64,000 nt of DNA from Saprospiraceae bacterium (lineage in GTDB: Bacteria > Bacteroidota > Bacteroidia > Chitinophagales > Saprospiraceae): assembly GCA_027488855.1 (NCBI GenBank), contig JAIYAV010000095.1, forward strand, positions 1 to 64,000, written 5' to 3'. Made by a program: the position numbers and the translations under genes. Below the pieces are notes generated by a model. The model saw only the letters and a program-made list of their open reading frames with translations. It did not search any database and was not told where the DNA came from. Below are positions 1 through 64,000 of this stretch, piece after piece. The first letter of the stretch is position 1. Every line of letters begins with the position of its first letter.

Positions 1-75
1 AGTCAAACGGATGCCGTACTAGATGGCGATCTTGATGAATTTTTGAAAGCGTATTTAATGCACCACGAAAATTAG
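1..75 (+). CDS. 3' end of an unidentified gene (partial)
   Basis: An open frame enters from the left edge and ends at TAG (73-75), giving a C-terminal tail of 24 residues that starts SQTDAVLDGD. It is too short to assign to a family. Its stop codon is the first part of a long perfect inverted repeat (75-153), so the transcript of this gene would end in a strong hairpin. It could be a shadow frame, but the repeat beginning exactly at the stop argues for a real gene end. Confidence 0.45.
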   Translation, partial: SQTDAVLDGDLDEFLKAYLMHHEN

Positions 76-153
76 TTGAGGAGTTGAGGCTACCGCGAGC
101 GAATTGGACAAGGACTTTGTCAACATTGCTCGCGGTAGCCTCAACTCCTCAAC
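75..153. terminator. 26-bp perfect inverted repeat (hairpin) at the end of the first gene
   Basis: The arms 75-100 (GTTGAGGAGTTGAGGCTACC...) and 128-153 are exact reverse complements over 26 bp, with a 27-nt loop that itself holds a small GACAA/TTGTC pairing. The right flank continues to about 178 as further GTTGARRN-type units read on the minus strand. There is no T-tract, so it may be an mRNA 3'-end or stability element rather than a classic intrinsic terminator. A hairpin of the same style lies at 58439-58551. Confidence 0.6.
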
Positions 154-182
154 CTCCCTCAACCTCTCAACTTTTCAACCGT

Positions 183-653
183 ATGTCTCTCTCTCCTTCT
201 TCCCGCGTATGGATTTACGCAAGCAACAAACCCTTTGCTGAAGCTGATGTGCCAACTATCCGCACCAAGTTGCAATACTTTGCCCAGCAATGGGTTAGCC
301 ACAACCGCCAACTGATGGCCGATGCTGATGTGTTGCACAATCGCTTTGTCGTGCTCATGGTCGACGAATCACAAGCAGATGCCAGTGGTTGTTCGATCGA
401 CAAATCGGTGGCATTCCTCAAAGGCCTCCAAGCCGAATATGGAGTAGACTTGTTCAATCGGATGATTTTTTCTTACCAGGATGCCAATGGAGTGGTCAAT
501 TCAGTAGATCGGGAGACTTTTGCCCGCTTGTATGCTACCGAACAAATCAACGAAAACACCTTGGTTTTTGACCCCTTGGTAGCGACTAAGGCAGACTTGG
601 ATCAAGGCTTTGTGAAAAAATTGGGCCAAAGCTGGCACAAGCGTATGATTTGA
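183..653 (+). CDS. Conserved Bacteroidota protein (family commonly labelled 'ABC transporter ATPase')
   Basis: This protein of 156 aa starts MSLSPSSRVWIYASNKPF and carries the family block ASGCSIDKSV followed by LQAEYGVDLFNR. I recognise it as a small single-domain protein that is widespread in Bacteroidota and often named ABC transporter ATPase. No Walker A, Walker B or ABC signature is visible, so that name is probably a propagated misannotation. The ORF track starts at 84, but residues encoded by 84-182 come from the inverted repeat. The ATG at 183 gives the normal family N-terminus, so I chose it. The real function is unknown. A hairpin with a short T-run follows the stop. Confidence 0.8.
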   Translation: MSLSPSSRVWIYASNKPFAEADVPTIRTKLQYFAQQWVSHNRQLMADADVLHNRFVVLMVDESQADASGCSIDKSVAFLKGLQAEYGVDLFNRMIFSYQDANGVVNSVDRETFARLYATEQINENTLVFDPLVATKADLDQGFVKKLGQSWHKRMI

Positions 654-659
654 TTTTGC

Positions 660-706
660 AGATTGAGGTACCGAAATGTAGATTTTTATCCCCTCAATCT
701 TCATTT
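660..706 (+). terminator. Hairpin after the 183-653 gene
   Basis: The 9-bp arms AGATTGAGG (660-668) and CCTCAATCT (692-700) are followed by TCATTTTT. The 23-nt loop is long, so strength is uncertain, but the position 7 nt after the stop fits a terminator. Confidence 0.45.
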
Positions 707-769
707 TTATCCAATATCCCGGATTGGCTTGTGAAATAGTTGCAAATTGTAGTGTAAAATTTACAGACA

Positions 770-1234
770 ATGATCGGAACGGTAAAAAAGTGGTTGGGCA
801 TTGAGGGCGTGAAATTGGAACTCATTTTGGACGAAGACGCTGCCATTCAACCCGGTATGGTGAGTGGGCTGATTCGCTTTACCAGCATGCATTCTCAGGT
901 AGTCACCAAAATCAAAGTGGTCTTGATCGAAACCTATTCCAGAGGCCGCGGTAAGGAAAGGCGGGTGGATGAATACGAACTGGGCAACCTCGAATTACAG
1001 GAAGACATCTCAGTGATTGCAGGCGAAGAGGTAGATGTTGAATTCAGCCTCAGCTACAAACTGGTGCGCTCGGAAATGGATGAGCTGGAAAAATCCAATT
1101 TCTTGTTGTCTCCCTTCGTTAAAGCGGCCAAAAGATTAAGCGCGGTAAAATCGGAATACCGCATCGAAGCCGAGGCCAAAGTCAAAGGCACGGCCCTGAA
1201 TCCTTTCGATAGGAAAGAGGTCATTATCAAATGA
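770..1234 (+). CDS. Spo0M-like (SpoOM family, arrestin-fold) protein
   Basis: This protein of 154 aa starts MIGTVKKWLGIEGVKLELIL and has the lay-out of the SpoOM/Spo0M family. An N-terminal beta-strand region contains the stretch PGMVSGLIRFTS, followed by alternating strands such as VTKIKVVLIETYSRG and IAGEEVDVEFSLSY. Family members adopt an arrestin-like double beta-sandwich. In Bacillus, Spo0M affects sporulation and division, but Bacteroidota do not sporulate, so the role here is unknown. There is no signal peptide, so it is likely cytoplasmic. It is shorter than Bacillus Spo0M (roughly 260 aa) and keeps only the N-terminal part. Confidence 0.65.
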   Translation: MIGTVKKWLGIEGVKLELILDEDAAIQPGMVSGLIRFTSMHSQVVTKIKVVLIETYSRGRGKERRVDEYELGNLELQEDISVIAGEEVDVEFSLSYKLVRSEMDELEKSNFLLSPFVKAAKRLSAVKSEYRIEAEAKVKGTALNPFDRKEVIIK

Positions 1235-1249
1235 ACCATTCCTGCATTA

Positions 1250-1285
1250 GCCTGTTCCCTTTCCAATTAAACAGGCGCTATTTTT
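1250..1285 (+). terminator. Small hairpin plus T-run just before the photolyase start
   Basis: GCCTGTT (1250-1256) pairs with AACAGGC (1270-1276) and is followed by GCTATTTTT directly before the ATG at 1286. It could end the Spo0M-like transcript, or act in the 5' leader of the photolyase mRNA. The stem is only 7 bp. Confidence 0.4.
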
Positions 1286-2635
1286 ATGCAAGCACTTACC
1301 CTATTTTGGTTTCGACGCGACTTGCGGCTGCAAGACAATGCGGGATTGTACCATGCCTTAAAAAGTAAATTTCCGGTCCTCCCCCTGTTCATTTTTGATG
1401 CCGATATTCTGGATAAACTAGATGATCCACAGGATGCCCGGGTGAGCTTTTTGCATCAAAGTATTCAGCACTTGCACGAAGAACTCCAAGCGCTCGGCAG
1501 CAGCATCCTGGTGCGTTATGGCAAACCCAGCGAGGTTTGGGCACAAGTCCTGGAGGAATTTGCCATCGCCGAGGTGTACACCAATCACGATTATGAGCCC
1601 ACGGCTATCCAACGTGACGAACAAGTCAAGGCCATGCTCGCGGAGCGTTACATTCCCTTTCATGGGTTTAAGGATCAGGTGATTTTTGAAAAACTGGAGG
1701 TAACCAAGGCCGATGGCAAGCCTTATACGGTATTCACACCTTATAGTCGGATGTGGAAAAACAAGTTGAACTCCCGGATGGAAATGCCCGATGGGGCAGG
1801 GGAGGAGGAGGCTGTTTCGTTTTACCTCAAGCCTTATCCTTGCGAAAAACATTACGCCAATTTTCATCAAATAGAACCCCTGCCTGTCCCTGCGCTCAGT
1901 GCCATGGGATTTCATGCATCTACGGTTGAAATCCCTTCCAGCAACGTCAGTCGTGGCTTGATCAAAACATACGATAAAACCAGAGATTTCCCTTACCTCC
2001 TCGGCACCTCCCGCCTGGGGATTCATTTTCGTTTTGGTACCATCAGCATCCGGGAAAAGGCCCGCCGGGCACAGGAACTGAACGAAACCTTTCTCAATGA
2101 GTTGATCTGGCGTGATTTTTACGCCCAAATCCTCACCAATTTCCCCCATGTGGCCAAGGGCTCCTTCCGCCCCGAATACGACCGCATCGAGTGGCGCAAC
2201 GATGAGAAGGAATTTGAAAAATGGTGTACCGGTAAAACGGGCTACCCCATTGTCGACGCTGCTATGCGCGAACTGAACAGCACAGGCTTCATGCACAACC
2301 GGGTGCGGATGATCACTGCGAGTTTTTTGACCAAACATTTGTTGATTGACTGGCGTTGGGGTGAGGCTTATTTTGCTAAAAAACTCCTCGATTTTGATCT
2401 GGCGAGCAACAATGGGGGCTGGCAATGGGCTGCCGGCTGCGGTACGGATGCGGCGCCGTATTTTCGGGTGTTTAGCCCGGCAGCGCAGCAGGAGAAATTT
2501 GATCCTGAGTACAAGTATGTGCGGAAGTGGGTGCCGGAGTATGGGACGGCAGCTTATCCTAAGCCGATGGTCGACCATAAATTTGCACGGGAGCGCTGTT
2601 TGGAGGTGTACAAAATTGCGCTCAAAGGGGTGTGA
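1286..2635 (+). CDS. phrB: Deoxyribodipyrimidine photolyase (class I DNA photolyase/cryptochrome family)
   Basis: This flavoprotein of 449 aa uses light to split cyclobutane pyrimidine dimers in DNA. The N-terminal alpha/beta antenna domain begins with LFWFRRDLRLQDNAGL (residues ~5-130). The C-terminal FAD/DNA-binding domain has the class I landmarks SRLGIHFRFGTIS, LNELIWRDFYAQIL, GYPIVDAAMREL, MHNRVRMITASF and the signature NNGGWQWAAGCGTDAAPYF. Full length matches the family (~450-480 aa). The closely related bacterial cryptochromes cannot be excluded by reading alone, but the CPD photolyase set of residues looks complete. The stop is followed by a hairpin that is also the outer edge of the GxxExxY element. 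Confidence 0.92.
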   Translation: MQALTLFWFRRDLRLQDNAGLYHALKSKFPVLPLFIFDADILDKLDDPQDARVSFLHQSIQHLHEELQALGSSILVRYGKPSEVWAQVLEEFAIAEVYTNHDYEPTAIQRDEQVKAMLAERYIPFHGFKDQVIFEKLEVTKADGKPYTVFTPYSRMWKNKLNSRMEMPDGAGEEEAVSFYLKPYPCEKHYANFHQIEPLPVPALSAMGFHASTVEIPSSNVSRGLIKTYDKTRDFPYLLGTSRLGIHFRFGTISIREKARRAQELNETFLNELIWRDFYAQILTNFPHVAKGSFRPEYDRIEWRNDEKEFEKWCTGKTGYPIVDAAMRELNSTGFMHNRVRMITASFLTKHLLIDWRWGEAYFAKKLLDFDLASNNGGWQWAAGCGTDAAPYFRVFSPAAQQEKFDPEYKYVRKWVPEYGTAAYPKPMVDHKFARERCLEVYKIALKGV

Positions 2636-2651
2636 AACTCGAAGTTTTTTG

Positions 2652-2675
2652 ATTTGGCTCCGCCAAATTATTTTT
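2652..2675 (+). terminator. Terminator-like hairpin downstream of the photolyase gene
   Basis: ATTTGGC (2652-2658), a TCC loop and GCCAAAT (2662-2668) are followed directly by TATTTTT, which is a good intrinsic terminator for the photolyase transcript. The same hairpin, with loop TGC, occurs at the other end of the GxxExxY element, so it belongs to the repeat and may serve as terminator by chance of insertion. Confidence 0.5.
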
Positions 2676-2680
2676 CTTCA

Positions 2681-2786
2681 CCACGACGACACGACGGACA
2701 CGACGTTTTTAGCGCTTCGCGCTTAAGACACGACGCGCAGCGTCGTGTTAGCTGAGCTTAACGTCGTGTCCGTCGTGTCGTCGTGG
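2681..2786. repeat. Structured palindromic repeat, copy A (26-bp outer stem, two inner hairpins)
   Basis: The arms 2681-2706 and 2761-2786 are perfect 26-bp reverse complements built on CCACGACGACACGACGG. Inside lie two further hairpins: AGCGC-TTC-GCGCT (2711-2723) and ACACGACGC-GCA-GCGTCGTGT (2728-2748). The whole could fold as a three-way junction. The same architecture with a different base sequence in the inner stems recurs at 13951-14100. Confidence 0.75.
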
Positions 2787-2825
2787 GGAATAAAAAATAA
2801 TCGTTGTGGTGAATAATATCAACTT

Positions 2826-3203
2826 TCAAAGTACCAGTCGAGTAATGCCATCTTTGACAAGTGGGACATTGAAATTAACCAACATACCTAAACTACAATT
2901 GGCCAATTTCATGTATGTCATTAATTGAGCTTGATAGATAGGATTCATAACCTCTACTGCTTTTAGTTCGAGAATAACTTTTTCCTCTACTAAAAGATCA
3001 ATTCTATATCCTGAATCAAGTAAAACTCCCTTGTAGACAATGGGAAGTAATTTCTGCTGTTCAACGATTAAGCCAGCATCCTCTAACTCTTTTTTAAGGC
3101 AAATTTCATAAGTTGATTCTAATAAACCCGGACCGAGTGTTCGGTGAACTTCAAAAATACAATCGAATATTTTATTCGATAAATCCTTATACAAGTATCC
3201 CAT
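2826..3203 (-). CDS. GxxExxY protein (PD-(D/E)XK nuclease-like family)
   Basis: This protein of 125 aa carries the family-defining motif GLLESTY (residues 26-32) and a PD-(D/E)XK-type core: D69 in YRIDLL, then E79 and K81 in ILELKA, with glutamines at 91 and 93. These residues fit the GxxExxY family (PDDEXK_3), whose biochemical function is unknown. A nuclease-like role is inferred from the fold. The ORF stays open to 3299, but that extension would begin with TTG inside the inverted repeat and encode repeat-derived residues (FTTTTRRARRF). I therefore chose the ATG at 3203, which gives the usual family start MGYLYKDLSNKIF. The gene lies between long inverted repeats and is transcribed away from the SusCD operon end. 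Confidence 0.85.
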   Translation of the reverse strand: MGYLYKDLSNKIFDCIFEVHRTLGPGLLESTYEICLKKELEDAGLIVEQQKLLPIVYKGVLLDSGYRIDLLVEEKVILELKAVEVMNPIYQAQLMTYMKLANCSLGMLVNFNVPLVKDGITRLVL

Positions 3204-3230
3204 TGTTGCGTTCTTTTGTTCAAACCATAA

Positions 3231-3310
3231 TAAGCGCGAAGCGCAAAAACGTCGTGCCCGTCGTGTCGTCGTGGTGAATATACAATTTGGCGCAGCCAAA
3301 TCAAAAAAAC
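3231..3310. repeat. Structured repeat, copy B (single arm, inverted relative to copy A)
   Basis: Read on the minus strand it matches copy A's outer portion: GATTTGGCTGCGCCAAATT, then TTCACCACGACGACACGACG, then CACGACGTTTTT and GCGC-TTC-GCGC. It lacks the second half of the palindrome that copy A has, so with copy A it forms the inverted flanks of the GxxExxY gene. Confidence 0.75.
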
Positions 3311-3320
3311 ACCGTCGTAT

Positions 3321-3360
3321 TAAAAAACGCCAACCAGGATTACTCCCGATTGGCGTCTTT
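3321..3360 (-). terminator. Intrinsic terminator of the SusC-SusD operon
   Basis: On the minus strand an 11-bp stem with two mismatched or wobble positions (GCCAATCGGGA / TCCTGGTTGGC, outer pair ACGCCAA/TTGGCGT) is followed by TTTTTT. It lies about 50 nt after the susD stop, the expected place for the operon end. Confidence 0.75.
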
Positions 3361-3410
3361 TATTCATAGAGACACGATCAATCGTTCTCTAACCTTATAC
3401 ACAATCCGGC

Positions 3411-5150
3411 TTAGTAGCCTGGGTTCTGCTTCAGGATATCAGCACCGATGATGTCGATCTGATCTTGTGGGATTGGCAGCAATTCATGCTTTCCAGCAGT
3501 GAATTTAGACCCGCCCAGTGTACCTGCCAAAAACTTGGACTCGTAGGTCAGGTATGCATTGATAGCAGCATCCGCGATACCCCAGCGTACGAGGTCATAG
3601 AAGCGGTGACCTTCACCAGACAATTCAATCTTGCGCTCAAAACGTACTGCATTGCGCGCAACGTTTTTGTCGGTCCAAGCAGTGTTGTACAAGCCGATTA
3701 CGTAGTTGGCAGCGTTAGAGCCGTTAGCACGTTTTACAAAGCCAGCAGGGTTCGCTGCACGAGCACGGATCAGGTTGACATATTCCCGAGCTTTTTCCAG
3801 GCTACCGATTTCAACTTCGCACTCAGCAGCCATCAGCAGTACATCTGCAAAACGGATGATGGTGAAGTTTTGAGCAGTATAACCAGGAGTCCAGGAAGTG
3901 TTGTCTTGCAATGAACCAACATCAGACTTGTAGTAAGTATACTTCTTGGGAGAGTAAGGACCACCGTTGGGCTGGTTGCGAATCCAAGCCACACCGGGGT
4001 GATCTTGCCAATCCAGGAATGGAATACCGCGACGGCCAACTGACCAGTCGAGACGTGGATCCAAAGTGCCTGCATCTGGCGTAAAGGCATCGCCTGAACC
4101 AACACCCATGTCCGTTTTTACCTGGTTTGCACCAGTGTTGTAGCTACCATCCAACAGTGGAAGACCATTGGCGTCTACGCGGAAAGAGTTCACCAATTCG
4201 AAGCTAGGCTGGAAGAATCCACAGCAGTTACCAGGACCGTTAGGACCAGTGTTGTATGGATAGTTCAAGTCAAATTCAGCGTTGGCGTTGTTTACGCTAC
4301 CCGTGTTGGCAGCTGCCTGCCAAGCCCATACGGATTCAGCATTGTTGTCGTTAGAACCTTTGTACAGGTCGCCATACCTGGCTTCCAGTGCATACTTTCT
4401 ATTGTTGCTGGTTTTGCCATTGGCGATACAAGCGTCGAATTGAGCTTTGGCTTCAGCATACTTCTTCTGATACAGGTAAGTTTTGCCGAGGTAAGCAGCA
4501 GCAGCCCACTTGTTTACGCGACCTACCTGACCCTGAGTTTCAGGCAGGTTGTCCAGTGCAAATTTGAAGTCTGCTTCAATCTTAGGCCACAGATCTTGGT
4601 TGTTTGGCACTTTTTCGATGCCACTACCATAATCTACACTTTCGTCAACATAAGGTGTGTTGTTGAAGTTGCGCTTCAATTGGAAGTAGAAGTGTGCGCG
4701 CAAGAAACGGACCTGTGCCGAAACACTGGTCTTGGTTGCTGCAGTCACATCTGGCTGAGCATCAGCGATGAGGCGCAACACGAGGTTGGCGCGAGCGATG
4801 CCTTCATACAAACCGACAAAGTTATCGCGGATAACCCCTTGCGTTGATTGGTACTCAAAACGCTGGATTGGGTTGATGTCAGAAAAGTCACCGGGGTCGG
4901 TACCTTTGTTGGCATCACCACCACGAACACTACCCCAAACCCAGTTGATGGGGTGAACCATCCGGCGGCCACGGCCACTGACTTGGGAATACACAGAAAT
5001 CAGGGCAGCTTCGATGCCCTTAGAAGTGGTCAATTGGGCATTGGCCAACTGACCGGTTGGAGCAACCTCCAAAAAGCTATCCTTACAGGCAAAGCCAATC
5101 AGAGCCAACAAGGCCAGGGCAAAACCAGTAATGAGCAATCTATTTTTCAT
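3411..5150 (-). CDS. SusD/RagB family outer-membrane nutrient-binding lipoprotein
   Basis: This protein of 579 aa starts with a lipoprotein signal ending in ALIGFAC (C22), followed by KDSFLEVAPTGQL, the usual SusD N-terminus. The C-terminal signature is present: RFYDLVRWG, then HELLPIPQDQID and ending NPGY. SusD proteins sit on the cell surface as a lid on the SusC channel and bind oligosaccharides or peptides. The gene follows the susC homologue by 45 bp on the same strand, and a strong terminator closes the pair. No glycoside hydrolase, sulfatase or peptidase is adjacent, so the substrate cannot be inferred from context. The nearest other genes are two FG-GAP lipoproteins, divergent from the pair. 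Confidence 0.93.
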   Translation of the reverse strand: MKNRLLITGFALALLALIGFACKDSFLEVAPTGQLANAQLTTSKGIEAALISVYSQVSGRGRRMVHPINWVWGSVRGGDANKGTDPGDFSDINPIQRFEYQSTQGVIRDNFVGLYEGIARANLVLRLIADAQPDVTAATKTSVSAQVRFLRAHFYFQLKRNFNNTPYVDESVDYGSGIEKVPNNQDLWPKIEADFKFALDNLPETQGQVGRVNKWAAAAYLGKTYLYQKKYAEAKAQFDACIANGKTSNNRKYALEARYGDLYKGSNDNNAESVWAWQAAANTGSVNNANAEFDLNYPYNTGPNGPGNCCGFFQPSFELVNSFRVDANGLPLLDGSYNTGANQVKTDMGVGSGDAFTPDAGTLDPRLDWSVGRRGIPFLDWQDHPGVAWIRNQPNGGPYSPKKYTYYKSDVGSLQDNTSWTPGYTAQNFTIIRFADVLLMAAECEVEIGSLEKAREYVNLIRARAANPAGFVKRANGSNAANYVIGLYNTAWTDKNVARNAVRFERKIELSGEGHRFYDLVRWGIADAAINAYLTYESKFLAGTLGGSKFTAGKHELLPIPQDQIDIIGADILKQNPGY

Positions 5151-5195
5151 GTTAGATCATTTATTTAGCTTAACAACTTAAGCAGTTAAGTGTTT

Positions 5196-8100
5196 TTAGA
5201 AACCAACGTTTACACCAATGTTAAAGCTTCTGGTCAGTGGGTAGTTACCTACGTCGATACCGAATTGAGTATCGGCATCTCCACCTACTGATGGATCCAA
5301 ACCTTCGTACTTGGTGAAGGTCACCAGGTTGTTGGCAGAAGCAAATACCCGCAGACGGGTAATTTTAAACTTAGCCAGCATAGAAGAAGGCAGGGTATAA
5401 CCCAATCCCAGGTTCTGCAAACGGACATAAGAGCCATCTTCAACATAGAAAGAGTTGGCTTGGGTGTTGGTGCTGAAGTTAGATGCGGTTTCGAAAATTG
5501 GAATAGTCGCGCCACGGTTGGTTGGAGACCAAGAATCCTTCACACGTTCTGAAATGGCAGCTCCCTGGAAAGATGGGAAGAAGTCGGTAAACCACTTAGA
5601 AGCATTGAAAATCTTGTTGCCGAATACACCGTTGGCGTAGAGGGTGAAGTCAAAATCTTTGTAAGTCAGTGTCAAACCAATACCACCTGAAAAATCAGGC
5701 ACTGGGCTACCCAAGTAAGTACGGTCGTTTACATCGATTTTGTTGTTTCCATCCAGGTCGGCATAACGGAAACGGCCAATGCCTTTACCGTCCTGTGCAG
5801 GTGCAGCCGCAACTTCTTCAGCAGTTTGGAACAAACCAGTCACTTGGTAACCAAAGAAGGCAGAAATGGACTGACCCAACTGGTTACGGATTGGTTGAAG
5901 ACCACGGTAACCTGGGTTAACAGTAGTCAGGTAAGTCAAACCTGGAGCCAGGGAGGTAATTTCGTTCTTCAAAATACCTGCAGTCACGTTCAGTTCGTAC
6001 TTCAAGTCGCCTACTACATTACCCCGAGTGATCACCTGGATGTCTACCCCAGCGTTCAGCATCTCCGCAATGTTTACTGCGGGAGGAGCTGCGTCAACAC
6101 CGTTGGTAGCAGCAATAGGTACTTGCAACAACAAATCACGGGTTTTCTTGTTCCAAACGTCCAAAATCACGTCCAATTTGCCATTGAAGAAGGTACCGTC
6201 AAAACCGATGTTCTGCGTAACCGAAGTTTCCCACTTGGCATCAGGGTTACCGATACGAGTCCGGTAGAAACCAGGAACTGCGCTGGAGTTCGTACCATTG
6301 ATGTCATAAGAAGATGCACCGATGCTACCGCCAAACAAGTTGAACTGGTTGTTGGGGTTAACGTTGTTGGAGTTACCCATGATCCCGTAACCACCACGGA
6401 TCTTCAAATCGTCGATCCACTTCAGGTTTTCCATGAACTTTTCGGAAGAAATCCGCCAAGCAGCCGAGAAGGCTGGGAATACCCCGTAACGGTTGTTTTC
6501 ACCAAAACGAGAAGAACCGTCGCGACGCACAAGGCCAGTCACGATGTATTTGTCGTTAAAATTGTAGGCAACCCGACCGAAGTAAGAAGCAAAGTTTACG
6601 CCTTTGCCGTAGTTACTACCTGGAGGGTTAGGCGTTGTGTTAGGCAGGGTAATGAAGTCTGGGTCATTGGAGAATGGGTTCAGACCACTACCGCTGATGT
6701 TCCGGAAACGACCGTCATTCAGGGCTTCCTGACCTACCAAAACGTCGACGCTGTGTACACCAAACTTCTTCTTATAGTTGGCCGTATTGGTAACTACCCA
6801 ACCAAAGTTAAAGCCACCACCTTCGTTGTAGGTAAATGCAGAGTTGTTTTCAGAGTTCTCGTATTGGATACCGAAGTAGCCTACGTTGTAGAAACTACCG
6901 TAGTTGCCACCCAAGCTGGTGCGTACCACCAAACCTGGGATCAGGTCGTACTCGGCATAAATGTTACCAAAGAAGCTGGTGTTGAAGCCACGGTTGTCGC
7001 GGATACGGTCGCGGTTGGCAACTGGGTTACGTGGGTTGTTGAAACCTTTGGATGCAGTACCAGCATAACCACCAAATTCGTCATAAACTGGAATGATGGA
7101 AGGCATGCGGAAAGCCTGTAGTACGTCGTTTTCGTCGTCACCTACACCCAAACCACCGTTATTTCCTTGTTGACCCAACACCTGGCGATAAGTGAACTGT
7201 AAATTTTCACCGATGCGCAATTTGTTGGTCAGGTTGAACTCAGAGTTGGCGCGGAAAGCGTGACGCTTGAATTCATTGTAAATCATGATCCCAGACTGAT
7301 CCTGGGTGCTCAAACCGAAGTAAAAGCGGCTGTTTTCACCACCACCGGAGAAACCCAAAGAGTGGCGAGTGATCGGTGCAGTACGCGTAAGCGCATCGTA
7401 CCAGTCAGTACCGGCTTTGTTCGCTTTGGTAACCTGATAAATGCCACCACGAGTTGGGTCAACGTTGTACTTGGCCTTCTCGGCTTCCAGGTTCACGCTA
7501 CCAACCACCCCGGAATTGCTACCTACACTGAGGTAGTCAGGAAGAACTGGTGCATTACCGCCCAAACCAATGGAACCGAACTGAGGGTGCGCAAACTTGA
7601 TACCAGAGTTGGTATAACCTTGTGCGGTCCACTTAGCAAAATCGGTAGGGTTCATCATTGCCTGGCCAGTACCTGGATCGGTGAAACCATACAGACCATC
7701 ATAAGTTACACTCAACTTACGAGCGCTTTTTGAGCCTTTCTTAGTGGTGTAAACGATTACCCCACTCGCTGCACGAGCACCATAGATTGAAGCCGCCGCA
7801 GCGTCTTTCAATACGGTGGTAGATTCGATGTCGCCAGGGTTGAGGAAGTCGGTAGAACCAACTGGAACCCCGTCCACGATGTACAATGGCTCGTTGCCAC
7901 CGAAAGAACCGAAGCCACGTACACGGATTTGGCTAGTTGTACCCGGCTGACCGTTGGTTACTACGGTTACCCCAGATACACGACCAGCCAACTGCTGCTC
8001 TACGTTACCAGAAGGAACCAGTACCAGGTCTTTGGCCTTTACGGTTGATACCGCACCAGTTGCTTCCCGGCGGCTATCTACGGTATAACCCGTTACAACC

Positions 8101-8429
8101 AATTCTTTAAGTGTAGATACATCTTCTTGCAAAGTGATTGCATAAGTGCTCTGAGCATCCAGTGCAATTTCAACGGTGCGGTAACCGATGAAACTGACCA
8201 CCAGTGCACCACCAGTGCTTGGAACCTCCAATGAGAAGGCGCCGTCTAAATCGGTAACTGCACCGGATGCAGTACCTTTTAGTAGAACGTTAACTCCAGG
8301 TAAGCTTTCGCGATTGGCGTCAGTGATCTTCCCACTGACCGTCCGTTGTCCGATTGCTGCAACGGCCGGCAAGCACAGCAGCAGGAATACGGCGAGCCTC
8401 TGAAGTAGAGCTGAATAGCTGTTTTTCAT
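5196..8429 (-). CDS. SusC/RagA family TonB-linked outer-membrane protein
   Basis: This outer-membrane beta-barrel transporter of 1077 aa works with the adjacent SusD. A signal peptide (LLCLPAVAAIGQ) is followed by a carboxypeptidase-regulatory-like domain (RTVSGKITDANRESLPGVNV, ~28-110) and a TonB plug with the SusC hallmarks LYIVDGVPVG and AASIYGARAASGVI. A long barrel follows, ending FNIGVNVGF with a terminal aromatic. Length is normal for the family. Energy for import would come from a TonB-ExbB-ExbD complex such as the one at 19229-22313. The promoter probably lies in the 366-bp divergent region before the FG-GAP gene. Confidence 0.94.
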   Translation of the reverse strand: MKNSYSALLQRLAVFLLLCLPAVAAIGQRTVSGKITDANRESLPGVNVLLKGTASGAVTDLDGAFSLEVPSTGGALVVSFIGYRTVEIALDAQSTYAITLQEDVSTLKELVVTGYTVDSRREATGAVSTVKAKDLVLVPSGNVEQQLAGRVSGVTVVTNGQPGTTSQIRVRGFGSFGGNEPLYIVDGVPVGSTDFLNPGDIESTTVLKDAAAASIYGARAASGVIVYTTKKGSKSARKLSVTYDGLYGFTDPGTGQAMMNPTDFAKWTAQGYTNSGIKFAHPQFGSIGLGGNAPVLPDYLSVGSNSGVVGSVNLEAEKAKYNVDPTRGGIYQVTKANKAGTDWYDALTRTAPITRHSLGFSGGGENSRFYFGLSTQDQSGIMIYNEFKRHAFRANSEFNLTNKLRIGENLQFTYRQVLGQQGNNGGLGVGDDENDVLQAFRMPSIIPVYDEFGGYAGTASKGFNNPRNPVANRDRIRDNRGFNTSFFGNIYAEYDLIPGLVVRTSLGGNYGSFYNVGYFGIQYENSENNSAFTYNEGGGFNFGWVVTNTANYKKKFGVHSVDVLVGQEALNDGRFRNISGSGLNPFSNDPDFITLPNTTPNPPGSNYGKGVNFASYFGRVAYNFNDKYIVTGLVRRDGSSRFGENNRYGVFPAFSAAWRISSEKFMENLKWIDDLKIRGGYGIMGNSNNVNPNNQFNLFGGSIGASSYDINGTNSSAVPGFYRTRIGNPDAKWETSVTQNIGFDGTFFNGKLDVILDVWNKKTRDLLLQVPIAATNGVDAAPPAVNIAEMLNAGVDIQVITRGNVVGDLKYELNVTAGILKNEITSLAPGLTYLTTVNPGYRGLQPIRNQLGQSISAFFGYQVTGLFQTAEEVAAAPAQDGKGIGRFRYADLDGNNKIDVNDRTYLGSPVPDFSGGIGLTLTYKDFDFTLYANGVFGNKIFNASKWFTDFFPSFQGAAISERVKDSWSPTNRGATIPIFETASNFSTNTQANSFYVEDGSYVRLQNLGLGYTLPSSMLAKFKITRLRVFASANNLVTFTKYEGLDPSVGGDADTQFGIDVGNYPLTRSFNIGVNVGF

Positions 8430-8795
8430 GAACTAGCAGAATTTAAGATTGGTTAAATAAGAATGTAATTCAAACCCGATTACCACAGTGTTACTAAGCG
8501 TTAATTTGAGAACAATCCGTCAAAAATAGTATTTTGGTATAAAATTTGGCGATTTGTTGAAAAAAATTATTTTTAGTGCAACGAAAAGCAATTTTCCCAA
8601 AAACTTGATGGAATCCCCAAAACCCTACCAGCTCAACGTTTTAGTACAATCCATCGCGGCCTGGACATCGGAAAAAATGTAAAAAAAAGTCTTTTCAGAA
8701 TAATCGAGATTTTTTTAGAGTGGACTCAGAATAAAGCAAAAGGCATTTATCTTGCGGCGGTAAAAATGGGGAGATTCCCAATAAACTAAAGGTCA
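8430..8795. promoter_or_regulatory. Divergent intergenic region between susC and the FG-GAP operon
   Basis: This AT-rich 366-bp stretch has no ORF of note. On the minus strand TATTTTTG (plus coordinates 8521-8528) fits the Bacteroidota -7 consensus TAnnTTTG, 92 nt before the susC ATG, but no clear -33 TTG sits at the right distance. On the plus strand TATCTTGC (8748-8755) is a one-mismatch -7 candidate upstream of the 8796 gene. Both are weak predictions. Confidence 0.35.
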
Positions 8796-11700
8796 ATGAG
8801 ATTTTCTTGCATACTGCTTATTATATCTCTTTTCATTTGGGGTTGCACCAACAACAAAACAACCCTTTTTGAACAACTATCGCCTCAAAAAACCGGGGTG
8901 ACCTTCACCAATACCATCTCCGACAACGATTCCTTCAACATCCTGACTTACGAGTACATCTACAACGGTGGTGGCGTTGCCATCGCAGATTTTAACCAGG
9001 ACGGTTTGCAGGATTTGTTTTTTTCGGGTAATCAAGTTGAAAACAAGCTCTACTTGAACAAAGGAGACTGGAAGTTTGAAGACATTACCGCCCAAGCGGG
9101 GGTAGGAGGGAAGGAGCGTTGGAAATCCGGCGTAGCCATCACCGACCTCAATTACGATGGCCGCATGGATATTTACGTAGCTTGTATGACCTACTCCCCA
9201 GGATCTCGCCGGGCCAATTTATTTTACGTCAATCAGGGCAATGACAAAAACGGTCGCCCCACCTTTAACGAAATGGCTGCAGAATATGGCATTGCCGATA
9301 CTGCTTACACTACTGCCTGCGCTTTTTTGGATTATGACAATGATGGCGATCAGGATCTCTACCTTGCCGTCAATCACCAGCGCAAAAAAGGGAGTAACAA
9401 CTTGTCGGCCAATTCATTCCATTCCAGAAACCCAGATTCCATTTCCTATAACCACGATAAACTGTACCGCAACGATTGGGATGCGACGCGTAAACATGCA
9501 GTTTTTACAGACGTATCCCTGGCTGCCGGCATCAAAGGTGAAGGTTTTGGCTTGGCCATCAACATTACTGATTTGAACCGCGATGGTTGGAAAGACATCT
9601 ATGTGAGCAATGATTACCTCACCAACGATCACCTCTACATCAACAACCAGGACGGCACCTTCACAGATCGATTGGGAGAATACCTTAAACATACCTCCTA
9701 CTCCGCCATGGGCAATGAGGTGGTTGACCTTAACAACGATGGTTTGGTCGATATTCTCGCCGTCGATATGATGCCGGAGGACAACTATCGGCGCAAAACC
9801 ATGTTGCCAGCCAACAACTACAACACCTTTCAGAATTTTGAAGAGTTCAAATACGTGCACCAATATGTGCGCAATACCCTACAACTCAACCAGGGAAACG
9901 CCCCAGGCACCAACACTCCGGTTTTTAGCGAGATTGCCATGTTTGCTGGAATCAGTTCAACGGATTGGAGCTGGACGCCTCTTTCCGCAGATTTTGATCA
10001 GGATGGCTACCGCGATTTGATCGTTACCAATGGCTTCCCGAAAGATGTAACCGACCTGGATTTTGGTGACTACAACTCCAATGCCAATACTTATGCCTCG
10101 CCAGGTTTTTTGAACGACAACATTCCCTCCGTAAAGCTCAAAAACTACGCCTTCCGCAATCGGGGGGATTTGACTTTTGAAAACATGGGTGAAAAATGGG
10201 GGATTACGGAAACCTCCTTTTCCAATGGTGCCGCGTATGGGGATTTGGACAATGATGGGGATTTGGATTATGTGGTGAACAACATCAATGATCCGGCATC
10301 GATTTTTCGGAATAATGCCGTCGCGGGTGATCCGGACGACGACCGCGGGGATCGCACCAACGGGTGGTTATCCATAAAATTACACGGCGATTCCCTGAAC
10401 CCCATGGGCCTGGGCACCTGGATTGAAATCCAATACGGCGATAACCAAAAACAGGTTTGGGAACACAGCATCTATCGGGGCTACCTTTCCTCTATGCAGG
10501 CTTTGGCGCATTTTGGTTTGAGCAAAAATGAGGTCGTGGACAAGGTGATCATCACCTGGCCCAATCAAAAACAACAAATACTGACCCAAGTCAAAGCCAA
10601 TCAAGTACTGGACATCAAGTATCGGGATGCCAAACTCAGTCAGGCACCACCCCCTCCGCCGCCCGTTCAACCCTGGTTCAACAACGTGACGGCAGCAACT
10701 GGAGTGAACTACATACACACCGAAACGGATTTTATCGATTTTAACCTGCAACCCCTTTTGCCGCACAAGCTATCCCAATACGGCCCCGGCCTGGCCGTAG
10801 CCGATGTCAACGGTGACCAACTCGATGATTTCTATGTCTCGGCTGGTCACTTCCGCAAAGGGCGCTTCTTTATCCAAAAACCAGATGGCACCTTTCAGGA
10901 GCGCGACTTAGTGGAAGGGCCGGACGGTCGTGACAAACGGGGCGAAGACCTGGGCGTGTTGTTTTTTGACGCGGACGGGGACGGCGATGAAGATTTGTAC
11001 TCCGTGCGGGGTGGGGTAGAGTACCCAGCGGATGAACCTTCCTATCAGGATATTTTATACCTTAACAATGGTGGTCAATTTAGTCCAGCAAAAGGTGCCT
11101 TGCCGGCTTTCCTCAAAAGTGGCTCCTGTGTCAGAGCTGCCGATTACGATCGAGACGGCGATTTGGATCTCTTCATCGGCGGACGGGCCAAGCACAAAGA
11201 ATATCCCAAACCCCTGAGCAGTTATTTACTGCGCAATGAAAGTAAAGCGGGCAAGCCCAAATTTGTACTCGCAAACGATCAAGTCGCCCCCCAATTGAAT
11301 GATTTAGGCCTGGTGTGTGATGCACTGTGGACGGATTATGATCAGGACGGTTGGGTGGATTTGATGCTGGCCGGAGAATGGATGCCGCTGACCTTGTTCA
11401 AAAACAATCAAGGCAAATTGAGCAATGCGACCAAGGGCAGTGGTCTGGAAAATTTCCCGGGTTGGTGGAATAGTTTGGTTGGTGCTGATTTTGATGCAGA
11501 TGGCGACATCGATTACCTGGCTGGTAATCTAGGATTGAATACTTTGTTCAAAGCTTCGGACAAGTACCCCATTGGAGTGTACGCTGCCGACTTCGATGGC
11601 AACCAGGGGTTTGATGCCATTCCTTCTGTGTTTTTTCCCAATCAAAAAGGAGCACTGGAAGAATTCCCCTACCACAACCGATTGGACATGGACAAGCAGT

Positions 11701-12383
11701 TGATCCTCAGCAAGCGGAGTTACCTGATGCACGCCGAGTTTGCTCAAATCAACATGACCGAATATTTGAGCAACTTCCCGACCATCAAACCCCTGCATCT
11801 TACTGCTACCCACCTGCAAAGCAGTTTCATTCGCAATCTGGGTAAGGGGAAATTTGTAGTAGAGGCACTGCCCACTGCGGCTCAATTGGCCCCGATTTAT
11901 GGCATGATGGCTGGTGATTGGAATGCCGATGGCCACTTGGATGCCCTTTGTGTGGGCAACGACTATGGCATGGAAGTAACCACCGGGCATTGTGATGCCT
12001 TAAGTGGCTTGTTGTTATTGGGTAATGGCAAAGGTGGCTTTACCAATTGTTCTTTGCAACAATCTGGGTTTTATGTGCCCGGAGACGCCAAAAGTTTGGT
12101 GCAATTGGGCAATGCCAAAGGTGAATTGTACCTGGTTGCGGGGCAAAACCGTGGCCCATTACAAGTGTTTACTTCTTTTGCATCAGGTACAAAATTGTTG
12201 AACTATACCCAGAACGATGCGCAGGCTGAGGTAAAACTAAATGACGGCAAAGTTTTATTTTATGAGTTGTACCACGGCGCTGGTTTTTTATCTCAATCTG
12301 CTCGGAAAATTGCCATCCCTAAAATCGCAAAGGAAATAACCTATACTGATTTTAAGGGGAAAAAGCGGGTAGTCAAATTTTAA
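8796..12383 (+). CDS. FG-GAP/VCBS-repeat lipoprotein with ASPIC/UnbV domain (CRTAC1-like)
   Basis: This protein of 1195 aa has a lipoprotein signal (LLIISLFIWGC, C17). Two sets of beta-propeller FG-GAP/VCBS repeats carry calcium-binding Asp-rich loops, for example VAIADFNQDGLQDLFF, AFLDYDNDGDQDLYLA, AADYDRDGDLDLFIGG and GADFDADGDIDYLAG. Between the sets (~525-610) is an ASPIC/UnbV-type segment, WLSIKLHGDSLNPMGLGTWI to VIITWPNQKQ. Such proteins are cell-surface or periplasmic, often next to SusCD pairs in Bacteroidota, and their ligand is unknown. Here it is divergent from the SusCD operon and in tandem with another FG-GAP lipoprotein 23 nt downstream. A proline run (PPPPPPP) links the halves, suggesting a two-propeller protein. 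Confidence 0.85.
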   Translation: MRFSCILLIISLFIWGCTNNKTTLFEQLSPQKTGVTFTNTISDNDSFNILTYEYIYNGGGVAIADFNQDGLQDLFFSGNQVENKLYLNKGDWKFEDITAQAGVGGKERWKSGVAITDLNYDGRMDIYVACMTYSPGSRRANLFYVNQGNDKNGRPTFNEMAAEYGIADTAYTTACAFLDYDNDGDQDLYLAVNHQRKKGSNNLSANSFHSRNPDSISYNHDKLYRNDWDATRKHAVFTDVSLAAGIKGEGFGLAINITDLNRDGWKDIYVSNDYLTNDHLYINNQDGTFTDRLGEYLKHTSYSAMGNEVVDLNNDGLVDILAVDMMPEDNYRRKTMLPANNYNTFQNFEEFKYVHQYVRNTLQLNQGNAPGTNTPVFSEIAMFAGISSTDWSWTPLSADFDQDGYRDLIVTNGFPKDVTDLDFGDYNSNANTYASPGFLNDNIPSVKLKNYAFRNRGDLTFENMGEKWGITETSFSNGAAYGDLDNDGDLDYVVNNINDPASIFRNNAVAGDPDDDRGDRTNGWLSIKLHGDSLNPMGLGTWIEIQYGDNQKQVWEHSIYRGYLSSMQALAHFGLSKNEVVDKVIITWPNQKQQILTQVKANQVLDIKYRDAKLSQAPPPPPPVQPWFNNVTAATGVNYIHTETDFIDFNLQPLLPHKLSQYGPGLAVADVNGDQLDDFYVSAGHFRKGRFFIQKPDGTFQERDLVEGPDGRDKRGEDLGVLFFDADGDGDEDLYSVRGGVEYPADEPSYQDILYLNNGGQFSPAKGALPAFLKSGSCVRAADYDRDGDLDLFIGGRAKHKEYPKPLSSYLLRNESKAGKPKFVLANDQVAPQLNDLGLVCDALWTDYDQDGWVDLMLAGEWMPLTLFKNNQGKLSNATKGSGLENFPGWWNSLVGADFDADGDIDYLAGNLGLNTLFKASDKYPIGVYAADFDGNQGFDAIPSVFFPNQKGALEEFPYHNRLDMDKQLILSKRSYLMHAEFAQINMTEYLSNFPTIKPLHLTATHLQSSFIRNLGKGKFVVEALPTAAQLAPIYGMMAGDWNADGHLDALCVGNDYGMEVTTGHCDALSGLLLLGNGKGGFTNCSLQQSGFYVPGDAKSLVQLGNAKGELYLVAGQNRGPLQVFTSFASGTKLLNYTQNDAQAEVKLNDGKVLFYELYHGAGFLSQSARKIAIPKIAKEITYTDFKGKKRVVKF

Positions 12384-12406
12384 TTCAACAGTTAAATCTA
12401 AAAGCG

Positions 12407-13936
12407 TTGACTAAGCTCAATACCTTTTCAATTGTAGTGTTTGTTGGTTTACTTTTCTTGGTTTGGACAAATACGGCCTGTGATCAAAAAGAACAGGACC
12501 AAAAACTGGCAGAACTGTACTGTGGGGCCTGTCATATTTTCCCCAAACCGAATTTGCTGGACAAAAAAGGCTGGGAAAAAGGTGTTTTGCCACAAATGGC
12601 GATCCGAATGGGGATAGCTGATCCAGATTTCAATGAGTTAAACCCAGAAGAATACCAAACCATTCTCGAAAAAGGCGGCTTGCCACTAAAGCCGATGATC
12701 AGTAAAAAAGATTGGAGTAAGATAGTGGCTTATTACCTCAAAAATGCTCCTGACAATATACCTGCTCAGCAGGGCGCTTTGCCGATCTCAGTCGATACTC
12801 AACTGTTTAAGCCGCAGATCGTATGGCAATCTCCAGGGGAAAGACCCAATTTTTCCATGTTAAAATACTTGCCCGAGCAAAAAACCTTGGTTGCAGGGCA
12901 GCGGGAAGGGAAAGTGTATTTGTTTAAAGGAGCTAAGCAGGAGCTCCAGGATTCTTTGTTCACACCATCCGCTGCCAGCGATGTCCACATCGCTCAAAAT
13001 GGCCAGCTCCAATTGTTGTTGATGGGGAAAATGGATCCCAATGATGCTTACTCCGGGGCTTTACTCGAAATTGGGAAAAAAGCAGGGCGTTGGGAAGTCA
13101 TGCGCAGCATCGTGAATTCACTGAATCGCCCGGTACAGTTTGCTCCGTTTGATCAAAGTAAGAATGGCGAAGAGGCCTTTGCCATCAGTGAATTTGGGCA
13201 TTATACCGGAGGTTTGAGTTGGCACGAAAGAACAGCTGATGGGAAAAGTAAAGTCTATCAACTCTTCAATGGACCGGGTGCTCGGGTTGCCCATGTGGTT
13301 GATTTAGACCAGGATGGTAAACAAGATATTGTGGCACTGCTCAGCCAGGGGGATGAAAAGATCATTTGGTTTAAAAACCTGGGTAAAGGGGTATTCGATC
13401 CAAGGCTGCTTGCTCGTTTTTCACCCATTTATGGATCCAGTTATTTGGACATCAAAGACATCAATCAGGATGGAAAACTAGACCTCATCCATTCGGCGGG
13501 AGACAATTATGATTACAGTTATGCTTTGAAAGGATACCACGGCATTCGCATTTTGCTGAACCAGGGGAACCAATACTTTGTGGAAAAGAAATTTTTGCCA
13601 CTTCACGGAGTAGGTAAAGTACTGGTAGAGGATTTTGATCAGGATGGCAAACCAGATTTGGCTTGCACCGCTTATTTTCCTGACTTTGCGCAAAAGCCTT
13701 TGGGTGGTTTTGTGGTATTCAAAAATTTGGGAAACTTGAACTTTAGTGCCCATACTTTCCCCATGGCTGATGCGGCCAATTGGTTGCTGATGGACAAAGG
13801 AGATGTGGACCAAGATGGTGATTGTGACATTGTACTGGGAGCTTGCAGCATCAATAATACGGTGCCCAAACCACTGCGCCAAACCTGGAATCAACAGGGA
13901 ATCGGCGTTTTACTCTTCAAAAACCAACTTAAGTAG
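12407..13936 (+). CDS. FG-GAP/VCBS-repeat lipoprotein with N-terminal c-type haem motif
   Basis: This protein of 509 aa combines a lipoprotein signal (TNTAC, C25), a CxxCH haem c site (C39-G-A-C42-H43 in LYCGACHIFP) and a C-terminal propeller of Asp-rich FG-GAP repeats (DLDQDGKQDIVALL, DINQDGKLDLIHS, DFDQDGKPDLACT, DVDQDGDCDIVLGA). The methionines in VLPQMAIRMG could supply the distal haem ligand. The start is TTG at 12407. No ATG exists before the signal sequence, and TTG is the only start that gives a complete lipoprotein signal. It follows the previous gene by 23 nt, so the two are likely co-transcribed. Electron transfer at the outer membrane is possible but not shown. Confidence 0.78.
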   Translation: MTKLNTFSIVVFVGLLFLVWTNTACDQKEQDQKLAELYCGACHIFPKPNLLDKKGWEKGVLPQMAIRMGIADPDFNELNPEEYQTILEKGGLPLKPMISKKDWSKIVAYYLKNAPDNIPAQQGALPISVDTQLFKPQIVWQSPGERPNFSMLKYLPEQKTLVAGQREGKVYLFKGAKQELQDSLFTPSAASDVHIAQNGQLQLLLMGKMDPNDAYSGALLEIGKKAGRWEVMRSIVNSLNRPVQFAPFDQSKNGEEAFAISEFGHYTGGLSWHERTADGKSKVYQLFNGPGARVAHVVDLDQDGKQDIVALLSQGDEKIIWFKNLGKGVFDPRLLARFSPIYGSSYLDIKDINQDGKLDLIHSAGDNYDYSYALKGYHGIRILLNQGNQYFVEKKFLPLHGVGKVLVEDFDQDGKPDLACTAYFPDFAQKPLGGFVVFKNLGNLNFSAHTFPMADAANWLLMDKGDVDQDGDCDIVLGACSINNTVPKPLRQTWNQQGIGVLLFKNQLK

Positions 13937-13950
13937 CTCAAATTATGTAA

Positions 13951-14100
13951 GAGCAGCTTCGCTGCCTATTGTTCACCACGACGACACGACGAACACGACG
14001 ATTTACGCACTTCGTGCGTTCTGAGCACGACGCTTGCGTCGTGAAGTGCGGAGCGAATCGTCGTGTCGTCGTGGTGAAAAAAACAAACAGCGGAGCTGTT
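13951..14100. repeat. Structured palindromic repeat, copy C (no gene inside)
   Basis: The outer stem TTCACCACGACGACACGACGA (13972-13992) pairs perfectly with 14058-14078 over 21 bp. Inside are ACGCAC-TTC-GTGCGT (14005-14019) and CACGACGC-TT-GCGTCGTG (14026-14043). Outside are GCAGC-TTC-GCTGC on the left (13953-13965) and AACAGC-GGA-GCTGTT on the right. The inner and outer small stems differ in sequence from copy A but keep pairing. It lies between the haem/FG-GAP gene and transketolase, and could also stop transcription of the former. Confidence 0.75.
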
Positions 14101-14179
14101 GACTGCGTAATGTGAGTTAAGTAACCTATGCTGGGCGCAAAATCGCACAGCTTTTCCCGTTTTTTCCAATCACGTTCAT

Positions 14180-14187
14180 TATCTTTG
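14180..14187 (+). promoter_or_regulatory. Candidate -7 element of the transketolase gene
   Basis: TATCTTTG matches the Bacteroidota -7 consensus TAnnTTTG exactly and lies 56 nt upstream of the transketolase ATG. No good TTG (-33) is visible 19-21 nt further upstream, so it is only a candidate. Confidence 0.45.
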
Positions 14188-14243
14188 GCGGATTCTTTTT
14201 GATAAACAAACAATTAACACACAAACTGCTATCAATTTAAGTT

Positions 14244-16274
14244 ATGGCAAATAACCTTTCTCTGCGGGCTGCCGACAACATTCGTATCCTGTCGGCGGCA
14301 ATGGTAGAAAAAGCACAATCTGGTCACCCTGGTGGCCCCATGGGTGGTGCTGATTTTACCCATGTGCTTTATTCCGAGTTTTTGGAATACGATCCAAGCG
14401 ACATGCATTGGCCACTACGCGACCGCTTTTTTCTCGACCCAGGCCACATGTCGGCCATGTTGTACGGGCAACAAGCCTTGTTGGGTAACTACACCATGGA
14501 AGAAATTAGCAATTTCCGCCAATGGGGTAGTCCAACTCCAGGACACCCGGAAGTAGACGTTGAGCGGGGTATTGAAAACACTTCTGGTCCGCTGGGTTTA
14601 GGGCACACTTTTGGCATTGGCGCAGCTATTGCTGAGCGCTTTTTGGTTCAACGTTTTGGGGAGGAAGTTGCCCACAAAACCTACATCTACATCTCCGACG
14701 GCGGTGTGCAGGAAGAAATTTCGCAAGGCGCTGGCCGGATTGCTGGCTTTTTGGGCTTGGGCAACATTGTGATGTTCTACGACGCCAACGATATTCAGCT
14801 TTCTACGGAGGTTGATGCGGTAACCAATGAAGATACTGCTAAAAAATACGAAGCCTGGCATTGGCATGTACAAACCATAGTTGGCAACGACCACGACGCG
14901 ATTCGCGCTGCCATCAAAGCCGCCCTTGCTGAAACGGATCGCCCTTCTTTGATCATCGGCAAAACCATCATGGGCAAAGGGGTGAAAAAAGAAGATGGCT
15001 CTGCTTTTGAAGGTGAAGTGGAATTGCACGGCAAACCACTGGGGCAATCCAAAGCTTCTTATGCCAAAACCATTGAAGGTTTGGGCGGGGATACCAGCAA
15101 TCCTTTCCAGATTTTCCCCGATGTAGCGGAATATTACGCAGGGGTTTTGGAGCAAAAGCGCAAAGCTGCCGCTGCCCGCAAAGCCAAATTTGCGAGTTGG
15201 GAACAAGCCAACCCTGCTCAAGCTGCCAAACTCTCCACTTGGTTGAGTGGCAAACTGCCCGAAATCAACTGGGGTGAAATAGTCCAAAAAGAAAACGATG
15301 CTACCCGCAACGCTTCCGGCAATGTACTGGCTTACCTGGCCGGAAAAGTAGAAAACCTCATTGTGGCTTCAGCCGACTTGAGCAATTCTGACAAAACGGA
15401 TAGCTTTTTGAAAAAGACCCATGCCTTTACCCATGGCGATTTTTCAGGTTCGTTCCTGCAAGCTGGGGTGGCTGAGTTGACCATGGCTGCTTTGTCGATT
15501 GGTATGTCACTGCACGGTGGAGTCATTCCAGCATGTGCTACTTTCTTCGCTTTTTCGGATTACATGAAACCCGCCATTCGGGTGGCTGCTTTGATGGAGA
15601 CGCAAGTGATTTTTATTTGGACCCACGATGCTTTCCGGGTAGGGGAGGACGGGCCTACGCACCAACCCATCGAGCAGGAAGCGCAGTTGCGTTTGTTGGA
15701 GCAGTTGAAAAACCACTCTGGTAAAAATGGCGTTTTGGCGCTGCGCCCCGCCGATAGCCACGAAACCACCATTTGCTGGAAACTGGCCTTGGAAAACCAG
15801 GATTCACCTTCGGGCTTGATCCTGTCCCGCCAAAACATCAATGATTTGCCCGCAGCATCCAGCCGATTCGCGGAGGCTAGCCAGGCTGAACGGGGTGCTT
15901 ACATCGTGCAGAACTGTGATGGTACACCAGATGTGATTTTGGTCGCCAATGGCTCCGAAGTAGCAACCTTGGTTGATGCGGCTAAAAAACTGAGCGAAGA
16001 GAAAGCTTTGAAGGTACGGATTGTATCTGCTCCCTCTGAAGGCTTGTTCCGTAACCAATCGGTGGATTATCAAGAAACGGTATTGCCCTCGAATGTACCT
16101 ACTTTTGGACTTACCGCAGGTTTGCCAGTTACCATGCGTGGCTTGGTCGGAACCCGTGGCAAGGTTTGGGGTTTGAGCCATTTTGGGTATTCAGCACCGT
16201 TCAAAGTGTTGGATGAAAAATTTGGTTTTACGCCAGACAATGTCTTCAACCAGGTGATAGAAATGTTGGGATAA
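14244..16274 (+). CDS. tkt: Transketolase
   Basis: This single-chain transketolase of 676 aa moves two-carbon ketol units between sugar phosphates in the non-oxidative pentose phosphate pathway, with thiamine diphosphate and Mg2+. The N-terminal TPP domain has SGHPGGPMGGADF (H28), the stretch RDRFFLDPGHMSAMLY, and GPLGLGHTFGIGAAIAERF. The central pyrimidine domain carries RVGEDGPTHQPIEQE, and a C-terminal transketolase domain ends the protein. The usual GDG of the TPP/metal motif reads SDGG (IYISDGGVQEE), a small deviation. The gene is monocistronic: it has its own promoter candidate and is closed by a bidirectional hairpin shared with the TPR gene on the other strand. Confidence 0.93.
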   Translation: MANNLSLRAADNIRILSAAMVEKAQSGHPGGPMGGADFTHVLYSEFLEYDPSDMHWPLRDRFFLDPGHMSAMLYGQQALLGNYTMEEISNFRQWGSPTPGHPEVDVERGIENTSGPLGLGHTFGIGAAIAERFLVQRFGEEVAHKTYIYISDGGVQEEISQGAGRIAGFLGLGNIVMFYDANDIQLSTEVDAVTNEDTAKKYEAWHWHVQTIVGNDHDAIRAAIKAALAETDRPSLIIGKTIMGKGVKKEDGSAFEGEVELHGKPLGQSKASYAKTIEGLGGDTSNPFQIFPDVAEYYAGVLEQKRKAAAARKAKFASWEQANPAQAAKLSTWLSGKLPEINWGEIVQKENDATRNASGNVLAYLAGKVENLIVASADLSNSDKTDSFLKKTHAFTHGDFSGSFLQAGVAELTMAALSIGMSLHGGVIPACATFFAFSDYMKPAIRVAALMETQVIFIWTHDAFRVGEDGPTHQPIEQEAQLRLLEQLKNHSGKNGVLALRPADSHETTICWKLALENQDSPSGLILSRQNINDLPAASSRFAEASQAERGAYIVQNCDGTPDVILVANGSEVATLVDAAKKLSEEKALKVRIVSAPSEGLFRNQSVDYQETVLPSNVPTFGLTAGLPVTMRGLVGTRGKVWGLSHFGYSAPFKVLDEKFGFTPDNVFNQVIEMLG

Positions 16275-16292
16275 TTTCCGACAAGTGCCAAA

Positions 16293-16333
16293 AGCAAAGA
16301 GGCTTCCCGTTTTTCAACGAGAAGCCTCTTGCT
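16293..16333. terminator. Bidirectional terminator between transketolase and the TPR gene
   Basis: AGCAAAGAGGCTTC (16293-16306) pairs with GAAGCCTCTTGCT (16321-16333) with one bulged A. A short T-run follows on the plus strand (GCTTTTTACC). It sits between two converging genes and can serve both. Confidence 0.7.
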
Positions 16334-16358
16334 TTTTACCGAAATTCCATCAGTAAAA

Positions 16359-17981
16359 TCATCGATTCTGTTTATTCCCACCGGAGGCTTTGATGGCTTC
16401 CTCCAACATCTTTTTGTTTTCTGGTGCTTCCTTGTTGGCAGGATCAAGCGCAATGATCTTGTCAAAGAAAGGGAGTGCGGTTGTATAATCACCCATGGTA
16501 TTGGCAAAATACCCTGCGAGATAGTTGTAAGCTTCAATGGCGCTGCGCTTTTTGAAATCCGTATCTATCTTTGGTTCGGTCAATGACAGGAATTTCTCAT
16601 AGTAAGGTTTGGCCAGGGTAACCTTCGCTTTGGCAGTGTCCAATTTGGTATTGGTTTTGGCACGCATCAACCAGCCTGGACCGTAATCCGGTACGATTTC
16701 GTTTACTTTACGGAAAGCAGTATCCGCCAGTGAATAGTTCTTTTGTTGGTACTCGCTGTTGCCAATAAACCACCAATCCTGGTTGGTCGCTTTCACTTTG
16801 GAGATCTTGGCGTAATACGCTTTGCTCGCCATTGGATAGTTCTTGGCATCAGTGTAATACATTTTGGCGATCATGTCGTACACTTCCACTTTGGTACTGT
16901 CCAATTCGATTACCTTCATGAAGTTTTCTGAAGCAAGATCGTATTCTTTCATTTTGGCGGCAGCTTTGGCGTAGTTTTCGTAATCGATAGCAAATTTTTT
17001 GCGCGCTACTTCTTTTTCGAAAAACAACTTTGAACTTTCCAGTGCTTCCTTGTACTTTTCCTTTTGTACATAAGCCCAAGCCAAATAGCGGTAAACTTCG
17101 CTGCGGTTTGGATCTTGCTGCAATACGGTTTGAGCTTCGGTGATACCACGGTCAAAATCGTTTACGATACCCACCAAGTAACGCACCAAACGTACCCGTG
17201 CATCAATGTCGGAACCGGCCAGGTCTACGTATTTAGACAGGATTGGAGTTCCTTTGGTATATTGCTTGTTGTCAAAATACACTTCGTATAATGCCTTGTA
17301 TGCAGGCGGGTAACTAGGGAACTTGGCGATGATGTCCTCTAGGTTTTTTTGCCCCACATCCTTGATGCCATTTCGGATGTAAGTCAACGCAATCTTCATT
17401 TGAATTTCAGGATTTTCCTTATCCTTTTCAGCGGCGAATTGATAATTGGTCAGGGCTTCGCCAATTTTGTCAGATGCCATTTGTGCATCGCCCAATAGCA
17501 TGAAATAGCGTGGATTTTTGGTGTCATTGTCTCTGGCCAACGTGAAGTTGTTCAAAGCCTTTTCAATATCAGGCTTTTGACAGTTCAAAAAGGCGCTACC
17601 AATTAGGGAATAAGCTTCAGCAGGTTTTTTCTTTACGGAGCGCAAGGCTCGGCCAAAAGCTTTTTCCGCGTCTTGAGCCAATCCTTTATCCAGCGCAATT
17701 TTCCCAACACCTACGTGGGGAGAGGATGCTTCAGGCGCAAGCGCGAGCCCTTTATTGTACCAGAAAGCAGCAGAATCCTGTGCTTCATCAAAGTAGAAGG
17801 TTTCGCCTAGGTAATAATAGCCATCACCGTTAGTTGGTTCTTTTTTGATCAACTCCCGAGCCATTTTGCGGGCGCCTGAGATGTTTTCATCCGACAGCAT
17901 CTTCTGAATTTCCGCAACAGTTTGCGCAAACATCCCTTGCGAAACCAAAATGAATACAGACCACAACACAAGTTTCTTCAT
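16359..17981 (-). CDS. Secreted tetratricopeptide-repeat (TPR) protein of the TonB cluster
   Basis: This protein of 540 aa starts with a signal peptide (MKKLVLWSVFILVSQGMFAQ) and consists almost wholly of TPR-type helix pairs, for example DGYYYLGETFYFDEAQDSAAFWYNKGLAL and PEIQMKIALTYIRNGIKDVG. The track start at 18008 would add nine residues before the signal, so I chose the ATG at 17981. It is the last gene of the ExbB-ExbD-ExbD-TonB-PstS-like run, 34 nt after the PstS-like gene. This order is common in Bacteroidota. The partner proteins and precise role are unknown, but a periplasmic scaffold is plausible. It ends in GGNKQNR with no sorting domain. Confidence 0.82.
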   Translation of the reverse strand: MKKLVLWSVFILVSQGMFAQTVAEIQKMLSDENISGARKMARELIKKEPTNGDGYYYLGETFYFDEAQDSAAFWYNKGLALAPEASSPHVGVGKIALDKGLAQDAEKAFGRALRSVKKKPAEAYSLIGSAFLNCQKPDIEKALNNFTLARDNDTKNPRYFMLLGDAQMASDKIGEALTNYQFAAEKDKENPEIQMKIALTYIRNGIKDVGQKNLEDIIAKFPSYPPAYKALYEVYFDNKQYTKGTPILSKYVDLAGSDIDARVRLVRYLVGIVNDFDRGITEAQTVLQQDPNRSEVYRYLAWAYVQKEKYKEALESSKLFFEKEVARKKFAIDYENYAKAAAKMKEYDLASENFMKVIELDSTKVEVYDMIAKMYYTDAKNYPMASKAYYAKISKVKATNQDWWFIGNSEYQQKNYSLADTAFRKVNEIVPDYGPGWLMRAKTNTKLDTAKAKVTLAKPYYEKFLSLTEPKIDTDFKKRSAIEAYNYLAGYFANTMGDYTTALPFFDKIIALDPANKEAPENKKMLEEAIKASGGNKQNR

Positions 17982-18015
17982 TGCCGATGAATTTTGAATG
18001 GTTAGCACTTACTTG

Positions 18016-18966
18016 TTATTTTCCAAGTTTAAAAGGTTTTGAATAAATTTCGATATTGTATGGAACCCTGTAAAAGGGTGGAATACCAGCTTTTTGAATG
18101 ATTCTTTGACCGATATCGCCAGAAACGAAGGAAGCGAAACCAGTACCCAAACCCGATCGCCCTTCTCTGCTGATGATGTACACGGTTCGACTGAAGGGAT
18201 ATAGGGTATCAATTAAATAGGTCGCAAAAGGTTGGTAAAAACCCTTACGCGTATCTTTTGGGCGTGGAGAAATGGCCAAAAGTCTTGCTTCTTTAAGCAT
18301 TTTTTTGGTCAAGGGATCATCATAATCGCTGATCCAGCTGTAGCCGATAATTCCCAGTGCATTGGGATTTTTGGCCACATAATCTACCACGGAAAGATTG
18401 TCTTTTAGTGCATACACATTGCTGGGCAATTTTTTTTGATGTGTTTGCTCCAAAATGTATTGTACAGTACTGGAGTTTTGGTTGTCAAAAACGATGTTGA
18501 TCTTTCCGTTACTAGTATTGGGACTGAGCTCAGCCCAGCTCGTCACCTGGCCACTTAAAACTTTAAGAATTTCTTCACTAGTCAATGCTGTATCGGGATT
18601 ACTGGGGTTAGTCAAAAAGGCTACAGCATCAGTAGCAATTGGGGTGTAGCGTGGGGTGATGTTAATTTTTTTAAAAAAAGCTTCTTCTTTGGAGTTGAGT
18701 TTACGGGCAGATATAATGATATTGCTACTGTCCTTTAGGAAGTAATTCATGGCTTGGTTGCCAGGCAAATATTTGACATTGAGACTTGCCGCAGGGTAGG
18801 TGTGTTCAAATATGTCTTCTTCGGCCGCAACAATGGGGAGTAGCGTCTCATCAGCAACGATGGTGATTTCGCCCATGGTAGGTGTATCTGTGTCCGTTTT
18901 ATCGGAGGCACACCCTGATTCTACGAATAGGGCAATACAAATTAGAGCGAAAGTTGGGAATCGCAT
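18016..18966 (-). CDS. PstS-like substrate-binding lipoprotein
   Basis: This protein of 316 aa has a lipoprotein signal (ALFVESGC, C19) and a periplasmic binding fold of the phosphate-binding (PstS) type: IVADETLLPIVAAEEDIF, LKDSSNIIISARKLNSKEE, VAFLTNPSNPD and NALGIIGYSWISDYDDP. No pstC, pstA or pstB gene is nearby, and the gene is embedded in a TonB-ExbB-ExbD operon, so classic phosphate import is unlikely. In this Bacteroidota gene order the protein is usually described only as a substrate-binding protein, and its ligand is unknown. The start lies 3 nt after the stop of the small membrane protein, indicating co-translation. Confidence 0.8.
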   Translation of the reverse strand: MRFPTFALICIALFVESGCASDKTDTDTPTMGEITIVADETLLPIVAAEEDIFEHTYPAASLNVKYLPGNQAMNYFLKDSSNIIISARKLNSKEEAFFKKINITPRYTPIATDAVAFLTNPSNPDTALTSEEILKVLSGQVTSWAELSPNTSNGKINIVFDNQNSSTVQYILEQTHQKKLPSNVYALKDNLSVVDYVAKNPNALGIIGYSWISDYDDPLTKKMLKEARLLAISPRPKDTRKGFYQPFATYLIDTLYPFSRTVYIISREGRSGLGTGFASFVSGDIGQRIIQKAGIPPFYRVPYNIEIYSKPFKLGK

Positions 18967-18969
18967 GTG

Positions 18970-19158
18970 TTATCCTTCTTGTTGTTTTGGGATGAATAAT
19001 CCTCGGATGAGTCTAAAGGCACCATAGAGAATTGCCCCATATCCGAGAACAGCATCAAAAATTTTATCTTGCATTGGATGGTACTTGAGTACGAACCAAC
19101 CAATTGCTATGTAACCAATGCCTACAGTGATTACGAGAACAATCTTTAGAATATTCAT
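18970..19158 (-). CDS. Small membrane protein with two predicted transmembrane helices
   Basis: This protein of 62 aa has two hydrophobic segments (IVLVITVGIGYIAIGWFVL and AVLGYGAILYGAFRLIRGLF) separated by a short charged loop, and a basic tail. I do not recognise a named family, but its place between TonB and the PstS-like lipoprotein, 3 nt before the latter, supports a real gene. A nested hairpin lies upstream (19175-19220). Confidence 0.7.
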   Translation of the reverse strand: MNILKIVLVITVGIGYIAIGWFVLKYHPMQDKIFDAVLGYGAILYGAFRLIRGLFIPKQQEG

Positions 19159-19174
19159 TCAGGTAAGAAGAGAA

Positions 19175-19220
19175 GGAAGGTTACCAGCTGCAAATTTCTT
19201 TGTAGCAATGGCAACCTTCC
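19175..19220 (-). other. Nested intercistronic hairpin between tonB and the small membrane protein gene
   Basis: The outer arms GGAAGGTT (19175-19182) and AACCTTCC (19213-19220) enclose inner arms GCTGCAAA (19187-19194) and TTTGTAGC (19199-19206, one G-T pair). No T-tract follows on the minus strand, which favours an RNA processing or stability element over termination. Confidence 0.5.
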
Positions 19221-19228
19221 TCTGGTGA

Positions 19229-20092
19229 TTATTCAAGCTTGAAACGGATAGGCAAGTTGAACTGTACCCTTACCGGTTGTCCACGTTGTTTACCTGGTTG
19301 CCATTTTGGCATCGAGCGTACTACGCGCAATGCTTCTTCATCGCAACCTGCACCAATACCTTTTACAACCTGAGCACCAGCAATAGAACCATCTCGTTCT
19401 ACTACGAATTGTACTACAACCATACCTTCTACACCGTTTTCCTTCGCAATGGTAGGATACTCGATGTTTTGTGCCAAGAATTTAAGCAAAGCTGCTGTTC
19501 CATCAGGGAAAGAAGGCATTTGTTCAACTACCTTAAAAACCTCTTGAGTAACCTTTGGTTTTTCTTCCTCCTGAACCACCTCAGGAGCTGGTTCGTCAAT
19601 TGGTGCGTCACCTAAGCCATCGGGCACGCCATCCTCTTTGCCTTCCTGCGTTTTGGTACTTACTTCAATGTCTTTCATTTCTTCCTGAGTTGGTGGTGGA
19701 ACTTCTTCCACGACTTCCTCATCTTTCTTCACCACAGGAGCCACGAAAGCAATGGTCGCTTTTGGTGGTGGTGGTTCCACTGGTGGTGGCGGCGGTGGCG
19801 GTACTGCTTTGGGGTCGATCGGCGGTGGCTCAGCCAGGTTAACCTCTACGCTGAGGGTGTCCTGGTTGGCTTGATTTTCACGAATTACCTTTGCCAACAA
19901 TTGGCCGCCAATCAATAAAGCGATGAGGCCCAATGCTGCGAGTGTCCCCTGAGTCATGCGGTCACTGTACTTCTTACGCAGTACATAGGCTCCATAACTC
20001 TGGTTGCGCCCAGCAAAGATAATATCATTCAAATCCGCCTTCATTACCGCATCCGCCTTAACAGCTCCTTGTGGAGTTTTTTGGGTACTCAT
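19229..20092 (-). CDS. tonB: Energy transducer TonB
   Basis: This protein of 287 aa has a cytoplasmic N-terminus with the Bacteroidota motif GRNQSYGAYVLRKKY, one membrane helix (TLAALGLIALLIGGQLL) and a periplasmic proline-rich spacer (AVPPPPPPPVEPPPPK). The C-terminal TonB domain reads IEYPTIAKENGVEGMVVVQF and ends VRVQFNLPIRFKLE. It transmits the proton-motive force from ExbB-ExbD to outer-membrane receptors such as SusC. It lies directly after two exbD genes, 18 nt from the second. Confidence 0.93.
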   Translation of the reverse strand: MSTQKTPQGAVKADAVMKADLNDIIFAGRNQSYGAYVLRKKYSDRMTQGTLAALGLIALLIGGQLLAKVIRENQANQDTLSVEVNLAEPPPIDPKAVPPPPPPPVEPPPPKATIAFVAPVVKKDEEVVEEVPPPTQEEMKDIEVSTKTQEGKEDGVPDGLGDAPIDEPAPEVVQEEEKPKVTQEVFKVVEQMPSFPDGTAALLKFLAQNIEYPTIAKENGVEGMVVVQFVVERDGSIAGAQVVKGIGAGCDEEALRVVRSMPKWQPGKQRGQPVRVQFNLPIRFKLE

Positions 20093-20110
20093 GCGCGAAT
20101 TATTTTTAAA

Positions 20111-20725
20111 TTATTTGATACCTGTCTTGGCAATTTCGGCGTTGATGGCCTGCATACCTTTCTCAGAGATAAGGCGATTACCAGATTTTGTGGCAACCAG
20201 CTTGTCGATTTCAGAGAATTCGTCAATGATGGCATAACGCTTCACGCCAGTAATGGCCATTTCGTCCAAGATGTCTACCATGTTGCGGTACTTGGAATCA
20301 GGCAATGGTTTGATCATTACAAAGAGTTCGTCTTTGTCACCCCATTGCTGTTGTACCTCCAACTGGCGCTGCTTGATCATGGCGCGGATTCCCGTTCTAG
20401 AGAAAAACGTACTGTCTACTTTGATACTGGTATCGTCGCTGGCACCAGTGTAACAGTAGAGCATATCGTTTTTGCCCATCACAATGGAATAGGTTTTGGA
20501 CTGCTTGATTTCAGGCAAGTCTTCCGTTTTTTCCTTGTCTTTAGCAGGCTTGTTTACTTCCATCGCCTTAGGCTTGCTGAAAGTAGTAGCCAACATAAAG
20601 AAGGTAATCAGAAGAAACCCTAAATCCACCATCGCTGTCAAATCCACCCGGGTTGAAGACTTTTTCGATCGGGCTTTCTTTTTGCCTTTTTTTGCCCCAC
20701 TTTCGGGGGTATTCATTTCTGCCAT
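20111..20725 (-). CDS. exbD: ExbD/TolR-type biopolymer transporter (second copy)
   Basis: This protein of 204 aa has the ExbD/TolR lay-out: a short basic cytoplasmic N-terminus (KKGKKKARSKKSS), then one transmembrane helix with the essential aspartate (RVDLTAMVDLGFLLITFFML), then a periplasmic domain. It forms the proton channel complex with ExbB and the other ExbD. The periplasmic part is longer than in E. coli ExbD (141 aa total) and contains an unusual insert around KDKEKTEDLPEIKQSK. Two non-identical ExbD subunits are typical for this phylum. Confidence 0.9.
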   Translation of the reverse strand: MAEMNTPESGAKKGKKKARSKKSSTRVDLTAMVDLGFLLITFFMLATTFSKPKAMEVNKPAKDKEKTEDLPEIKQSKTYSIVMGKNDMLYCYTGASDDTSIKVDSTFFSRTGIRAMIKQRQLEVQQQWGDKDELFVMIKPLPDSKYRNMVDILDEMAITGVKRYAIIDEFSEIDKLVATKSGNRLISEKGMQAINAEIAKTGIK

Positions 20726-20768
20726 GGCTTCAATGCTTTTAAAGGGCCAATAAAATTATTGCCTTCGA

Positions 20769-21395
20769 TTACTCTTTATTGGCGCTTTCAGCGTTAGCTG
20801 CCCTGCCAGAAGTAATCAGGTTGAATTTGTTCACCTTGCGCTCTTGAAGTTGAGCAATGACTTCGTTGACGTCTTCGTAGCTTGCTTCTTTGTCGGCTTT
20901 TACCGCAATTCGCAATTTAGGATTTGATTGACGTGCGAAGAGAATTGCATCCATGAATTCACTAGGATTAGGTGGTTTGACCTCCATGCTGATCCCCGGC
21001 TGCTTTACCTTGTTGAGTTCTTCTGGGCTCAAGGCAAGGAACTGAGGCAACTGGCTGGCTGAAACCCCGTAGCTGTCCAACACTACAAAGTTGTGCTGCA
21101 TAGTTGCAGTTACTTTAAACTTGTAGTGTTCCGCCATTTTGGCCAACCAAAGTGCACGTGTATTCTGATCATCAACCCCAATGAATACCTTCCCGCCTTT
21201 TTCAACCTGGATCAACAAAATGTCCTTGTCTGGAAGAGGCAACTGCGCAGTAGATGAAGGGATGTTGATCTGTGCTACTTCGTTTGGCTTAAACTTCGTG
21301 GTCAAGATGAAGAAAGACAAAAGAAGAAAGGCAACATCACACATCGCGGTCATATCGATCGCTGTACTTTTGCGTGGTAACTTTACCTTACTCAT
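20769..21395 (-). CDS. exbD: ExbD/TolR-type biopolymer transporter (first copy)
   Basis: This protein of 208 aa starts MSKVKLPRKSTAIDMTAMCD and has one transmembrane helix with the conserved Asp (DVAFLLLSFFILTTKF) followed by a periplasmic domain. Its C-terminal ExbD core is recognisable in LRIAVKADKEASYEDVNEV. It pairs with the second ExbD 43 nt downstream. The gene is separated from exbB by 87 nt containing a hairpin with U-runs that may lower its expression relative to exbB. Confidence 0.9.
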   Translation of the reverse strand: MSKVKLPRKSTAIDMTAMCDVAFLLLSFFILTTKFKPNEVAQINIPSSTAQLPLPDKDILLIQVEKGGKVFIGVDDQNTRALWLAKMAEHYKFKVTATMQHNFVVLDSYGVSASQLPQFLALSPEELNKVKQPGISMEVKPPNPSEFMDAILFARQSNPKLRIAVKADKEASYEDVNEVIAQLQERKVNKFNLITSGRAANAESANKE

Positions 21396-21414
21396 GCTTT
21401 TAATTTTTAAAAAC

Positions 21415-21472
21415 GCTCTATCTTACCAGATGCAGTACGCATCAAAAGTGGTGTGCGATAGAGCATTTTTTT
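21415..21472 (-). terminator. Attenuator-like hairpin between exbB and exbD
   Basis: GCTCTATC (21415-21422) and GATAGAGC (21457-21464) form an 8-bp stem enclosing GATGC/GCATC (21429-21433 with 21439-21443). On the minus strand the stem is followed by GTTTTTAAAAATT, giving a partial terminator between exbB and exbD. Partial read-through would give more ExbB than ExbD, in line with the known ExbB excess in the complex. Confidence 0.55.
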
Positions 21473-21482
21473 TTAAAAATTT

Positions 21483-22313
21483 TTAGTGCTTGGAAGCAAA
21501 AGTTTGAGCGATGCTGAAACCAGCTTCATCGATGGCATAAGTCATACCGTCGATACGAGTGGTAAAGAAGTTGTAAAAGATGATCGCAAGTGCAGAAGTA
21601 GAGATACCCAATGCAGTGTTGATCAAGGCTTCAGAGATACCAGTTGAAAGAGCAACCGCATCTGGAGCACCAGTAGATGCCATCGCGGAGAAGGATTTGA
21701 TCATACCAAATACTGTTCCCAACAAACCCAACAATGTTGCGATTGAAGATACAGTTGCCAGGATAACCAAGTTTTTCTCCAACATTGGAAGTTCCAATGA
21801 AGTAGCTTCTTCGATTTCCTTGGTGATGGCCAACACTTTTTGCTCACGGTCAAGCCCTGTTTCCGTTTGCATTTTCTTGTAAGTTTCCAATCCAGCTTTA
21901 ACTACAGCAGCAACTGAACCCTTCTGCTTGTCGCATTCAGCAATCGCAGAGTCTACGTTGTCCGCATTAAGCAGCTGTTGGATTTTTCTTACAAAGTTTG
22001 GAATTGAACCTTTACCCCGCGCATTGAAGATGGTAAAGATGCGCTCAAAAAATACAGAAAGAACCAATAAAAAGGTTCCGATCAAAATGGGAACCAAGAA
22101 CCCACCTTTGTACATCATACCTTGGATTTTCCCAGGAATTGGGTGGTTTTTGTTGTCTCCTCCTTCAAACCATTGGCCATCGCCAAGGTAAAGCGAATAG
22201 ACAAGGTAACCACAAACCAACACAATTGGAACAATTGCGAAGGCAAATACTGTACTGAAAGAACCGGATGACGCTTGTGCTGCTTTAGCAGCTGGTTTTG
22301 TCGATTTACTCAT
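21483..22313 (-). CDS. exbB: MotA/TolQ/ExbB proton channel family protein
   Basis: This protein of 276 aa has three hydrophobic stretches: FAIVPIVLVCGYLVYSLYLG, the segment FLVPILIGTFLLVLSVFFER, and a C-terminal pair around VILATVSSIATLLGLLGTVF and INTALGISTSALAIIFYNFF. The last two are the ExbB/TolQ signature region (LGLLGTVFGMIKSF). It forms the proton channel pentamer that energises TonB. It is the first gene of a seven-gene run on the minus strand, and the 356-bp gap upstream must hold the promoter. Confidence 0.92.
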   Translation of the reverse strand: MSKSTKPAAKAAQASSGSFSTVFAFAIVPIVLVCGYLVYSLYLGDGQWFEGGDNKNHPIPGKIQGMMYKGGFLVPILIGTFLLVLSVFFERIFTIFNARGKGSIPNFVRKIQQLLNADNVDSAIAECDKQKGSVAAVVKAGLETYKKMQTETGLDREQKVLAITKEIEEATSLELPMLEKNLVILATVSSIATLLGLLGTVFGMIKSFSAMASTGAPDAVALSTGISEALINTALGISTSALAIIFYNFFTTRIDGMTYAIDEAGFSIAQTFASKH

Positions 22314-22563
22314 GGCTAATCAGGATTTTTAGAAAAAAATTATGTTTTAGTTAACAAATGTTTTACCAAAAGGAAACGTGGGAAGGAAGTGTTCGCAGCC
22401 GTGAAGATAAACAAAAGATAATTCTTTGCAAGTATAAAATTTGCCGGAAAATATGGCTTTGCACAGCTTGTGACAATAATTAAGAGGTGACAACGCAAAC
22501 AAAAACACAACAAGTGGTATAATTTGATGGATAATGTTTTGATAGTGTTGAAAATACAATAAC
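22314..22563. other. Intergenic region upstream of exbB
   Basis: This AT-rich sequence has no credible gene; the ORFs of 77 and 93 aa on the minus strand are low-complexity read-throughs. The exbB promoter should lie here on the minus strand, but I see no full match to TAnnTTTG with a spaced TTG. Confidence 0.4.
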
Positions 22564-22595
22564 AAAGGGGCAAAATGATTGCATTTTGCCCCTTT
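22564..22595. terminator. Terminator of the nuo operon
   Basis: A perfect 14-bp stem, AAAGGGGCAAAATG (22564-22577) and CATTTTGCCCCTTT (22582-22595), has a 4-nt loop. It lies about 75 nt after the nuoN stop. The T-run on the minus strand is short, but stem quality is high. Confidence 0.75.
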
Positions 22596-22669
22596 CTCAG
22601 TAGAATTTATTATTTGTAAAAAATACAAGATTTTTTATTTGGCCTACATTCTCGTAACATTGGTTGGGC

Positions 22670-24049
22670 TTACCAGCCGTTCAATACCACATTGGGAAAA
22701 ATGCCCAGCACCAACAGCACCAAGGTACAGATCACTAAAACGGCTGAATAGCCGAGCACATATGGCACCGTAACTGGCCCCTCGGCAGCGCCTTGGAAGG
22801 CAGTACGCATGACCCTGAAATAGTAAAAAATACCAATTGCCGAATTTAAGGCGGCCAGTACCACCAACCATGCGTAACCATTGTGTAGTGCATCTACAAA
22901 AACGGCATATTTGCCAATAAATCCGGCCAGGGGTGGAATACCCGCGAGTGAAAGCATCGACAGTACCAAACAAAAGGTAAGCAGGGGCTTGCTTTGATAC
23001 AAACCTTTGAGCCCATCAATGGAACCGCTGCCTAAACTTTCTTTAACGGTCAGGTATACCGCAATGGCAATAACGTTGGCAATGGAATACACCAACATAT
23101 AATACAGTACAGTAGAGGAGGAGTTGGTCCCTAAACCAACCAGTGCCAGCATCACATAACCCGCATTGGCGATACTAGAGAATGCCAACAAACGTTTCAG
23201 GTTATTTTGGTTCAAAGCCATTAAGTTGCCTATAGTCATCGTCAAGGCAGACAATACGGCAAGCAATGGCGTAAAACTGTCTCCAATGGGTGCAATAGCC
23301 TGGGTCAAAAAGCGCAAAAAGCCCCCAAACGCGGCGGTTTTTGCTACAGTTGCCATAAACACCATGATAACAGCTGGAGAACCCTGATATACATCCGGTG
23401 CCCAAAAGTGAAAAGGTGCAGCCGAAATTTTGAAAATGAAGGCAATCATAATCAGCATCACTCCCAATTTCACCAAAGCAGGAGTTTCTGGCGTGTTGCT
23501 CAAATAGGCACTAATGGCACCGAAATCAAAACTGCCGCTCATCCCGTACATCAGCACCATGCCCAAAAGCAGGAAAACGGTAATGAAAGAACCCATCAGG
23601 AAGTACTTCAAGCCCGCTTCATTGGAAAGCAGGTTGTTCCGTTCGCTGGTTGCCAATATATATAATGGTATAGAGAGGATTTCCAAACCAACAAAAAACA
23701 TCACCAGATTGTAACTGCCAACCATAATCATGCCCCCAACGACAGAAAACAGGAACAAGGCATAAATGTCGCCCAGGTGCTCGTGGTTGTCGCGGTAATA
23801 CCGACGGCTCAGGATCAGAATGACCAAAGTTACACCCATTAGTACAGCTGAAAAATTGACCGCAAAACTGTCAAACTTCAACATGCCAGAATAAACCGGA
23901 GCATCGTGCAGGTTCTGAGGCAAAAAATTGGACACAAAGGCGGCCAGGGTAGCCACTAAAACTGCTGGTAGCGCCAGCTTTTTTAGCTTATATGCCCCAA
24001 TAAACATGGACAAGATGCCCGCAAGTGAAAGTATAATGATCGGATACAT
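22670..24049 (-). CDS. nuoN: NADH-quinone oxidoreductase subunit N
   Basis: This antiporter-like membrane subunit of complex I, 459 aa, has about 14 hydrophobic helices. The family core is evident in LSIPLYILATSERNN, FLMGSFITVFLLLGMVLMYG and KISAAPFHFWAPDVYQGSP, the latter with the key lysine and histidine region. It is one of the three proton-translocating modules and the last gene of the 14-gene operon. The C-terminus (IFPNVVLNGW) appears complete. Confidence 0.93.
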   Translation of the reverse strand: MYPIIILSLAGILSMFIGAYKLKKLALPAVLVATLAAFVSNFLPQNLHDAPVYSGMLKFDSFAVNFSAVLMGVTLVILILSRRYYRDNHEHLGDIYALFLFSVVGGMIMVGSYNLVMFFVGLEILSIPLYILATSERNNLLSNEAGLKYFLMGSFITVFLLLGMVLMYGMSGSFDFGAISAYLSNTPETPALVKLGVMLIMIAFIFKISAAPFHFWAPDVYQGSPAVIMVFMATVAKTAAFGGFLRFLTQAIAPIGDSFTPLLAVLSALTMTIGNLMALNQNNLKRLLAFSSIANAGYVMLALVGLGTNSSSTVLYYMLVYSIANVIAIAVYLTVKESLGSGSIDGLKGLYQSKPLLTFCLVLSMLSLAGIPPLAGFIGKYAVFVDALHNGYAWLVVLAALNSAIGIFYYFRVMRTAFQGAAEGPVTVPYVLGYSAVLVICTLVLLVLGIFPNVVLNGW

Positions 24050-24073
24050 ACTTTATGATTAATGGGTCGTTGG

Positions 24074-25510
24074 TCAAAGTGATTGCAACAATTGTTCAAT
24101 CGAGGGTTGTGCGATGCGGGTAATGATGTCGGGGAACAAGCCCATCAGTACGATGGCGATGACAATGGGTACCAACACGGCTTTGTCCCAAATGTCCAGA
24201 TCCGGAAAAGCACTAACCTTGGTTTCACCCAACATCACGCCCTGATAAGATTTGAACATGTATACTGCACCCAAGATAACCCCCGAACCAGCCACCAAGC
24301 TCCAGCCCCAATTCTGTTTGAACAAGGAAGAAAGCAACATAAATTCACCCGGGAAACCATTGGTCAGCGGCAATGCCACACTGCCGAGCAACACTACAAA
24401 GTACGTAGTTGCAAACCAGGGCGCAATGTTTCGAATCCCTCCTAACTGAGCAATCTCATTGGTTTGGGTACGCTCCATCAGGATGGCACAAACATAGAAC
24501 AAACCGATGGCATTGACTCCGTGGGCAAACATCTGCAACATGGAGCCCGTCAAACCTTCGGTGCTTACTGTCAAAATCCCCGCAGCAATCAAACCGACGT
24601 GGGCAATGGAAGAGTAAGCAAACAAACGTTTGAGGTCTTTTTGTTGAATGGCGATTACACTAGCGTAGGCAATACCGATGACGATTAACCAGATCATCCA
24701 GGGGGCATGTTGCTGCAGTGCATTGGGTGCAATCGGCAATACCCAGCGAATGATGCTGTACAAACCCATTTTGAGCATGATGCCCGAAAGCAACATGGTG
24801 CCCGCCGTTGGAGCTTGTGTATAGGTATCAGGCTGCCAGGTATGGAACGGGAAAACCGGTATTTTGATGGCGTAAGCGAGCATAAAAGAAAGCAGTACGA
24901 AAGTTTCTGCTTCAGGGCTCAAGCTTACCTTATAAACATTGCTGATGTCGAAGGAGGCTGGGCTCCACTGTTGGCTTAGGAAAATGATGGCCACCAGCAT
25001 CAACAAGCTACCTACCAAGGTGTAGATGAAAAACTTCATCGCTGTTTTGCGGTGTTGGCCGGAGCCCCACAACAAAACCAGGAAGTAAGCTGGAATAAGC
25101 GCCAATTCCCAGAAAATATAGTACAAGAACAAATCCTGGGCAACAAAAACCCCAGTCATCGCTCCTTGCATGATCAGCATCAGACCGTAAAATAGCCCCT
25201 GATGGTCATGGTTTTCTTTAAAAGTAGACAGGAAAATCAGTGGTGACAACAAGTTGGTCAACAGAAGCATCACCATACTGATGCCGTCGGCACCTACGTG
25301 GTAGCCTATCCCCAGCATGGGCAACCATTCGCTTTGTGCTTCAAATTGAACACCTCCAGTTGGTACAAAACTCGAAGCCATGTAAACGCTCAGGGCCGCA
25401 GCAACCAGGGAAAGCAACAGTGCTTGCCAGCGGGTAGTGCTGGTTCCTGGAATCAACGTGAGGAGCAATCCCCCCAGAATGGGTATAAAGAGTAAAAGTG
25501 TAGTCAGCAT
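24074..25510 (-). CDS. nuoM: NADH-quinone oxidoreductase subunit M
   Basis: This proton-pumping antiporter-like subunit has 478 aa. The frame is open further upstream, but the ATG at 25510 gives the normal N-terminus (MLTTLLLFIPILGGLLL), whereas the longer start would overlap nuoL. Core motifs are FYIFWELALIPAYFLVLLWG-like (read here as LYYIFWELALIPAYFL), KIPVFPFHTWQPDTYTQAP and LKRLFAYSSIAHVGLI. The stop lies 24 nt before the nuoN start. Confidence 0.93.
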   Translation of the reverse strand: MLTTLLLFIPILGGLLLTLIPGTSTTRWQALLLSLVAAALSVYMASSFVPTGGVQFEAQSEWLPMLGIGYHVGADGISMVMLLLTNLLSPLIFLSTFKENHDHQGLFYGLMLIMQGAMTGVFVAQDLFLYYIFWELALIPAYFLVLLWGSGQHRKTAMKFFIYTLVGSLLMLVAIIFLSQQWSPASFDISNVYKVSLSPEAETFVLLSFMLAYAIKIPVFPFHTWQPDTYTQAPTAGTMLLSGIMLKMGLYSIIRWVLPIAPNALQQHAPWMIWLIVIGIAYASVIAIQQKDLKRLFAYSSIAHVGLIAAGILTVSTEGLTGSMLQMFAHGVNAIGLFYVCAILMERTQTNEIAQLGGIRNIAPWFATTYFVVLLGSVALPLTNGFPGEFMLLSSLFKQNWGWSLVAGSGVILGAVYMFKSYQGVMLGETKVSAFPDLDIWDKAVLVPIVIAIVLMGLFPDIITRIAQPSIEQLLQSL

Positions 25511-25520
25511 GAGCGTTTCG

Positions 25521-27416
25521 TTAAAACAGGATTTGTAATGCCAACAAGAGTATAATGCCCAGGGCAAAGACGAAGAGGTACAAACCTACCGCGCCTTGTT
25601 GGATGTTTTTCAATAAGGCACCGGCATTCGTGACGGATTGACCTACACCATTGATGATCCCGTCGAGAATTTTAGGATCTACAACGCGGCCAAACCACTC
25701 CGACAATAACTGAGTAGGTTTTACAAACAAAGCCTGGTACAATTCGTCTACAAAATATTTGTGGCTGAGTACCCGCCCAAAACCTTGTTCCGCCTCATCT
25801 TCAACGGGGACGGTATTTTTACCCACATAAATGGAATAGGCAAAGGCAATTACGGCTACCACGAGAGCGACTACAATCCCCATTAATACCCATTCGGTAC
25901 TCGCTGAAATGGCATGATGGTGTTCGTGACCTTCCTCCATCCCCAGCACTCCTGCCAGGGTATGTTGCAACCAGTCGCCGCCACCCATCAGGGCTGGCCA
26001 GTTGAGAAAACCACCGATTACCGAAAGCACAGCCAAGACACCTAAAGGAGCCGTCATCGAAATCGGTGACTCATGTGCGTGGTGCAACGTATCGTGTTCC
26101 ACCCGACTTTGGCCAAAAAAGACCAAAAAGAACATGCGGAACATATAGAATACCGTCAGCAAGGAGGCAATTACGCCTGCTGCAAACAGCAACGGACTTT
26201 TTTCGTAAGCAGCCAGCAGGATTTGGTCTTTGGAAACGAAACCTGCGAAAGGAGGAATACCCGCAATGGCCAGGGTACCAACCAAAAATACAATGAAGGT
26301 AACCGGTAGCACCTTGCGCAAGGCCCCCATTTTGCGGATGTCTTGCTCGCCATCCAGGCCGTGGATCACACTACCTGCACCCAGGAACAACAAAGCTTTG
26401 AAAAAAGCGTGTGTCACCAGGTGGAAAAAGGCAGCAACGTATGCACCCAATCCAAGGGCAAAAAACATCAAACCCAACTGAGATACGGTGGAATAGGCGA
26501 GAACCTTCTTGATGTCGTTTTGTTTCAAACCAATCGTAGCAGCAAAAATCGAGGTAGCCAAGCCCACCACCGTCAGCACTTGCATGCTAATGGGGCTCAG
26601 GTCGAACAACACGTGGCTGCGAATGGTCAGGTAAACACCCGCAGTAACCATCGTAGCCGCGTGGATCAGGGCAGATACCGGAGTAGGACCAGCCATCGCG
26701 TCAGGCAACCAGGTGTACAGTGGAATTTGTGCACTTTTACCCGCTGCTCCAACTATGAATAATAAGGTAAGGGTTGTAATGTCAAAGGTAGAGATGCGAG
26801 CCCAAACAGCGGGATCAAGTACATCTTTGTAGTTGAGTGAACCCACCAAGTACAACATACCGAACAAACCCAGCAAAAAGCCGAGGTCACCAATTCGGTT
26901 CATCACGAAGGCTTTTTTGGCTGCTTCGTTGTACTCATCTACTTTGAACCAAAAGCCTATCAATAAGTAAGAGCAGAGCCCAACCCCTTCCCAACCTGCA
27001 AACAGCAGGAGGTAGTTGTTGCTCATGACCAAAATGAGCATGAAAAACACGAACAAGTTGAGGTAGGCAAAAAAGTAATTGTGCCGCTCATCATCGTGCA
27101 TGTAACCAGTAGAGTAAATATGAATCAAAGATCCCACCCCGCTGATTACCAACATCATGATCAAGGAAAGAGGATCGACTAAAAAGCCAAAATTAACCGA
27201 CCAGGTACCACTCGATAACCAAGTGTACAAGTTTTGTTCCAAAGCGCCGTTGCCAAAAACTGCTCCCATCAATCCTAGGGATAGAACAAAGGAAGCCAAA
27301 ACACTTGCGCATCCGATCATTCCAGCCACTCCTTTGGGAAGTTGTTTTGCTCCTAGCCCCAGGACGAAAAAGCCGAGGAGCGGAAGCACGGGAATGAGCC
27401 AAATTAGGTTTTCCAT
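25521..27416 (-). CDS. nuoL: NADH-quinone oxidoreductase subunit L
   Basis: This largest membrane subunit of complex I has 631 aa. The antiporter core motifs are AGWEGVGLCSYLLIGFW, KSAQIPLYTWLPDAMAGPTP and ALIHAATMVTAGVYL. The C-terminal lateral helix region and a final membrane segment (LYLFVFALGIILLLALQILF) are present. A His-rich loop (EEGHEHHHA) occurs near residue 490. Spacing to nuoK is 45 nt, and the nuoM start lies 10 nt after its stop. Confidence 0.94.
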   Translation of the reverse strand: MENLIWLIPVLPLLGFFVLGLGAKQLPKGVAGMIGCASVLASFVLSLGLMGAVFGNGALEQNLYTWLSSGTWSVNFGFLVDPLSLIMMLVISGVGSLIHIYSTGYMHDDERHNYFFAYLNLFVFFMLILVMSNNYLLLFAGWEGVGLCSYLLIGFWFKVDEYNEAAKKAFVMNRIGDLGFLLGLFGMLYLVGSLNYKDVLDPAVWARISTFDITTLTLLFIVGAAGKSAQIPLYTWLPDAMAGPTPVSALIHAATMVTAGVYLTIRSHVLFDLSPISMQVLTVVGLATSIFAATIGLKQNDIKKVLAYSTVSQLGLMFFALGLGAYVAAFFHLVTHAFFKALLFLGAGSVIHGLDGEQDIRKMGALRKVLPVTFIVFLVGTLAIAGIPPFAGFVSKDQILLAAYEKSPLLFAAGVIASLLTVFYMFRMFFLVFFGQSRVEHDTLHHAHESPISMTAPLGVLAVLSVIGGFLNWPALMGGGDWLQHTLAGVLGMEEGHEHHHAISASTEWVLMGIVVALVVAVIAFAYSIYVGKNTVPVEDEAEQGFGRVLSHKYFVDELYQALFVKPTQLLSEWFGRVVDPKILDGIINGVGQSVTNAGALLKNIQQGAVGLYLFVFALGIILLLALQILF

Positions 27417-27461
27417 AAAAGTCTGTTCGATTCAGTTAAAGTGTTCTACACTTCAACTTAT

Positions 27462-27785
27462 TTACCATTTTAACTGCTTCAAAGCATTGACATCTACCGA
27501 CTTGACATTGCGGTAAATCATGACCAAGATCGCTAGGCCCAGGGCAACTTCCGCTGCGGCAACGACCATGACGAAAAAGACGAACACTTGGCCACTTGGA
27601 TCACCCCGGTGAGCCGAAAAGGCTACGGCCAACAAATTGACCGCATTCAGCATCAATTCAATGGACATGAACACCACGATCATGTTGCGGCGACGTAAGA
27701 CCCCGACCATCCCAATGCAAAAAAGAATCAGGCTCAGGATGATGAACTGTTCGAGTGGAACAGTGTCGAATATACTTTTTTCCAT
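27462..27785 (-). CDS. nuoK: NADH-quinone oxidoreductase subunit K
   Basis: This small membrane subunit of 107 aa has three helices: LEQFIILSLILFCIGMVGVL, the segment MSIELMLNAVNLLAVAF with the conserved glutamate, and FVMVVAAAEVALGLAILVMI with the second conserved glutamate. These acidic residues are part of the central proton path. The start lies 2 nt after the nuoJ stop. Confidence 0.93.
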   Translation of the reverse strand: MEKSIFDTVPLEQFIILSLILFCIGMVGVLRRRNMIVVFMSIELMLNAVNLLAVAFSAHRGDPSGQVFVFFVMVVAAAEVALGLAILVMIYRNVKSVDVNALKQLKW

Positions 27786-27787
27786 AA

Positions 27788-28282
27788 CTATTCTTCTTTT
27801 TTGGTCAGTACAATCACCCCAACCATGGTAGCAATCAGCAACACAGAGGTCAGCTCAAAGGGCAGTAAGTATTCGTTGAAGAGCATTTTGCCCAGTACTT
27901 TGACCGTACCATTTTCAGCAGCATTGACACCTCTGGCTGGGAGTGTGGTCACATAAGTGCCATAGCCCAAAATGCCAGCCATGGCCAAGCCAAACAGACC
28001 AGCGATCCACTTGACACTGGTATTGTTGCTGACGATCGAACTCACTGAATTCAAATTGAGCATCATCACCACAAAAAGGAAAAGTACCATGATGGCCCCA
28101 GCATAAACAATGATGTGTACGACCGCTACAAATTCAGCATTGAGCTGTAGGTAAAGGCCCGCCATAGCAAAAAAAGTAACCACCAATGCCAATACACTGT
28201 ACATGGCATTGCGCGCGAAAATGGTGACCAATGCACCAACGATTGCGATAAGGGCGAGTCCGTAAAAAATGACCTGTTCCAT
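27788..28282 (-). CDS. nuoJ: NADH-quinone oxidoreductase subunit J
   Basis: This membrane subunit of 164 aa has five hydrophobic helices. The family core HIIVYAGAIMVLFLFVVMML carries the pi-bulge helix implicated in coupling. Neighbours nuoI (5 nt) and nuoK (2 nt) are tightly packed, as in other nuo operons. Confidence 0.92.
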   Translation of the reverse strand: MEQVIFYGLALIAIVGALVTIFARNAMYSVLALVVTFFAMAGLYLQLNAEFVAVVHIIVYAGAIMVLFLFVVMMLNLNSVSSIVSNNTSVKWIAGLFGLAMAGILGYGTYVTTLPARGVNAAENGTVKVLGKMLFNEYLLPFELTSVLLIATMVGVIVLTKKEE

Positions 28283-28287
28283 GTGCT

Positions 28288-28818
28288 TTATTTGTCCTTC
28301 TTGCGTTTGCTAATGTCGATGCGGCCTTCCAGGGCAACCTTTTCTACCAGGTCTTCTTTGCGGAAGATGAAATTGGCGCGCTCGTAATTGGAGGTCACAA
28401 TCCGATCGGTAAGGTAAATGGCATCTTTGGGGCAGGCCTCTTCGCACAAACCACAAAAGATACAGCGCAGCATATTGATGTCGTATTCTACTGCGTATTT
28501 TTCCTCACGGTAAAGGTGTTCCTCTCCTTTTTGGCGCTCACCCGCCACAATCGTGATGGCTTCGGCTGGGCAAGCTACGGCACAAAGCCCACAGGCTGTG
28601 CAGTTCTCCCGCCCTTCGGCATCCCGTTTGAGTACGTGCTGGCCCCGGAAAACGGCGCTGTGTTCACGGACTTGTTCGGGGTATTGAACCGTGGCACCTT
28701 TTTTCAACATGTGCGAAAACGTAACCCGCAATCCACCAACGATGGCTGGCAGGTACATGCGTTCGCTGAAGGTCATTTCCTTGTTCGAAACTTGTTTGGA
28801 GCGATTGGTCAATTGCAT
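28288..28818 (-). CDS. nuoI: NADH-quinone oxidoreductase subunit I (two 4Fe-4S clusters)
   Basis: This ferredoxin-like subunit of 176 aa relays electrons in the peripheral arm. It has two canonical cluster motifs, CTACGLCAVACPAEA and CIFCGLCEEACPKDA, binding N6a and N6b. The N-terminal amphipathic segment (YLPAIVGGLRVTFSHMLKKG) anchors it near the membrane. It follows nuoH by 15 nt. Confidence 0.95.
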   Translation of the reverse strand: MQLTNRSKQVSNKEMTFSERMYLPAIVGGLRVTFSHMLKKGATVQYPEQVREHSAVFRGQHVLKRDAEGRENCTACGLCAVACPAEAITIVAGERQKGEEHLYREEKYAVEYDINMLRCIFCGLCEEACPKDAIYLTDRIVTSNYERANFIFRKEDLVEKVALEGRIDISKRKKDK

Positions 28819-28833
28819 GTTTACCCGTTTTGC

Positions 28834-29853
28834 TTAGATGAAACTAAAGATAGCGCCATAAACGACCACCAATATAATGGCCAGGGGCATCAGTACCTGC
28901 CAACCCAAATGCATGAGTTGATCGTAGCGGAAACGTGGAATCGTCCACCGAATCCACATGAAAAAGAAAATGAAGAAGATGATTTTGGCAAAAAGCACCC
29001 CCACACCGACCAGAACGGCCACACCTGCGGGCAACAAACTCATGCCCGGGAAGTGGTAACCGCCAAAAAACAGGGTTGAAATCACTGCGGAAGACGCAAA
29101 CATGTTGACGTATTCTGAAAACAGGAAGAAACCCAATTTCATACTGGTGTATTCGGTGTGGTAACCACCAACCAATTCTGTTTCACATTCTGGAAGATCG
29201 AATGGCGTCCGATTGGTTTCTGCAAAAGCACAGATCAGGAAGATCAAAAAACCAAGAGGATATTTAAAGATATTCCAAACTTCATGTTGAGATTCAACAA
29301 TGGCGCTCATTTGTAAAGATTCACTGCCCAGAATAATCGGGATGATGGACAAACCCATCGCCAATTCATAACTGATCATTTGGGAGGAAGCCCGCACGGC
29401 ACCCAACAAGGAATACTTGTTGTTGGAAGACCAACCACCGATCAAAATGCCATAGACACCGAGGGAAACTACGCCAAAAACGTAAAGAATTCCTACATTG
29501 ATGTCGGCAATTTGTAGCGCATATTTTTGTCCCCCGATTTCGAAATATTTAGGACTCCAGGGAATTACTGCACTGGTCATCAAGGCCGTCAGCATCGCAA
29601 TACTAGGACCGAGAATGAACAGAATGCGGTTGGAACCCGTTGGACGGTGTTCTTCCTTAAAGATCATTTTGACCCCATCGGCAATGGGTTGCAGCAAGCC
29701 CAAGGGACCCGCCCGGTTGGGGCCGATCCGATCTTGCATGAATGCCGCAACTTTGCGCTCAAAATAAGTGCTGTAAGCAGCAATGCCCAGGGTGATCACA
29801 AACAGGATCGCGGCCAGAGCTAGCTTGAAAGTAATTACAGATGCTAGTATCAT
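28834..29853 (-). CDS. nuoH: NADH-quinone oxidoreductase subunit H
   Basis: This membrane subunit of 339 aa forms the quinone entry site. The signature ERKVAAFMQDRIGPNRAGPLG is followed by LQPIADGVKMIFKEE, and later by FAETNRTPFDLPECETELVGGYHTEY. Eight or more helices are evident. The start codon overlaps the end of nuoG by 4 nt (29850-29853), implying translational coupling. Confidence 0.95.
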   Translation of the reverse strand: MILASVITFKLALAAILFVITLGIAAYSTYFERKVAAFMQDRIGPNRAGPLGLLQPIADGVKMIFKEEHRPTGSNRILFILGPSIAMLTALMTSAVIPWSPKYFEIGGQKYALQIADINVGILYVFGVVSLGVYGILIGGWSSNNKYSLLGAVRASSQMISYELAMGLSIIPIILGSESLQMSAIVESQHEVWNIFKYPLGFLIFLICAFAETNRTPFDLPECETELVGGYHTEYTSMKLGFFLFSEYVNMFASSAVISTLFFGGYHFPGMSLLPAGVAVLVGVGVLFAKIIFFIFFFMWIRWTIPRFRYDQLMHLGWQVLMPLAIILVVVYGAIFSFI

Positions 29854-30800
29854 TGCGCTGCTTCAATTTGAGGATGAACAACATCCAATTCGTAAGGCAA
29901 ATGATTTTGGGCAATGACCGAATGGGTATCAATTCGGCGTGGGCCTTCAATCACCCAATCTGATTTTTGCTTGGTTTCAAAGCGGCAGGTGTTGCAGATG
30001 AATTCTTCTACCTCACCATACTTGTCTTTTCTTCCGGTTACCCGCAGTACTTCTTCGCCCTGGAACCACAGGGTCACCTTGCCACTACACTTGTCGCAAT
30101 TGCGATGTGCATTCACTGGTTTGGTGAACCATACCCGGCTTTTGAAGCGGAAGGTTTTATCTGTCAATGCTCCTACTGGACAAACGTCGATGACGTTGCC
30201 AGAGAAGTCGTTGTCAATCACATTTTGAATGTAAGTGCTGATTTCGGCGGCATCTCCACGGTTGATGATCCCATGGCGACGTTCATTGGTCAATTGATCA
30301 GCGGTATATACGCAGCGGTAGCACAAGATGCAACGGGTCATGTGCAGCTGAATATAAGGGCCGATGTCAATTTTATCAAAAGTTCGACGGCCAAAATCAT
30401 ACCGAGTAGTAGCTGCACCATGCTCGTAGGAGAGATCCTGCAAGTGGCACTCGCCCGCCTGGTCACAAACCGGACAGTCCAGTGGGTGGTTGATTAACAA
30501 CAGTTCTACTATTCCCTTTCGTGCTTCGATGACTTCAGGCGAAGTGACGTTTTCTACCACCATGCCATCCGCAATTTGGGTACAGCAGGAGGCGACCAGT
30601 TTGGGCATCCCCCGAGGGTTTTGTTCCGAAGATTTGGTCACTTTTACCAAACAGACCCGGCATTTGCCTCCACTGCCTTGCAGCTTGGAATAGTAGCACA
30701 TGGCAGGTGGCACGTTTTCTCCGATCATCCTGGCTGCATTCAGGATGGTGGTACCGGGTGCTACGTCGATGGTGATGTTGTCGATGGTTACCTTTGGCAT
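29850..30800 (-). CDS. nuoG: Short NuoG: 2Fe-2S/4Fe-4S subunit of complex I without the molybdopterin-type domain
   Basis: This protein of 316 aa has an N-terminal 2Fe-2S ferredoxin domain (C-type motif GGKCRVC after MCYYSKLQGS), the His-Cys 4Fe-4S segment (PLDCPVCDQAGECHLQDLS), a cluster-binding stretch (RCILCYRCVY, later VCPVGALTDKTFRFK) and a final CDKCSGKVTLWFQGEEVLRV to CNTCRF element that normally opens the molybdopterin-like domain. It then stops. E. coli NuoG is about 900 aa, so the large C-terminal domain is absent. No remnant lies downstream, because nuoH overlaps the stop. Short NuoG forms are known in Bacteroidota complex I. Confidence 0.88.
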   Translation of the reverse strand: MPKVTIDNITIDVAPGTTILNAARMIGENVPPAMCYYSKLQGSGGKCRVCLVKVTKSSEQNPRGMPKLVASCCTQIADGMVVENVTSPEVIEARKGIVELLLINHPLDCPVCDQAGECHLQDLSYEHGAATTRYDFGRRTFDKIDIGPYIQLHMTRCILCYRCVYTADQLTNERRHGIINRGDAAEISTYIQNVIDNDFSGNVIDVCPVGALTDKTFRFKSRVWFTKPVNAHRNCDKCSGKVTLWFQGEEVLRVTGRKDKYGEVEEFICNTCRFETKQKSDWVIEGPRRIDTHSVIAQNHLPYELDVVHPQIEAAQ

Positions 30801-30815
30801 TCGCTTATGCTTGTA

Positions 30816-30874
30816 CCACGAATAAATTCGTGGGCTATGTTTGTTATGTTGCCTCCCACGGATGAATCCGTGGG
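30816..30874. repeat. Two small palindromes between nuoF and nuoG
   Basis: CCACGAAT-AA-ATTCGTGG (30816-30833) and CCCACGGAT-GA-ATCCGTGGG (30855-30874) are perfect hairpins with 2-nt spacers and related sequences. A degenerate copy, CCATGAAT-TT-ATTCGTGG, lies upstream of nuoA at 35547-35564. They look like members of a dispersed small palindromic repeat family. Inside the operon they could act as mRNA processing or stability elements. Confidence 0.65.
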
Positions 30875-30909
30875 TTGGCGTTGTTGGGACAACCCTATGT
30901 GGTTGCCCT

Positions 30910-32268
30910 TTACGCGGTTACCTGTTCAATCGGTTCAGCGGAGCGACCCATGCCGTAATTGCGGCGGGTGGCTTCCTGAGGTTGGAGGACGTGCCACTCA
31001 AATTCATCACGGAAGTGACGAATGGCAGCAGCTACCGGCCAGGCCGAAGCATCTCCAAATGGACAGATGGTATTGCCTTCAATTTTGCGTTGTACGTCCC
31101 ACAGCAGGTCGATGTCTTCCATGCGACCGTGACCGTGTTCCAGGCGGTGCAGGATTTTCTCCATCCAACCCGTACCTTCCCGACAAGGGCTACACTGGCC
31201 GCAAGATTCGTGATGGTAAAAGCGGGAGAAATTCCAGGTATTGCGCACCACACATTGGTCCTCATCAAATACGATGAAGCCACCTGAGCCCAGCATACTG
31301 CCGGTGGCAAAACCACCATCGGCCAGCGACTCATAGCTCATCAGGCGTGGCTCACCTTTGGCGGTTGTTGTGATCAGGCGATTGGGCAGAATGGGCACCG
31401 AAGATCCACCCGGCACGAGTGCCTTGAGTTGTTTCCCTCCTTTAATGCCCCCACAATATTCGTCGGAGTAGATGAATTCCTCAACTGGAACCCCCAATTC
31501 AATTTCGTATACCCCAGGTTTGTTGATGTTGCCACAAGCAGAAATCAACTTGGTGCCAGTACTGGCTCCGATGCCGATTTTGGCGTAAGCCTCGCCTCCT
31601 TCATTGATGATGAAAGGGACTTTACAAATGGTTTCAACGTTGTTGACGATGGTTGGGCAGCCCCACAAACCTTCTACGGCTGGGAAGGGGGGTTTGATGC
31701 GGGGATTGCCCCGTTTGCCTTCCAGCGATTCTATCAAAGCGGTTTCTTCACCACAGATATAGGCACCTCCACCTGGGTGGACGTGTAGATCTAGCGAATA
31801 GCTGGTACCCAGGATGTTTTCACCCAGGTATCCTTTGGCATAAGCTTCATCGATGGCCTGCTGCAGGATGTGCAGAATGTACATGTACTCCCCACGGATA
31901 TAGATGTAGGCAGTACGTACGCCCAGTGCAAAACTGGAAGCAATCATACCCTCGACCAACAGGTGAGGGATTTTTTCCATCAAAAGTCTATCCTTAAAGG
32001 TGCCAGGTTCTGATTCATCGGCATTGCAGAGCAGGTAACGAGGTTTGTCGCTGCCTTTAAAAATAAAGCTCCACTTCATGCCCGTTGGAAAACCCGCACC
32101 ACCACGGCCACGCAAACCAGATTTTTTCACTTCTTCAGTGACTTCGTCGGGTTGCATTTTTTTCAATGCTTTTTCCACCGCACGGTATCCACCGTTTTTG
32201 ATGTACCCTTCAATCCCCGTGATTTCGGGTTTATGGATGTGCTCGGTCAATATTTTCAACCTACTCAT
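30910..32268 (-). CDS. nuoF: NADH-quinone oxidoreductase subunit F (NADH/FMN-binding)
   Basis: This subunit of 452 aa oxidises NADH and passes electrons through FMN to cluster N3. The glycine-rich NADH/FMN site is SGLRGRGGAGFPTGMKWSF, followed by LLCNADESEPGTFKDR. The 4Fe-4S site is ESCGQCSPCREGTGW. Thus the peripheral NADH-input module (NuoE, NuoF, short NuoG) is present, unlike in the 11-subunit complexes of some bacteria. The start overlaps the nuoE stop by 4 nt. Confidence 0.95.
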   Translation of the reverse strand: MSRLKILTEHIHKPEITGIEGYIKNGGYRAVEKALKKMQPDEVTEEVKKSGLRGRGGAGFPTGMKWSFIFKGSDKPRYLLCNADESEPGTFKDRLLMEKIPHLLVEGMIASSFALGVRTAYIYIRGEYMYILHILQQAIDEAYAKGYLGENILGTSYSLDLHVHPGGGAYICGEETALIESLEGKRGNPRIKPPFPAVEGLWGCPTIVNNVETICKVPFIINEGGEAYAKIGIGASTGTKLISACGNINKPGVYEIELGVPVEEFIYSDEYCGGIKGGKQLKALVPGGSSVPILPNRLITTTAKGEPRLMSYESLADGGFATGSMLGSGGFIVFDEDQCVVRNTWNFSRFYHHESCGQCSPCREGTGWMEKILHRLEHGHGRMEDIDLLWDVQRKIEGNTICPFGDASAWPVAAAIRHFRDEFEWHVLQPQEATRRNYGMGRSAEPIEQVTA

Positions 32269-32774
32269 AGCTGTGTGGCGTTTTGTCTGAAGGCTTCCAA
32301 TAGTTGGTCAATCTTCTCCTCGGTCAAAAACTCGTGGTATTTTTCACCCACTTGCATCATTGGCGCGTAACCGCAAGCCCCAAGGCATTCCACCGTTTTG
32401 ATGGTGAACATCCCATCCGGAGTAGTTTCTCCATCTTGGATGTTTAACTTTTGTTCCAGGTACTTCACAATGTTGTCGGAGCCAACCAGCATACAAGGCC
32501 CGGTACGGCATACTTCCAACACGTTTCTGCCAACGGGATGCACGTGAAACATGGTGTAAAAAGTAGCCACTTCATACACCTCGATGTGCTGAATATCGAG
32601 CAACCCAGCTACATAGTCCATTACCTCTACGCTGATCCAACCAAAGTCTTTTTGGGCCAGGTGCAGAATGGGCAAAATGGCCGACTTCTGCTTTCCTTCC
32701 GGGTAACGCTTCAGTAGCGTTTGAACCTGGGCCAGACGTTCTGGTGAAAAAGTTATGTTTTGTGTCTCGATCAT
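32265..32774 (-). CDS. nuoE: NADH-quinone oxidoreductase subunit E (2Fe-2S)
   Basis: This thioredoxin-like 2Fe-2S subunit of 169 aa carries cluster N1a. Cysteine ligands are in EVCRTGPCMLVGS and ECLGACGYAP. Helical N-terminus KSAILPILHLAQKDFGWIS is typical. It overlaps nuoF by 4 nt and follows nuoD by 3 nt. Confidence 0.94.
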   Translation of the reverse strand: MIETQNITFSPERLAQVQTLLKRYPEGKQKSAILPILHLAQKDFGWISVEVMDYVAGLLDIQHIEVYEVATFYTMFHVHPVGRNVLEVCRTGPCMLVGSDNIVKYLEQKLNIQDGETTPDGMFTIKTVECLGACGYAPMMQVGEKYHEFLTEEKIDQLLEAFRQNATQL

Positions 32775-32777
32775 TGG

Positions 32778-33992
32778 TTATGCATCTAATTCACCCGCAA
32801 TCACGTTCATGCTACTCATCGTCAGGATGGCGTCTGAAAGCATCGAACCTTTGATCATTTCGGGAAAAGCCTGGTAATAAATAAAGCAGGGGCGACGGAA
32901 GTGCAGGCGATAGGGTTGACGGCCACCATCGCTGATGAGGTAGAAACCCAATTCACCGTTGCCACCTTCCACTGCGTGGTAAACTTCACCTTTGGGTATA
33001 TCTACTTCACCCATCACAATTTTGAAGTGCCAAATCAGGGCCTCCATTTTGGTATAAACGTCCTGCTTTGGAGGCAGGTAAAATTCAGGTACGGGAGCGA
33101 AATATTCGCCTTGGGGCATGGCCATCAATTTGGCGTAAGCTTGCTCAATGATGCTCAAACTTTGCCAAATTTCTTCATTGCGCACACAGAAGCGGTCGTA
33201 AACGTCCCCTGATTGACCGATCGGAATGATGAAGTCGAAATCTTGGTAGGAAGAGTAAGGATTCATCACCCGCACATCATAGTCCAAACCAGCAGCGCGT
33301 AGGTTGGGGCCGGTAAAACCATAATTCAACGCGTCTTCCACACTAATGCCACCTACCCCAATGGTACGATCCATAAAGATGCGGTTGCGGGACAACAAGC
33401 CTTCGAATTCTTTCCAAACTTTAGGAAATTCATCCAAAAACTTGCGGATTTTACCCATCACCCTATCGTCAAAGTCGCGTTCGAAGCCACCAATACGACC
33501 AATATTGGTAGTGAGTCGAGAACCACAAATTTCTTCGTAAATTTCGTAAACATGTTCCCGTTGTTGAAACACGTATACAAAGCCAGTTAAAGCTCCTGTA
33601 TCAACCCCGACGACGCTGTTACAAATCAAGTGATCGGTAATGCGCGCCAACTCCATAATGATCACCCGCATGTAATCCACCCGTTTTGGCGTTTGAACAC
33701 CCAGGAGTTTTTCTACAGTCAAGTGCCAGCCAATGTTGTTGATTGGAGAGGAACAGTAGTTGAGTCGGTCCGTAATGGGGGTGACTTGATAAAATGGCCG
33801 GTGCTCTGCCAATTTTTCAAAAGCGCGGTGAATGTAGCCAATGGTGGCTTCACCGGATACGATGTATTCGCCATCCATTTGCAGCACGTTTTGGAAAATA
33901 CCGTGCGTTGCGGGGTGGGTAGGACCGAGGTTAAGCGTATTGTACTGCTTTTCCTCCTGAAGTCCGGGTGGAGTGGTTTGCAATGTATCCAT
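32778..33992 (-). CDS. nuoD: NADH-quinone oxidoreductase subunit D (49-kDa)
   Basis: This subunit of 404 aa forms the quinone pocket with NuoB and NuoH. The landmark LNLGPTHPATHGIF carries the conserved histidines. DYMRVIIMELARITDHL and RIGGFERDFDDRVM follow, and the C-terminal LTMSSMNVIAGELDA is near the end, as is usual for the family (typically ...CMGEVDR). It overlaps the nuoC stop by 1 nt. NuoC and NuoD are separate proteins here, not the NuoCD fusion of enterobacteria. Confidence 0.94.
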   Translation of the reverse strand: MDTLQTTPPGLQEEKQYNTLNLGPTHPATHGIFQNVLQMDGEYIVSGEATIGYIHRAFEKLAEHRPFYQVTPITDRLNYCSSPINNIGWHLTVEKLLGVQTPKRVDYMRVIIMELARITDHLICNSVVGVDTGALTGFVYVFQQREHVYEIYEEICGSRLTTNIGRIGGFERDFDDRVMGKIRKFLDEFPKVWKEFEGLLSRNRIFMDRTIGVGGISVEDALNYGFTGPNLRAAGLDYDVRVMNPYSSYQDFDFIIPIGQSGDVYDRFCVRNEEIWQSLSIIEQAYAKLMAMPQGEYFAPVPEFYLPPKQDVYTKMEALIWHFKIVMGEVDIPKGEVYHAVEGGNGELGFYLISDGGRQPYRLHFRRPCFIYYQAFPEMIKGSMLSDAILTMSSMNVIAGELDA

Positions 33993-34504
33993 TAGCGGCC
34001 AAAATATTTGTCGTCCTTGTCGGTGCGGGTTCCATCTTCGAGTGGATACTGCTTCAACAAAGGATGATAGTCCATATCGTCAACATTCAGGATGCGGCGC
34101 AAATCAGGGTGCCCGGTAAACCGAATGCCAAAAAAATCGAAAGTTTCTCTTTCCATCCAGTTGGCAGCTTTGAACACTGTCGTAGCGGTAGGCACTACTG
34201 GGTCATTGGCTGGAAAAAAGGTACGCAAGCGCAAACGAACGTTGTGCACCAGGCTATGCAAGTGGTAAATAACGCCCAACTCTTGCCCGCTCTGTTCAGG
34301 AAAATGGACACCACAAAGATCAGTCATGAAAATGAACTGGAACACAGCATCTTCCTTAAGCCATTTGATGATGTCGATCACGTCTTCACGCGGCACGTTC
34401 AACGAGAGCAGACCAAATGGTTCATCATGGCTAAGAATTTTACCCGGGAATTGGGCTGAAAGTCTTTCCACAATTGATTCGTGGGTAATATCGGTAGCAG
34501 TCAT
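33992..34504 (-). CDS. nuoC: NADH-quinone oxidoreductase subunit C (30-kDa)
   Basis: This subunit of 170 aa has the 30-kDa signature ANWMERETFDFFGIRFTGHPDLRRIL with the family's ...RE.yDffGi pattern. It is tightly linked to nuoD and starts 12 nt after nuoB. The C-terminal tail DYHPLLKQYPLEDGTR is typical. Confidence 0.93.
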   Translation of the reverse strand: MTATDITHESIVERLSAQFPGKILSHDEPFGLLSLNVPREDVIDIIKWLKEDAVFQFIFMTDLCGVHFPEQSGQELGVIYHLHSLVHNVRLRLRTFFPANDPVVPTATTVFKAANWMERETFDFFGIRFTGHPDLRRILNVDDMDYHPLLKQYPLEDGTRTDKDDKYFGR

Positions 34505-34516
34505 AATGGACTTCGA

Positions 34517-35056
34517 TTATTCAATGCCGTAAGAATTCAACAATTGTTGGTATTCATCACTATTGCGGCGGCGCAAAGATTCGTTTTTAATCAATTCCTG
34601 GATCTTCATCACCCCGTCAATGATGGCTTCTGGGGTAGGAGGGCAACCTGGTACATACACATCTACTGGAATCACCTTATCGATGCCCTGCAAAACGCTG
34701 TAGGTATCAAAAATTCCTCCCGATGAAGCACAAGCACCTACGGACAAAACCCAACGGGGCTCAGCCATTTGCAGATAAACCTGCTTGAGTACTGGCCCCA
34801 TCTTTTTAGCGATGGTACCCATCACCATCAGCAAATCGGCCTGGCGCGGGGAAAAGCTAAGGCGTTCGGAACCAAAACGGGCCAAATCATAATGTGCACC
34901 CATGGTTGCCATAAACTCGATGCCGCAGCAAGAAGTAGCAAAGGGAAGTGGCCAAATGGAGTTGGCACGAGCCAAACCAATGGCTTTATCAAATGAAGTG
35001 GCAAAAAAACCTTGTCCGGTGTGACCTTCGGGACCTTCAACCAGTTTAACAGCCAT
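34517..35056 (-). CDS. nuoB: NADH-quinone oxidoreductase subunit B (cluster N2)
   Basis: This subunit of 179 aa binds 4Fe-4S cluster N2, the electron donor to quinone. Ligand motifs are [15 protein letters not shown] and VGACASSGG with [15 protein letters not shown]. The ORF track start at 35143 would add 29 residues derived from an intergenic heptamer repeat ([14 protein letters not shown]), so I chose the ATG at 35056, which gives [14 protein letters not shown]. Confidence 0.94.
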
Positions 35057-35070
35057 TATTGTTGAATTAT

Positions 35071-35098
35071 GAGTGATGAGTGGTGAGTGATGAATCAA
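35071..35098. repeat. Heptameric repeat (GAGTGAT units) between nuoA and nuoB
   Basis: Four consecutive 7-nt units read GAGTGAT GAGTGGT GAGTGAT GAATCAA. They lie between the nuoA stop and the nuoB start and inflate the apparent nuoB ORF. Function is unknown, and similar short-period intergenic sequences occur elsewhere in this window. Confidence 0.55.
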
Positions 35099-35121
35099 AC
35101 ACAACTCTGCTTGTTTTCGAA

Positions 35122-35496
35122 TTAAATTTGCCCTTTTTCCCAATTAAGGGCGCCTTTTTTCAAAACATAAAGGTAGCCTAAGAACAAGGGGGCAATGAAG
35201 AGCAGCATCTTCAAGTAGCCTGCTCCACCCAATTCCTTAAAATTGACTGCCCAGGGATAAAAAAAGATCACCTCCACGTCAAACAAAACGAAGAGGATGG
35301 CAGTCAGGAAATACTTGATGGAAAAAGGCAAACGAGCGTTACCTACCGATTCAACCCCACACTCAAATGCCTCGGCTTTTTGAGCGGTGTAACGCTTGGG
35401 CCCCAACATGTGAGTGGCCACCATTGTAGTGACAACGAAACCTCCGGCTACCAGCAGTTGAATCAAAATTGCGATGTAATCAAATTGACTCTCCAT
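35122..35496 (-). CDS. nuoA: NADH-quinone oxidoreductase subunit A
   Basis: This membrane subunit of 124 aa has three helices: [40 protein letters not shown] and [16 protein letters not shown]. The signature [20 protein letters not shown] precedes the second helix. It is the first gene of the nuo operon, so the promoter should be in 35497-35821. Confidence 0.93.
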
Positions 35497-35821
35497 AGTT
35501 CAAATGTGTTTGGGCGATTGCCATTGCAACAATTGGCACCGACAATCCATGAATTTATTCGTGGGACAGTGCAACTTGTTCAGTCAAAATTGTGTCAATG
35601 GGAATTCGGAAGCAAAAGTATCAAAGCATTTTGAAATTATTAACAGTATTGCAAAGTAAAGGTTTGCAATGATTTTATTTGTACGAAGTCTAAATAAATA
35701 AATCAAAGCACTGATTGCTAATGACTTGTATTTTCAATCGATACTGAAAATACAGTTTGATTTGGAAAAAAAACCAAAAGCGGAATAAAATGTGGAAGAT
35801 TGGCGAAGTGTTAGAATAAGG
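35497..35821. other. Intergenic region upstream of nuoA
   Basis: No gene is visible. A degenerate CCATGAAT-TT-ATTCGTGG palindrome sits at 35547-35564. On the minus strand TACTTTTG (plus 35613-35620) fits the -7 consensus TAnnTTTG, 117 nt before the nuoA ATG, but has no spaced TTG. The far part is plain AT-rich sequence. Confidence 0.4.
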
Positions 35822-35828
35822 TTTGCAA

Positions 35829-35860
35829 AAAAAAACAGCCCAAGGAGAGCTCCTTGGGCC
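35829..35860 (-). terminator. Strong intrinsic terminator after the giant surface-protein gene
   Basis: GCCCAAGGA (35838-35846) pairs with TCCTTGGGC (35851-35859). On the minus strand the stem is followed by TGTTTTTTTTTG, an excellent U-tract. It lies 31 nt past the stop of the 15-kb gene and is the only clear terminator of the 21-kb surface locus. Confidence 0.85.
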
Positions 35861-35889
35861 GTTTAATGTGCAATGAGACTTTATAAACC

Positions 35890-38800
35890 TTAACGGTTCA
35901 ACAGAATCATCTTCTTGGTATCGGTAAAGTCAGCGGTTTCGAGGGTGTAGTACAACACCCCGCTGGCTCTCAAATCAGCTTGCTTCAGGATCACCTTGTT
36001 TTCCCCTTTGACATAATTGCCCTCCAGGCGGTACACCAAACTTCCTTTGGTATCGCGGATGGTCAATGTGCCTTTGGCGGCCTTCGGCAGATAGAACCCG
36101 ATGAGGGTTTCATCCTGGAAGGGGTTGGGCGTATTCTGGCGCAGTACAGCAAGGTCTTGAGTGACATCGGCACCAAAGCTGAGCTTGACACCGATGGACT
36201 CATTTTGCTTATCGTAAGCTTCGGCAGGAGTGAGGCGGCTGCTGATGTTCAGCACTTCGCTCAATTTCACTCCCGTTTTGGCTTTCAATTTCAAGGTGAA
36301 CAGTAACTCGTTGCCAGCGGCATTGAGGGTACTGCCGAGGTTCCAGCTGGTGGTGATGGCACCTTTGTCCTTGAAGATTCCAAAGTTATCCGCCTTGGCT
36401 ATTCCGTACTCAATGCCTTCCAACTCAACGGCATTCAGGTCATAGTTCAGTGTGAACTGGTAACCCTGAATGTTTTGCAAGTCTTTGGCACGGATGGCAA
36501 TATTGTATTGAGTGTTGGCCTTCATGGCTACTTCTTCCGCGTTCAACAGCATCGTGCGGTCGGTACGGATTTCGGTAGCAGCTAGACCAGTGGTGGTTGC
36601 GGCATTGCCATTGACATCACCCATTTTGACTGCGATGAAGTCGGCTTTGACATTACCAACCAGGTCATTGACATTGACTACCTCTGGATACTCAGCCGTG
36701 AATGGGTTTTGAGCATCTGGGAACTTGTAGGTCGCATCAATGAATTTCCAGCTAGGTACATTGTTGAACTTGGTATCAATTTGCAGGATCAACTTGCGAA
36801 TCTGGATCATGTCCAGGGTACTGATCGACTTGGAGTTGTTGACATCAGCAGCAATCATGCGGTATGCGCCTTCCAGCGGCTTCACCCCTAGGATGTGCTT
36901 TTGAATCAAAACAAGGTCGAAAGTAGATACCCCGTTGAGGTGATCCTTATCCAATTGAGCACTTACACTGAAGTCACTTCCTTTCACCAGCGAGTTGAAG
37001 GTGAAGGTACCTACTGCAGGAGTATTGTACTTCATGGTTGCGGCACCACTCAGGTCGACTTGTACACCCAAGACTGGTTCAGCTTCGTCGGTGGTGATCA
37101 AACCAGAGATGCTACCCAGGTCTACATTGCCCGAACCACCGCAAACTTTACGGTTGTCCTGTACTTCAATGTAGGTTACACAGAAGTCGTGGTTACCCGC
37201 ATTGTCCCAGGCGTGCAATTCAACCAGGATGTTTTTGCCCGCGTCAGCACAAGTAAGCGGCAAGCTAGTCTGCGCCTCAAGCACTGGGCTACCCACCCGG
37301 TTGATGGAGTACTTGGTGACCAGTTTTGCACCTGCTGCATTGGTTTCGGTACCTTGGCCGTTGCAATCGTAGATTTTGGAAGCTACGAAGTCACTAGCCC
37401 ACACGGTCATCATGCCAGCACCTGCGCCATTAGGCATCAATTCGGTACTCAAACCATTGATACAAATCGGAGCCGGAGCCTTACAGTCTTCGACGGTGAA
37501 AGGAATCCGAGTAGGCTCACTCAGGTTACCACACTCGTCACGAACCACCACGATCAGGTCATGTTTGCCTTGTGGCAAGTTGCTGACGTTGATCTCGAAC
37601 TGGCCACCCGCCAATGCTTTGGTACTCCAGCGAGGAGTAGCGTAGAAAATCATGCTGCCTGCATTCCGAGTTTGGAACGGAGCAATCATCAAGTATTGGG
37701 TTTCGAGGGTCACTTCGTTGCTGCAGTTGTCCTTACCTGTAACGATCATTTTGATGTTGGCCAGGCAATCGCCACCTTCGCGGATGCAGAACTTGGCTGG
37801 ATCAGCGGTTACGACTGGTTTCACTTCGTCGTATACCTTGATGATCTGGGTATACATGAAGGAGTGGTAGAACTCACCCACGGGCAAACCATAAGGATTG
37901 TCGCGGAAAGCATCTGCGCAGAATGGAGGCACAAAGGCTTCATCGTTACCAGAAAGCACTTTGCCATCACTGAGTGTAATTGTTGGGACTTCATCCACAG
38001 TCTCGTCCAAAGACAGGTAGAACTCTTCACGTTGGTTTCTGTCTTTGTCGCGCACCAGCACATAGATTGGCTTTTTGCCGTATTCGTTGTAAGCACGATC
38101 AACCACATAAACGCTGCCTTGCTGCATTGGATCACCACAACGATCATCGTAAGCACACCAGTCGATGACGGTGTAGGTACGGAAGATTTTGTAGCACTCT
38201 GTATCAGAAGCATCGTAGCGCTTATCACTAACGTTGACTGCGAGGATGTCACAACCCAACTCTTTAACGAAGGCGGTATCGATCACAGGTACTTTGCAGT
38301 CGCGTTGATCTACGTCTTTAGGGAAGCAGATGTTGTATTCGCGAACCGGTAGCACCCGGATGATTTGTTTGCAAGTCGTGGTGATTGGTCCCTTCGCCGT
38401 TTGTTTGGTCAATACCCAAATCCGCTCAATGGTACCAGCGCCACACTTCAAGCGTTTCACCGTACTGTATGCGGTATCTGCTTGGATACAAACTGCACCG
38501 CTGTTGATGATGACATCACCAAACACTCTGGCTGATTTTACTCTATCGTCAATAAACTCGAGGTTCTTATCATTGCAATAGATGCTAACTTCCCAAGGAG
38601 CAAGACATTGAATTGGCGTTTTGTCGTCCACTTGGATGTTGTTCCAGCAGTAGTTGCGGTTGCCAAATTTGTCCTGAGCCCAAAGTTCAACCATCAGCGC
38701 ACTTCCATCACAGCAGAAGAACGGAATGGTATCCATCAATGGCGTCATGATCATGCCCGATCCATTACCAGCCGCTGGTGGGTTCTTCGTGAAGTATTCA

Positions 38801-41800
38801 CCAATGGTAAAGTATTCTTCGATTTGCGGAGTGCCGTTGCTATTGAGGTCGATGTAATCGTAATCGTCGGCTTTGCCATTTTTATTCAGGTCAAGCAGCC
38901 CTTTAGAAGGATCATAAGGATCAAGCTTGCCATTCTTATTGGCGTCGACCACCCGTGGGAATTTCAATATAGTCGCAACACAGGCATCGCTTACCGGACG
39001 GCGTACTTTTACCCACATCAACTTACAGTTGTCCCAGCTCCCTTCATCCAGGTCTTTGGCTGCAACAAATCCGTTACCCTGATTATCGAGGGTAATGTTC
39101 AATTTGTCGTCGCACTTCGCTACTGGTGAAATCTTGTCGACGATACGGATAGGCAGCCAAACCAGGCTATCCTGATAACATGCATCGTAAACCCGTACTT
39201 CTACGAACCAGTCGCCCTGGATTGGCACTCCAGATACGGTGTAACCTTTCGTACAGTCACCAGTTACTTTTACACCTGGATCAGTTTTCAGTACGAATAC
39301 ACCTGTGGGCCGCTCATCCAAGTCAAGGATGGCTACACGTTCAACTACGCGGATTTCGTAGCACCAATCGCTTTGCTCAATTACATTGAAGCTGGAGCGG
39401 TTGAATACAAATCCACCTGTACAATCCATTGGGCCAGTAGAGTATTCCAGTACGTCATCTGGATCGTAAGTTGCAGTAGCTGTTTTTGGATTGGCTTGAG
39501 GGGCACCAGTATAGGCACCTACCTTACCATCTTTATCAACATCCAGTGCAGTAATGATTGGTCTTTCGCTGTCACCTACGATGATGGTTTGTTGCCAGGT
39601 ATAGCGGCCACTATTCCAGTTACTTTCAGCGTAGCAATCGTTGCCGGTTGCTGGCTGGATCAAGTAGTTTGGATAGGCAGTTCCGGTTCCATAGCACCAG
39701 TCGAAGATTGACCAGGTACGGATGATCTTCTTGCCACACAAGCCTTGGCCAGTAGCGAAGGAAACTTCATCCGTGTAGTTGAAGGCAAAACCACAGTAGT
39801 CTTTACCAGTGATGAAAACCTTCTTACCGGCACCGTTGATGTAGTAAGGCACACTCTCAGCGATGTTGTATTTTTTACCTGCCAAATCAGCGGGTAGAAT
39901 CAAATTATCACCTTTCGCTTTGTCATTCGGCACCTCTATCTTACACAAAGGCAATTTGATGACCGGACGATAGATGTTGATCAACTGGCTGCAATTTGCC
40001 TTGTTGCCCATCAAATCTATGAAACTGAAGGTACGGCGAATCTGAGCGTAAAGGTATCCTTGAGCAGCAGATGCGTTGCAATCAGCAAAGTACTGAATTT
40101 CGTCCTTAACGTTCTCCAGTCTTGGCGCACCACAAGCATCCGTAGCCGTAGCCTTACCTGTATAGTAAGCATACAAGCTGTCATTCGAGGATCTGGCCAC
40201 GTTGTAGATGCTGTCCACATCTGAGCATACAAAAGTGTAGGTACCAACGATCTGGTTCTTCGAGTTCAACTTGCGGGAAGTATTCGGCGGACAAGTCACT
40301 ACTGGTGGAATCTTGTCTACAAAGGTGATTGGGCCCCAGATTATATTACAATGGTTGGCGACACTTCTCACTTTGTAAATCAAGGTACGATCACGGTATT
40401 TCTTCACGTCAAATGGAACCCGATCTACCGAAGCCCAAAGGGTTTCTTCTGTCCACTTGTCCTGAATGATTACCCGGTAGTAACTACCCATTGGGTATTT
40501 GTCAAAACCACAAGCTGCGATGAAATTGGGCACCAGCAAATCTGCATTTACTACAGCTTCACAGTTGGCATCCAATGCAATTTGGAATTCTTTGTAACCG
40601 CTGTTCCACTTCGTCTTGATCCAGCAAGAGTCGTTCATGATGGCTTTGTCATCCTCATCCAAATACTTATCCCGACCAGTTACGTTTGGTGAAACGAAAG
40701 GTGGTCTGTAGTCCCCTTTCAATCCACGATCAGCAACCATACCCTCGAAGAGGATACCGTCACCACCAGCAGGATAGGTCAAACCAGCCATTGGCATTGG
40801 ATCGTCGTACTCGTCAGTAGAGTCGAATACTACGATAGATTTGCCAAAGCGTGGGTGGAAGAAGCGGAAGTCAGTCAATGGCCGCTTGTTGCCATTTGAT
40901 TTGTCGAAACCAATTGCACGTGCAGTCACAGAGGCAGACAACATCCATGGATAAGCCGCATTCTTGGTTGGGTCAATTTCGAATTCAATTTGTACGCACA
41001 AGATTGAATCACCACGCAGCAAGAAGTTGGCATTTTCAGAAGTTGGCAACAACAACTTGGTATCAGTAGTACCATTGTAGTTGGGGTTGACCCTCAGCAA
41101 GTCCTTCGGCTTAGCGTTAACCGCAGATTTGAAGTTAACCAGTGAAGATTTTCTGATCTTCTGATGTGGCAAATTGGTCACAAACGCACTATCAACAATG
41201 GTCACAATTGGCTTGGAAGCCGTGTACAATGCTGGGCCATATGCATTCAACAGGTTGAAGAACATCTGGAAGCTATCGAGTGGCACTTCTTGTGGGTTTT
41301 TTACACACAAGTGCGTAATTACGTTGAAGTTGCCGCAAATCTGGCTGGTTGGGAAGTTCACCCCAACGATGTCCATACTTGCTTCTACGTTTGGCTCGTC
41401 AACCCAACCAAAGTCTACCGTCTTGTCCCACTGATTGTCAGGGAAGAAGGCTGGAGTAAATGGATTGGCATTGTCGTCAGCGTCACGTTTGCCGTTTTCA
41501 ATGGCATCATTGGCCCGCAATTCGGCACCAGAACCACCTTCACGTGCATCATTGATCGGGTTCGGCGCGGCGAACAGCGGACGATCATTGACACAAACTT
41601 CAGGTTGGCGGCTGTTGCCATCGGTGATTTTGACAAAAGCACCAGGGCCACGACTTGTACCACCAACGCCAGAGGTTCTGCCATCGCTATCCTGGCCATC
41701 GCTTACTCCTGGGTTGTCCTGGAGGGTCACCACCCGGTGTTTCGGCCAGGCATTCACAAAGCTCGCACTGTCGGTTGCGAAGTATTTCATTGGCAACACG

Positions 41801-44800
41801 TAGTAGACACCAGGGATCAAACCGCGGAAGGAATACAATCCGCTGTCAGCTGCTGGAGAAATACCAGTTTTTACCAGTGCACCAGGAGCATAAGTACCCA
41901 CTCCCGGAGGAGCAATGGTACGGTTGTACAAGATATCCGTTACAGTACCCAATGAAGCGAGGCTGGTCTGGTAACCCACGGTGTCAAATGCACCGGTAGT
42001 ACCATTTACACCACCCCAAATCAGTACAAGGTGCAACGAGTCTACCACATCTTCGCGGGTATCCTGATCACCAAACACATCGTGATCAAACCAAGCTAGG
42101 TTGCCAATTTTGCCCACTGGAATCGCGTAATCTTCCACTTCCCCTTGTGGGTATGGGTATCTTCCGGTATTGCCAGCAGCATCAGTCCAGTTGGCAGGAG
42201 GCGCCAAGATTGGGCCCAATGGCAAGTTATTTTCAAATGACTTCACATAAGGTGACACAGTCATGTGGAAAATATTGTTGTCGGTGCCCAAACCATTCGG
42301 GAATGAAGTGGGGAACTGTGCTGCATAGTTGGTCCAACCCAGGCGGAAACGCATGAAGATGGTACCAGAGTCGAATACAGCGGTAGTTGGTACTCGGAAG
42401 GCCAGGATGGTACTGTCTACACCATTGGTACCTGTAGCAGGCAAAGTAGCCGTGCGGGTAGGTGCACCGAGTGCTGGTACCAAATTGGTCGAGAACGGTG
42501 CAGTTGTAGAAACAGATTGGTGCGTAAATTCAAGCTTTTCAGCTGGAAGATCCATCACACCGTTGCCGTTCCAGTCCATAAAGCCATCGAGGTACGCAGT
42601 TTTGTTGACATAGCCACCATTGGTGGTATCCTGCGAAGTATAGTTGACTTTGATGTAGGCGTATTCACCGGGGAGCAGTGGAGAAAGCAGGCGAACACCT
42701 GTTTCATCATCCACAGTTACACCTTTTTTGAAGGCACCCTGGTCGTCGTCATCACCACCGGCTTTGCTGCCTGCATCTGCATCTGGCTTGCCGTTTAGTT
42801 CACCATCTACACCTTTACCCAAGTAGAGGCGAGGCTGGATGGCGTGGCGTGGGCCAAATTTACCACTGAACAAGGCGTTCATCGAATCGCGCAGGGTCAG
42901 GTATTTTGAACCAGGCAGAATAGCGGTGATCGGCAGATCGCCATAATCAAATCCAGTGTAACCAAAGTCGCGGGTTTCGTCGTATTGGTTGTCCGGGAAG
43001 TTGTTCAATGCATCAGCAGAAGGTGGTCGATTGTTACCAGCCACTAAACCACCCACATCATTGCGTGGTGCATTTTCATCCAGACACAACATCATCGGGT
43101 TGGTGATGGTGAAGGTGTCGGTAGTAATGCGGTTGTCAATCAACAGGTCGTCGCCATTGCTATTGTCATCAATGCAAGAATCGTCAGACAGATCAGGATT
43201 GTTGAACGTAGCGGTCATTCCTGCCGGGTCAGACACGATGATTTGGTAAACCGGGTTGGGAATACCAGAAGGATCAACATTGCCAATCAAGCCACAGAAG
43301 TAGTAGCGGCCATTGGCATCAGTGGTATCGTGATAAGTATATTCGTAAAGGTCACCAGTATTCAATTTGCCATCCAAACCAGCGAATTGCAGTTTGATTG
43401 GAACATTTTTGATGCCTGGTTCGAGTACATCCTGATAGCCATCATAATCGCGGTCTTCAAAGACGGTGTTACCCACTTTGGACAACGAAATGAAGTAATC
43501 TTCTACCTCACCGTAAGGAATAATGCCACCAGGAACCTGAGTTGTGCCTGCACCCGGTTGAGGATCAGGGAAGTTGAGGTTTGGTGCCAAAATGCCGTTT
43601 GGTCCGAGGCGTGGATCGAAGCTAATGCGGAAACGAGACAAAATATTGCCATTGTTGTAAGCCACATTCGCAGGAACTTTGAAGCTCAAGCGTACCGAAT
43701 CACCCACAAACTTCAAGAAGCTCATCTCCAGTTTAACCGCCTGGGTATTGGCTTCCAATACGATTGGGTTGCCATTCAGGTGGGTGAAAATGATGTGTTC
43801 GTTGGAATCAATTTTGCCAGCGCCGTCATCAAAGTTACCGTCGCCGTTCCAGTCAAACCAAGCGTGCAGGTATGCATCCGGGCCGTCCAGGTTGATTTTG
43901 GCGTGGTACTTTACGGTAATTTGAGCCTCATAACCAGCAATCATTGGCGTCACAAAGCGGATACCATCTTCATCATCACCACAAGCATTGGCAGCATTGT
44001 GGAATGGCCAACGGCGACCTTGTGAAGGATCGTATGGGAAGTTGGGATAATTGCTAAAGTCCGCAATTGGATCATCTCCCAAGCTATCACGACCTGGTTT
44101 GAATTCAGCACCAGCATCCTGATCAGGTTGTCCCAGCCATTCTACATCCTGGCAGTTACCCAAACGTAGATCTGGAGTAACGATGTGCTTTGGACCTTCT
44201 GGTTTGGTACCGTTTTCAGTGGTAATGAAGTTGGTATTGGAAGGATCACCAGCTGGAATGTTAGTGCTTTCAGCTAGGTCGCCCAAATCCAAACCGACAT
44301 AACCAAAGTCGATGCGTTGTTCTACCCGCTCATCTGGTAATCCATCAACTGCGTTTGGATCGAGCAGTTGGGGGTTGCTTTGATCGAGGATACCTTCTTC
44401 GTCAGTGCCAATTTGGTCAATCTTGAGCTTGAACATTTGGCTCTTCGACTGTCTGCGGTCGCCACTTAGATACGCCCAAGGATTTTTAAGCGGTTTGCCA
44501 TCGCTATCGAGATCTTCTTCGGTTACATTTTTAATGTAGTCAAAACGAGTAGGCGTAAGGCCAAAAGTATCGATAGCGATGATCTGGTAAACACCTTCAA
44601 TCATACCCGTAAAGCCGTACAAACCTTTAGCATCGGTATAGGTCTGCAAGACTGAATCCTGGATGAAGTCTCGGGATGTACTTCCATCTATAAGCGGTGT
44701 ATTTGGGTTCTGAGCAGTGTTTTGTGTAACGGAGTCACAACGACCAGTGATTGGATCTACCCCACCAAAGCGCAATACTACGCGGACATTCTGGATGCCC

Positions 44801-47800
44801 AGGTTGATTTCCTCCGCATCTTGCAAGCCGTTGTTGTTGCGGTCTTCCCACACGAGGTTGCCCAGTCGGAAGATTGGCAGGAAGTAATCTTCTACTTCAC
44901 CGTCGGCAGCTGAGCCATTGGGCTTAGGTGCAGCGTTGAATGGTACATCCGTGGTGAATCGGAAGCGGAAATAAACTTTGCCGCCCGCAAAAGTAGCATT
45001 GGCCGGTACGTCGAAATTGACGACTTGACCGATTACTGTAGTTGTAGGGGCAACTTTTACACTGTCAACATATTCCAGAATGCCGTCGCTATTCCAGTCT
45101 GCCCAAATGTGTAGATGAGCTGTATCAAGGGTATTGTTGGTTCCGCTGAAAGACAATTGAGCAGTACTTCCAGGTACCAATGGCCCCAGGAAGATGATGC
45201 CGTCTTCGTCATCTGGAATTTGGTTGTTGTCATCACCAGTAGCGCGTTCGGTGGGTTGTCCGTCAGCCTCAGTGTCGATCACTTTACCAATGAATACGAG
45301 TGGAGTCACTGGAACCCCATGACGAGGACCATTGTATACCCGGCGGGTTTGGTAATCGTTGTTGCCAGTGCCAGCAGTAGCATCAGGTAAGTCGCCGTAT
45401 TCTGCACCGCGCAATTCAACCATGAAGTCTTCCACTTCACCATCGGGTGCCTGACCGTAAGCGTTCAGGATGTTCCCGGAAGTAATACGGATACGGACGC
45501 CAATGGAATCAGAAGTAGCAATATTAGGAATGCGAATACCCAGGTTGATGTTCCCCGTAAAGTTGGCGGATACAGGGCGCTGATAAGTCTCTGTAACCCC
45601 ATTGAATTGACCGTCGCCATTCCAGTCAATAAAGGCCCAGAGAGTGGCCGTTTTACCCGTATAATTGTTGGTAACAGGTATACGGAACACAGTACTATCC
45701 GTAGCAATGAGCGGATAAGGCAGTAAGGTAACTGGATTCAAGAAGTTGTTGGGACTCAAATCCTCGTCATCAAACGTATTGGTATCATCACCCGTAGCAG
45801 GCTGGTTAGGCTGGCCTTCCAATTCAGGATCGGGAGGCGTTGCACCGATGTACAGTGCATGTAATGTATCCAGCACAGGGGTGGTGACGATAATAGGCAC
45901 GATTTTGTGGCTTGGGCCAGGCTGGCCACCTTGCTTGTCAGTAATGTAGCGTGGCTCGGCCAAATCACCCCAGTCGTAACCTACAATGGTTACATAGGTA
46001 TCTTCTACTTCACCGAGGATGTCGGTAGTAACCCCTTGAACAGGGCCAGTAGATAGCTGCACAGCTACACTTTCATTACTCAAACGGAAACGGGTAGCAA
46101 CCCGCTCAGGTAGCGGATTCGGTAAAACGGGAACGTTGAAGATCACGTTATAATAACCACTTCCCCCAGCTGGAATGGTAATTGGGCCAGATTTTTGATT
46201 GGGCGAAGCGTCCTCAAAAGAACCATCATCATTCCAATCTGCAAAACCCATCAGGTAAGCATTGGCCGTCGTATTGTTGGTAACAAATACTTTAAATACT
46301 GCTGGTTTTCCACGAATGATCGAGTCAGGTTGAGTGACACCATCTTCGTCGTCGATGCCATTGATGTCATCACCGAAAGCATTCGCTTGGGGTTGCCCAT
46401 CTGCTTCGGCATCAATCGTATTGCCGATTTTTAACCTGTTGTCAATGCGGTGGCGTGGACCACGTGAGCCATTGATGTTGTATATCGTTTCGTAGTTGCC
46501 TGTTCCTGTACCAGCCGCAACGTCTGGGAGGTCACCATAATCGAAACCAGCTACACCTTGCAACATATAATCTTCAACTTCACCGTCAGGTGCTGGGCCA
46601 TAAGCATCGAATACTGCGCCAGAGGTCATACGTACGCGCACGCCGATGTTGCCAGTAGCGAAGATTGGAATAGCCAAATTGAAAACGACAGTATGCGTAC
46701 CGGAGTCAACGGTAGTAGAGTAACGCTCGGTTGAATTTTCAAAAACACCATTGTTGTTCCAGTCTACAAAAACGATCACATTAGCAACGGTATCGAGGTT
46801 GTTGGTTACTGGGAAGGTCATGGTGATGCTGTTGCCCGCAATCAGAGAGTCGGCAGTAGCAGCATTGGTAAACCAACCACGGTTGATGTTTTCATCATTG
46901 ATGTTGTTGTTATCGTCACCTTCTGCCAATACGGATGGGAATGCATCACCTTCTGCATCAGGAGGAGTAGTGCCAATGAACATGGCTGGTTGAATATTGG
47001 TAACCGTTGGGCGTGGATCAATGTCCAATGAATCCATACCGTGGCTAGGGCCTACTAAACCGCCTGCTAAATCAGTGGCAAACTTAGGCTCTGGCAAGTC
47101 GCCAAAGTCACGCATGGTATAAGTGATACAAAGCGTGTGCTCAGCGGAAGGAGCAAATACAATCCCGTGGAACTGGTAAACTGGCAGATCAAAATCAGTA
47201 CCCGAAAGTCTCAAGCCCAAGCGCAAAACGCCATCCTGAGCCAAACGGGTTTGTGCATCAGCCACCCCTTGAGCACCAAGGTTGGTATATTGTCCGGTAG
47301 CGTCTGCTCCAATGGTAAAGTCATTGTATTTGGCTCCGCCCAAATCATCAAAAATATTGGGATCAAACCCAATGAAATTGCCATAATATTTTGGAGCAAC
47401 ATCGGTAATGTCGAACTGGATGTCACCAGTAGCACTCAGGCTACCATGTACAACATCCACATCACAAACCGCCTGGAAACCACCAGTCAAGGATTTGGGA
47501 CGGTATTCGATCTTTTCAATGGTAGCATTTTTGGGCACATAGCTGGAAATGTCAAATTGAACATAACCCCGCATTTCAACCCTTTCGTTGTTGAAAGGAT
47601 CTGTTTTGGTTTGGCGGATGCGGCCTACAGCAATTGAGCCCACTGATTCGTCAACGAGGTTATCACTCGCGCATACATCCTCATAAGCCTGTTGGAAATA
47701 ACCACCTGCTACCCCAGGAATGTCACACTTAACGGTTTTGAGTCCGATGGTAGAGGTGACGTCTGGTGGGGGTGGGCCCAACAATGGGCAAGAAAGTACC

Positions 47801-50800
47801 ACATTGGATTGGCAACCTGCCATGGAAGTAACCGAAATATTGGTATAGTTACCTACCCCCAAGGCAGGGATGGTATAACCAGTAGGTGCAGCGAGTTGGG
47901 CATACGTTAAACCAGAAACCTGAACTATAGTAACTCCATCTGGCAGTGTGTATTGAAGGAGATATGGCGCGCTACCTGGATCACTGCTCATCTTAATGGT
48001 AATCGACCCATCTGTAGAACTCGCCGTAGTGGGTTCTACTTTGGAGTGGGTGATTTGAGGGCTGAGGTTCACCGTATATGACACTGGCGTCAGCGCTGCC
48101 GAATTACACAGCGTGACCGTATTGCGCTTGCGGACATACAGGGTGCCACTTGCACTTGGGGGTGTCGCAGGTGAATAGGAGCTGGTAAGGGAAAACGCTG
48201 GATTGGCCGGAACCGTTCCCGCAGGGTCGGTGTACCACATGTACCGCTCATTGGCACCCAGCACTGAAGTGAGTGTGACCACGATATTGGCACCTTGGCA
48301 AACCTGCGGTACGGCATTCGCCGTGACTGTACTTGGCGCAGGCGGATCCAGTACCGTTATGGTTACGACGTTGGAATTGCAACTATCGACTTGCCCTGGG
48401 GCCACAATCAAGCTAGATACAGAAAGGCTGTAATTGCCTGCTGCAATCAGACTGATCAAAATTTGCCCAGTGGCGCTGGTGGTTACCGTATCGCTGGATT
48501 TAGGGATGGCCGACGCTGCGGATGGTCCCGTGAAATTCAGTTGATATTTGGTATTGGCCACCAAACCAGAAAGGGTAATCGTACCATTGCTGCCGCCACA
48601 CTGAGTGGGGTCAACCTTGGTCACCGAGGTGATATTCGGTGGTATATCCGCGACCTGCGCCTGGCTGCTGGTCAGAAAACAGGTGTTGTTCTGTACCTTG
48701 ACCTGAAAGCGACACCAGGAATCAGCAGGGGTGACCGGATTGACCGAAAAAGTATTGGTGTTACCCAAATTGTCTGTTAAAGTGAACGTATTGGTACCTA
48801 CTCCACCCAGGGTGGCCAGGAATACGTCGTTATCGGTAGTGCTCACCCCATCTGGCTCTGCTACCAGAGCATTGATGACATTACTGGCCAAGCCTACCGT
48901 AATGGTGGTAAAATAATCGCCATTGGGGGTGTTTTTTACACCTAGGTTGCTTACACTAAGGCCCTTGGTGGTACCTACGTAAATAAGGTTGTTGGAAACG
49001 CCGATTGCGGTGATGCCATCATCCGCAAGTCCACTGTTAAATGCGGTGTAGGTCGTCCAGTCAATTCCACCATTGGTTGAAATGGCCAGGCCATTGTCGG
49101 TACCGGCATAAATGACTCCATCTTTGGCAAAAACGGCAGTGACATTCATACTGGGCAACAAACCAGCACCGGCACCAACGGTGACGGGGAAACTAAACCC
49201 ATCATCATAGGATATCTTTAAACCATTGGCTGTGCCGACGTAAATGGTAGATCCAGAGATGAAAATGGACGAAACCGGATCAGTAAAAATGGTGGAAAAA
49301 GCACCACCACTATTGACACTTCGCGACAAGCCGTTGGAAGTTCCTGCAAAGACAATTGCCCCACCGGGCTGTGCGGCGGAAACATTTACATTTAATACCG
49401 GAATTCCATCACCAGTATCAAAAATTGTGCCTGGGTTTGCACTAAACGTACCGCCATTGTCAGAGGAAAGATAGATACCCTGACTGGTCGAAGCATATAC
49501 CCTGGGCCCTTCGACATACACGTGCTTGACCAAAAGGGTGCCCAGTTCAGTCTCCGTAAAAGTCACCCCGCCATCGCGAGAAATCGAGATGCCATTTCCG
49601 GTTCCGACGTATACATTATTGCCATTTTTAGCAATGCTAAAAGAAGTAGGAGTAGCTGGATTGCCTAAACCCGCAGTGATGTTTTTAAATGGAGGCGAGC
49701 ATATCTTTTGCCAGGCATAGCTGTTCCAGCCGGAATTGGTAGATAAGTTTAACGCGCTGCCAGTACAAACGAATTGGCTGAGTGGGTCAGTAAAATTGGG
49801 ACGAATACTAGGAATGGTATAAGGCCCATATTCACAACCATCGAGTGGCCCATTGGAGGCGTGGATGCGGATTTTATACCCGGTTCCACCTACATCGTAA
49901 GGGATAACGGCCAGGATGCTGCCGCTTTTAGCCGCACTGACCAAACGGCCGATAGTAATCGTATTATTAGGTGACAAAAGGGTATTTGCTGCGAAATTAG
50001 TATTACTCAGTTGTATGGTATAAGTGTTGGGTGCATTGATGACTTCAGCATTATTGAAGATATAAGTCAGGTCAAGCAACTCCCCTTGGCAATAAATGGA
50101 GTTCGCGGGCTTCATGGTCATCAACCGGCCACTGCGTACCTCAAAATTCCCGGATTCAAGGCTGAAAACATCTGCTGGATCTGTCGACCTGATCCTCAAT
50201 TTATAGGTACCAGTACGAACATCAGGAATATTGCCATTGATGGTACCGTTACCCGTAGCGCCTACCGAAGCAAAAGTAGTCCAGGTGTTACCAGGGCTAG
50301 GGCTGATCTGCAATTGGAATTGGTTGGGTCCATTAAATGGGCAATTGACGGTATAGGGTACTGAAATCGGATCGCCCACACAGAATGGCCCCAGGGGGTT
50401 TGGATAATTGGCAGTAATCAACAGCCCAAAAGTGAGGTTGCCATTGGCGTTTGGACCGCCGTTGACAACTGCGTTTGGCGCGATTTTCAGCACCCTGATC
50501 CGGTATTGGAAACTGTAGGGCAAACCTGCCGGAACGGTGGTATTGATGGTCAGCGGCGAAATGGCGGCTTTATTCGACCCCACTTGACTCACTATCGTTC
50601 CCAGGTTGGTTGTACCGGCGCCAAAGCCACCAGAGGAGTTACTCAACTGTGCTTGATAGGTGATGTTTTGAGGGCCGGTATTGTTTCCAGCGAAGTTACC
50701 CAAGCAGGCTGCTGGTAAACAGAATGTGTCCACCGTAAACGGAATCGCAATCGCGGCACCCGGACAGTACTGGGTTGGATTGATGCTTCCAGTGGAGATG

Positions 50801-50955
50801 GTTTGAGCCTGGAGGCTGTTGAATAGGAAGCTGATCCCAAACAAAGCCAATAGCGCTTTACCAAAAAACAAAGACAGTTTGCTTGGCTTAGGTGAAAAAG
50901 CTGTAGCAAACAAATCCCTAAAAGCATTGCTGCTAAGGTGTAAGGGTTTTTTCAT
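35890..50955 (-). CDS. Giant (~5,021 aa) T9SS-sorted multidomain surface protein
   Basis: This 15-kb gene encodes a secreted giant. A long signal region (SLFFGKALLALFGISFLFNSLQAQ) is followed by Ig-like segments and a BNR/YCF48-like propeller (~420-675: repeated VYVGTxNGLxIS). After PKD/Ig-like modules come a DNRLRE-like segment (~1090-1280) and six GEVED modules (~1280-2940, each ending GEVED[YFT]). Three SdrD-type modules (GNLVWEDRNNNGLQD and two relatives) are interleaved. HYR-like modules with D..PV..C follow (~3550-4500). The end has a CNA-B-like plus dockerin part (VNNSKSISTLDMIQIRKLIL), a cohesin-like domain (~4810-4910) and a T9SS type A sorting domain (NTPNPFQDETLIGFYLP to KKMILLNR). 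I chose the ATG at 50955; one at 50991 is possible. Confidence 0.85.
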   Translation of the reverse strand: MKKPLHLSSNAFRDLFATAFSPKPSKLSLFFGKALLALFGISFLFNSLQAQTISTGSINPTQYCPGAAIAIPFTVDTFCLPAACLGNFAGNNTGPQNITYQAQLSNSSGGFGAGTTNLGTIVSQVGSNKAAISPLTINTTVPAGLPYSFQYRIRVLKIAPNAVVNGGPNANGNLTFGLLITANYPNPLGPFCVGDPISVPYTVNCPFNGPNQFQLQISPSPGNTWTTFASVGATGNGTINGNIPDVRTGTYKLRIRSTDPADVFSLESGNFEVRSGRLMTMKPANSIYCQGELLDLTYIFNNAEVINAPNTYTIQLSNTNFAANTLLSPNNTITIGRLVSAAKSGSILAVIPYDVGGTGYKIRIHASNGPLDGCEYGPYTIPSIRPNFTDPLSQFVCTGSALNLSTNSGWNSYAWQKICSPPFKNITAGLGNPATPTSFSIAKNGNNVYVGTGNGISISRDGGVTFTETELGTLLVKHVYVEGPRVYASTSQGIYLSSDNGGTFSANPGTIFDTGDGIPVLNVNVSAAQPGGAIVFAGTSNGLSRSVNSGGAFSTIFTDPVSSIFISGSTIYVGTANGLKISYDDGFSFPVTVGAGAGLLPSMNVTAVFAKDGVIYAGTDNGLAISTNGGIDWTTYTAFNSGLADDGITAIGVSNNLIYVGTTKGLSVSNLGVKNTPNGDYFTTITVGLASNVINALVAEPDGVSTTDNDVFLATLGGVGTNTFTLTDNLGNTNTFSVNPVTPADSWCRFQVKVQNNTCFLTSSQAQVADIPPNITSVTKVDPTQCGGSNGTITLSGLVANTKYQLNFTGPSAASAIPKSSDTVTTSATGQILISLIAAGNYSLSVSSLIVAPGQVDSCNSNVVTITVLDPPAPSTVTANAVPQVCQGANIVVTLTSVLGANERYMWYTDPAGTVPANPAFSLTSSYSPATPPSASGTLYVRKRNTVTLCNSAALTPVSYTVNLSPQITHSKVEPTTASSTDGSITIKMSSDPGSAPYLLQYTLPDGVTIVQVSGLTYAQLAAPTGYTIPALGVGNYTNISVTSMAGCQSNVVLSCPLLGPPPPDVTSTIGLKTVKCDIPGVAGGYFQQAYEDVCASDNLVDESVGSIAVGRIRQTKTDPFNNERVEMRGYVQFDISSYVPKNATIEKIEYRPKSLTGGFQAVCDVDVVHGSLSATGDIQFDITDVAPKYYGNFIGFDPNIFDDLGGAKYNDFTIGADATGQYTNLGAQGVADAQTRLAQDGVLRLGLRLSGTDFDLPVYQFHGIVFAPSAEHTLCITYTMRDFGDLPEPKFATDLAGGLVGPSHGMDSLDIDPRPTVTNIQPAMFIGTTPPDAEGDAFPSVLAEGDDNNNINDENINRGWFTNAATADSLIAGNSITMTFPVTNNLDTVANVIVFVDWNNNGVFENSTERYSTTVDSGTHTVVFNLAIPIFATGNIGVRVRMTSGAVFDAYGPAPDGEVEDYMLQGVAGFDYGDLPDVAAGTGTGNYETIYNINGSRGPRHRIDNRLKIGNTIDAEADGQPQANAFGDDINGIDDEDGVTQPDSIIRGKPAVFKVFVTNNTTANAYLMGFADWNDDGSFEDASPNQKSGPITIPAGGSGYYNVIFNVPVLPNPLPERVATRFRLSNESVAVQLSTGPVQGVTTDILGEVEDTYVTIVGYDWGDLAEPRYITDKQGGQPGPSHKIVPIIVTTPVLDTLHALYIGATPPDPELEGQPNQPATGDDTNTFDDEDLSPNNFLNPVTLLPYPLIATDSTVFRIPVTNNYTGKTATLWAFIDWNGDGQFNGVTETYQRPVSANFTGNINLGIRIPNIATSDSIGVRIRITSGNILNAYGQAPDGEVEDFMVELRGAEYGDLPDATAGTGNNDYQTRRVYNGPRHGVPVTPLVFIGKVIDTEADGQPTERATGDDNNQIPDDEDGIIFLGPLVPGSTAQLSFSGTNNTLDTAHLHIWADWNSDGILEYVDSVKVAPTTTVIGQVVNFDVPANATFAGGKVYFRFRFTTDVPFNAAPKPNGSAADGEVEDYFLPIFRLGNLVWEDRNNNGLQDAEEINLGIQNVRVVLRFGGVDPITGRCDSVTQNTAQNPNTPLIDGSTSRDFIQDSVLQTYTDAKGLYGFTGMIEGVYQIIAIDTFGLTPTRFDYIKNVTEEDLDSDGKPLKNPWAYLSGDRRQSKSQMFKLKIDQIGTDEEGILDQSNPQLLDPNAVDGLPDERVEQRIDFGYVGLDLGDLAESTNIPAGDPSNTNFITTENGTKPEGPKHIVTPDLRLGNCQDVEWLGQPDQDAGAEFKPGRDSLGDDPIADFSNYPNFPYDPSQGRRWPFHNAANACGDDEDGIRFVTPMIAGYEAQITVKYHAKINLDGPDAYLHAWFDWNGDGNFDDGAGKIDSNEHIIFTHLNGNPIVLEANTQAVKLEMSFLKFVGDSVRLSFKVPANVAYNNGNILSRFRISFDPRLGPNGILAPNLNFPDPQPGAGTTQVPGGIIPYGEVEDYFISLSKVGNTVFEDRDYDGYQDVLEPGIKNVPIKLQFAGLDGKLNTGDLYEYTYHDTTDANGRYYFCGLIGNVDPSGIPNPVYQIIVSDPAGMTATFNNPDLSDDSCIDDNSNGDDLLIDNRITTDTFTITNPMMLCLDENAPRNDVGGLVAGNNRPPSADALNNFPDNQYDETRDFGYTGFDYGDLPITAILPGSKYLTLRDSMNALFSGKFGPRHAIQPRLYLGKGVDGELNGKPDADAGSKAGGDDDDQGAFKKGVTVDDETGVRLLSPLLPGEYAYIKVNYTSQDTTNGGYVNKTAYLDGFMDWNGNGVMDLPAEKLEFTHQSVSTTAPFSTNLVPALGAPTRTATLPATGTNGVDSTILAFRVPTTAVFDSGTIFMRFRLGWTNYAAQFPTSFPNGLGTDNNIFHMTVSPYVKSFENNLPLGPILAPPANWTDAAGNTGRYPYPQGEVEDYAIPVGKIGNLAWFDHDVFGDQDTREDVVDSLHLVLIWGGVNGTTGAFDTVGYQTSLASLGTVTDILYNRTIAPPGVGTYAPGALVKTGISPAADSGLYSFRGLIPGVYYVLPMKYFATDSASFVNAWPKHRVVTLQDNPGVSDGQDSDGRTSGVGGTSRGPGAFVKITDGNSRQPEVCVNDRPLFAAPNPINDAREGGSGAELRANDAIENGKRDADDNANPFTPAFFPDNQWDKTVDFGWVDEPNVEASMDIVGVNFPTSQICGNFNVITHLCVKNPQEVPLDSFQMFFNLLNAYGPALYTASKPIVTIVDSAFVTNLPHQKIRKSSLVNFKSAVNAKPKDLLRVNPNYNGTTDTKLLLPTSENANFLLRGDSILCVQIEFEIDPTKNAAYPWMLSASVTARAIGFDKSNGNKRPLTDFRFFHPRFGKSIVVFDSTDEYDDPMPMAGLTYPAGGDGILFEGMVADRGLKGDYRPPFVSPNVTGRDKYLDEDDKAIMNDSCWIKTKWNSGYKEFQIALDANCEAVVNADLLVPNFIAACGFDKYPMGSYYRVIIQDKWTEETLWASVDRVPFDVKKYRDRTLIYKVRSVANHCNIIWGPITFVDKIPPVVTCPPNTSRKLNSKNQIVGTYTFVCSDVDSIYNVARSSNDSLYAYYTGKATATDACGAPRLENVKDEIQYFADCNASAAQGYLYAQIRRTFSFIDLMGNKANCSQLINIYRPVIKLPLCKIEVPNDKAKGDNLILPADLAGKKYNIAESVPYYINGAGKKVFITGKDYCGFAFNYTDEVSFATGQGLCGKKIIRTWSIFDWCYGTGTAYPNYLIQPATGNDCYAESNWNSGRYTWQQTIIVGDSERPIITALDVDKDGKVGAYTGAPQANPKTATATYDPDDVLEYSTGPMDCTGGFVFNRSSFNVIEQSDWCYEIRVVERVAILDLDERPTGVFVLKTDPGVKVTGDCTKGYTVSGVPIQGDWFVEVRVYDACYQDSLVWLPIRIVDKISPVAKCDDKLNITLDNQGNGFVAAKDLDEGSWDNCKLMWVKVRRPVSDACVATILKFPRVVDANKNGKLDPYDPSKGLLDLNKNGKADDYDYIDLNSNGTPQIEEYFTIGEYFTKNPPAAGNGSGMIMTPLMDTIPFFCCDGSALMVELWAQDKFGNRNYCWNNIQVDDKTPIQCLAPWEVSIYCNDKNLEFIDDRVKSARVFGDVIINSGAVCIQADTAYSTVKRLKCGAGTIERIWVLTKQTAKGPITTTCKQIIRVLPVREYNICFPKDVDQRDCKVPVIDTAFVKELGCDILAVNVSDKRYDASDTECYKIFRTYTVIDWCAYDDRCGDPMQQGSVYVVDRAYNEYGKKPIYVLVRDKDRNQREEFYLSLDETVDEVPTITLSDGKVLSGNDEAFVPPFCADAFRDNPYGLPVGEFYHSFMYTQIIKVYDEVKPVVTADPAKFCIREGGDCLANIKMIVTGKDNCSNEVTLETQYLMIAPFQTRNAGSMIFYATPRWSTKALAGGQFEINVSNLPQGKHDLIVVVRDECGNLSEPTRIPFTVEDCKAPAPICINGLSTELMPNGAGAGMMTVWASDFVASKIYDCNGQGTETNAAGAKLVTKYSINRVGSPVLEAQTSLPLTCADAGKNILVELHAWDNAGNHDFCVTYIEVQDNRKVCGGSGNVDLGSISGLITTDEAEPVLGVQVDLSGAATMKYNTPAVGTFTFNSLVKGSDFSVSAQLDKDHLNGVSTFDLVLIQKHILGVKPLEGAYRMIAADVNNSKSISTLDMIQIRKLILQIDTKFNNVPSWKFIDATYKFPDAQNPFTAEYPEVVNVNDLVGNVKADFIAVKMGDVNGNAATTTGLAATEIRTDRTMLLNAEEVAMKANTQYNIAIRAKDLQNIQGYQFTLNYDLNAVELEGIEYGIAKADNFGIFKDKGAITTSWNLGSTLNAAGNELLFTLKLKAKTGVKLSEVLNISSRLTPAEAYDKQNESIGVKLSFGADVTQDLAVLRQNTPNPFQDETLIGFYLPKAAKGTLTIRDTKGSLVYRLEGNYVKGENKVILKQADLRASGVLYYTLETADFTDTKKMILLNR

Positions 50956-51015
50956 GAGATAGAGATTATTATGATCAGGTCGCATAAACAATTTGATTCT
51001 TCAACCCACTGATGA

Positions 51016-52869
51016 TTAGTGGTTTGATTTTATTCTTTGGTCAATCAGTTTCCACTGTTCCTTAAATGCGGGGTCGCGTCGCATTTTTTTCAGGGTAGTA
51101 ACTGGATCATTGAACAAGGCTTGTAGTTCTGGTGCTTGTGACAAATCTGCACCTTGTTGCTTCAACTGAGCCGCTAATTTGCCATAAAAATCTTTAAAAA
51201 CACCCGCTTGAGAATCGACCAATTGATCGAATTCGGCGTTTCTTAAAGCTTCATCAGCTGTTTCACCAGGTGTGGTATAAAAAGAAGGAACAGCAGCCAA
51301 TGGGCTATCCGGGCGCAAAGAGCCTTTTCCTTCCAGATAGGCGATGATGTTGTCAATCTTCTGGGAAGCTTCTTCTACTTTGGGTGCCAGATCGTTTTTG
51401 TTCAAGCCGACGCCAATTTTTACCACATTGAGTGGTTTGTCGGTGGCGGATTCCCAAGCTACTCCAACTACATTCTGGTATTCTGCGGCACTTACTTCTG
51501 AAGGGCGCTTTGCAATACCCATCCCATCGTTGTTACCCGAAGCCAGAATATAATCACCAACCTCTACTTTTCCCATTACCCGCACGGGTACCTGACCCAT
51601 GAAGGCTACTTTTTCAAAGTTCTGTTCTTTGCCCGGTTGTGGGGCGTTGCCCAGTACAATTGGGCGACTGGAAACAACCATTACATGATCGGCATCCTGG
51701 GTATTGAGGGAAACGATACCTCCTTTTACCCCAATGATTTCACCAAATTGCAAATCGCGTGATTTGGCGTCGCGCTCCAGCCACTCGGCATAATCGCCGG
51801 CACCAGATGCGTATTCTACGCCGATTTCTTCGTGTATTTTGGTCGACCAGGTGATGGCTTCAGCCAGCAAAGCAGCCGCTTCAATCCCTACGGTGATGGC
51901 TTTCGCGGTAGTGGCAATCCCCGCAGCCAAAAAACCTGGGGATGCAAAAGAAAAAATGACCGTAACCCCGGCAGCAGTGGCAGCGGCATAAAGACCAGCT
52001 GCCATTCCAACGGTGGCGACTACGGAAGTAGCCAGAGAGGCTCCCCTAAGGGCAAAAAGAGCGACCTGCAATTGGTATTCCCAAGTAGCTTCCAATTCAG
52101 CGGTGGTTTGGCCCTGGATTTCTCCCCATTTGTCGACGTCATCGGCAAAGGTGACAAAGTTATTGTCATTGCTGCGTGATCCGTTAACCTTGATGTAGAT
52201 GCCCTGTTTGCTCCCGGTAACGAGGAGAGGGTAATTGTCCATGTTCTGATCCGATCCGGTATTGCGGCCGTAAATTTGCAATTGACCTCCACTGGTGACA
52301 ATAGCATTGGTGAGGTTATTGGTTTTGAATACCAGATTTCTGGCATCGCGGGTACCCACAAAGTGAGTGGGTGGTAACGTATTGGTATTGCCGCCCGTAT
52401 GCCAGTAGATGGACTGGTTTTTTTCCAGCGACTGGTCTTGTTCCAGCACTTGGGAAGCAGTTTCTGCATGGAACGCATAAGGTACAGCTTGCAGTTGGGT
52501 GCTGTTTTTGAGATTAAAGCGCTGGCTTCCTGTAGAGTTCATCTCCACATCCAACCAGATTTTTTTGCTTGCCCAAGGAATGGCGCTAATTTGACCGGAA
52601 CGTTCCGAACCTTCACCGACCACAAACGCAAAAACACCAAGCTCGTTGGTGGTCACCTGATGTGTTTCAGTGTAGTAGGTATCTGGATTGTCGTTTTTGT
52701 TGGTAAACGAGACTTTTATGTTGATAGGCAGATTGGCTAGAACCTGACCAGTTGCATCATAGGCTACCGCCTGGTAGTTCATCCCGCGGGTTGATCCAGA
52801 TTGGGTTTGTGCAAAGCAGGTAAAGCACCAACCCATCACTAGTAATAAAAATAAGCTCAACTTTTTCAT
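51016..52869 (-). CDS. Secreted fibre-like protein, tandem paralogue 3
   Basis: This protein of 617 aa has a signal peptide (MKKLSLFLLLVMGWCFTCFAQ) and the Bacteroidota fibre-type N-terminus: GMNYQAVAYDATGQVLANLP, then YYTETHQVTTNELGVFAF and TQLQAVPYAFHAETASQ (to ~130). A GGNTNTLPPTHFVGTRD element follows (~160). Residues ~270-343 form an Ala/Gly-rich hydrophobic stretch. Next is GAGDYAEWLERDA (~355), then FGEIIGVKGGIVSLNT and VAFMGQVPVRVMG, which recall the peptidase G2/IMC chaperone domain of tail fibres (loose resemblance only). A conserved helical tail of ~75 residues closes it. It has no T9SS domain. It is one of three tandem paralogues upstream of the giant gene (60 nt). Confidence 0.75.
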   Translation of the reverse strand: MKKLSLFLLLVMGWCFTCFAQTQSGSTRGMNYQAVAYDATGQVLANLPINIKVSFTNKNDNPDTYYTETHQVTTNELGVFAFVVGEGSERSGQISAIPWASKKIWLDVEMNSTGSQRFNLKNSTQLQAVPYAFHAETASQVLEQDQSLEKNQSIYWHTGGNTNTLPPTHFVGTRDARNLVFKTNNLTNAIVTSGGQLQIYGRNTGSDQNMDNYPLLVTGSKQGIYIKVNGSRSNDNNFVTFADDVDKWGEIQGQTTAELEATWEYQLQVALFALRGASLATSVVATVGMAAGLYAAATAAGVTVIFSFASPGFLAAGIATTAKAITVGIEAAALLAEAITWSTKIHEEIGVEYASGAGDYAEWLERDAKSRDLQFGEIIGVKGGIVSLNTQDADHVMVVSSRPIVLGNAPQPGKEQNFEKVAFMGQVPVRVMGKVEVGDYILASGNNDGMGIAKRPSEVSAAEYQNVVGVAWESATDKPLNVVKIGVGLNKNDLAPKVEEASQKIDNIIAYLEGKGSLRPDSPLAAVPSFYTTPGETADEALRNAEFDQLVDSQAGVFKDFYGKLAAQLKQQGADLSQAPELQALFNDPVTTLKKMRRDPAFKEQWKLIDQRIKSNH

Positions 52870-52894
52870 GCCAATTTATTTATCGCCCCTTACG

Positions 52895-54709
52895 TTATTT
52901 TTTGGGCTTTATTTTTTGATCAATCATTGCCCACTGGGTAATGAAATTCGGATCGCGACGAACCTGTTTGATGATCGGAAGGGGGTTTTCAAAAAACTCA
53001 ATCAGCTTTGGATAGGCATTGATGTCGATGCCCTGTTCTTGCAGATTGATTTTCACCCGGGAATACATCTCTTTGATCATGGGCTCGTTTTGCTCCATCA
53101 TGGCGTCAAACTCTTCGTCGCTGAGTTGTTTCTGCAAGGTAGTTTGAAAATTTTGGAGCGCCGCTGAAGTCGCGAATGCCGGATCACCTGCAACCAATGG
53201 ATTTTGACCTTTCAAATACCCCCTGATGTTGCTTACTTTTTTCTCTAGCAATTCAACCTGGCCACTGAGCTCATTTGAGCCAATGCCAATGGCTACATTG
53301 ACATAATTGATGGGTGCATCTTCAGCTGCTTCCCAAGCAACCCCTACAATTCTTCGGTAATCACCAATTTTCATCAGTTTAGGATGAATGGCTATACCAT
53401 AACCATCGTTGTTGCCAGAAGGGATGATGTAATCGCCAATGGCTACGGGTCCGGCAACTTTTACTTTTACCTGACCCATAAAGGCAACTTTCTCAAATTT
53501 CGACTTGAGTTCAGCTTTGGGCATGTTACCAACAATACCTGGCTTACTGGATACCACCCGAAAATGATCGGCTTCACTGGTATTCAGGGAGATTTTTCCT
53601 CCTTTCACACCTACAATTTGCCCAAAACGCATTTTGGGCTCCTCTTCCATTCTTTCTAACCATTCGGCGTAATCCGCTGCCCCGGTAGAATAGGTGACCC
53701 CAATTTCTTCCCGTATTTTCGTGTTGTACACAATCGATTGAGCCAATAAAGCAGCCCCTTTAGCAAGAAAAGCAACAGAAAGTGCAACTGAACCGATCGC
53801 GGCACCGGCTCCAAATCCAGAAGCAGCCCCACCGGCCGCCATGGCAATTTGTTCAGCCGCCTGGGCTATTAATGAAGCCCCTTGTAACACAAAAAGTGAA
53901 GTTTGTAGTTTGTATTCCCAGGTATCTTCTAGTTCTGACACGGTTTGACCTTCTACTGCGCCCCACCATTGGGTATTGACGTCGTCGGCAAAAGTCATAA
54001 AGTTGTTGGATCCGTCACGGGAACCAGTTACCTTGATGTATATGCCCTGGTTGCTGCCCTGGATCAGCACCGGATAGTTGTCCTTGTTGTCTTCAGCTCC
54101 ACTCACCCCACTCTTTACGCGCATTTGCCCTTCTTTGGTCAGGATGACCCGGGTGGTGTTGCTGGTTTTGAGGTAAAGATCCTTATTGTCGCGGGTTCCC
54201 AGAAAATGAGTGGCTGGAGAAGTATTGGTGTTGCCACCAGTGGTCCAATAGATGGACTGGTTTTTTTCAGTAGGTTCATCCGTTTGTGGCGCCAGAGTGG
54301 ACGCACTCAAAGCATGCATGGCATAAGGTACGGCCATGAAGCGGTTGTGACTGAGTACGTTGAATGCCTTATCCTTGTCCCCGGCCATTTCCACTTTCAA
54401 CCAAAACTGCTCTTTTGACCAGGGAATATCGGCAAGCGCACCGCTTTGTTGTTCACCTTTTCCAATAACCACCGTGAAGAGACCTTGTTCGTTGGTCATT
54501 ACCGTTTGTTGTTCGGAATAATGAATTTTTTGCCCGGTCTCATCTCCAGCAATGGCGATTTTTAAAGCAATTGGGACATTGACAAGCGGTTGGTTGAAAG
54601 AATTGCGGGCAACTGCCTGGTAATGGATGCCTTGAGTGGTTTCTTGTGCTTGCAGTTGCAGTACAGTACCAACCAAGACAAACATTGACAACAGTAAATA
54701 TTTTTTCAT
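52895..54709 (-). CDS. Secreted fibre-like protein, tandem paralogue 2
   Basis: This 604-aa paralogue has the same order of parts: signal (MKKYLLLSMFVLVGTVLQLQAQ), GIHYQAVARNSFNQPLVNVP, SVPYA-type end of the first domain (FMAVPYAMHALSAST), IYWTTGGNTNTSPATHFLGT, hydrophobic Ala/Gly stretch (AAGGAASGFGAGAAIGSVAL), GAADYAEWLERMEEEPK, VAFMGQVKVKVAG and helical tail DEEFDAMMEQNEPM. I moved the start from 54730 to the ATG at 54709, which begins the signal peptide. Divergence from its neighbours is substantial, so the duplication is not recent. Function unknown. Confidence 0.75.
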   Translation of the reverse strand: MKKYLLLSMFVLVGTVLQLQAQETTQGIHYQAVARNSFNQPLVNVPIALKIAIAGDETGQKIHYSEQQTVMTNEQGLFTVVIGKGEQQSGALADIPWSKEQFWLKVEMAGDKDKAFNVLSHNRFMAVPYAMHALSASTLAPQTDEPTEKNQSIYWTTGGNTNTSPATHFLGTRDNKDLYLKTSNTTRVILTKEGQMRVKSGVSGAEDNKDNYPVLIQGSNQGIYIKVTGSRDGSNNFMTFADDVNTQWWGAVEGQTVSELEDTWEYKLQTSLFVLQGASLIAQAAEQIAMAAGGAASGFGAGAAIGSVALSVAFLAKGAALLAQSIVYNTKIREEIGVTYSTGAADYAEWLERMEEEPKMRFGQIVGVKGGKISLNTSEADHFRVVSSKPGIVGNMPKAELKSKFEKVAFMGQVKVKVAGPVAIGDYIIPSGNNDGYGIAIHPKLMKIGDYRRIVGVAWEAAEDAPINYVNVAIGIGSNELSGQVELLEKKVSNIRGYLKGQNPLVAGDPAFATSAALQNFQTTLQKQLSDEEFDAMMEQNEPMIKEMYSRVKINLQEQGIDINAYPKLIEFFENPLPIIKQVRRDPNFITQWAMIDQKIKPKK

Positions 54710-54774
54710 GATGTATGATTTAGAAATCACTTTTGCAAATCAATCGGGAAGGATTCAATTGAACCAAATGCCCC

Positions 54775-56574
54775 TTACTTTCTGGACTTCAGCTGTTGAT
54801 CCACCAACGCCCAGTTGGTCAAGTAGGCAGGATTTCTCCGGATGGCTTTCATCGAAGGAATCGGGTTATCCAGAAATTCTGCTACTTGGGGAAAAGTTGC
54901 CAGGTCGTAACCCTGGTTTTGCAATTCGATTTTGGCTTTGGCATAAATGTCTTTGATCAACATTTGATGCTGATCTACGAATTGATCAAACTCTTCATCG
55001 GTCAAGGCTTTTTGGAAAGCTGTCTGCGGCTTGACGACCTGAGTTGCAGGGGCGGTTTGCCCTTCCTCAAGCAGGGGTGCTTTACCTTCCAGATAAGCCA
55101 TGATGTTTTCGATGTTCCGGTTGAGTTCATCCACTTTGCCACTCAAATCATTGGTGTTGATGCCAACTGCTACATTCACAAAATTGATGGGTCGGTCGGG
55201 GGCTTCTTGCCAGGCTACTCCTACTGAACGGGCATAATCACCTGCTTTCATGTTTTTTGGGTGGATGGCTACGCCAAATCCGTCGTTGTTGCCCGATGCA
55301 ATGATGAAGTCGCCAATTGCAACTGCTCCGGCTACTTTCACCGGAACCTGTCCCATAAAGGATATTTTTTCGAAATTTGCTTTTTGGTCTTCTTGAGGCG
55401 CGTTACCAATTACGGCAGGACGCTTGGATACCACCAGGATATGATCGGCTTCGGCGGTGTTGAGTGACACCAAACCACCGCGCACTCCCACAATTTCAGC
55501 ATAATCTATGTCTCTTTCGCCTGCTTTTCTTGGTAGCCATTCGGCGTAATCACCCGCTCCCGTAGCATAACTTACCCCGATATCTTCTCTGATTTTTGCG
55601 GCCCAGGTGATGGATTGTGCCAACAGTGCAGCAACTTCAGCGACTTTGCCAGCGATGCCAGCAAACTCGGCAACTGCAGCACCTACACCAAATACTGAAA
55701 CCGCATAACCCGTTGCTTCTACGAACATCCCCGCGATTTCGGCAGCTAAACCTACACCTTGTAGTGCAAATAGCGCAACCTGGAGTTGGTACTCCCAGGT
55801 TTGTTCCAATTCCGAAAAGGTTTCTCCTTCAATGCGTCCCCATACCGCAATGTCGTCGGCAAAGGTGACGAAATTGTTGGAGTTGTTTCTGGAACCAATC
55901 ACCTTAATATATATACCCTGTAGGCTACCGTCAATGGTCATCGGGTAGTTGGCGAAGTTGTCGTCAGTACCCGTTACTCGAGCAGTCAAATGGGTTTGAC
56001 CGATGGGTTTAAAGGTAAGGAGGGTTTGGTTATTGGTTTTGACCACTACATTTTTATTGTCTCTGCTACCAAGGAAGTGTGTAGGAGGTAAAGTGCTGGT
56101 ATTTCCGCCAGTGGTCCAATAGATGGATTGATTTTTTTCAGTAGCAATTTCTTCCGTCAGTTTAGAGGTGGTCGCAGCGTGCAAAGCATAAGGCACCGAC
56201 AACAATTGAGTCCGGCTGTTGATTTTGAGCGCACGGTTTTGGTCTCCCAACACCTGCACATCCAGCCAGATTTGTTCTTTACCCCAAGGAACCAACTTAA
56301 TGATCCCTATTTTGTTCTGGCCTTCACCAATCACCAGGCTAACCTGGCCAGCGAAATCAGTATTCACCTGATGCGTTTCGCTATAATAAGCTTCAATGTC
56401 CTTATTTTCGGATACTAGCGCAATTTTGATGCTTACAGGGGTATTCGCCAGGACTTTGCCTGCAGCATCTCGAACTACAGCTTGATAACTGATGCCTTCT
56501 GTCCCAGATTGGGCAAATGTGGAGAGTATCCCCAGGCTACAGAACACTATTAAGGTGAGTAAACTTTTTTTCAT
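54775..56574 (-). CDS. Secreted fibre-like protein, tandem paralogue 1
   Basis: This 599-aa paralogue starts MKKSLLTLIVFCSLGILSTFAQ, continues GISYQAVVRDAAGKVLANTP and has RTQLLSVPYALHAATTS. It shares IYWTTGGNTSTLPPTHFLGS, the hydrophobic stretch (AAEIAGMFVEATGYAVSVFG and on), GAGDYAEWLPRKAGERD, ISFMGQVPVKVAG and the tail LTDEEFDQFVDQHQM. It is 65 nt upstream of paralogue 2 on the same strand, and 61 nt downstream of the small T9SS protein gene. The three copies share all blocks in the same order. Function unknown. Confidence 0.75.
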   Translation of the reverse strand: MKKSLLTLIVFCSLGILSTFAQSGTEGISYQAVVRDAAGKVLANTPVSIKIALVSENKDIEAYYSETHQVNTDFAGQVSLVIGEGQNKIGIIKLVPWGKEQIWLDVQVLGDQNRALKINSRTQLLSVPYALHAATTSKLTEEIATEKNQSIYWTTGGNTSTLPPTHFLGSRDNKNVVVKTNNQTLLTFKPIGQTHLTARVTGTDDNFANYPMTIDGSLQGIYIKVIGSRNNSNNFVTFADDIAVWGRIEGETFSELEQTWEYQLQVALFALQGVGLAAEIAGMFVEATGYAVSVFGVGAAVAEFAGIAGKVAEVAALLAQSITWAAKIREDIGVSYATGAGDYAEWLPRKAGERDIDYAEIVGVRGGLVSLNTAEADHILVVSKRPAVIGNAPQEDQKANFEKISFMGQVPVKVAGAVAIGDFIIASGNNDGFGVAIHPKNMKAGDYARSVGVAWQEAPDRPINFVNVAVGINTNDLSGKVDELNRNIENIMAYLEGKAPLLEEGQTAPATQVVKPQTAFQKALTDEEFDQFVDQHQMLIKDIYAKAKIELQNQGYDLATFPQVAEFLDNPIPSMKAIRRNPAYLTNWALVDQQLKSRK

Positions 56575-56635
56575 TGTCTAGAGTATTGAAGCATTAATCG
56601 TACAGTGTCGCACTGGACGAAAATCAAGCGCGTGA

Positions 56636-57127
56636 CTACAATTTTACAACTTTATGATTCTGAATGGGGGAGTTCCCTGCTTGCCGAAGCGATAAAAAGT
56701 AGATACCAGCGGGGTACACACTCATGTCGATTTCAGCTTTGCCATTCACTTTCAGGTCTTTGATCAACACCCTTCCTTGAGCATCTACCAGGTTGGCCAG
56801 GTACAGCTCTGGTTTGCTGGATAGTGCAACCAGGTTCAACATTTCCCGAACAGGGTTGGGGACAATTTGAACCCACTGTTCACCCTTAGCAGCCAAGAGG
56901 CTCACTTGTAGTTGGGGTTGATGAAAACCCTCGGTAACGGAAGTTTTATTGTCCGTCGATTGCCATCTTGAAACAGCTACTTCTCCAAGTGTCCAACTCA
57001 AACCTCCACCCTGACCTAGAATGGTGTTGCCCGCATTGCCCAGTACCTGAGGTGAAAGGGATTGGGCAGATATACACATGCTGGTGATTAAAAGGATGCT
57101 GCAAAAGAAAAATTTCATCAGCCTCAT
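56636..57127 (-). CDS. Small secreted protein with a T9SS sorting domain
   Basis: This protein of 163 aa has a signal peptide (FFFCSILLITSMCISAQ), a short globular part with the Bacteroidota pattern GGLSWTLGEVAVSRW and TEGFHQPQLQV, and a C-terminal T9SS type A sorting domain (VQIVPNPVREMLNLVA to YFLSLRQAGNSP...KVVKL). It would be secreted and attached to the surface. It is the first gene of the 21-kb surface locus. A second in-frame ATG at 57118 (MKFFF) is an equally possible start. Confidence 0.8.
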   Translation of the reverse strand: MRLMKFFFCSILLITSMCISAQSLSPQVLGNAGNTILGQGGGLSWTLGEVAVSRWQSTDNKTSVTEGFHQPQLQVSLLAAKGEQWVQIVPNPVREMLNLVALSSKPELYLANLVDAQGRVLIKDLKVNGKAEIDMSVYPAGIYFLSLRQAGNSPIQNHKVVKL

Positions 57128-57737
57128 AGATTTGTATTTTGCAAAAGACCAACAAGCCCTTTAGTCCCAATTGTGGGAACACTGGTTGAAGTCTTTTTGT
57201 GTAAGCAAATGGAAAAACGATTAACTTTTAAGGAAGAAGAGAAAAAAGAGATGAACGCATTTTTTGTTAAGAAAGGTACCACATATACAAGCAGATAAAA
57301 AGAAGCAGAGTCAACACAGGAGGACTGTATTGAATCGTAATAAGGAGAGCACAAATCAAAAGACTTGTAAAATCTATTCATGAGATACCGATTTATAAAA
57401 AAAGCGTTGATATAAAAAACATTGAAACTAAAGTCGTTACAACTTTAGTGATTAGATTCAGTGTTTGAAATCGAACGATTGCAAAAAAAATCACACACTG
57501 GTCGTCTCTGAACAGCAATCAGTTCCTAAGAGTAGCATTCAAGGTAGTAAAGAAGAAATTCCTTGCGAAGATAAGCTAAACCCGAATATGTAGTATCTAG
57601 ATGTAGCCTTTTTTTTATTTCATGTAGTTTATTTGTTTCAAATATTGGCTGTGTTTATTTTGTTAGATCGTCGGCGTATTTTTTGTTTCTTTAATAAAAA
57701 ATAAAATAATATTCACTCGGCCTCATTTTTTAAATGT
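57128..57737. other. AT-rich intergenic region upstream of the surface locus
   Basis: No convincing gene lies in these 610 bp; the ORFs of 78 and 85 aa look like chance. A hairpin ACTAAAGT-7 nt-ACTTTAGT is at 57427-57449. The promoter of the surface locus (minus strand) should be in the part near 57130-57300, but I could not identify it. The stretch 57600-57737 is very AT-rich and follows the response-regulator stop. Confidence 0.45.
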
Positions 57738-58433
57738 TCAATCCACAATGAATTGATAGCCTACACCTTTCAATGTAATGATCTGTACCCGCTCATCCTC
57801 GCGCAGATAATCGCGCAGACGAGTAATGTACACATCGAGATTCCGGGAGTTAAAAAAAGAATCATCGCCCCAGATTTGTTGCATGATCACCTTGCGTTCT
57901 ACCGTAAAATTGCGATGATCGGCGAGGATTTTGAGTAGCTCCGCTTCGCGGTGGGAGAGTTTGCGAATCTGAGCCTGAAACCTCAGTTCGTACTTGCGCA
58001 AATCAAAATCGTATTTTCCCAAATGAATGACCCCGTTTTGCTCTCCCCCACTGTCATTTGGATTTTGCCCACTCAAGTTGAGCAAATTGTGGATGCGGGC
58101 AATCAATTCTTCCATACTGAAGGGTTTGCGGATGTAATCATTCCCACCAGCGGTGAAGCCTTTCAGGACATCTTCCGTTTGTGTTTTGGCAGTCAGAAAA
58201 ATAATGGGTAGGGTAGGGAAGCGTTGGCGAATGTCAGCCCCCAATTCATACCCATTGCGATTGGGCAACATCACATCGAGCAGGCAAATATCAGGTAAGA
58301 AGGTATCAAAAACGGCCATGACCTCGGCACCGTCACCAACCATCTGGACTTCAAATCCCCGACTTTCGAGGCTTTCCTGGACAATTTTGCCCAAAAACAG
58401 CTCATCTTCTACGTAGAGTACTTTTGTTGCCAT
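57738..58433 (-). CDS. OmpR/PhoB-family response regulator
   Basis: This protein of 231 aa has a receiver domain with phosphoacceptor D53 (in CLLDVMLPN), acidic pocket E9/D10, T81 and K103 (YIRKPFS), and a winged-helix DNA-binding domain (LSHREAELLKILADHRN to VYITRLRDYLREDERVQIITLKGVGYQF). It acts with the histidine kinase encoded upstream on the same strand. The kinase and regulator are 116 nt apart, separated by a long palindrome. Targets are not visible, though the divergent GLPGLI gene and the surface locus are near. Confidence 0.92.
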   Translation of the reverse strand: MATKVLYVEDELFLGKIVQESLESRGFEVQMVGDGAEVMAVFDTFLPDICLLDVMLPNRNGYELGADIRQRFPTLPIIFLTAKTQTEDVLKGFTAGGNDYIRKPFSMEELIARIHNLLNLSGQNPNDSGGEQNGVIHLGKYDFDLRKYELRFQAQIRKLSHREAELLKILADHRNFTVERKVIMQQIWGDDSFFNSRNLDVYITRLRDYLREDERVQIITLKGVGYQFIVD

Positions 58434-58438
58434 ATTTG

Positions 58439-58551
58439 AAGTTGAAAAGTTGAAATGTTGAAGGGTTGAAATGTTCGGTAGCGCAAGATCAAAGCACTAA
58501 TATAGAACGGTGGAAGGCTAAAAACTCTTCAACATTTCAACTCTTCAACTT
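58439..58551 (-). repeat. Palindrome of octameric repeats between the kinase and regulator genes
   Basis: The arms 58439-58467 and 58523-58551 are 29 nt long with two mismatches that are wobble-compatible. The left arm is a near-perfect octamer series, GTTGAAAA GTTGAAAT GTTGAAGG GTTGAAAT. The right arm contains the kinase stop codon. It may attenuate transcription or set the kinase:regulator ratio. No T-tract is present. Confidence 0.6.
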
Positions 58552-59992
58552 ATTTGTGTCTCGGCAAAAATACCGTAAACCGGGTTCCATTGTCTACTTC
58601 GCTATCCAGAATGATTTGTCCACCGTGTTGTTGAATCACGCCAGCTACATAACTCAGGCCTAAACCATACCCTTTGACATTGTGCCGATCGCCATTGGGT
58701 ACCCGAAAAAACTGATCAAAAACCTTGCCCTGGTATTCTTTGGGGATACCAATGCCCTGGTCTTTGACACTGAGGGTGAGGGTACCGTTGTGTTCAGTTA
58801 GGGCAATGTCGATCTTGGGCTCGGCTTTGCTGTATTTTAAGGCATTGTCCAAAAGGTTGTAAACCACATTGGTCAAGTGAATCGGATCGGCGTCGATCTG
58901 AAAATCCTGGCCTTCGGTGGTAAAGTTTACCTTGGCCCGATTCTTTTCAAATTGCAAACTGAGCGACTCCAGGATTTTTTGAATGGCATTTTTTAAATTA
59001 AAAGGCTCGCGCTGGATTTGCAAGGTTTGACTCTCAAACATCGACATTTTTAACACCCTATCCACCAGCATTGCCAATCTTTGCATTTCGTGTTGGGAAA
59101 TATCGATGTATTCCCGGGTGCGTTGCGGATTGTTCAAGGCGTTGAAATCCTTCAGTGCTTCCAGGGCCACACTTACGGTAGCAATCGGCGTTTTTAACTC
59201 GTGGGTGATGTTGCTGATGAAATCGTTTTTTAACTTGGTCAACTGTTGTTGCTGGCGCAAACTGCGGAAGATGATCCAAAAGGTCAGTCCGGTGAACAGC
59301 AACAGGAACAAGCCAAAGATCATTTGGGGGGTCATGCGTTTGAGCAAGAACCAGCGGTAGTCTTCCACCGCCAGTCGGTAAAACTGAAAGGGAGGAATAC
59401 TGGCGGGCGCATAATGGACAATTCCTTCCTTGGACATTTCATCGGGTAAGGAGTCAAGCTTGGTCACCGAAAACGCCAAGGGCAAATCGTTTTTTTCCAA
59501 CTGGCTTTTGTATCGCTTGATCAATTGATCTCTGGGGATCGTATCATCGGATAGCTCAAACATGGCATTGGCGCCTTTGGGAATTTTGCTCAGCGCCAAG
59601 CCAATTCCCCGACGCATTCCAAAGGTTCTGCGGAAACGTTCATCTTGGGGTTTGCGTTGCAGGTAAAAATTGATGGGTCTTTTTTCAGGATGGGTATCGC
59701 GGTGAACAAAGGTAACGCTGTCCATTCTTACAACCACCATGGTGGACGATTTGGATGGAGGGGGCGCTTTGGCCTCAATACGAAAATCGGGCTGGACGAT
59801 TTGTCGAACCGAGCGACTGGGGTCTTCTTCCATGAACACAATCTTGCGTTGAATGAGCGAGTCTTGCAAATCGCGCACCGTTTGAATAAAAACATTCTCC
59901 GATTGGTGGCGCAAAATGTTCTCCTGCTCCTGGTACACCTTTTTAAGCCAGTAGATCTGAAAAACGGCCAGCAGCAGCAAACTACCCGTCAT
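58550..59992 (-). CDS. Sensor histidine kinase
   Basis: This kinase of 480 aa starts with a membrane helix (MTGSLLLLAVFQIYWL), has a sensor region of about 220 residues, a second helix (MIFGLFLLLFTGLTFWIIF) and a kinase core with the H-box ISNITHELKTPIATVSVAL, N-box VYNLLDNALKYS, G1 DQGIGIPKEYQ, F-box FDQFFRV and G2 GYGLGLSYV. The start at 59992 is an ATG, while the longer ORF to 60103 would add 37 poorly supported residues. A TTG a few codons upstream could also be used. It sits divergent from the GLPGLI gene. Confidence 0.88.
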   Translation of the reverse strand: MTGSLLLLAVFQIYWLKKVYQEQENILRHQSENVFIQTVRDLQDSLIQRKIVFMEEDPSRSVRQIVQPDFRIEAKAPPPSKSSTMVVVRMDSVTFVHRDTHPEKRPINFYLQRKPQDERFRRTFGMRRGIGLALSKIPKGANAMFELSDDTIPRDQLIKRYKSQLEKNDLPLAFSVTKLDSLPDEMSKEGIVHYAPASIPPFQFYRLAVEDYRWFLLKRMTPQMIFGLFLLLFTGLTFWIIFRSLRQQQQLTKLKNDFISNITHELKTPIATVSVALEALKDFNALNNPQRTREYIDISQHEMQRLAMLVDRVLKMSMFESQTLQIQREPFNLKNAIQKILESLSLQFEKNRAKVNFTTEGQDFQIDADPIHLTNVVYNLLDNALKYSKAEPKIDIALTEHNGTLTLSVKDQGIGIPKEYQGKVFDQFFRVPNGDRHNVKGYGLGLSYVAGVIQQHGGQIILDSEVDNGTRFTVFLPRHK

Positions 59993-60145
59993 TAAAACCC
60001 GATATAATGTATTGTGCCGATACAAATCAGTAGATTTTGAAGAATGGCAGAGGTTTTTCCTCCATTCTAGGACAAAGTTACAGCAAAGAAAAAGGCCACG
60101 CACCTGTCTTTAACCATTATTAACCTTAAATCAAGGAACGTTAAC

Positions 60146-60176
60146 TTGGGGACTGGCCGATTCCAGCTTAGCTTTG
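60146..60176 (+). promoter_or_regulatory. Bacteroidota-type promoter of the GLPGLI gene
   Basis: TAGCTTTG (60169-60176) matches the -7 element TAnnTTTG exactly, and TTG (60146-60148) lies 20 nt upstream, the expected -33 spacing. Transcription would start near 60183 and leave a leader of about 17 nt to the ATG at 60200. This supports that start over the ORF-track start at 60146. Confidence 0.6.
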
Positions 60177-60199
60177 TAGATCAAAAAAAGGAATTACCC

Positions 60200-60985
60200 A
60201 TGAGGAATTTACTGCTGTTATTTTTTGGGCTGTTGTCCCTGGCTGTTTCAGCCCAAAACAACGAAGGCACCGTACTGTACAAACAAACGGTGTACATGCG
60301 TCGCGAAATGCAGGCCAATGCACCTGCTGGAATGGACCCCAACATGGCTCGGAACATTCCCGAATCCGTGACCAATGAGTTTAACCTCAATTTTACCGCT
60401 TCTACATCCCTTTACAAGGAAATTGCTTCGGCTACGGATGATGCAGCTGCTGGCGGTGAAGGTGGCGGGATGCGTTTTATGATGCGTCGCTTCAACCCAC
60501 CTATTTATAAGGACCTAGCCAACAACCGCCAGGTGGAAGAGGTAGAATTGTTTGGCAAGCAGTTTTTGGTCGATGATGTGATCCAAACCCGGGCTTGGAA
60601 AGTGACTGGCCAGCAAAAGAAAATCTTGGACTACCCTTGTATTTCGGCTACGTTTACCGACAGCTTGATGGGCCGTGCCCGGCTTGTCACTGCCTGGTTT
60701 GCACCTACCATTCCAGTAGCCCTCGGGCCACAAGGTTATGGTGGCCTGCCTGGGATGATTTTGGCGGTGGAATTCGACGGTGGTCGTAGTATGATTACTG
60801 CTGCCGAAGTGAAACTGCAAAAGCCAGCAGAAGGTAGCATCAAGGTGCCAGAGAAAGGCAAAAAAGTAAGCCGTGCGGAATACAACAAAATCCGCGAAGA
60901 AAAAATGAAGGAAATGCGTGAATCGGGCATGATGCAGGGACGTCCTGGTGGTGGCCCTGGTACGCAGATCATCATTCGGAACTAG
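60200..60985 (+). CDS. GLPGLI family protein
   Basis: This secreted protein of 261 aa has a signal peptide (MRNLLLLFFGLLSLAVSAQ) and the family stretch with the variant motif GLPGMI in GYGGLPGMILAVEF. GLPGLI proteins (Porph_ging family) are widespread in Bacteroidota, with unknown function, and are often close to regulator genes. The C-terminal region is Met/Gly-rich (MRESGMMQGRPGGGPG). The gene is divergent from the kinase/regulator pair, so it may be a target of that system (inference). The ORF track begins at 60146, but the promoter overlaps that segment. Confidence 0.85.
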   Translation: MRNLLLLFFGLLSLAVSAQNNEGTVLYKQTVYMRREMQANAPAGMDPNMARNIPESVTNEFNLNFTASTSLYKEIASATDDAAAGGEGGGMRFMMRRFNPPIYKDLANNRQVEEVELFGKQFLVDDVIQTRAWKVTGQQKKILDYPCISATFTDSLMGRARLVTAWFAPTIPVALGPQGYGGLPGMILAVEFDGGRSMITAAEVKLQKPAEGSIKVPEKGKKVSRAEYNKIREEKMKEMRESGMMQGRPGGGPGTQIIIRN

Positions 60986-60991
60986 CGAGTC

Positions 60992-61054
60992 ATTTCGGAA
61001 TGGGGATTTCGGATTTCGGAGAACCACCGAAATCCGAAATCCCCATTCCGAAAT
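60992..61054. terminator. 28-bp perfect inverted repeat: bidirectional terminator
   Basis: The arms 60992-61019 (ATTTCGGAATGGGGATTTCG...) and 61027-61054 are perfect over 28 bp with a 7-nt loop. They are built from 7-nt units (GAAATCC). It lies between the converging GLPGLI and lptD genes, 6 nt after the first stop and 2 nt before the second. The hairpin is strong, though no long T-run follows. Confidence 0.7.
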
Positions 61055-61055
61055 C

Positions 61056-63791
61056 CTAAAATCCCGACCGATTGTCAAAATTGTTCTTCTGATAAGGTAT
61101 TTTGATGAAATCCAGGGTGCCTGGTTTCACTTGAATGTTGAGCACATAAGTACCCCGCTGAGGCTGCCAGGCAAAAGAGAGTTGCCAGCAATGCAGGTCA
61201 CGGGTAAAGCCAATCGCTGGATAAGTCAATCCTTTGTTGACAAAGTCATACCCAATATTGCCTACCGATACGCCCCAATTTTTGGTCAGTTCCACATTCC
61301 CTTGCGCGTTGATCGAGTTGGTTCCCATCCTGAAAGTGCTTTCATTGCCCCGCGCTTCCCAGGAAAAATCCAGGTTGTGCGAAATGCTGAAGTTTTCAAA
61401 CAAGCTCAAAAAGTCTTGTTCTTGCTCGTCTCTTTTCTTCGGTTGATTGTTGCGTACATCGGTGATTAATTCTTCTTTTTTACCCTGAAACATTTCGCGG
61501 ATTTTTTGCACCGTCAAATCGGTCACAAAGGAAAAACGCGCCGTTTCCATCCGGGGAATGATCCTGCCTTGCTGCCATACCGTGCGGTTGTAGCGCAAGC
61601 CCTGTGAATTCTCCAGATAGGGATCCAAACTCATAAAAAAGCCCATCGTGGTCATGCCTTTGAAAAAACGAGCCGTGGTGCTCATGCTCAGTTGACTCCA
61701 TTTCAAAGAATCTGCGGCATAGTTGTAACTTCCACCGATGACCAGGTTGTCGATGAGTTTGATTTTTTTCTCCATCGAATCCTTCTTCGAATAAGCCTTG
61801 GCCTGAAATATGTTGTTGAGGCTATACCCAATGGCCATCTGCCTTCCGCTGGCTGTAGGGGTACCGTATACGGCGATGTTGTCGAAGCGGGAGTAAATCT
61901 GTTTGATCAGTGGAAAGCGGGAATCCAGTTGCACACTGTCAAAATAATTTAGGTCAGGATTCAAATAGTTGGGCGAATAGTTGAACGAAATGTTGGGCCG
62001 CATTTCCCAGCGTACTGCCCGCAGAGGAGTCAACTTACCCGTTTTGAGGGTAAAAAAGATCCGGGTATTCAAACTCACCCCTGCCGAAAATTGGTTGAAT
62101 CGAGAGAAACCCGATAGCGTATCGGTTTTGACGCTGCCAAAAGTAGTGTCGTAACGAATCAAGGACTTTGCGGGGTCAAAAGGGTCGTCAAGCGTATCTG
62201 CCTTGATGATGTTCCGGGAGTCGAAGGATTTGGAGATGGATTTCAACTGCCAAATTTCGTTGTAAGTCACATTGGGGTTGACGTTGATGTATTTCAACAA
62301 CTTGAAAGAAGTGTTGACGTCGATGTTGTGCCGCGCCCCGGCTACGGCGTCTTGCCACATTTTTTGGGTGAAAATCGAGGTGTCGTTGGTCACAAAACTG
62401 TTGCGGCCCTCACCGGCATAGCGCAAAGCGATGCTTTCGTACCATTTGTCTTGGGTCACTTTTTTCTTAAAAGGATAAAGGGTCTGGGTCTGGAATTGTA
62501 CGTTCGGAAAATTGATGGTGACTTTGCGGTTGTTCAGGTTTTGGCTGTGGTTGAAAGAAGCACTGAGGCTGTAGGGTTTGCCTGGCCAGTTTTTGGAAAA
62601 ATTCAGGTTGGAGTACAACTGCGAGTTCAATACGCTGTAAGCATCGTTGAATACGCGTTGGGTGTTGCGGTTTCCCTGGATATTGATGTTGCCCCCAATT
62701 TTGGCGTTGGGGTGGGCCGCTGCTTCCTGATTGAGGTTGAACTGGATGCCAAAACTTTTGGTCCGCCCAAATTTCCCGGTTTTTAAATCCTCTTGCACCT
62801 GGGAATCAAAACGCAGGTTCAAACCCGAGGCAAATTGATACCGCTTGCGGTAATCTGCCTGTAGGGCCAAACCATAGGTGCCTCGGAAATAAATGTTGCT
62901 CCGCAAAGCCAGGTTCAGGTGATCACCTACCGGAAAATACCAGCCAATGTCGCGCAAACCAAAGCCCCAGGACTCCGAATATTCATAATCTTTAGGAAAC
63001 AACAAACCCGTACTGCGTCCTTTTTTCAGCGGAAAAAAACCAAAGGGCAACCAAATCGGCGTGGGCACGCCCATGATTTCAATCTGCGAAGGCCCTACAA
63101 TGGCCAGTTTATCCGGGATGATTTTTTGCTTGGTACTCCGTACCCCAAAGTGCGGGTGATCAGCCTCACAGGTGGTAAAGAGCAGCTTTTGTCCAAAAAG
63201 GGTATTTTCAGGTTTTGAAGTGTCTTTTTTTTCACCTTGAATGAACTTCATTCGCGAGCCGTGCACAAAAAGATCGGTTTGTTTGGTGCGCACATCGTAG
63301 ACCATGCCCTTGCGGGTTTTGAAGTTGTAGCGCATTCGTTTGGCCGTAAAAGTTTGGTCACCGTCCTGGAATTCGGGTACCCCAGTCAATTTTCCCGTCA
63401 CTGTATCCTCTTGTACTTCGGCGGTAACCAGGTTATTGGCCCAATCCAGCTCAATAAATGCGGCTTTGAGGTTGATGTCCGTATATTTTATGGAAGCTTG
63501 ACCGTATAAATAGATTTTTTTGGCAATATTGTCCAATACCATGGAATCCACAGCGTTGTATTCCACCGGAGCATCCAGGGAGTCGTTGGAAAAACGGATG
63601 GTGCGGGGTGCGCTGAACTGAAATGAGTCAGGGAAAATAACCGGAAGGGTATCGGCAATGGCTAGGCTGTCGGGCAGTTTTGGATAGGGATCTTGCGCCA
63701 ATAAAGGGGTGAATCCCAAGCAAAATAATAAAATTGCCCAGCTACTTGTTGCATTCCAAAAATGAATTCGGTTATTTTGCATTTTGTTCAT
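61056..63791 (-). CDS. lptD: LPS assembly outer-membrane protein LptD (OstA-like)
   Basis: This protein of 911 aa has a signal peptide (WAILLFCLGFTPLLAQ), an OstA-like N-terminal region (YLYGQASIKYTDINLKAAFIELDW, ~80-190) and a large LptD barrel. Barrel markers include GVPTPIWLPFGFFPLKKGRSTGLLFP and TWGVSVGNIGYDF-type strands near the end. LptD inserts lipopolysaccharide into the outer leaflet. The ORF track begins at 63797 with TTG, but ATG at 63791 (MNKMQNN) is the better start. It diverges from the partial gene at 63858, and ends in NFDNRSGF. Confidence 0.87.
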   Translation of the reverse strand: MNKMQNNRIHFWNATSSWAILLFCLGFTPLLAQDPYPKLPDSLAIADTLPVIFPDSFQFSAPRTIRFSNDSLDAPVEYNAVDSMVLDNIAKKIYLYGQASIKYTDINLKAAFIELDWANNLVTAEVQEDTVTGKLTGVPEFQDGDQTFTAKRMRYNFKTRKGMVYDVRTKQTDLFVHGSRMKFIQGEKKDTSKPENTLFGQKLLFTTCEADHPHFGVRSTKQKIIPDKLAIVGPSQIEIMGVPTPIWLPFGFFPLKKGRSTGLLFPKDYEYSESWGFGLRDIGWYFPVGDHLNLALRSNIYFRGTYGLALQADYRKRYQFASGLNLRFDSQVQEDLKTGKFGRTKSFGIQFNLNQEAAAHPNAKIGGNINIQGNRNTQRVFNDAYSVLNSQLYSNLNFSKNWPGKPYSLSASFNHSQNLNNRKVTINFPNVQFQTQTLYPFKKKVTQDKWYESIALRYAGEGRNSFVTNDTSIFTQKMWQDAVAGARHNIDVNTSFKLLKYINVNPNVTYNEIWQLKSISKSFDSRNIIKADTLDDPFDPAKSLIRYDTTFGSVKTDTLSGFSRFNQFSAGVSLNTRIFFTLKTGKLTPLRAVRWEMRPNISFNYSPNYLNPDLNYFDSVQLDSRFPLIKQIYSRFDNIAVYGTPTASGRQMAIGYSLNNIFQAKAYSKKDSMEKKIKLIDNLVIGGSYNYAADSLKWSQLSMSTTARFFKGMTTMGFFMSLDPYLENSQGLRYNRTVWQQGRIIPRMETARFSFVTDLTVQKIREMFQGKKEELITDVRNNQPKKRDEQEQDFLSLFENFSISHNLDFSWEARGNESTFRMGTNSINAQGNVELTKNWGVSVGNIGYDFVNKGLTYPAIGFTRDLHCWQLSFAWQPQRGTYVLNIQVKPGTLDFIKIPYQKNNFDNRSGF

Positions 63792-63857
63792 AATCAAACC
63801 CCAATCAATTTTATATCCGCTGAACTAAACACCACTTTTAATTTAGACCCACGAACT

Positions 63858-64000
63858 ATGACAAAATCAATGATTTCTTTCCAAACGAAGCTCATCCTCA
63901 TCTCGTCCGCCGCCATCTTAGGCTTTAACATTTCTTTAGCAGCCTCAGGCTTTGGGCCGGGCAAAGTTATACAAAGCCACCGAATCCCTACGGATAAGCG
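63858..64000 (+). CDS. Secreted protein, N-terminal part (cut by window end)
   Basis: The frame starts with ATG at 63858 and gives MTKSMISFQTKLILISSAAI, with a hydrophobic core (ILISSAAILGFNISLAASG) that looks like a signal peptide, then FGPGKVIQSHRIPT. In many Bacteroidota the gene divergent from lptD encodes an N-acetylmuramoyl-L-alanine amidase; this is context-based and not shown here. 47 codons are visible. Confidence 0.5.
   Translation, partial: MTKSMISFQTKLILISSAAILGFNISLAASGFGPGKVIQSHRIPTDK

Follow-up and report, generated by a model that had tools for sequence, protein, structure and literature searches.

A small T9SS protein encoded beside MAT-type fibres in Bacteroidota: a candidate surface adhesive system at a five-gene Saprospiraceae locus

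Introduction

Which genes of a compact surface locus belong together, and how could fibre-like proteins with a signal peptide and no sorting domain reach, or stay on, the surface of a bacterium that possesses a type IX secretion system (T9SS)? Both questions are raised by a locus in a Saprospiraceae bacterium (assembly GCA_027488855.1), within the first 64,000 nucleotides of contig JAIYAV010000095.1 (hereafter the window). An initial annotation read this locus as a single assembly, in which a giant and a small protein are anchored at the surface and three fibre-like proteins are their partners. Below, the window's own genome is called G000 and the other genomes of the same genus G001 to G004; the nearest genomes to that of the window are Haliscomenobacter relatives.

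Organization of the locus

The locus consists of five co-directional genes on the minus strand (35890-57127), which encode proteins of 163, 599, 604, 617, and 5,021 aa and are followed by an intrinsic terminator:

56636-57127, minus strand: small protein of T9SS type A, 163 aa; sorting domain preceded by a short mature domain
54775-56574, minus strand: fibre F1, 599 aa; N-domain related to that of the Bdellovibrio mosaic adhesive trimers (MAT), hereafter MAT-N, and G2-like chaperone
52895-54709, minus strand: fibre F2, 604 aa, counted from ATG; MAT-N and Peptidase_G2
51016-52869, minus strand: fibre F3, 617 aa; MAT-N, with Peptidase_G2 below the cut-off on its own
35890-50955, minus strand: giant, 5,021 aa, counted from ATG
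35833-35864, minus strand: intrinsic terminator after the giant; 14-pair stem and T run

From the small gene through F1, F2, and F3 to the giant, the intergenic gaps measure 61, 65, 25, and 60 nt; an alternative start of F2 is possible at a GTG (54730). In the region scanned, no other minus-strand candidate comes near the terminator (35864-35833) in strength, and a scan of the gaps between the five genes found none of comparable strength. No Rfam match was obtained in the leader or in the gaps. With one strand, short gaps, and no internal terminator, the five genes thus have the layout of an operon, although its order is not kept in relatives: the giant comes first in G002, G003, and G004.

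The sorting domain of the small protein scored 33.3 bits with PF18962 (cut-off 27) and 34.8 bits with TIGR04183 (cut-off 23), while that of the giant lies barely above the TIGR04183 cut-off (23.8 bits against 23). No sorting domain was matched in F1, F2, or F3 with Pfam and NCBIfam profiles. The window's genome also encodes the T9SS translocon protein SprA (2343.8 bits, cut-off 200). These profile matches support the assignment of the small protein and the giant as T9SS cargo. The structure model of the small protein is confident for the sorting domain only and not for the mature part. When coordinates were re-derived, the initial annotation proved correct on layout (five genes on one strand, gaps of 25-65 nt, a single strong terminator), on sorting domains, confined to the first and last proteins, and on the three middle proteins, which have a signal peptide and, by the same profiles, no such domain.

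The locus is flanked on one side by a two-component system and LptD, and on the other by respiratory complex I genes. The response regulator and histidine kinase genes (57738-60103) lie on the same strand directly upstream, the same pair precedes the giant in G002 and G004, and a G001 contig carries both genes as well; this pair is a candidate regulator of the locus.

Fibres with a MAT-type N-domain and a phage-type chaperone

The three fibres are paralogues (50-52% pairwise identity) and, by family alignment A2, the only MAT-N proteins encoded in the genome. With the NCBIfam model, a fourth, weak match was seen on contig C361 of G000 (L182 5285-6505), in a protein of 406 aa with no adjoining small-family gene. 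Their domains are placed as follows:

56170-56574, minus strand: F1 signal peptide and MAT-N
54305-54709, minus strand: F2 signal peptide and MAT-N; modelled strands at residues 28-123
52456-52869, minus strand: F3 signal peptide and MAT-N
55135-55578, minus strand: F1 G2-like chaperone, putatively self-cleaving; predicted cut before D342
53258-53701, minus strand: F2 G2-like chaperone; predicted cut before D346
51379-51822, minus strand: F3 G2-like chaperone; predicted cut before D359

A typical signal peptide, with Ala-Gln as its last residues, opens each fibre. Residues 22-135 then match the NCBIfam family Bdello_MAT_N (NF053851) at 33-39 bits, below the curated cut-off of 60. This family is matched by all 16 members of A2, yet in F1-F3 only about 75 of its 162 positions align and the scores stay under the cut-off. 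The structure model of F2 is poor overall (pLDDT 46, and below 50 in the middle region) and shows the strands of the MAT-N domain at residues 28-123. An Ala-rich helix pair precedes a DYAEWL motif in the window's fibres, and Pfam detected no S74 domain in them.

At the C-terminal end, Peptidase_G2 (PF11962) was found by Pfam in F2 (28.9 bits, cut-off 25), with F1 (12.9) and F3 (20.4) both below the cut-off. Across the fibre family, 11 of 14 domains match Peptidase_G2 at E 0.01, and the predicted catalytic Asp and Glu of the DYAE motif (D-x-x-E) are invariant in 14/14 G2-like domains. When a profile of these 14 domains was compared with solved structures, tailspike Dpo31 and the phi29 preneck appendage were matched. 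F2 alone had no match in the PDB at E <= 0.001, with a weak match to phi29 gp12 (prob 0.97, E 0.016), and it matched preneck appendage proteins of a viral library at about E 1e-5. The chain of 3gqh starts at the residue aligned with the Asp of DYAEWL, and the Glu three residues further on falls on a Glu that is Gln in 3suc; we take 3gqh to be the product of self-cleavage and 3suc a cleavage-dead mutant. From this alignment, we infer that the chaperone of F1-F3 would cut itself off before the Asp of DYAEWL.

A small T9SS gene beside MAT-N fibres across the phylum

A search for the neighbours of the paralogues' homologues, proposed with the initial annotation, was run and returned the small T9SS protein beside the fibre as the phylum-wide constant. 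Among 248 Bacteroidota genomes, 71 encode MAT-N. Neighbours were counted at the 29 top-scoring MAT-N loci outside the window's genome (8 families; weaker MAT-N relatives may differ), and in all 29 of these genomes a small T9SS-family gene adjoins the fibre gene. It lies upstream in 24 (median gap 10 nt) and downstream in 5; four seeming exceptions fell among the latter once longer sequence was examined, the small gene proving to be downstream. One of the five, G146, has a short ORF between fibre and small gene, which is probably a piece of a split fibre gene. By a rough estimate, the chance of such a neighbour is about 0.0015 per locus.

A similar association was obtained in the 61 nearer genomes, where 65 of 83 small-domain matches have a MAT-N match on their own strand at no more than 4 kb (53 of them being upstream of it), and the two domains co-occur by genome (Fisher p = 2e-9). 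In other families of the order, a small-family gene is usually found directly beside the MAT-N gene. MAT-N genes with a G2 domain and with other C-termini occur in the same gene order, as expected of an exchangeable tip, and the pairing holds with or without the G2 domain. Since it is constant whatever the C-terminus, the small gene follows the conserved MAT end of the fibre and not its variable tip.

The pairing is not reciprocal in every case: among relatives, 62 of 133 MAT-N matches have no small-domain match within 4 kb, and G037 and G048 contain MAT-N gene arrays with no small partner. Those of G037 (L112, L113) are tandem genes for short MAT-N proteins, mostly of 320-400 aa. No natural fusion of the small and MAT domains in one polypeptide was found.

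The genus also has a second small-fibre type (L084, L088, L099), with a fibre of 773-806 aa, in G002 (at 2.84 Mb), G003 (C25), and G004 (C319), in each case with no giant beside it; none was detected in G000. Elsewhere, a PorP/SprF-like gene, from a family linked to T9SS, was seen by eye after the fibre and small genes of G196 and G138 (L184 6833-8283, L185 7296-8743). In G017, a hybrid two-component regulator with an AraC-type HTH stands ahead of each of two cassettes (L086, L095).

The robust unit is therefore the small T9SS protein with its fibre, and not the fibres with the giant. This gene pair is a more important and more general finding than the five-gene locus itself.

The giant as a genus-level companion

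The giant is divided into two parts:

47206-50955, minus strand: hypervariable N-terminal part, residues 1-1250, from identity comparison
35890-47205, minus strand: conserved part with GEVED repeats, SdrD B-like domains, a cohesin-like domain, and the T9SS tail

Relative to G004, identity is mostly 31-74% over residues 1-1250 and 90-99% over most of the C-terminal half. Between G002 and G004 the N-terminus differs just as much, and its identity is low between other genomes as well. Because the T9SS tail is C-terminal, the variable part would be distal. Comparison with solved structures gave one marginal sequence match only (E 0.005, an EF-hand protein), and no structure match supports for the giant a grappling-hook-like role as in ixotrophic Saprospiraceae.

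Of the five genomes of the genus, four (G000, G002, G003, G004) have a cassette next to the orthologous giant, and the order in G002, G003, and G004 is giant, small, fibre, fibre. In G003, the two are still together among unrelated flanking genes. In the fragmented G001, the leader stands directly before the giant, and a small-fibre-fibre set is on another contig. Between giant and small gene, a hairpin with no T run was seen in G004 (C276; L075 17705-17803) and G002 (400716-400813), with what seem by eye to be compensating changes between the two.

Other members of this T9SS family in G000 (C327, C297, C302, C361) are 52-62% identical to the window's giant in the C-terminal part. No cassette was present beside the paralogues C297 and C327 in the contig stretches examined (both 5' ends lie beyond the contigs), nor within 38 kb around the giant paralogue of G002 (2.72 Mb). 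The giant is thus a companion shared only within the genus. In G018, G027, and G046, cassettes adjoin other large T9SS-tailed proteins of different make-up; a companion of this kind at the surface may be a looser theme.

An inserted cassette explains the gene order of the window

The order of the window can be traced to the edges of one segment:

57373-57737, minus strand: ancestral leader and promoter region of the giant, now ahead of the cassette, from alignment to G004 and G002
57377-57387, minus strand: left copy of TATCTCATGAA, the start-codon context of the giant left at the insertion edge
50962-57376, minus strand: inserted segment of about 6.4 kb with the cassette; in G001, G002, and G004 the leader is not separated from the giant by such a segment
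50951-50961, minus strand: right copy of TATCTCATGAA, containing the ATG of the giant at 50955

Window positions 57373-57737 align with G004 52723-53089 and with G002 385639-386003, both directly before the giant. Within this leader, a 21-nt block, TTGCTGTTCAGAGACGACCAG (57498-57518), is single copy in each of G000, G001, G002, and G004 and has no Rfam match. The 11-nt repeat TATCTCATGAA is present at the end of the leader and again at the start of the giant; with this context at both edges, about 6.4 kb was inserted between the two. The leader of the giant now stands ahead of the cassette, which makes co-transcription likely.

After the giant, the window continues directly into the sequence that follows the G004 cassette, and the downstream cassette is absent. 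The window's fibres are at best about 53-56% identical to those of G004 and G002, while the G002 and G004 cassettes are 75-81% identical to each other and the flanking genes of window and G004 mostly 93-98%. The window's cassette is so much more divergent than its flanks that it is not the old cassette moved, and a divergent cassette was likely acquired and the old one lost. In the fibre tree, type a of the relatives is joined by F1 and F2, and their type b by F3, some forks being open. Joint replacement of the cassette and the giant's tip was also considered, and was ruled out as a special event by the equal divergence of the G002 and G004 N-termini, which differ even though their cassettes are 75-81% identical.

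Proposed mechanism and alternatives

We propose, with a probability of roughly 0.55, that the locus specifies a surface adhesive system: the small protein would serve the fibres' MAT domain as an anchor or as an export partner, and the giant would be a genus-specific companion. F1-F3 would be secreted fibres, trimeric by analogy, each with its MAT-type domain proximal to the cell, followed by a middle segment with the Ala-rich helical pair. The phage-type G2 chaperone at the C-terminus would assist trimer folding and then release itself by a cut ahead of the Asp in SG(A/S)GDYAEWL, leaving the helical segment displayed as the tip. The adhesin role of such fibres is presumed from their domain homologies. 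The small protein, encoded just ahead of them, would be the dedicated partner of the MAT domain: it would leave by T9SS, shed its sorting tail, and remain on the surface, where it would either anchor the fibre or have carried it out. The small gene follows the MAT domain through changes of tip, order, and neighbourhood, so that serving this domain is the most economical reading; adjacency is not binding, and a direct contact of the two is presumed. The giant would be an adhesin in its own right, exported by T9SS and bearing a variable tip; in this genus its gene accompanies the cassette, and the two are probably expressed together.

The initial annotation's idea in a stronger form, with a single operon yielding an obligate assembly of giant, small protein, and fibres, appears unlikely. 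It agrees with the T9SS cargo at both ends and the fibre-like middles, with a cassette adjoining the giant in G000, G002, G003, and G004 (in G003 amid unrelated flanks), with the likely co-transcription in the window, where the leader once private to the giant has gone to the cassette, and with the large T9SS proteins of other make-up beside cassettes in G018, G027, and G046. However, the order is reversed in relatives, the examined stretches around giant paralogues (C297, C327, G002) contain no cassette, the second small-fibre type of the genus has no giant alongside, and neither do most small-fibre pairs in the phylum. The cargo, the fibres, and the adjacency thus stand, while fibres and giant as the core unit do not, the small-fibre pair being the constant. 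Nor does the window's order look like an artefact. With 422 contigs in the assembly and giants belonging to repetitive families, a cassette truly located after the giant, as in relatives, could be misplaced; but the cassette is a different one from that of G004 by its identity relative to the flanks, both junctions lie inside an 83.6-kb contig, with leader and start codon clean and single-copy, and the sequence at the downstream junction corresponds to what follows the cassette in G004. An assembly error is accordingly very improbable.

As for the small protein, export could be its sole role, the fibre leaving through T9SS only in complex with it. The complete lack of sorting domains in the fibres would be explained in this way, and the small gene is usually first, with gaps of a few nt, but the idea is doubtful, even if less so than the obligate assembly, and no precedent was found in the literature searched. 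Bdellovibrio is not known to possess T9SS and nevertheless exports its MAT fibres. The surface location of these fibres has been described (PMC10769870). Anchor and export adaptor are not told apart by sequence, and the proposed system accommodates both. The relationship of the C-terminal domain to phage preneck appendage and tailspike chaperones could, in turn, point to a domesticated phage tail or to part of a tailocin or contractile injection system. Signal peptides, though, would send the fibres to the periplasm or beyond, the flanks consist of the two-component system, LptD, and complex I genes, and no sheath, baseplate, or capsid gene was detected among the flanking genes tested, which leaves such an origin with hardly any probability.

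More broadly, and tentatively, the pair may represent an undescribed two-part fibre system present across the phylum, in which a tiny T9SS-delivered protein docks or exports MAT-type fibres; fibre cassettes would pass between lineages and could sit before or after a companion adhesin. According to the paper that named the MAT fibres, the conserved N-domain must bind an as yet unidentified surface element (PMC10769870). The conserved neighbour of this domain across the phylum is a direct candidate for that element in Bacteroidota. If true, this would tell, for Bacteroidota, by what the MAT N-domain is fastened to the cell, a question still open, and it would show how proteins lacking a T9SS signal get to the surface of T9SS bacteria or are retained there. 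The gene pairing makes it possible that the small protein is a surface anchor for fibres like those by which predatory bacteria hold their prey.

Comparison with known systems

The initial annotation knew of no described system with this composition. This stands for the pairing with a small T9SS protein, of which no description was found in the open literature searched (subscription papers being outside its scope), and not for the fibres, which have known relatives in Bdellovibrio MAT fibres and phage preneck appendages.

With type A cargo of T9SS (Por_Secre_tail, PF18962, TIGR04183), the small protein and the giant share the C-terminal sorting domain. Unlike such cargo in general, the small protein keeps only about 60-65 residues once its tail is removed, and it goes with one kind of neighbour. 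The giant has the size and domain make-up (GEVED, SdrD B-like) of other giant adhesin-like T9SS proteins of Saprospiraceae, with paralogues in the same genome, but only for this orthologue was a neighbouring fibre cassette found.

The chaperones of phage preneck appendages and tailspikes (PF11962; phi29 gp12, PDB 3gqh, 6qz9; Dpo31, PDB 28nb) share with F1-F3 the DYAE/DFAE motif that opens the domain and a second conserved block further along. In contrast to these, the window's fibres add a helical C-terminal tail of roughly 100 residues and are products of host genes with a signal peptide, and their self-cleavage is predicted.

Another likeness in architecture is to the MAT fibres of Bdellovibrio bacteriovorus (PMC10769870; NF053851), long fibre-like proteins with an exchangeable C-terminus and several paralogues, whose conserved N domain, beta-rich as predicted for F2, comes directly after the signal peptide. 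F1-F3 differ in scoring below the NCBIfam cut-off and in having a chaperone of the G2 and not the S74 type. They further differ in the small T9SS protein encoded alongside, an arrangement not expected in Bdellovibrio.
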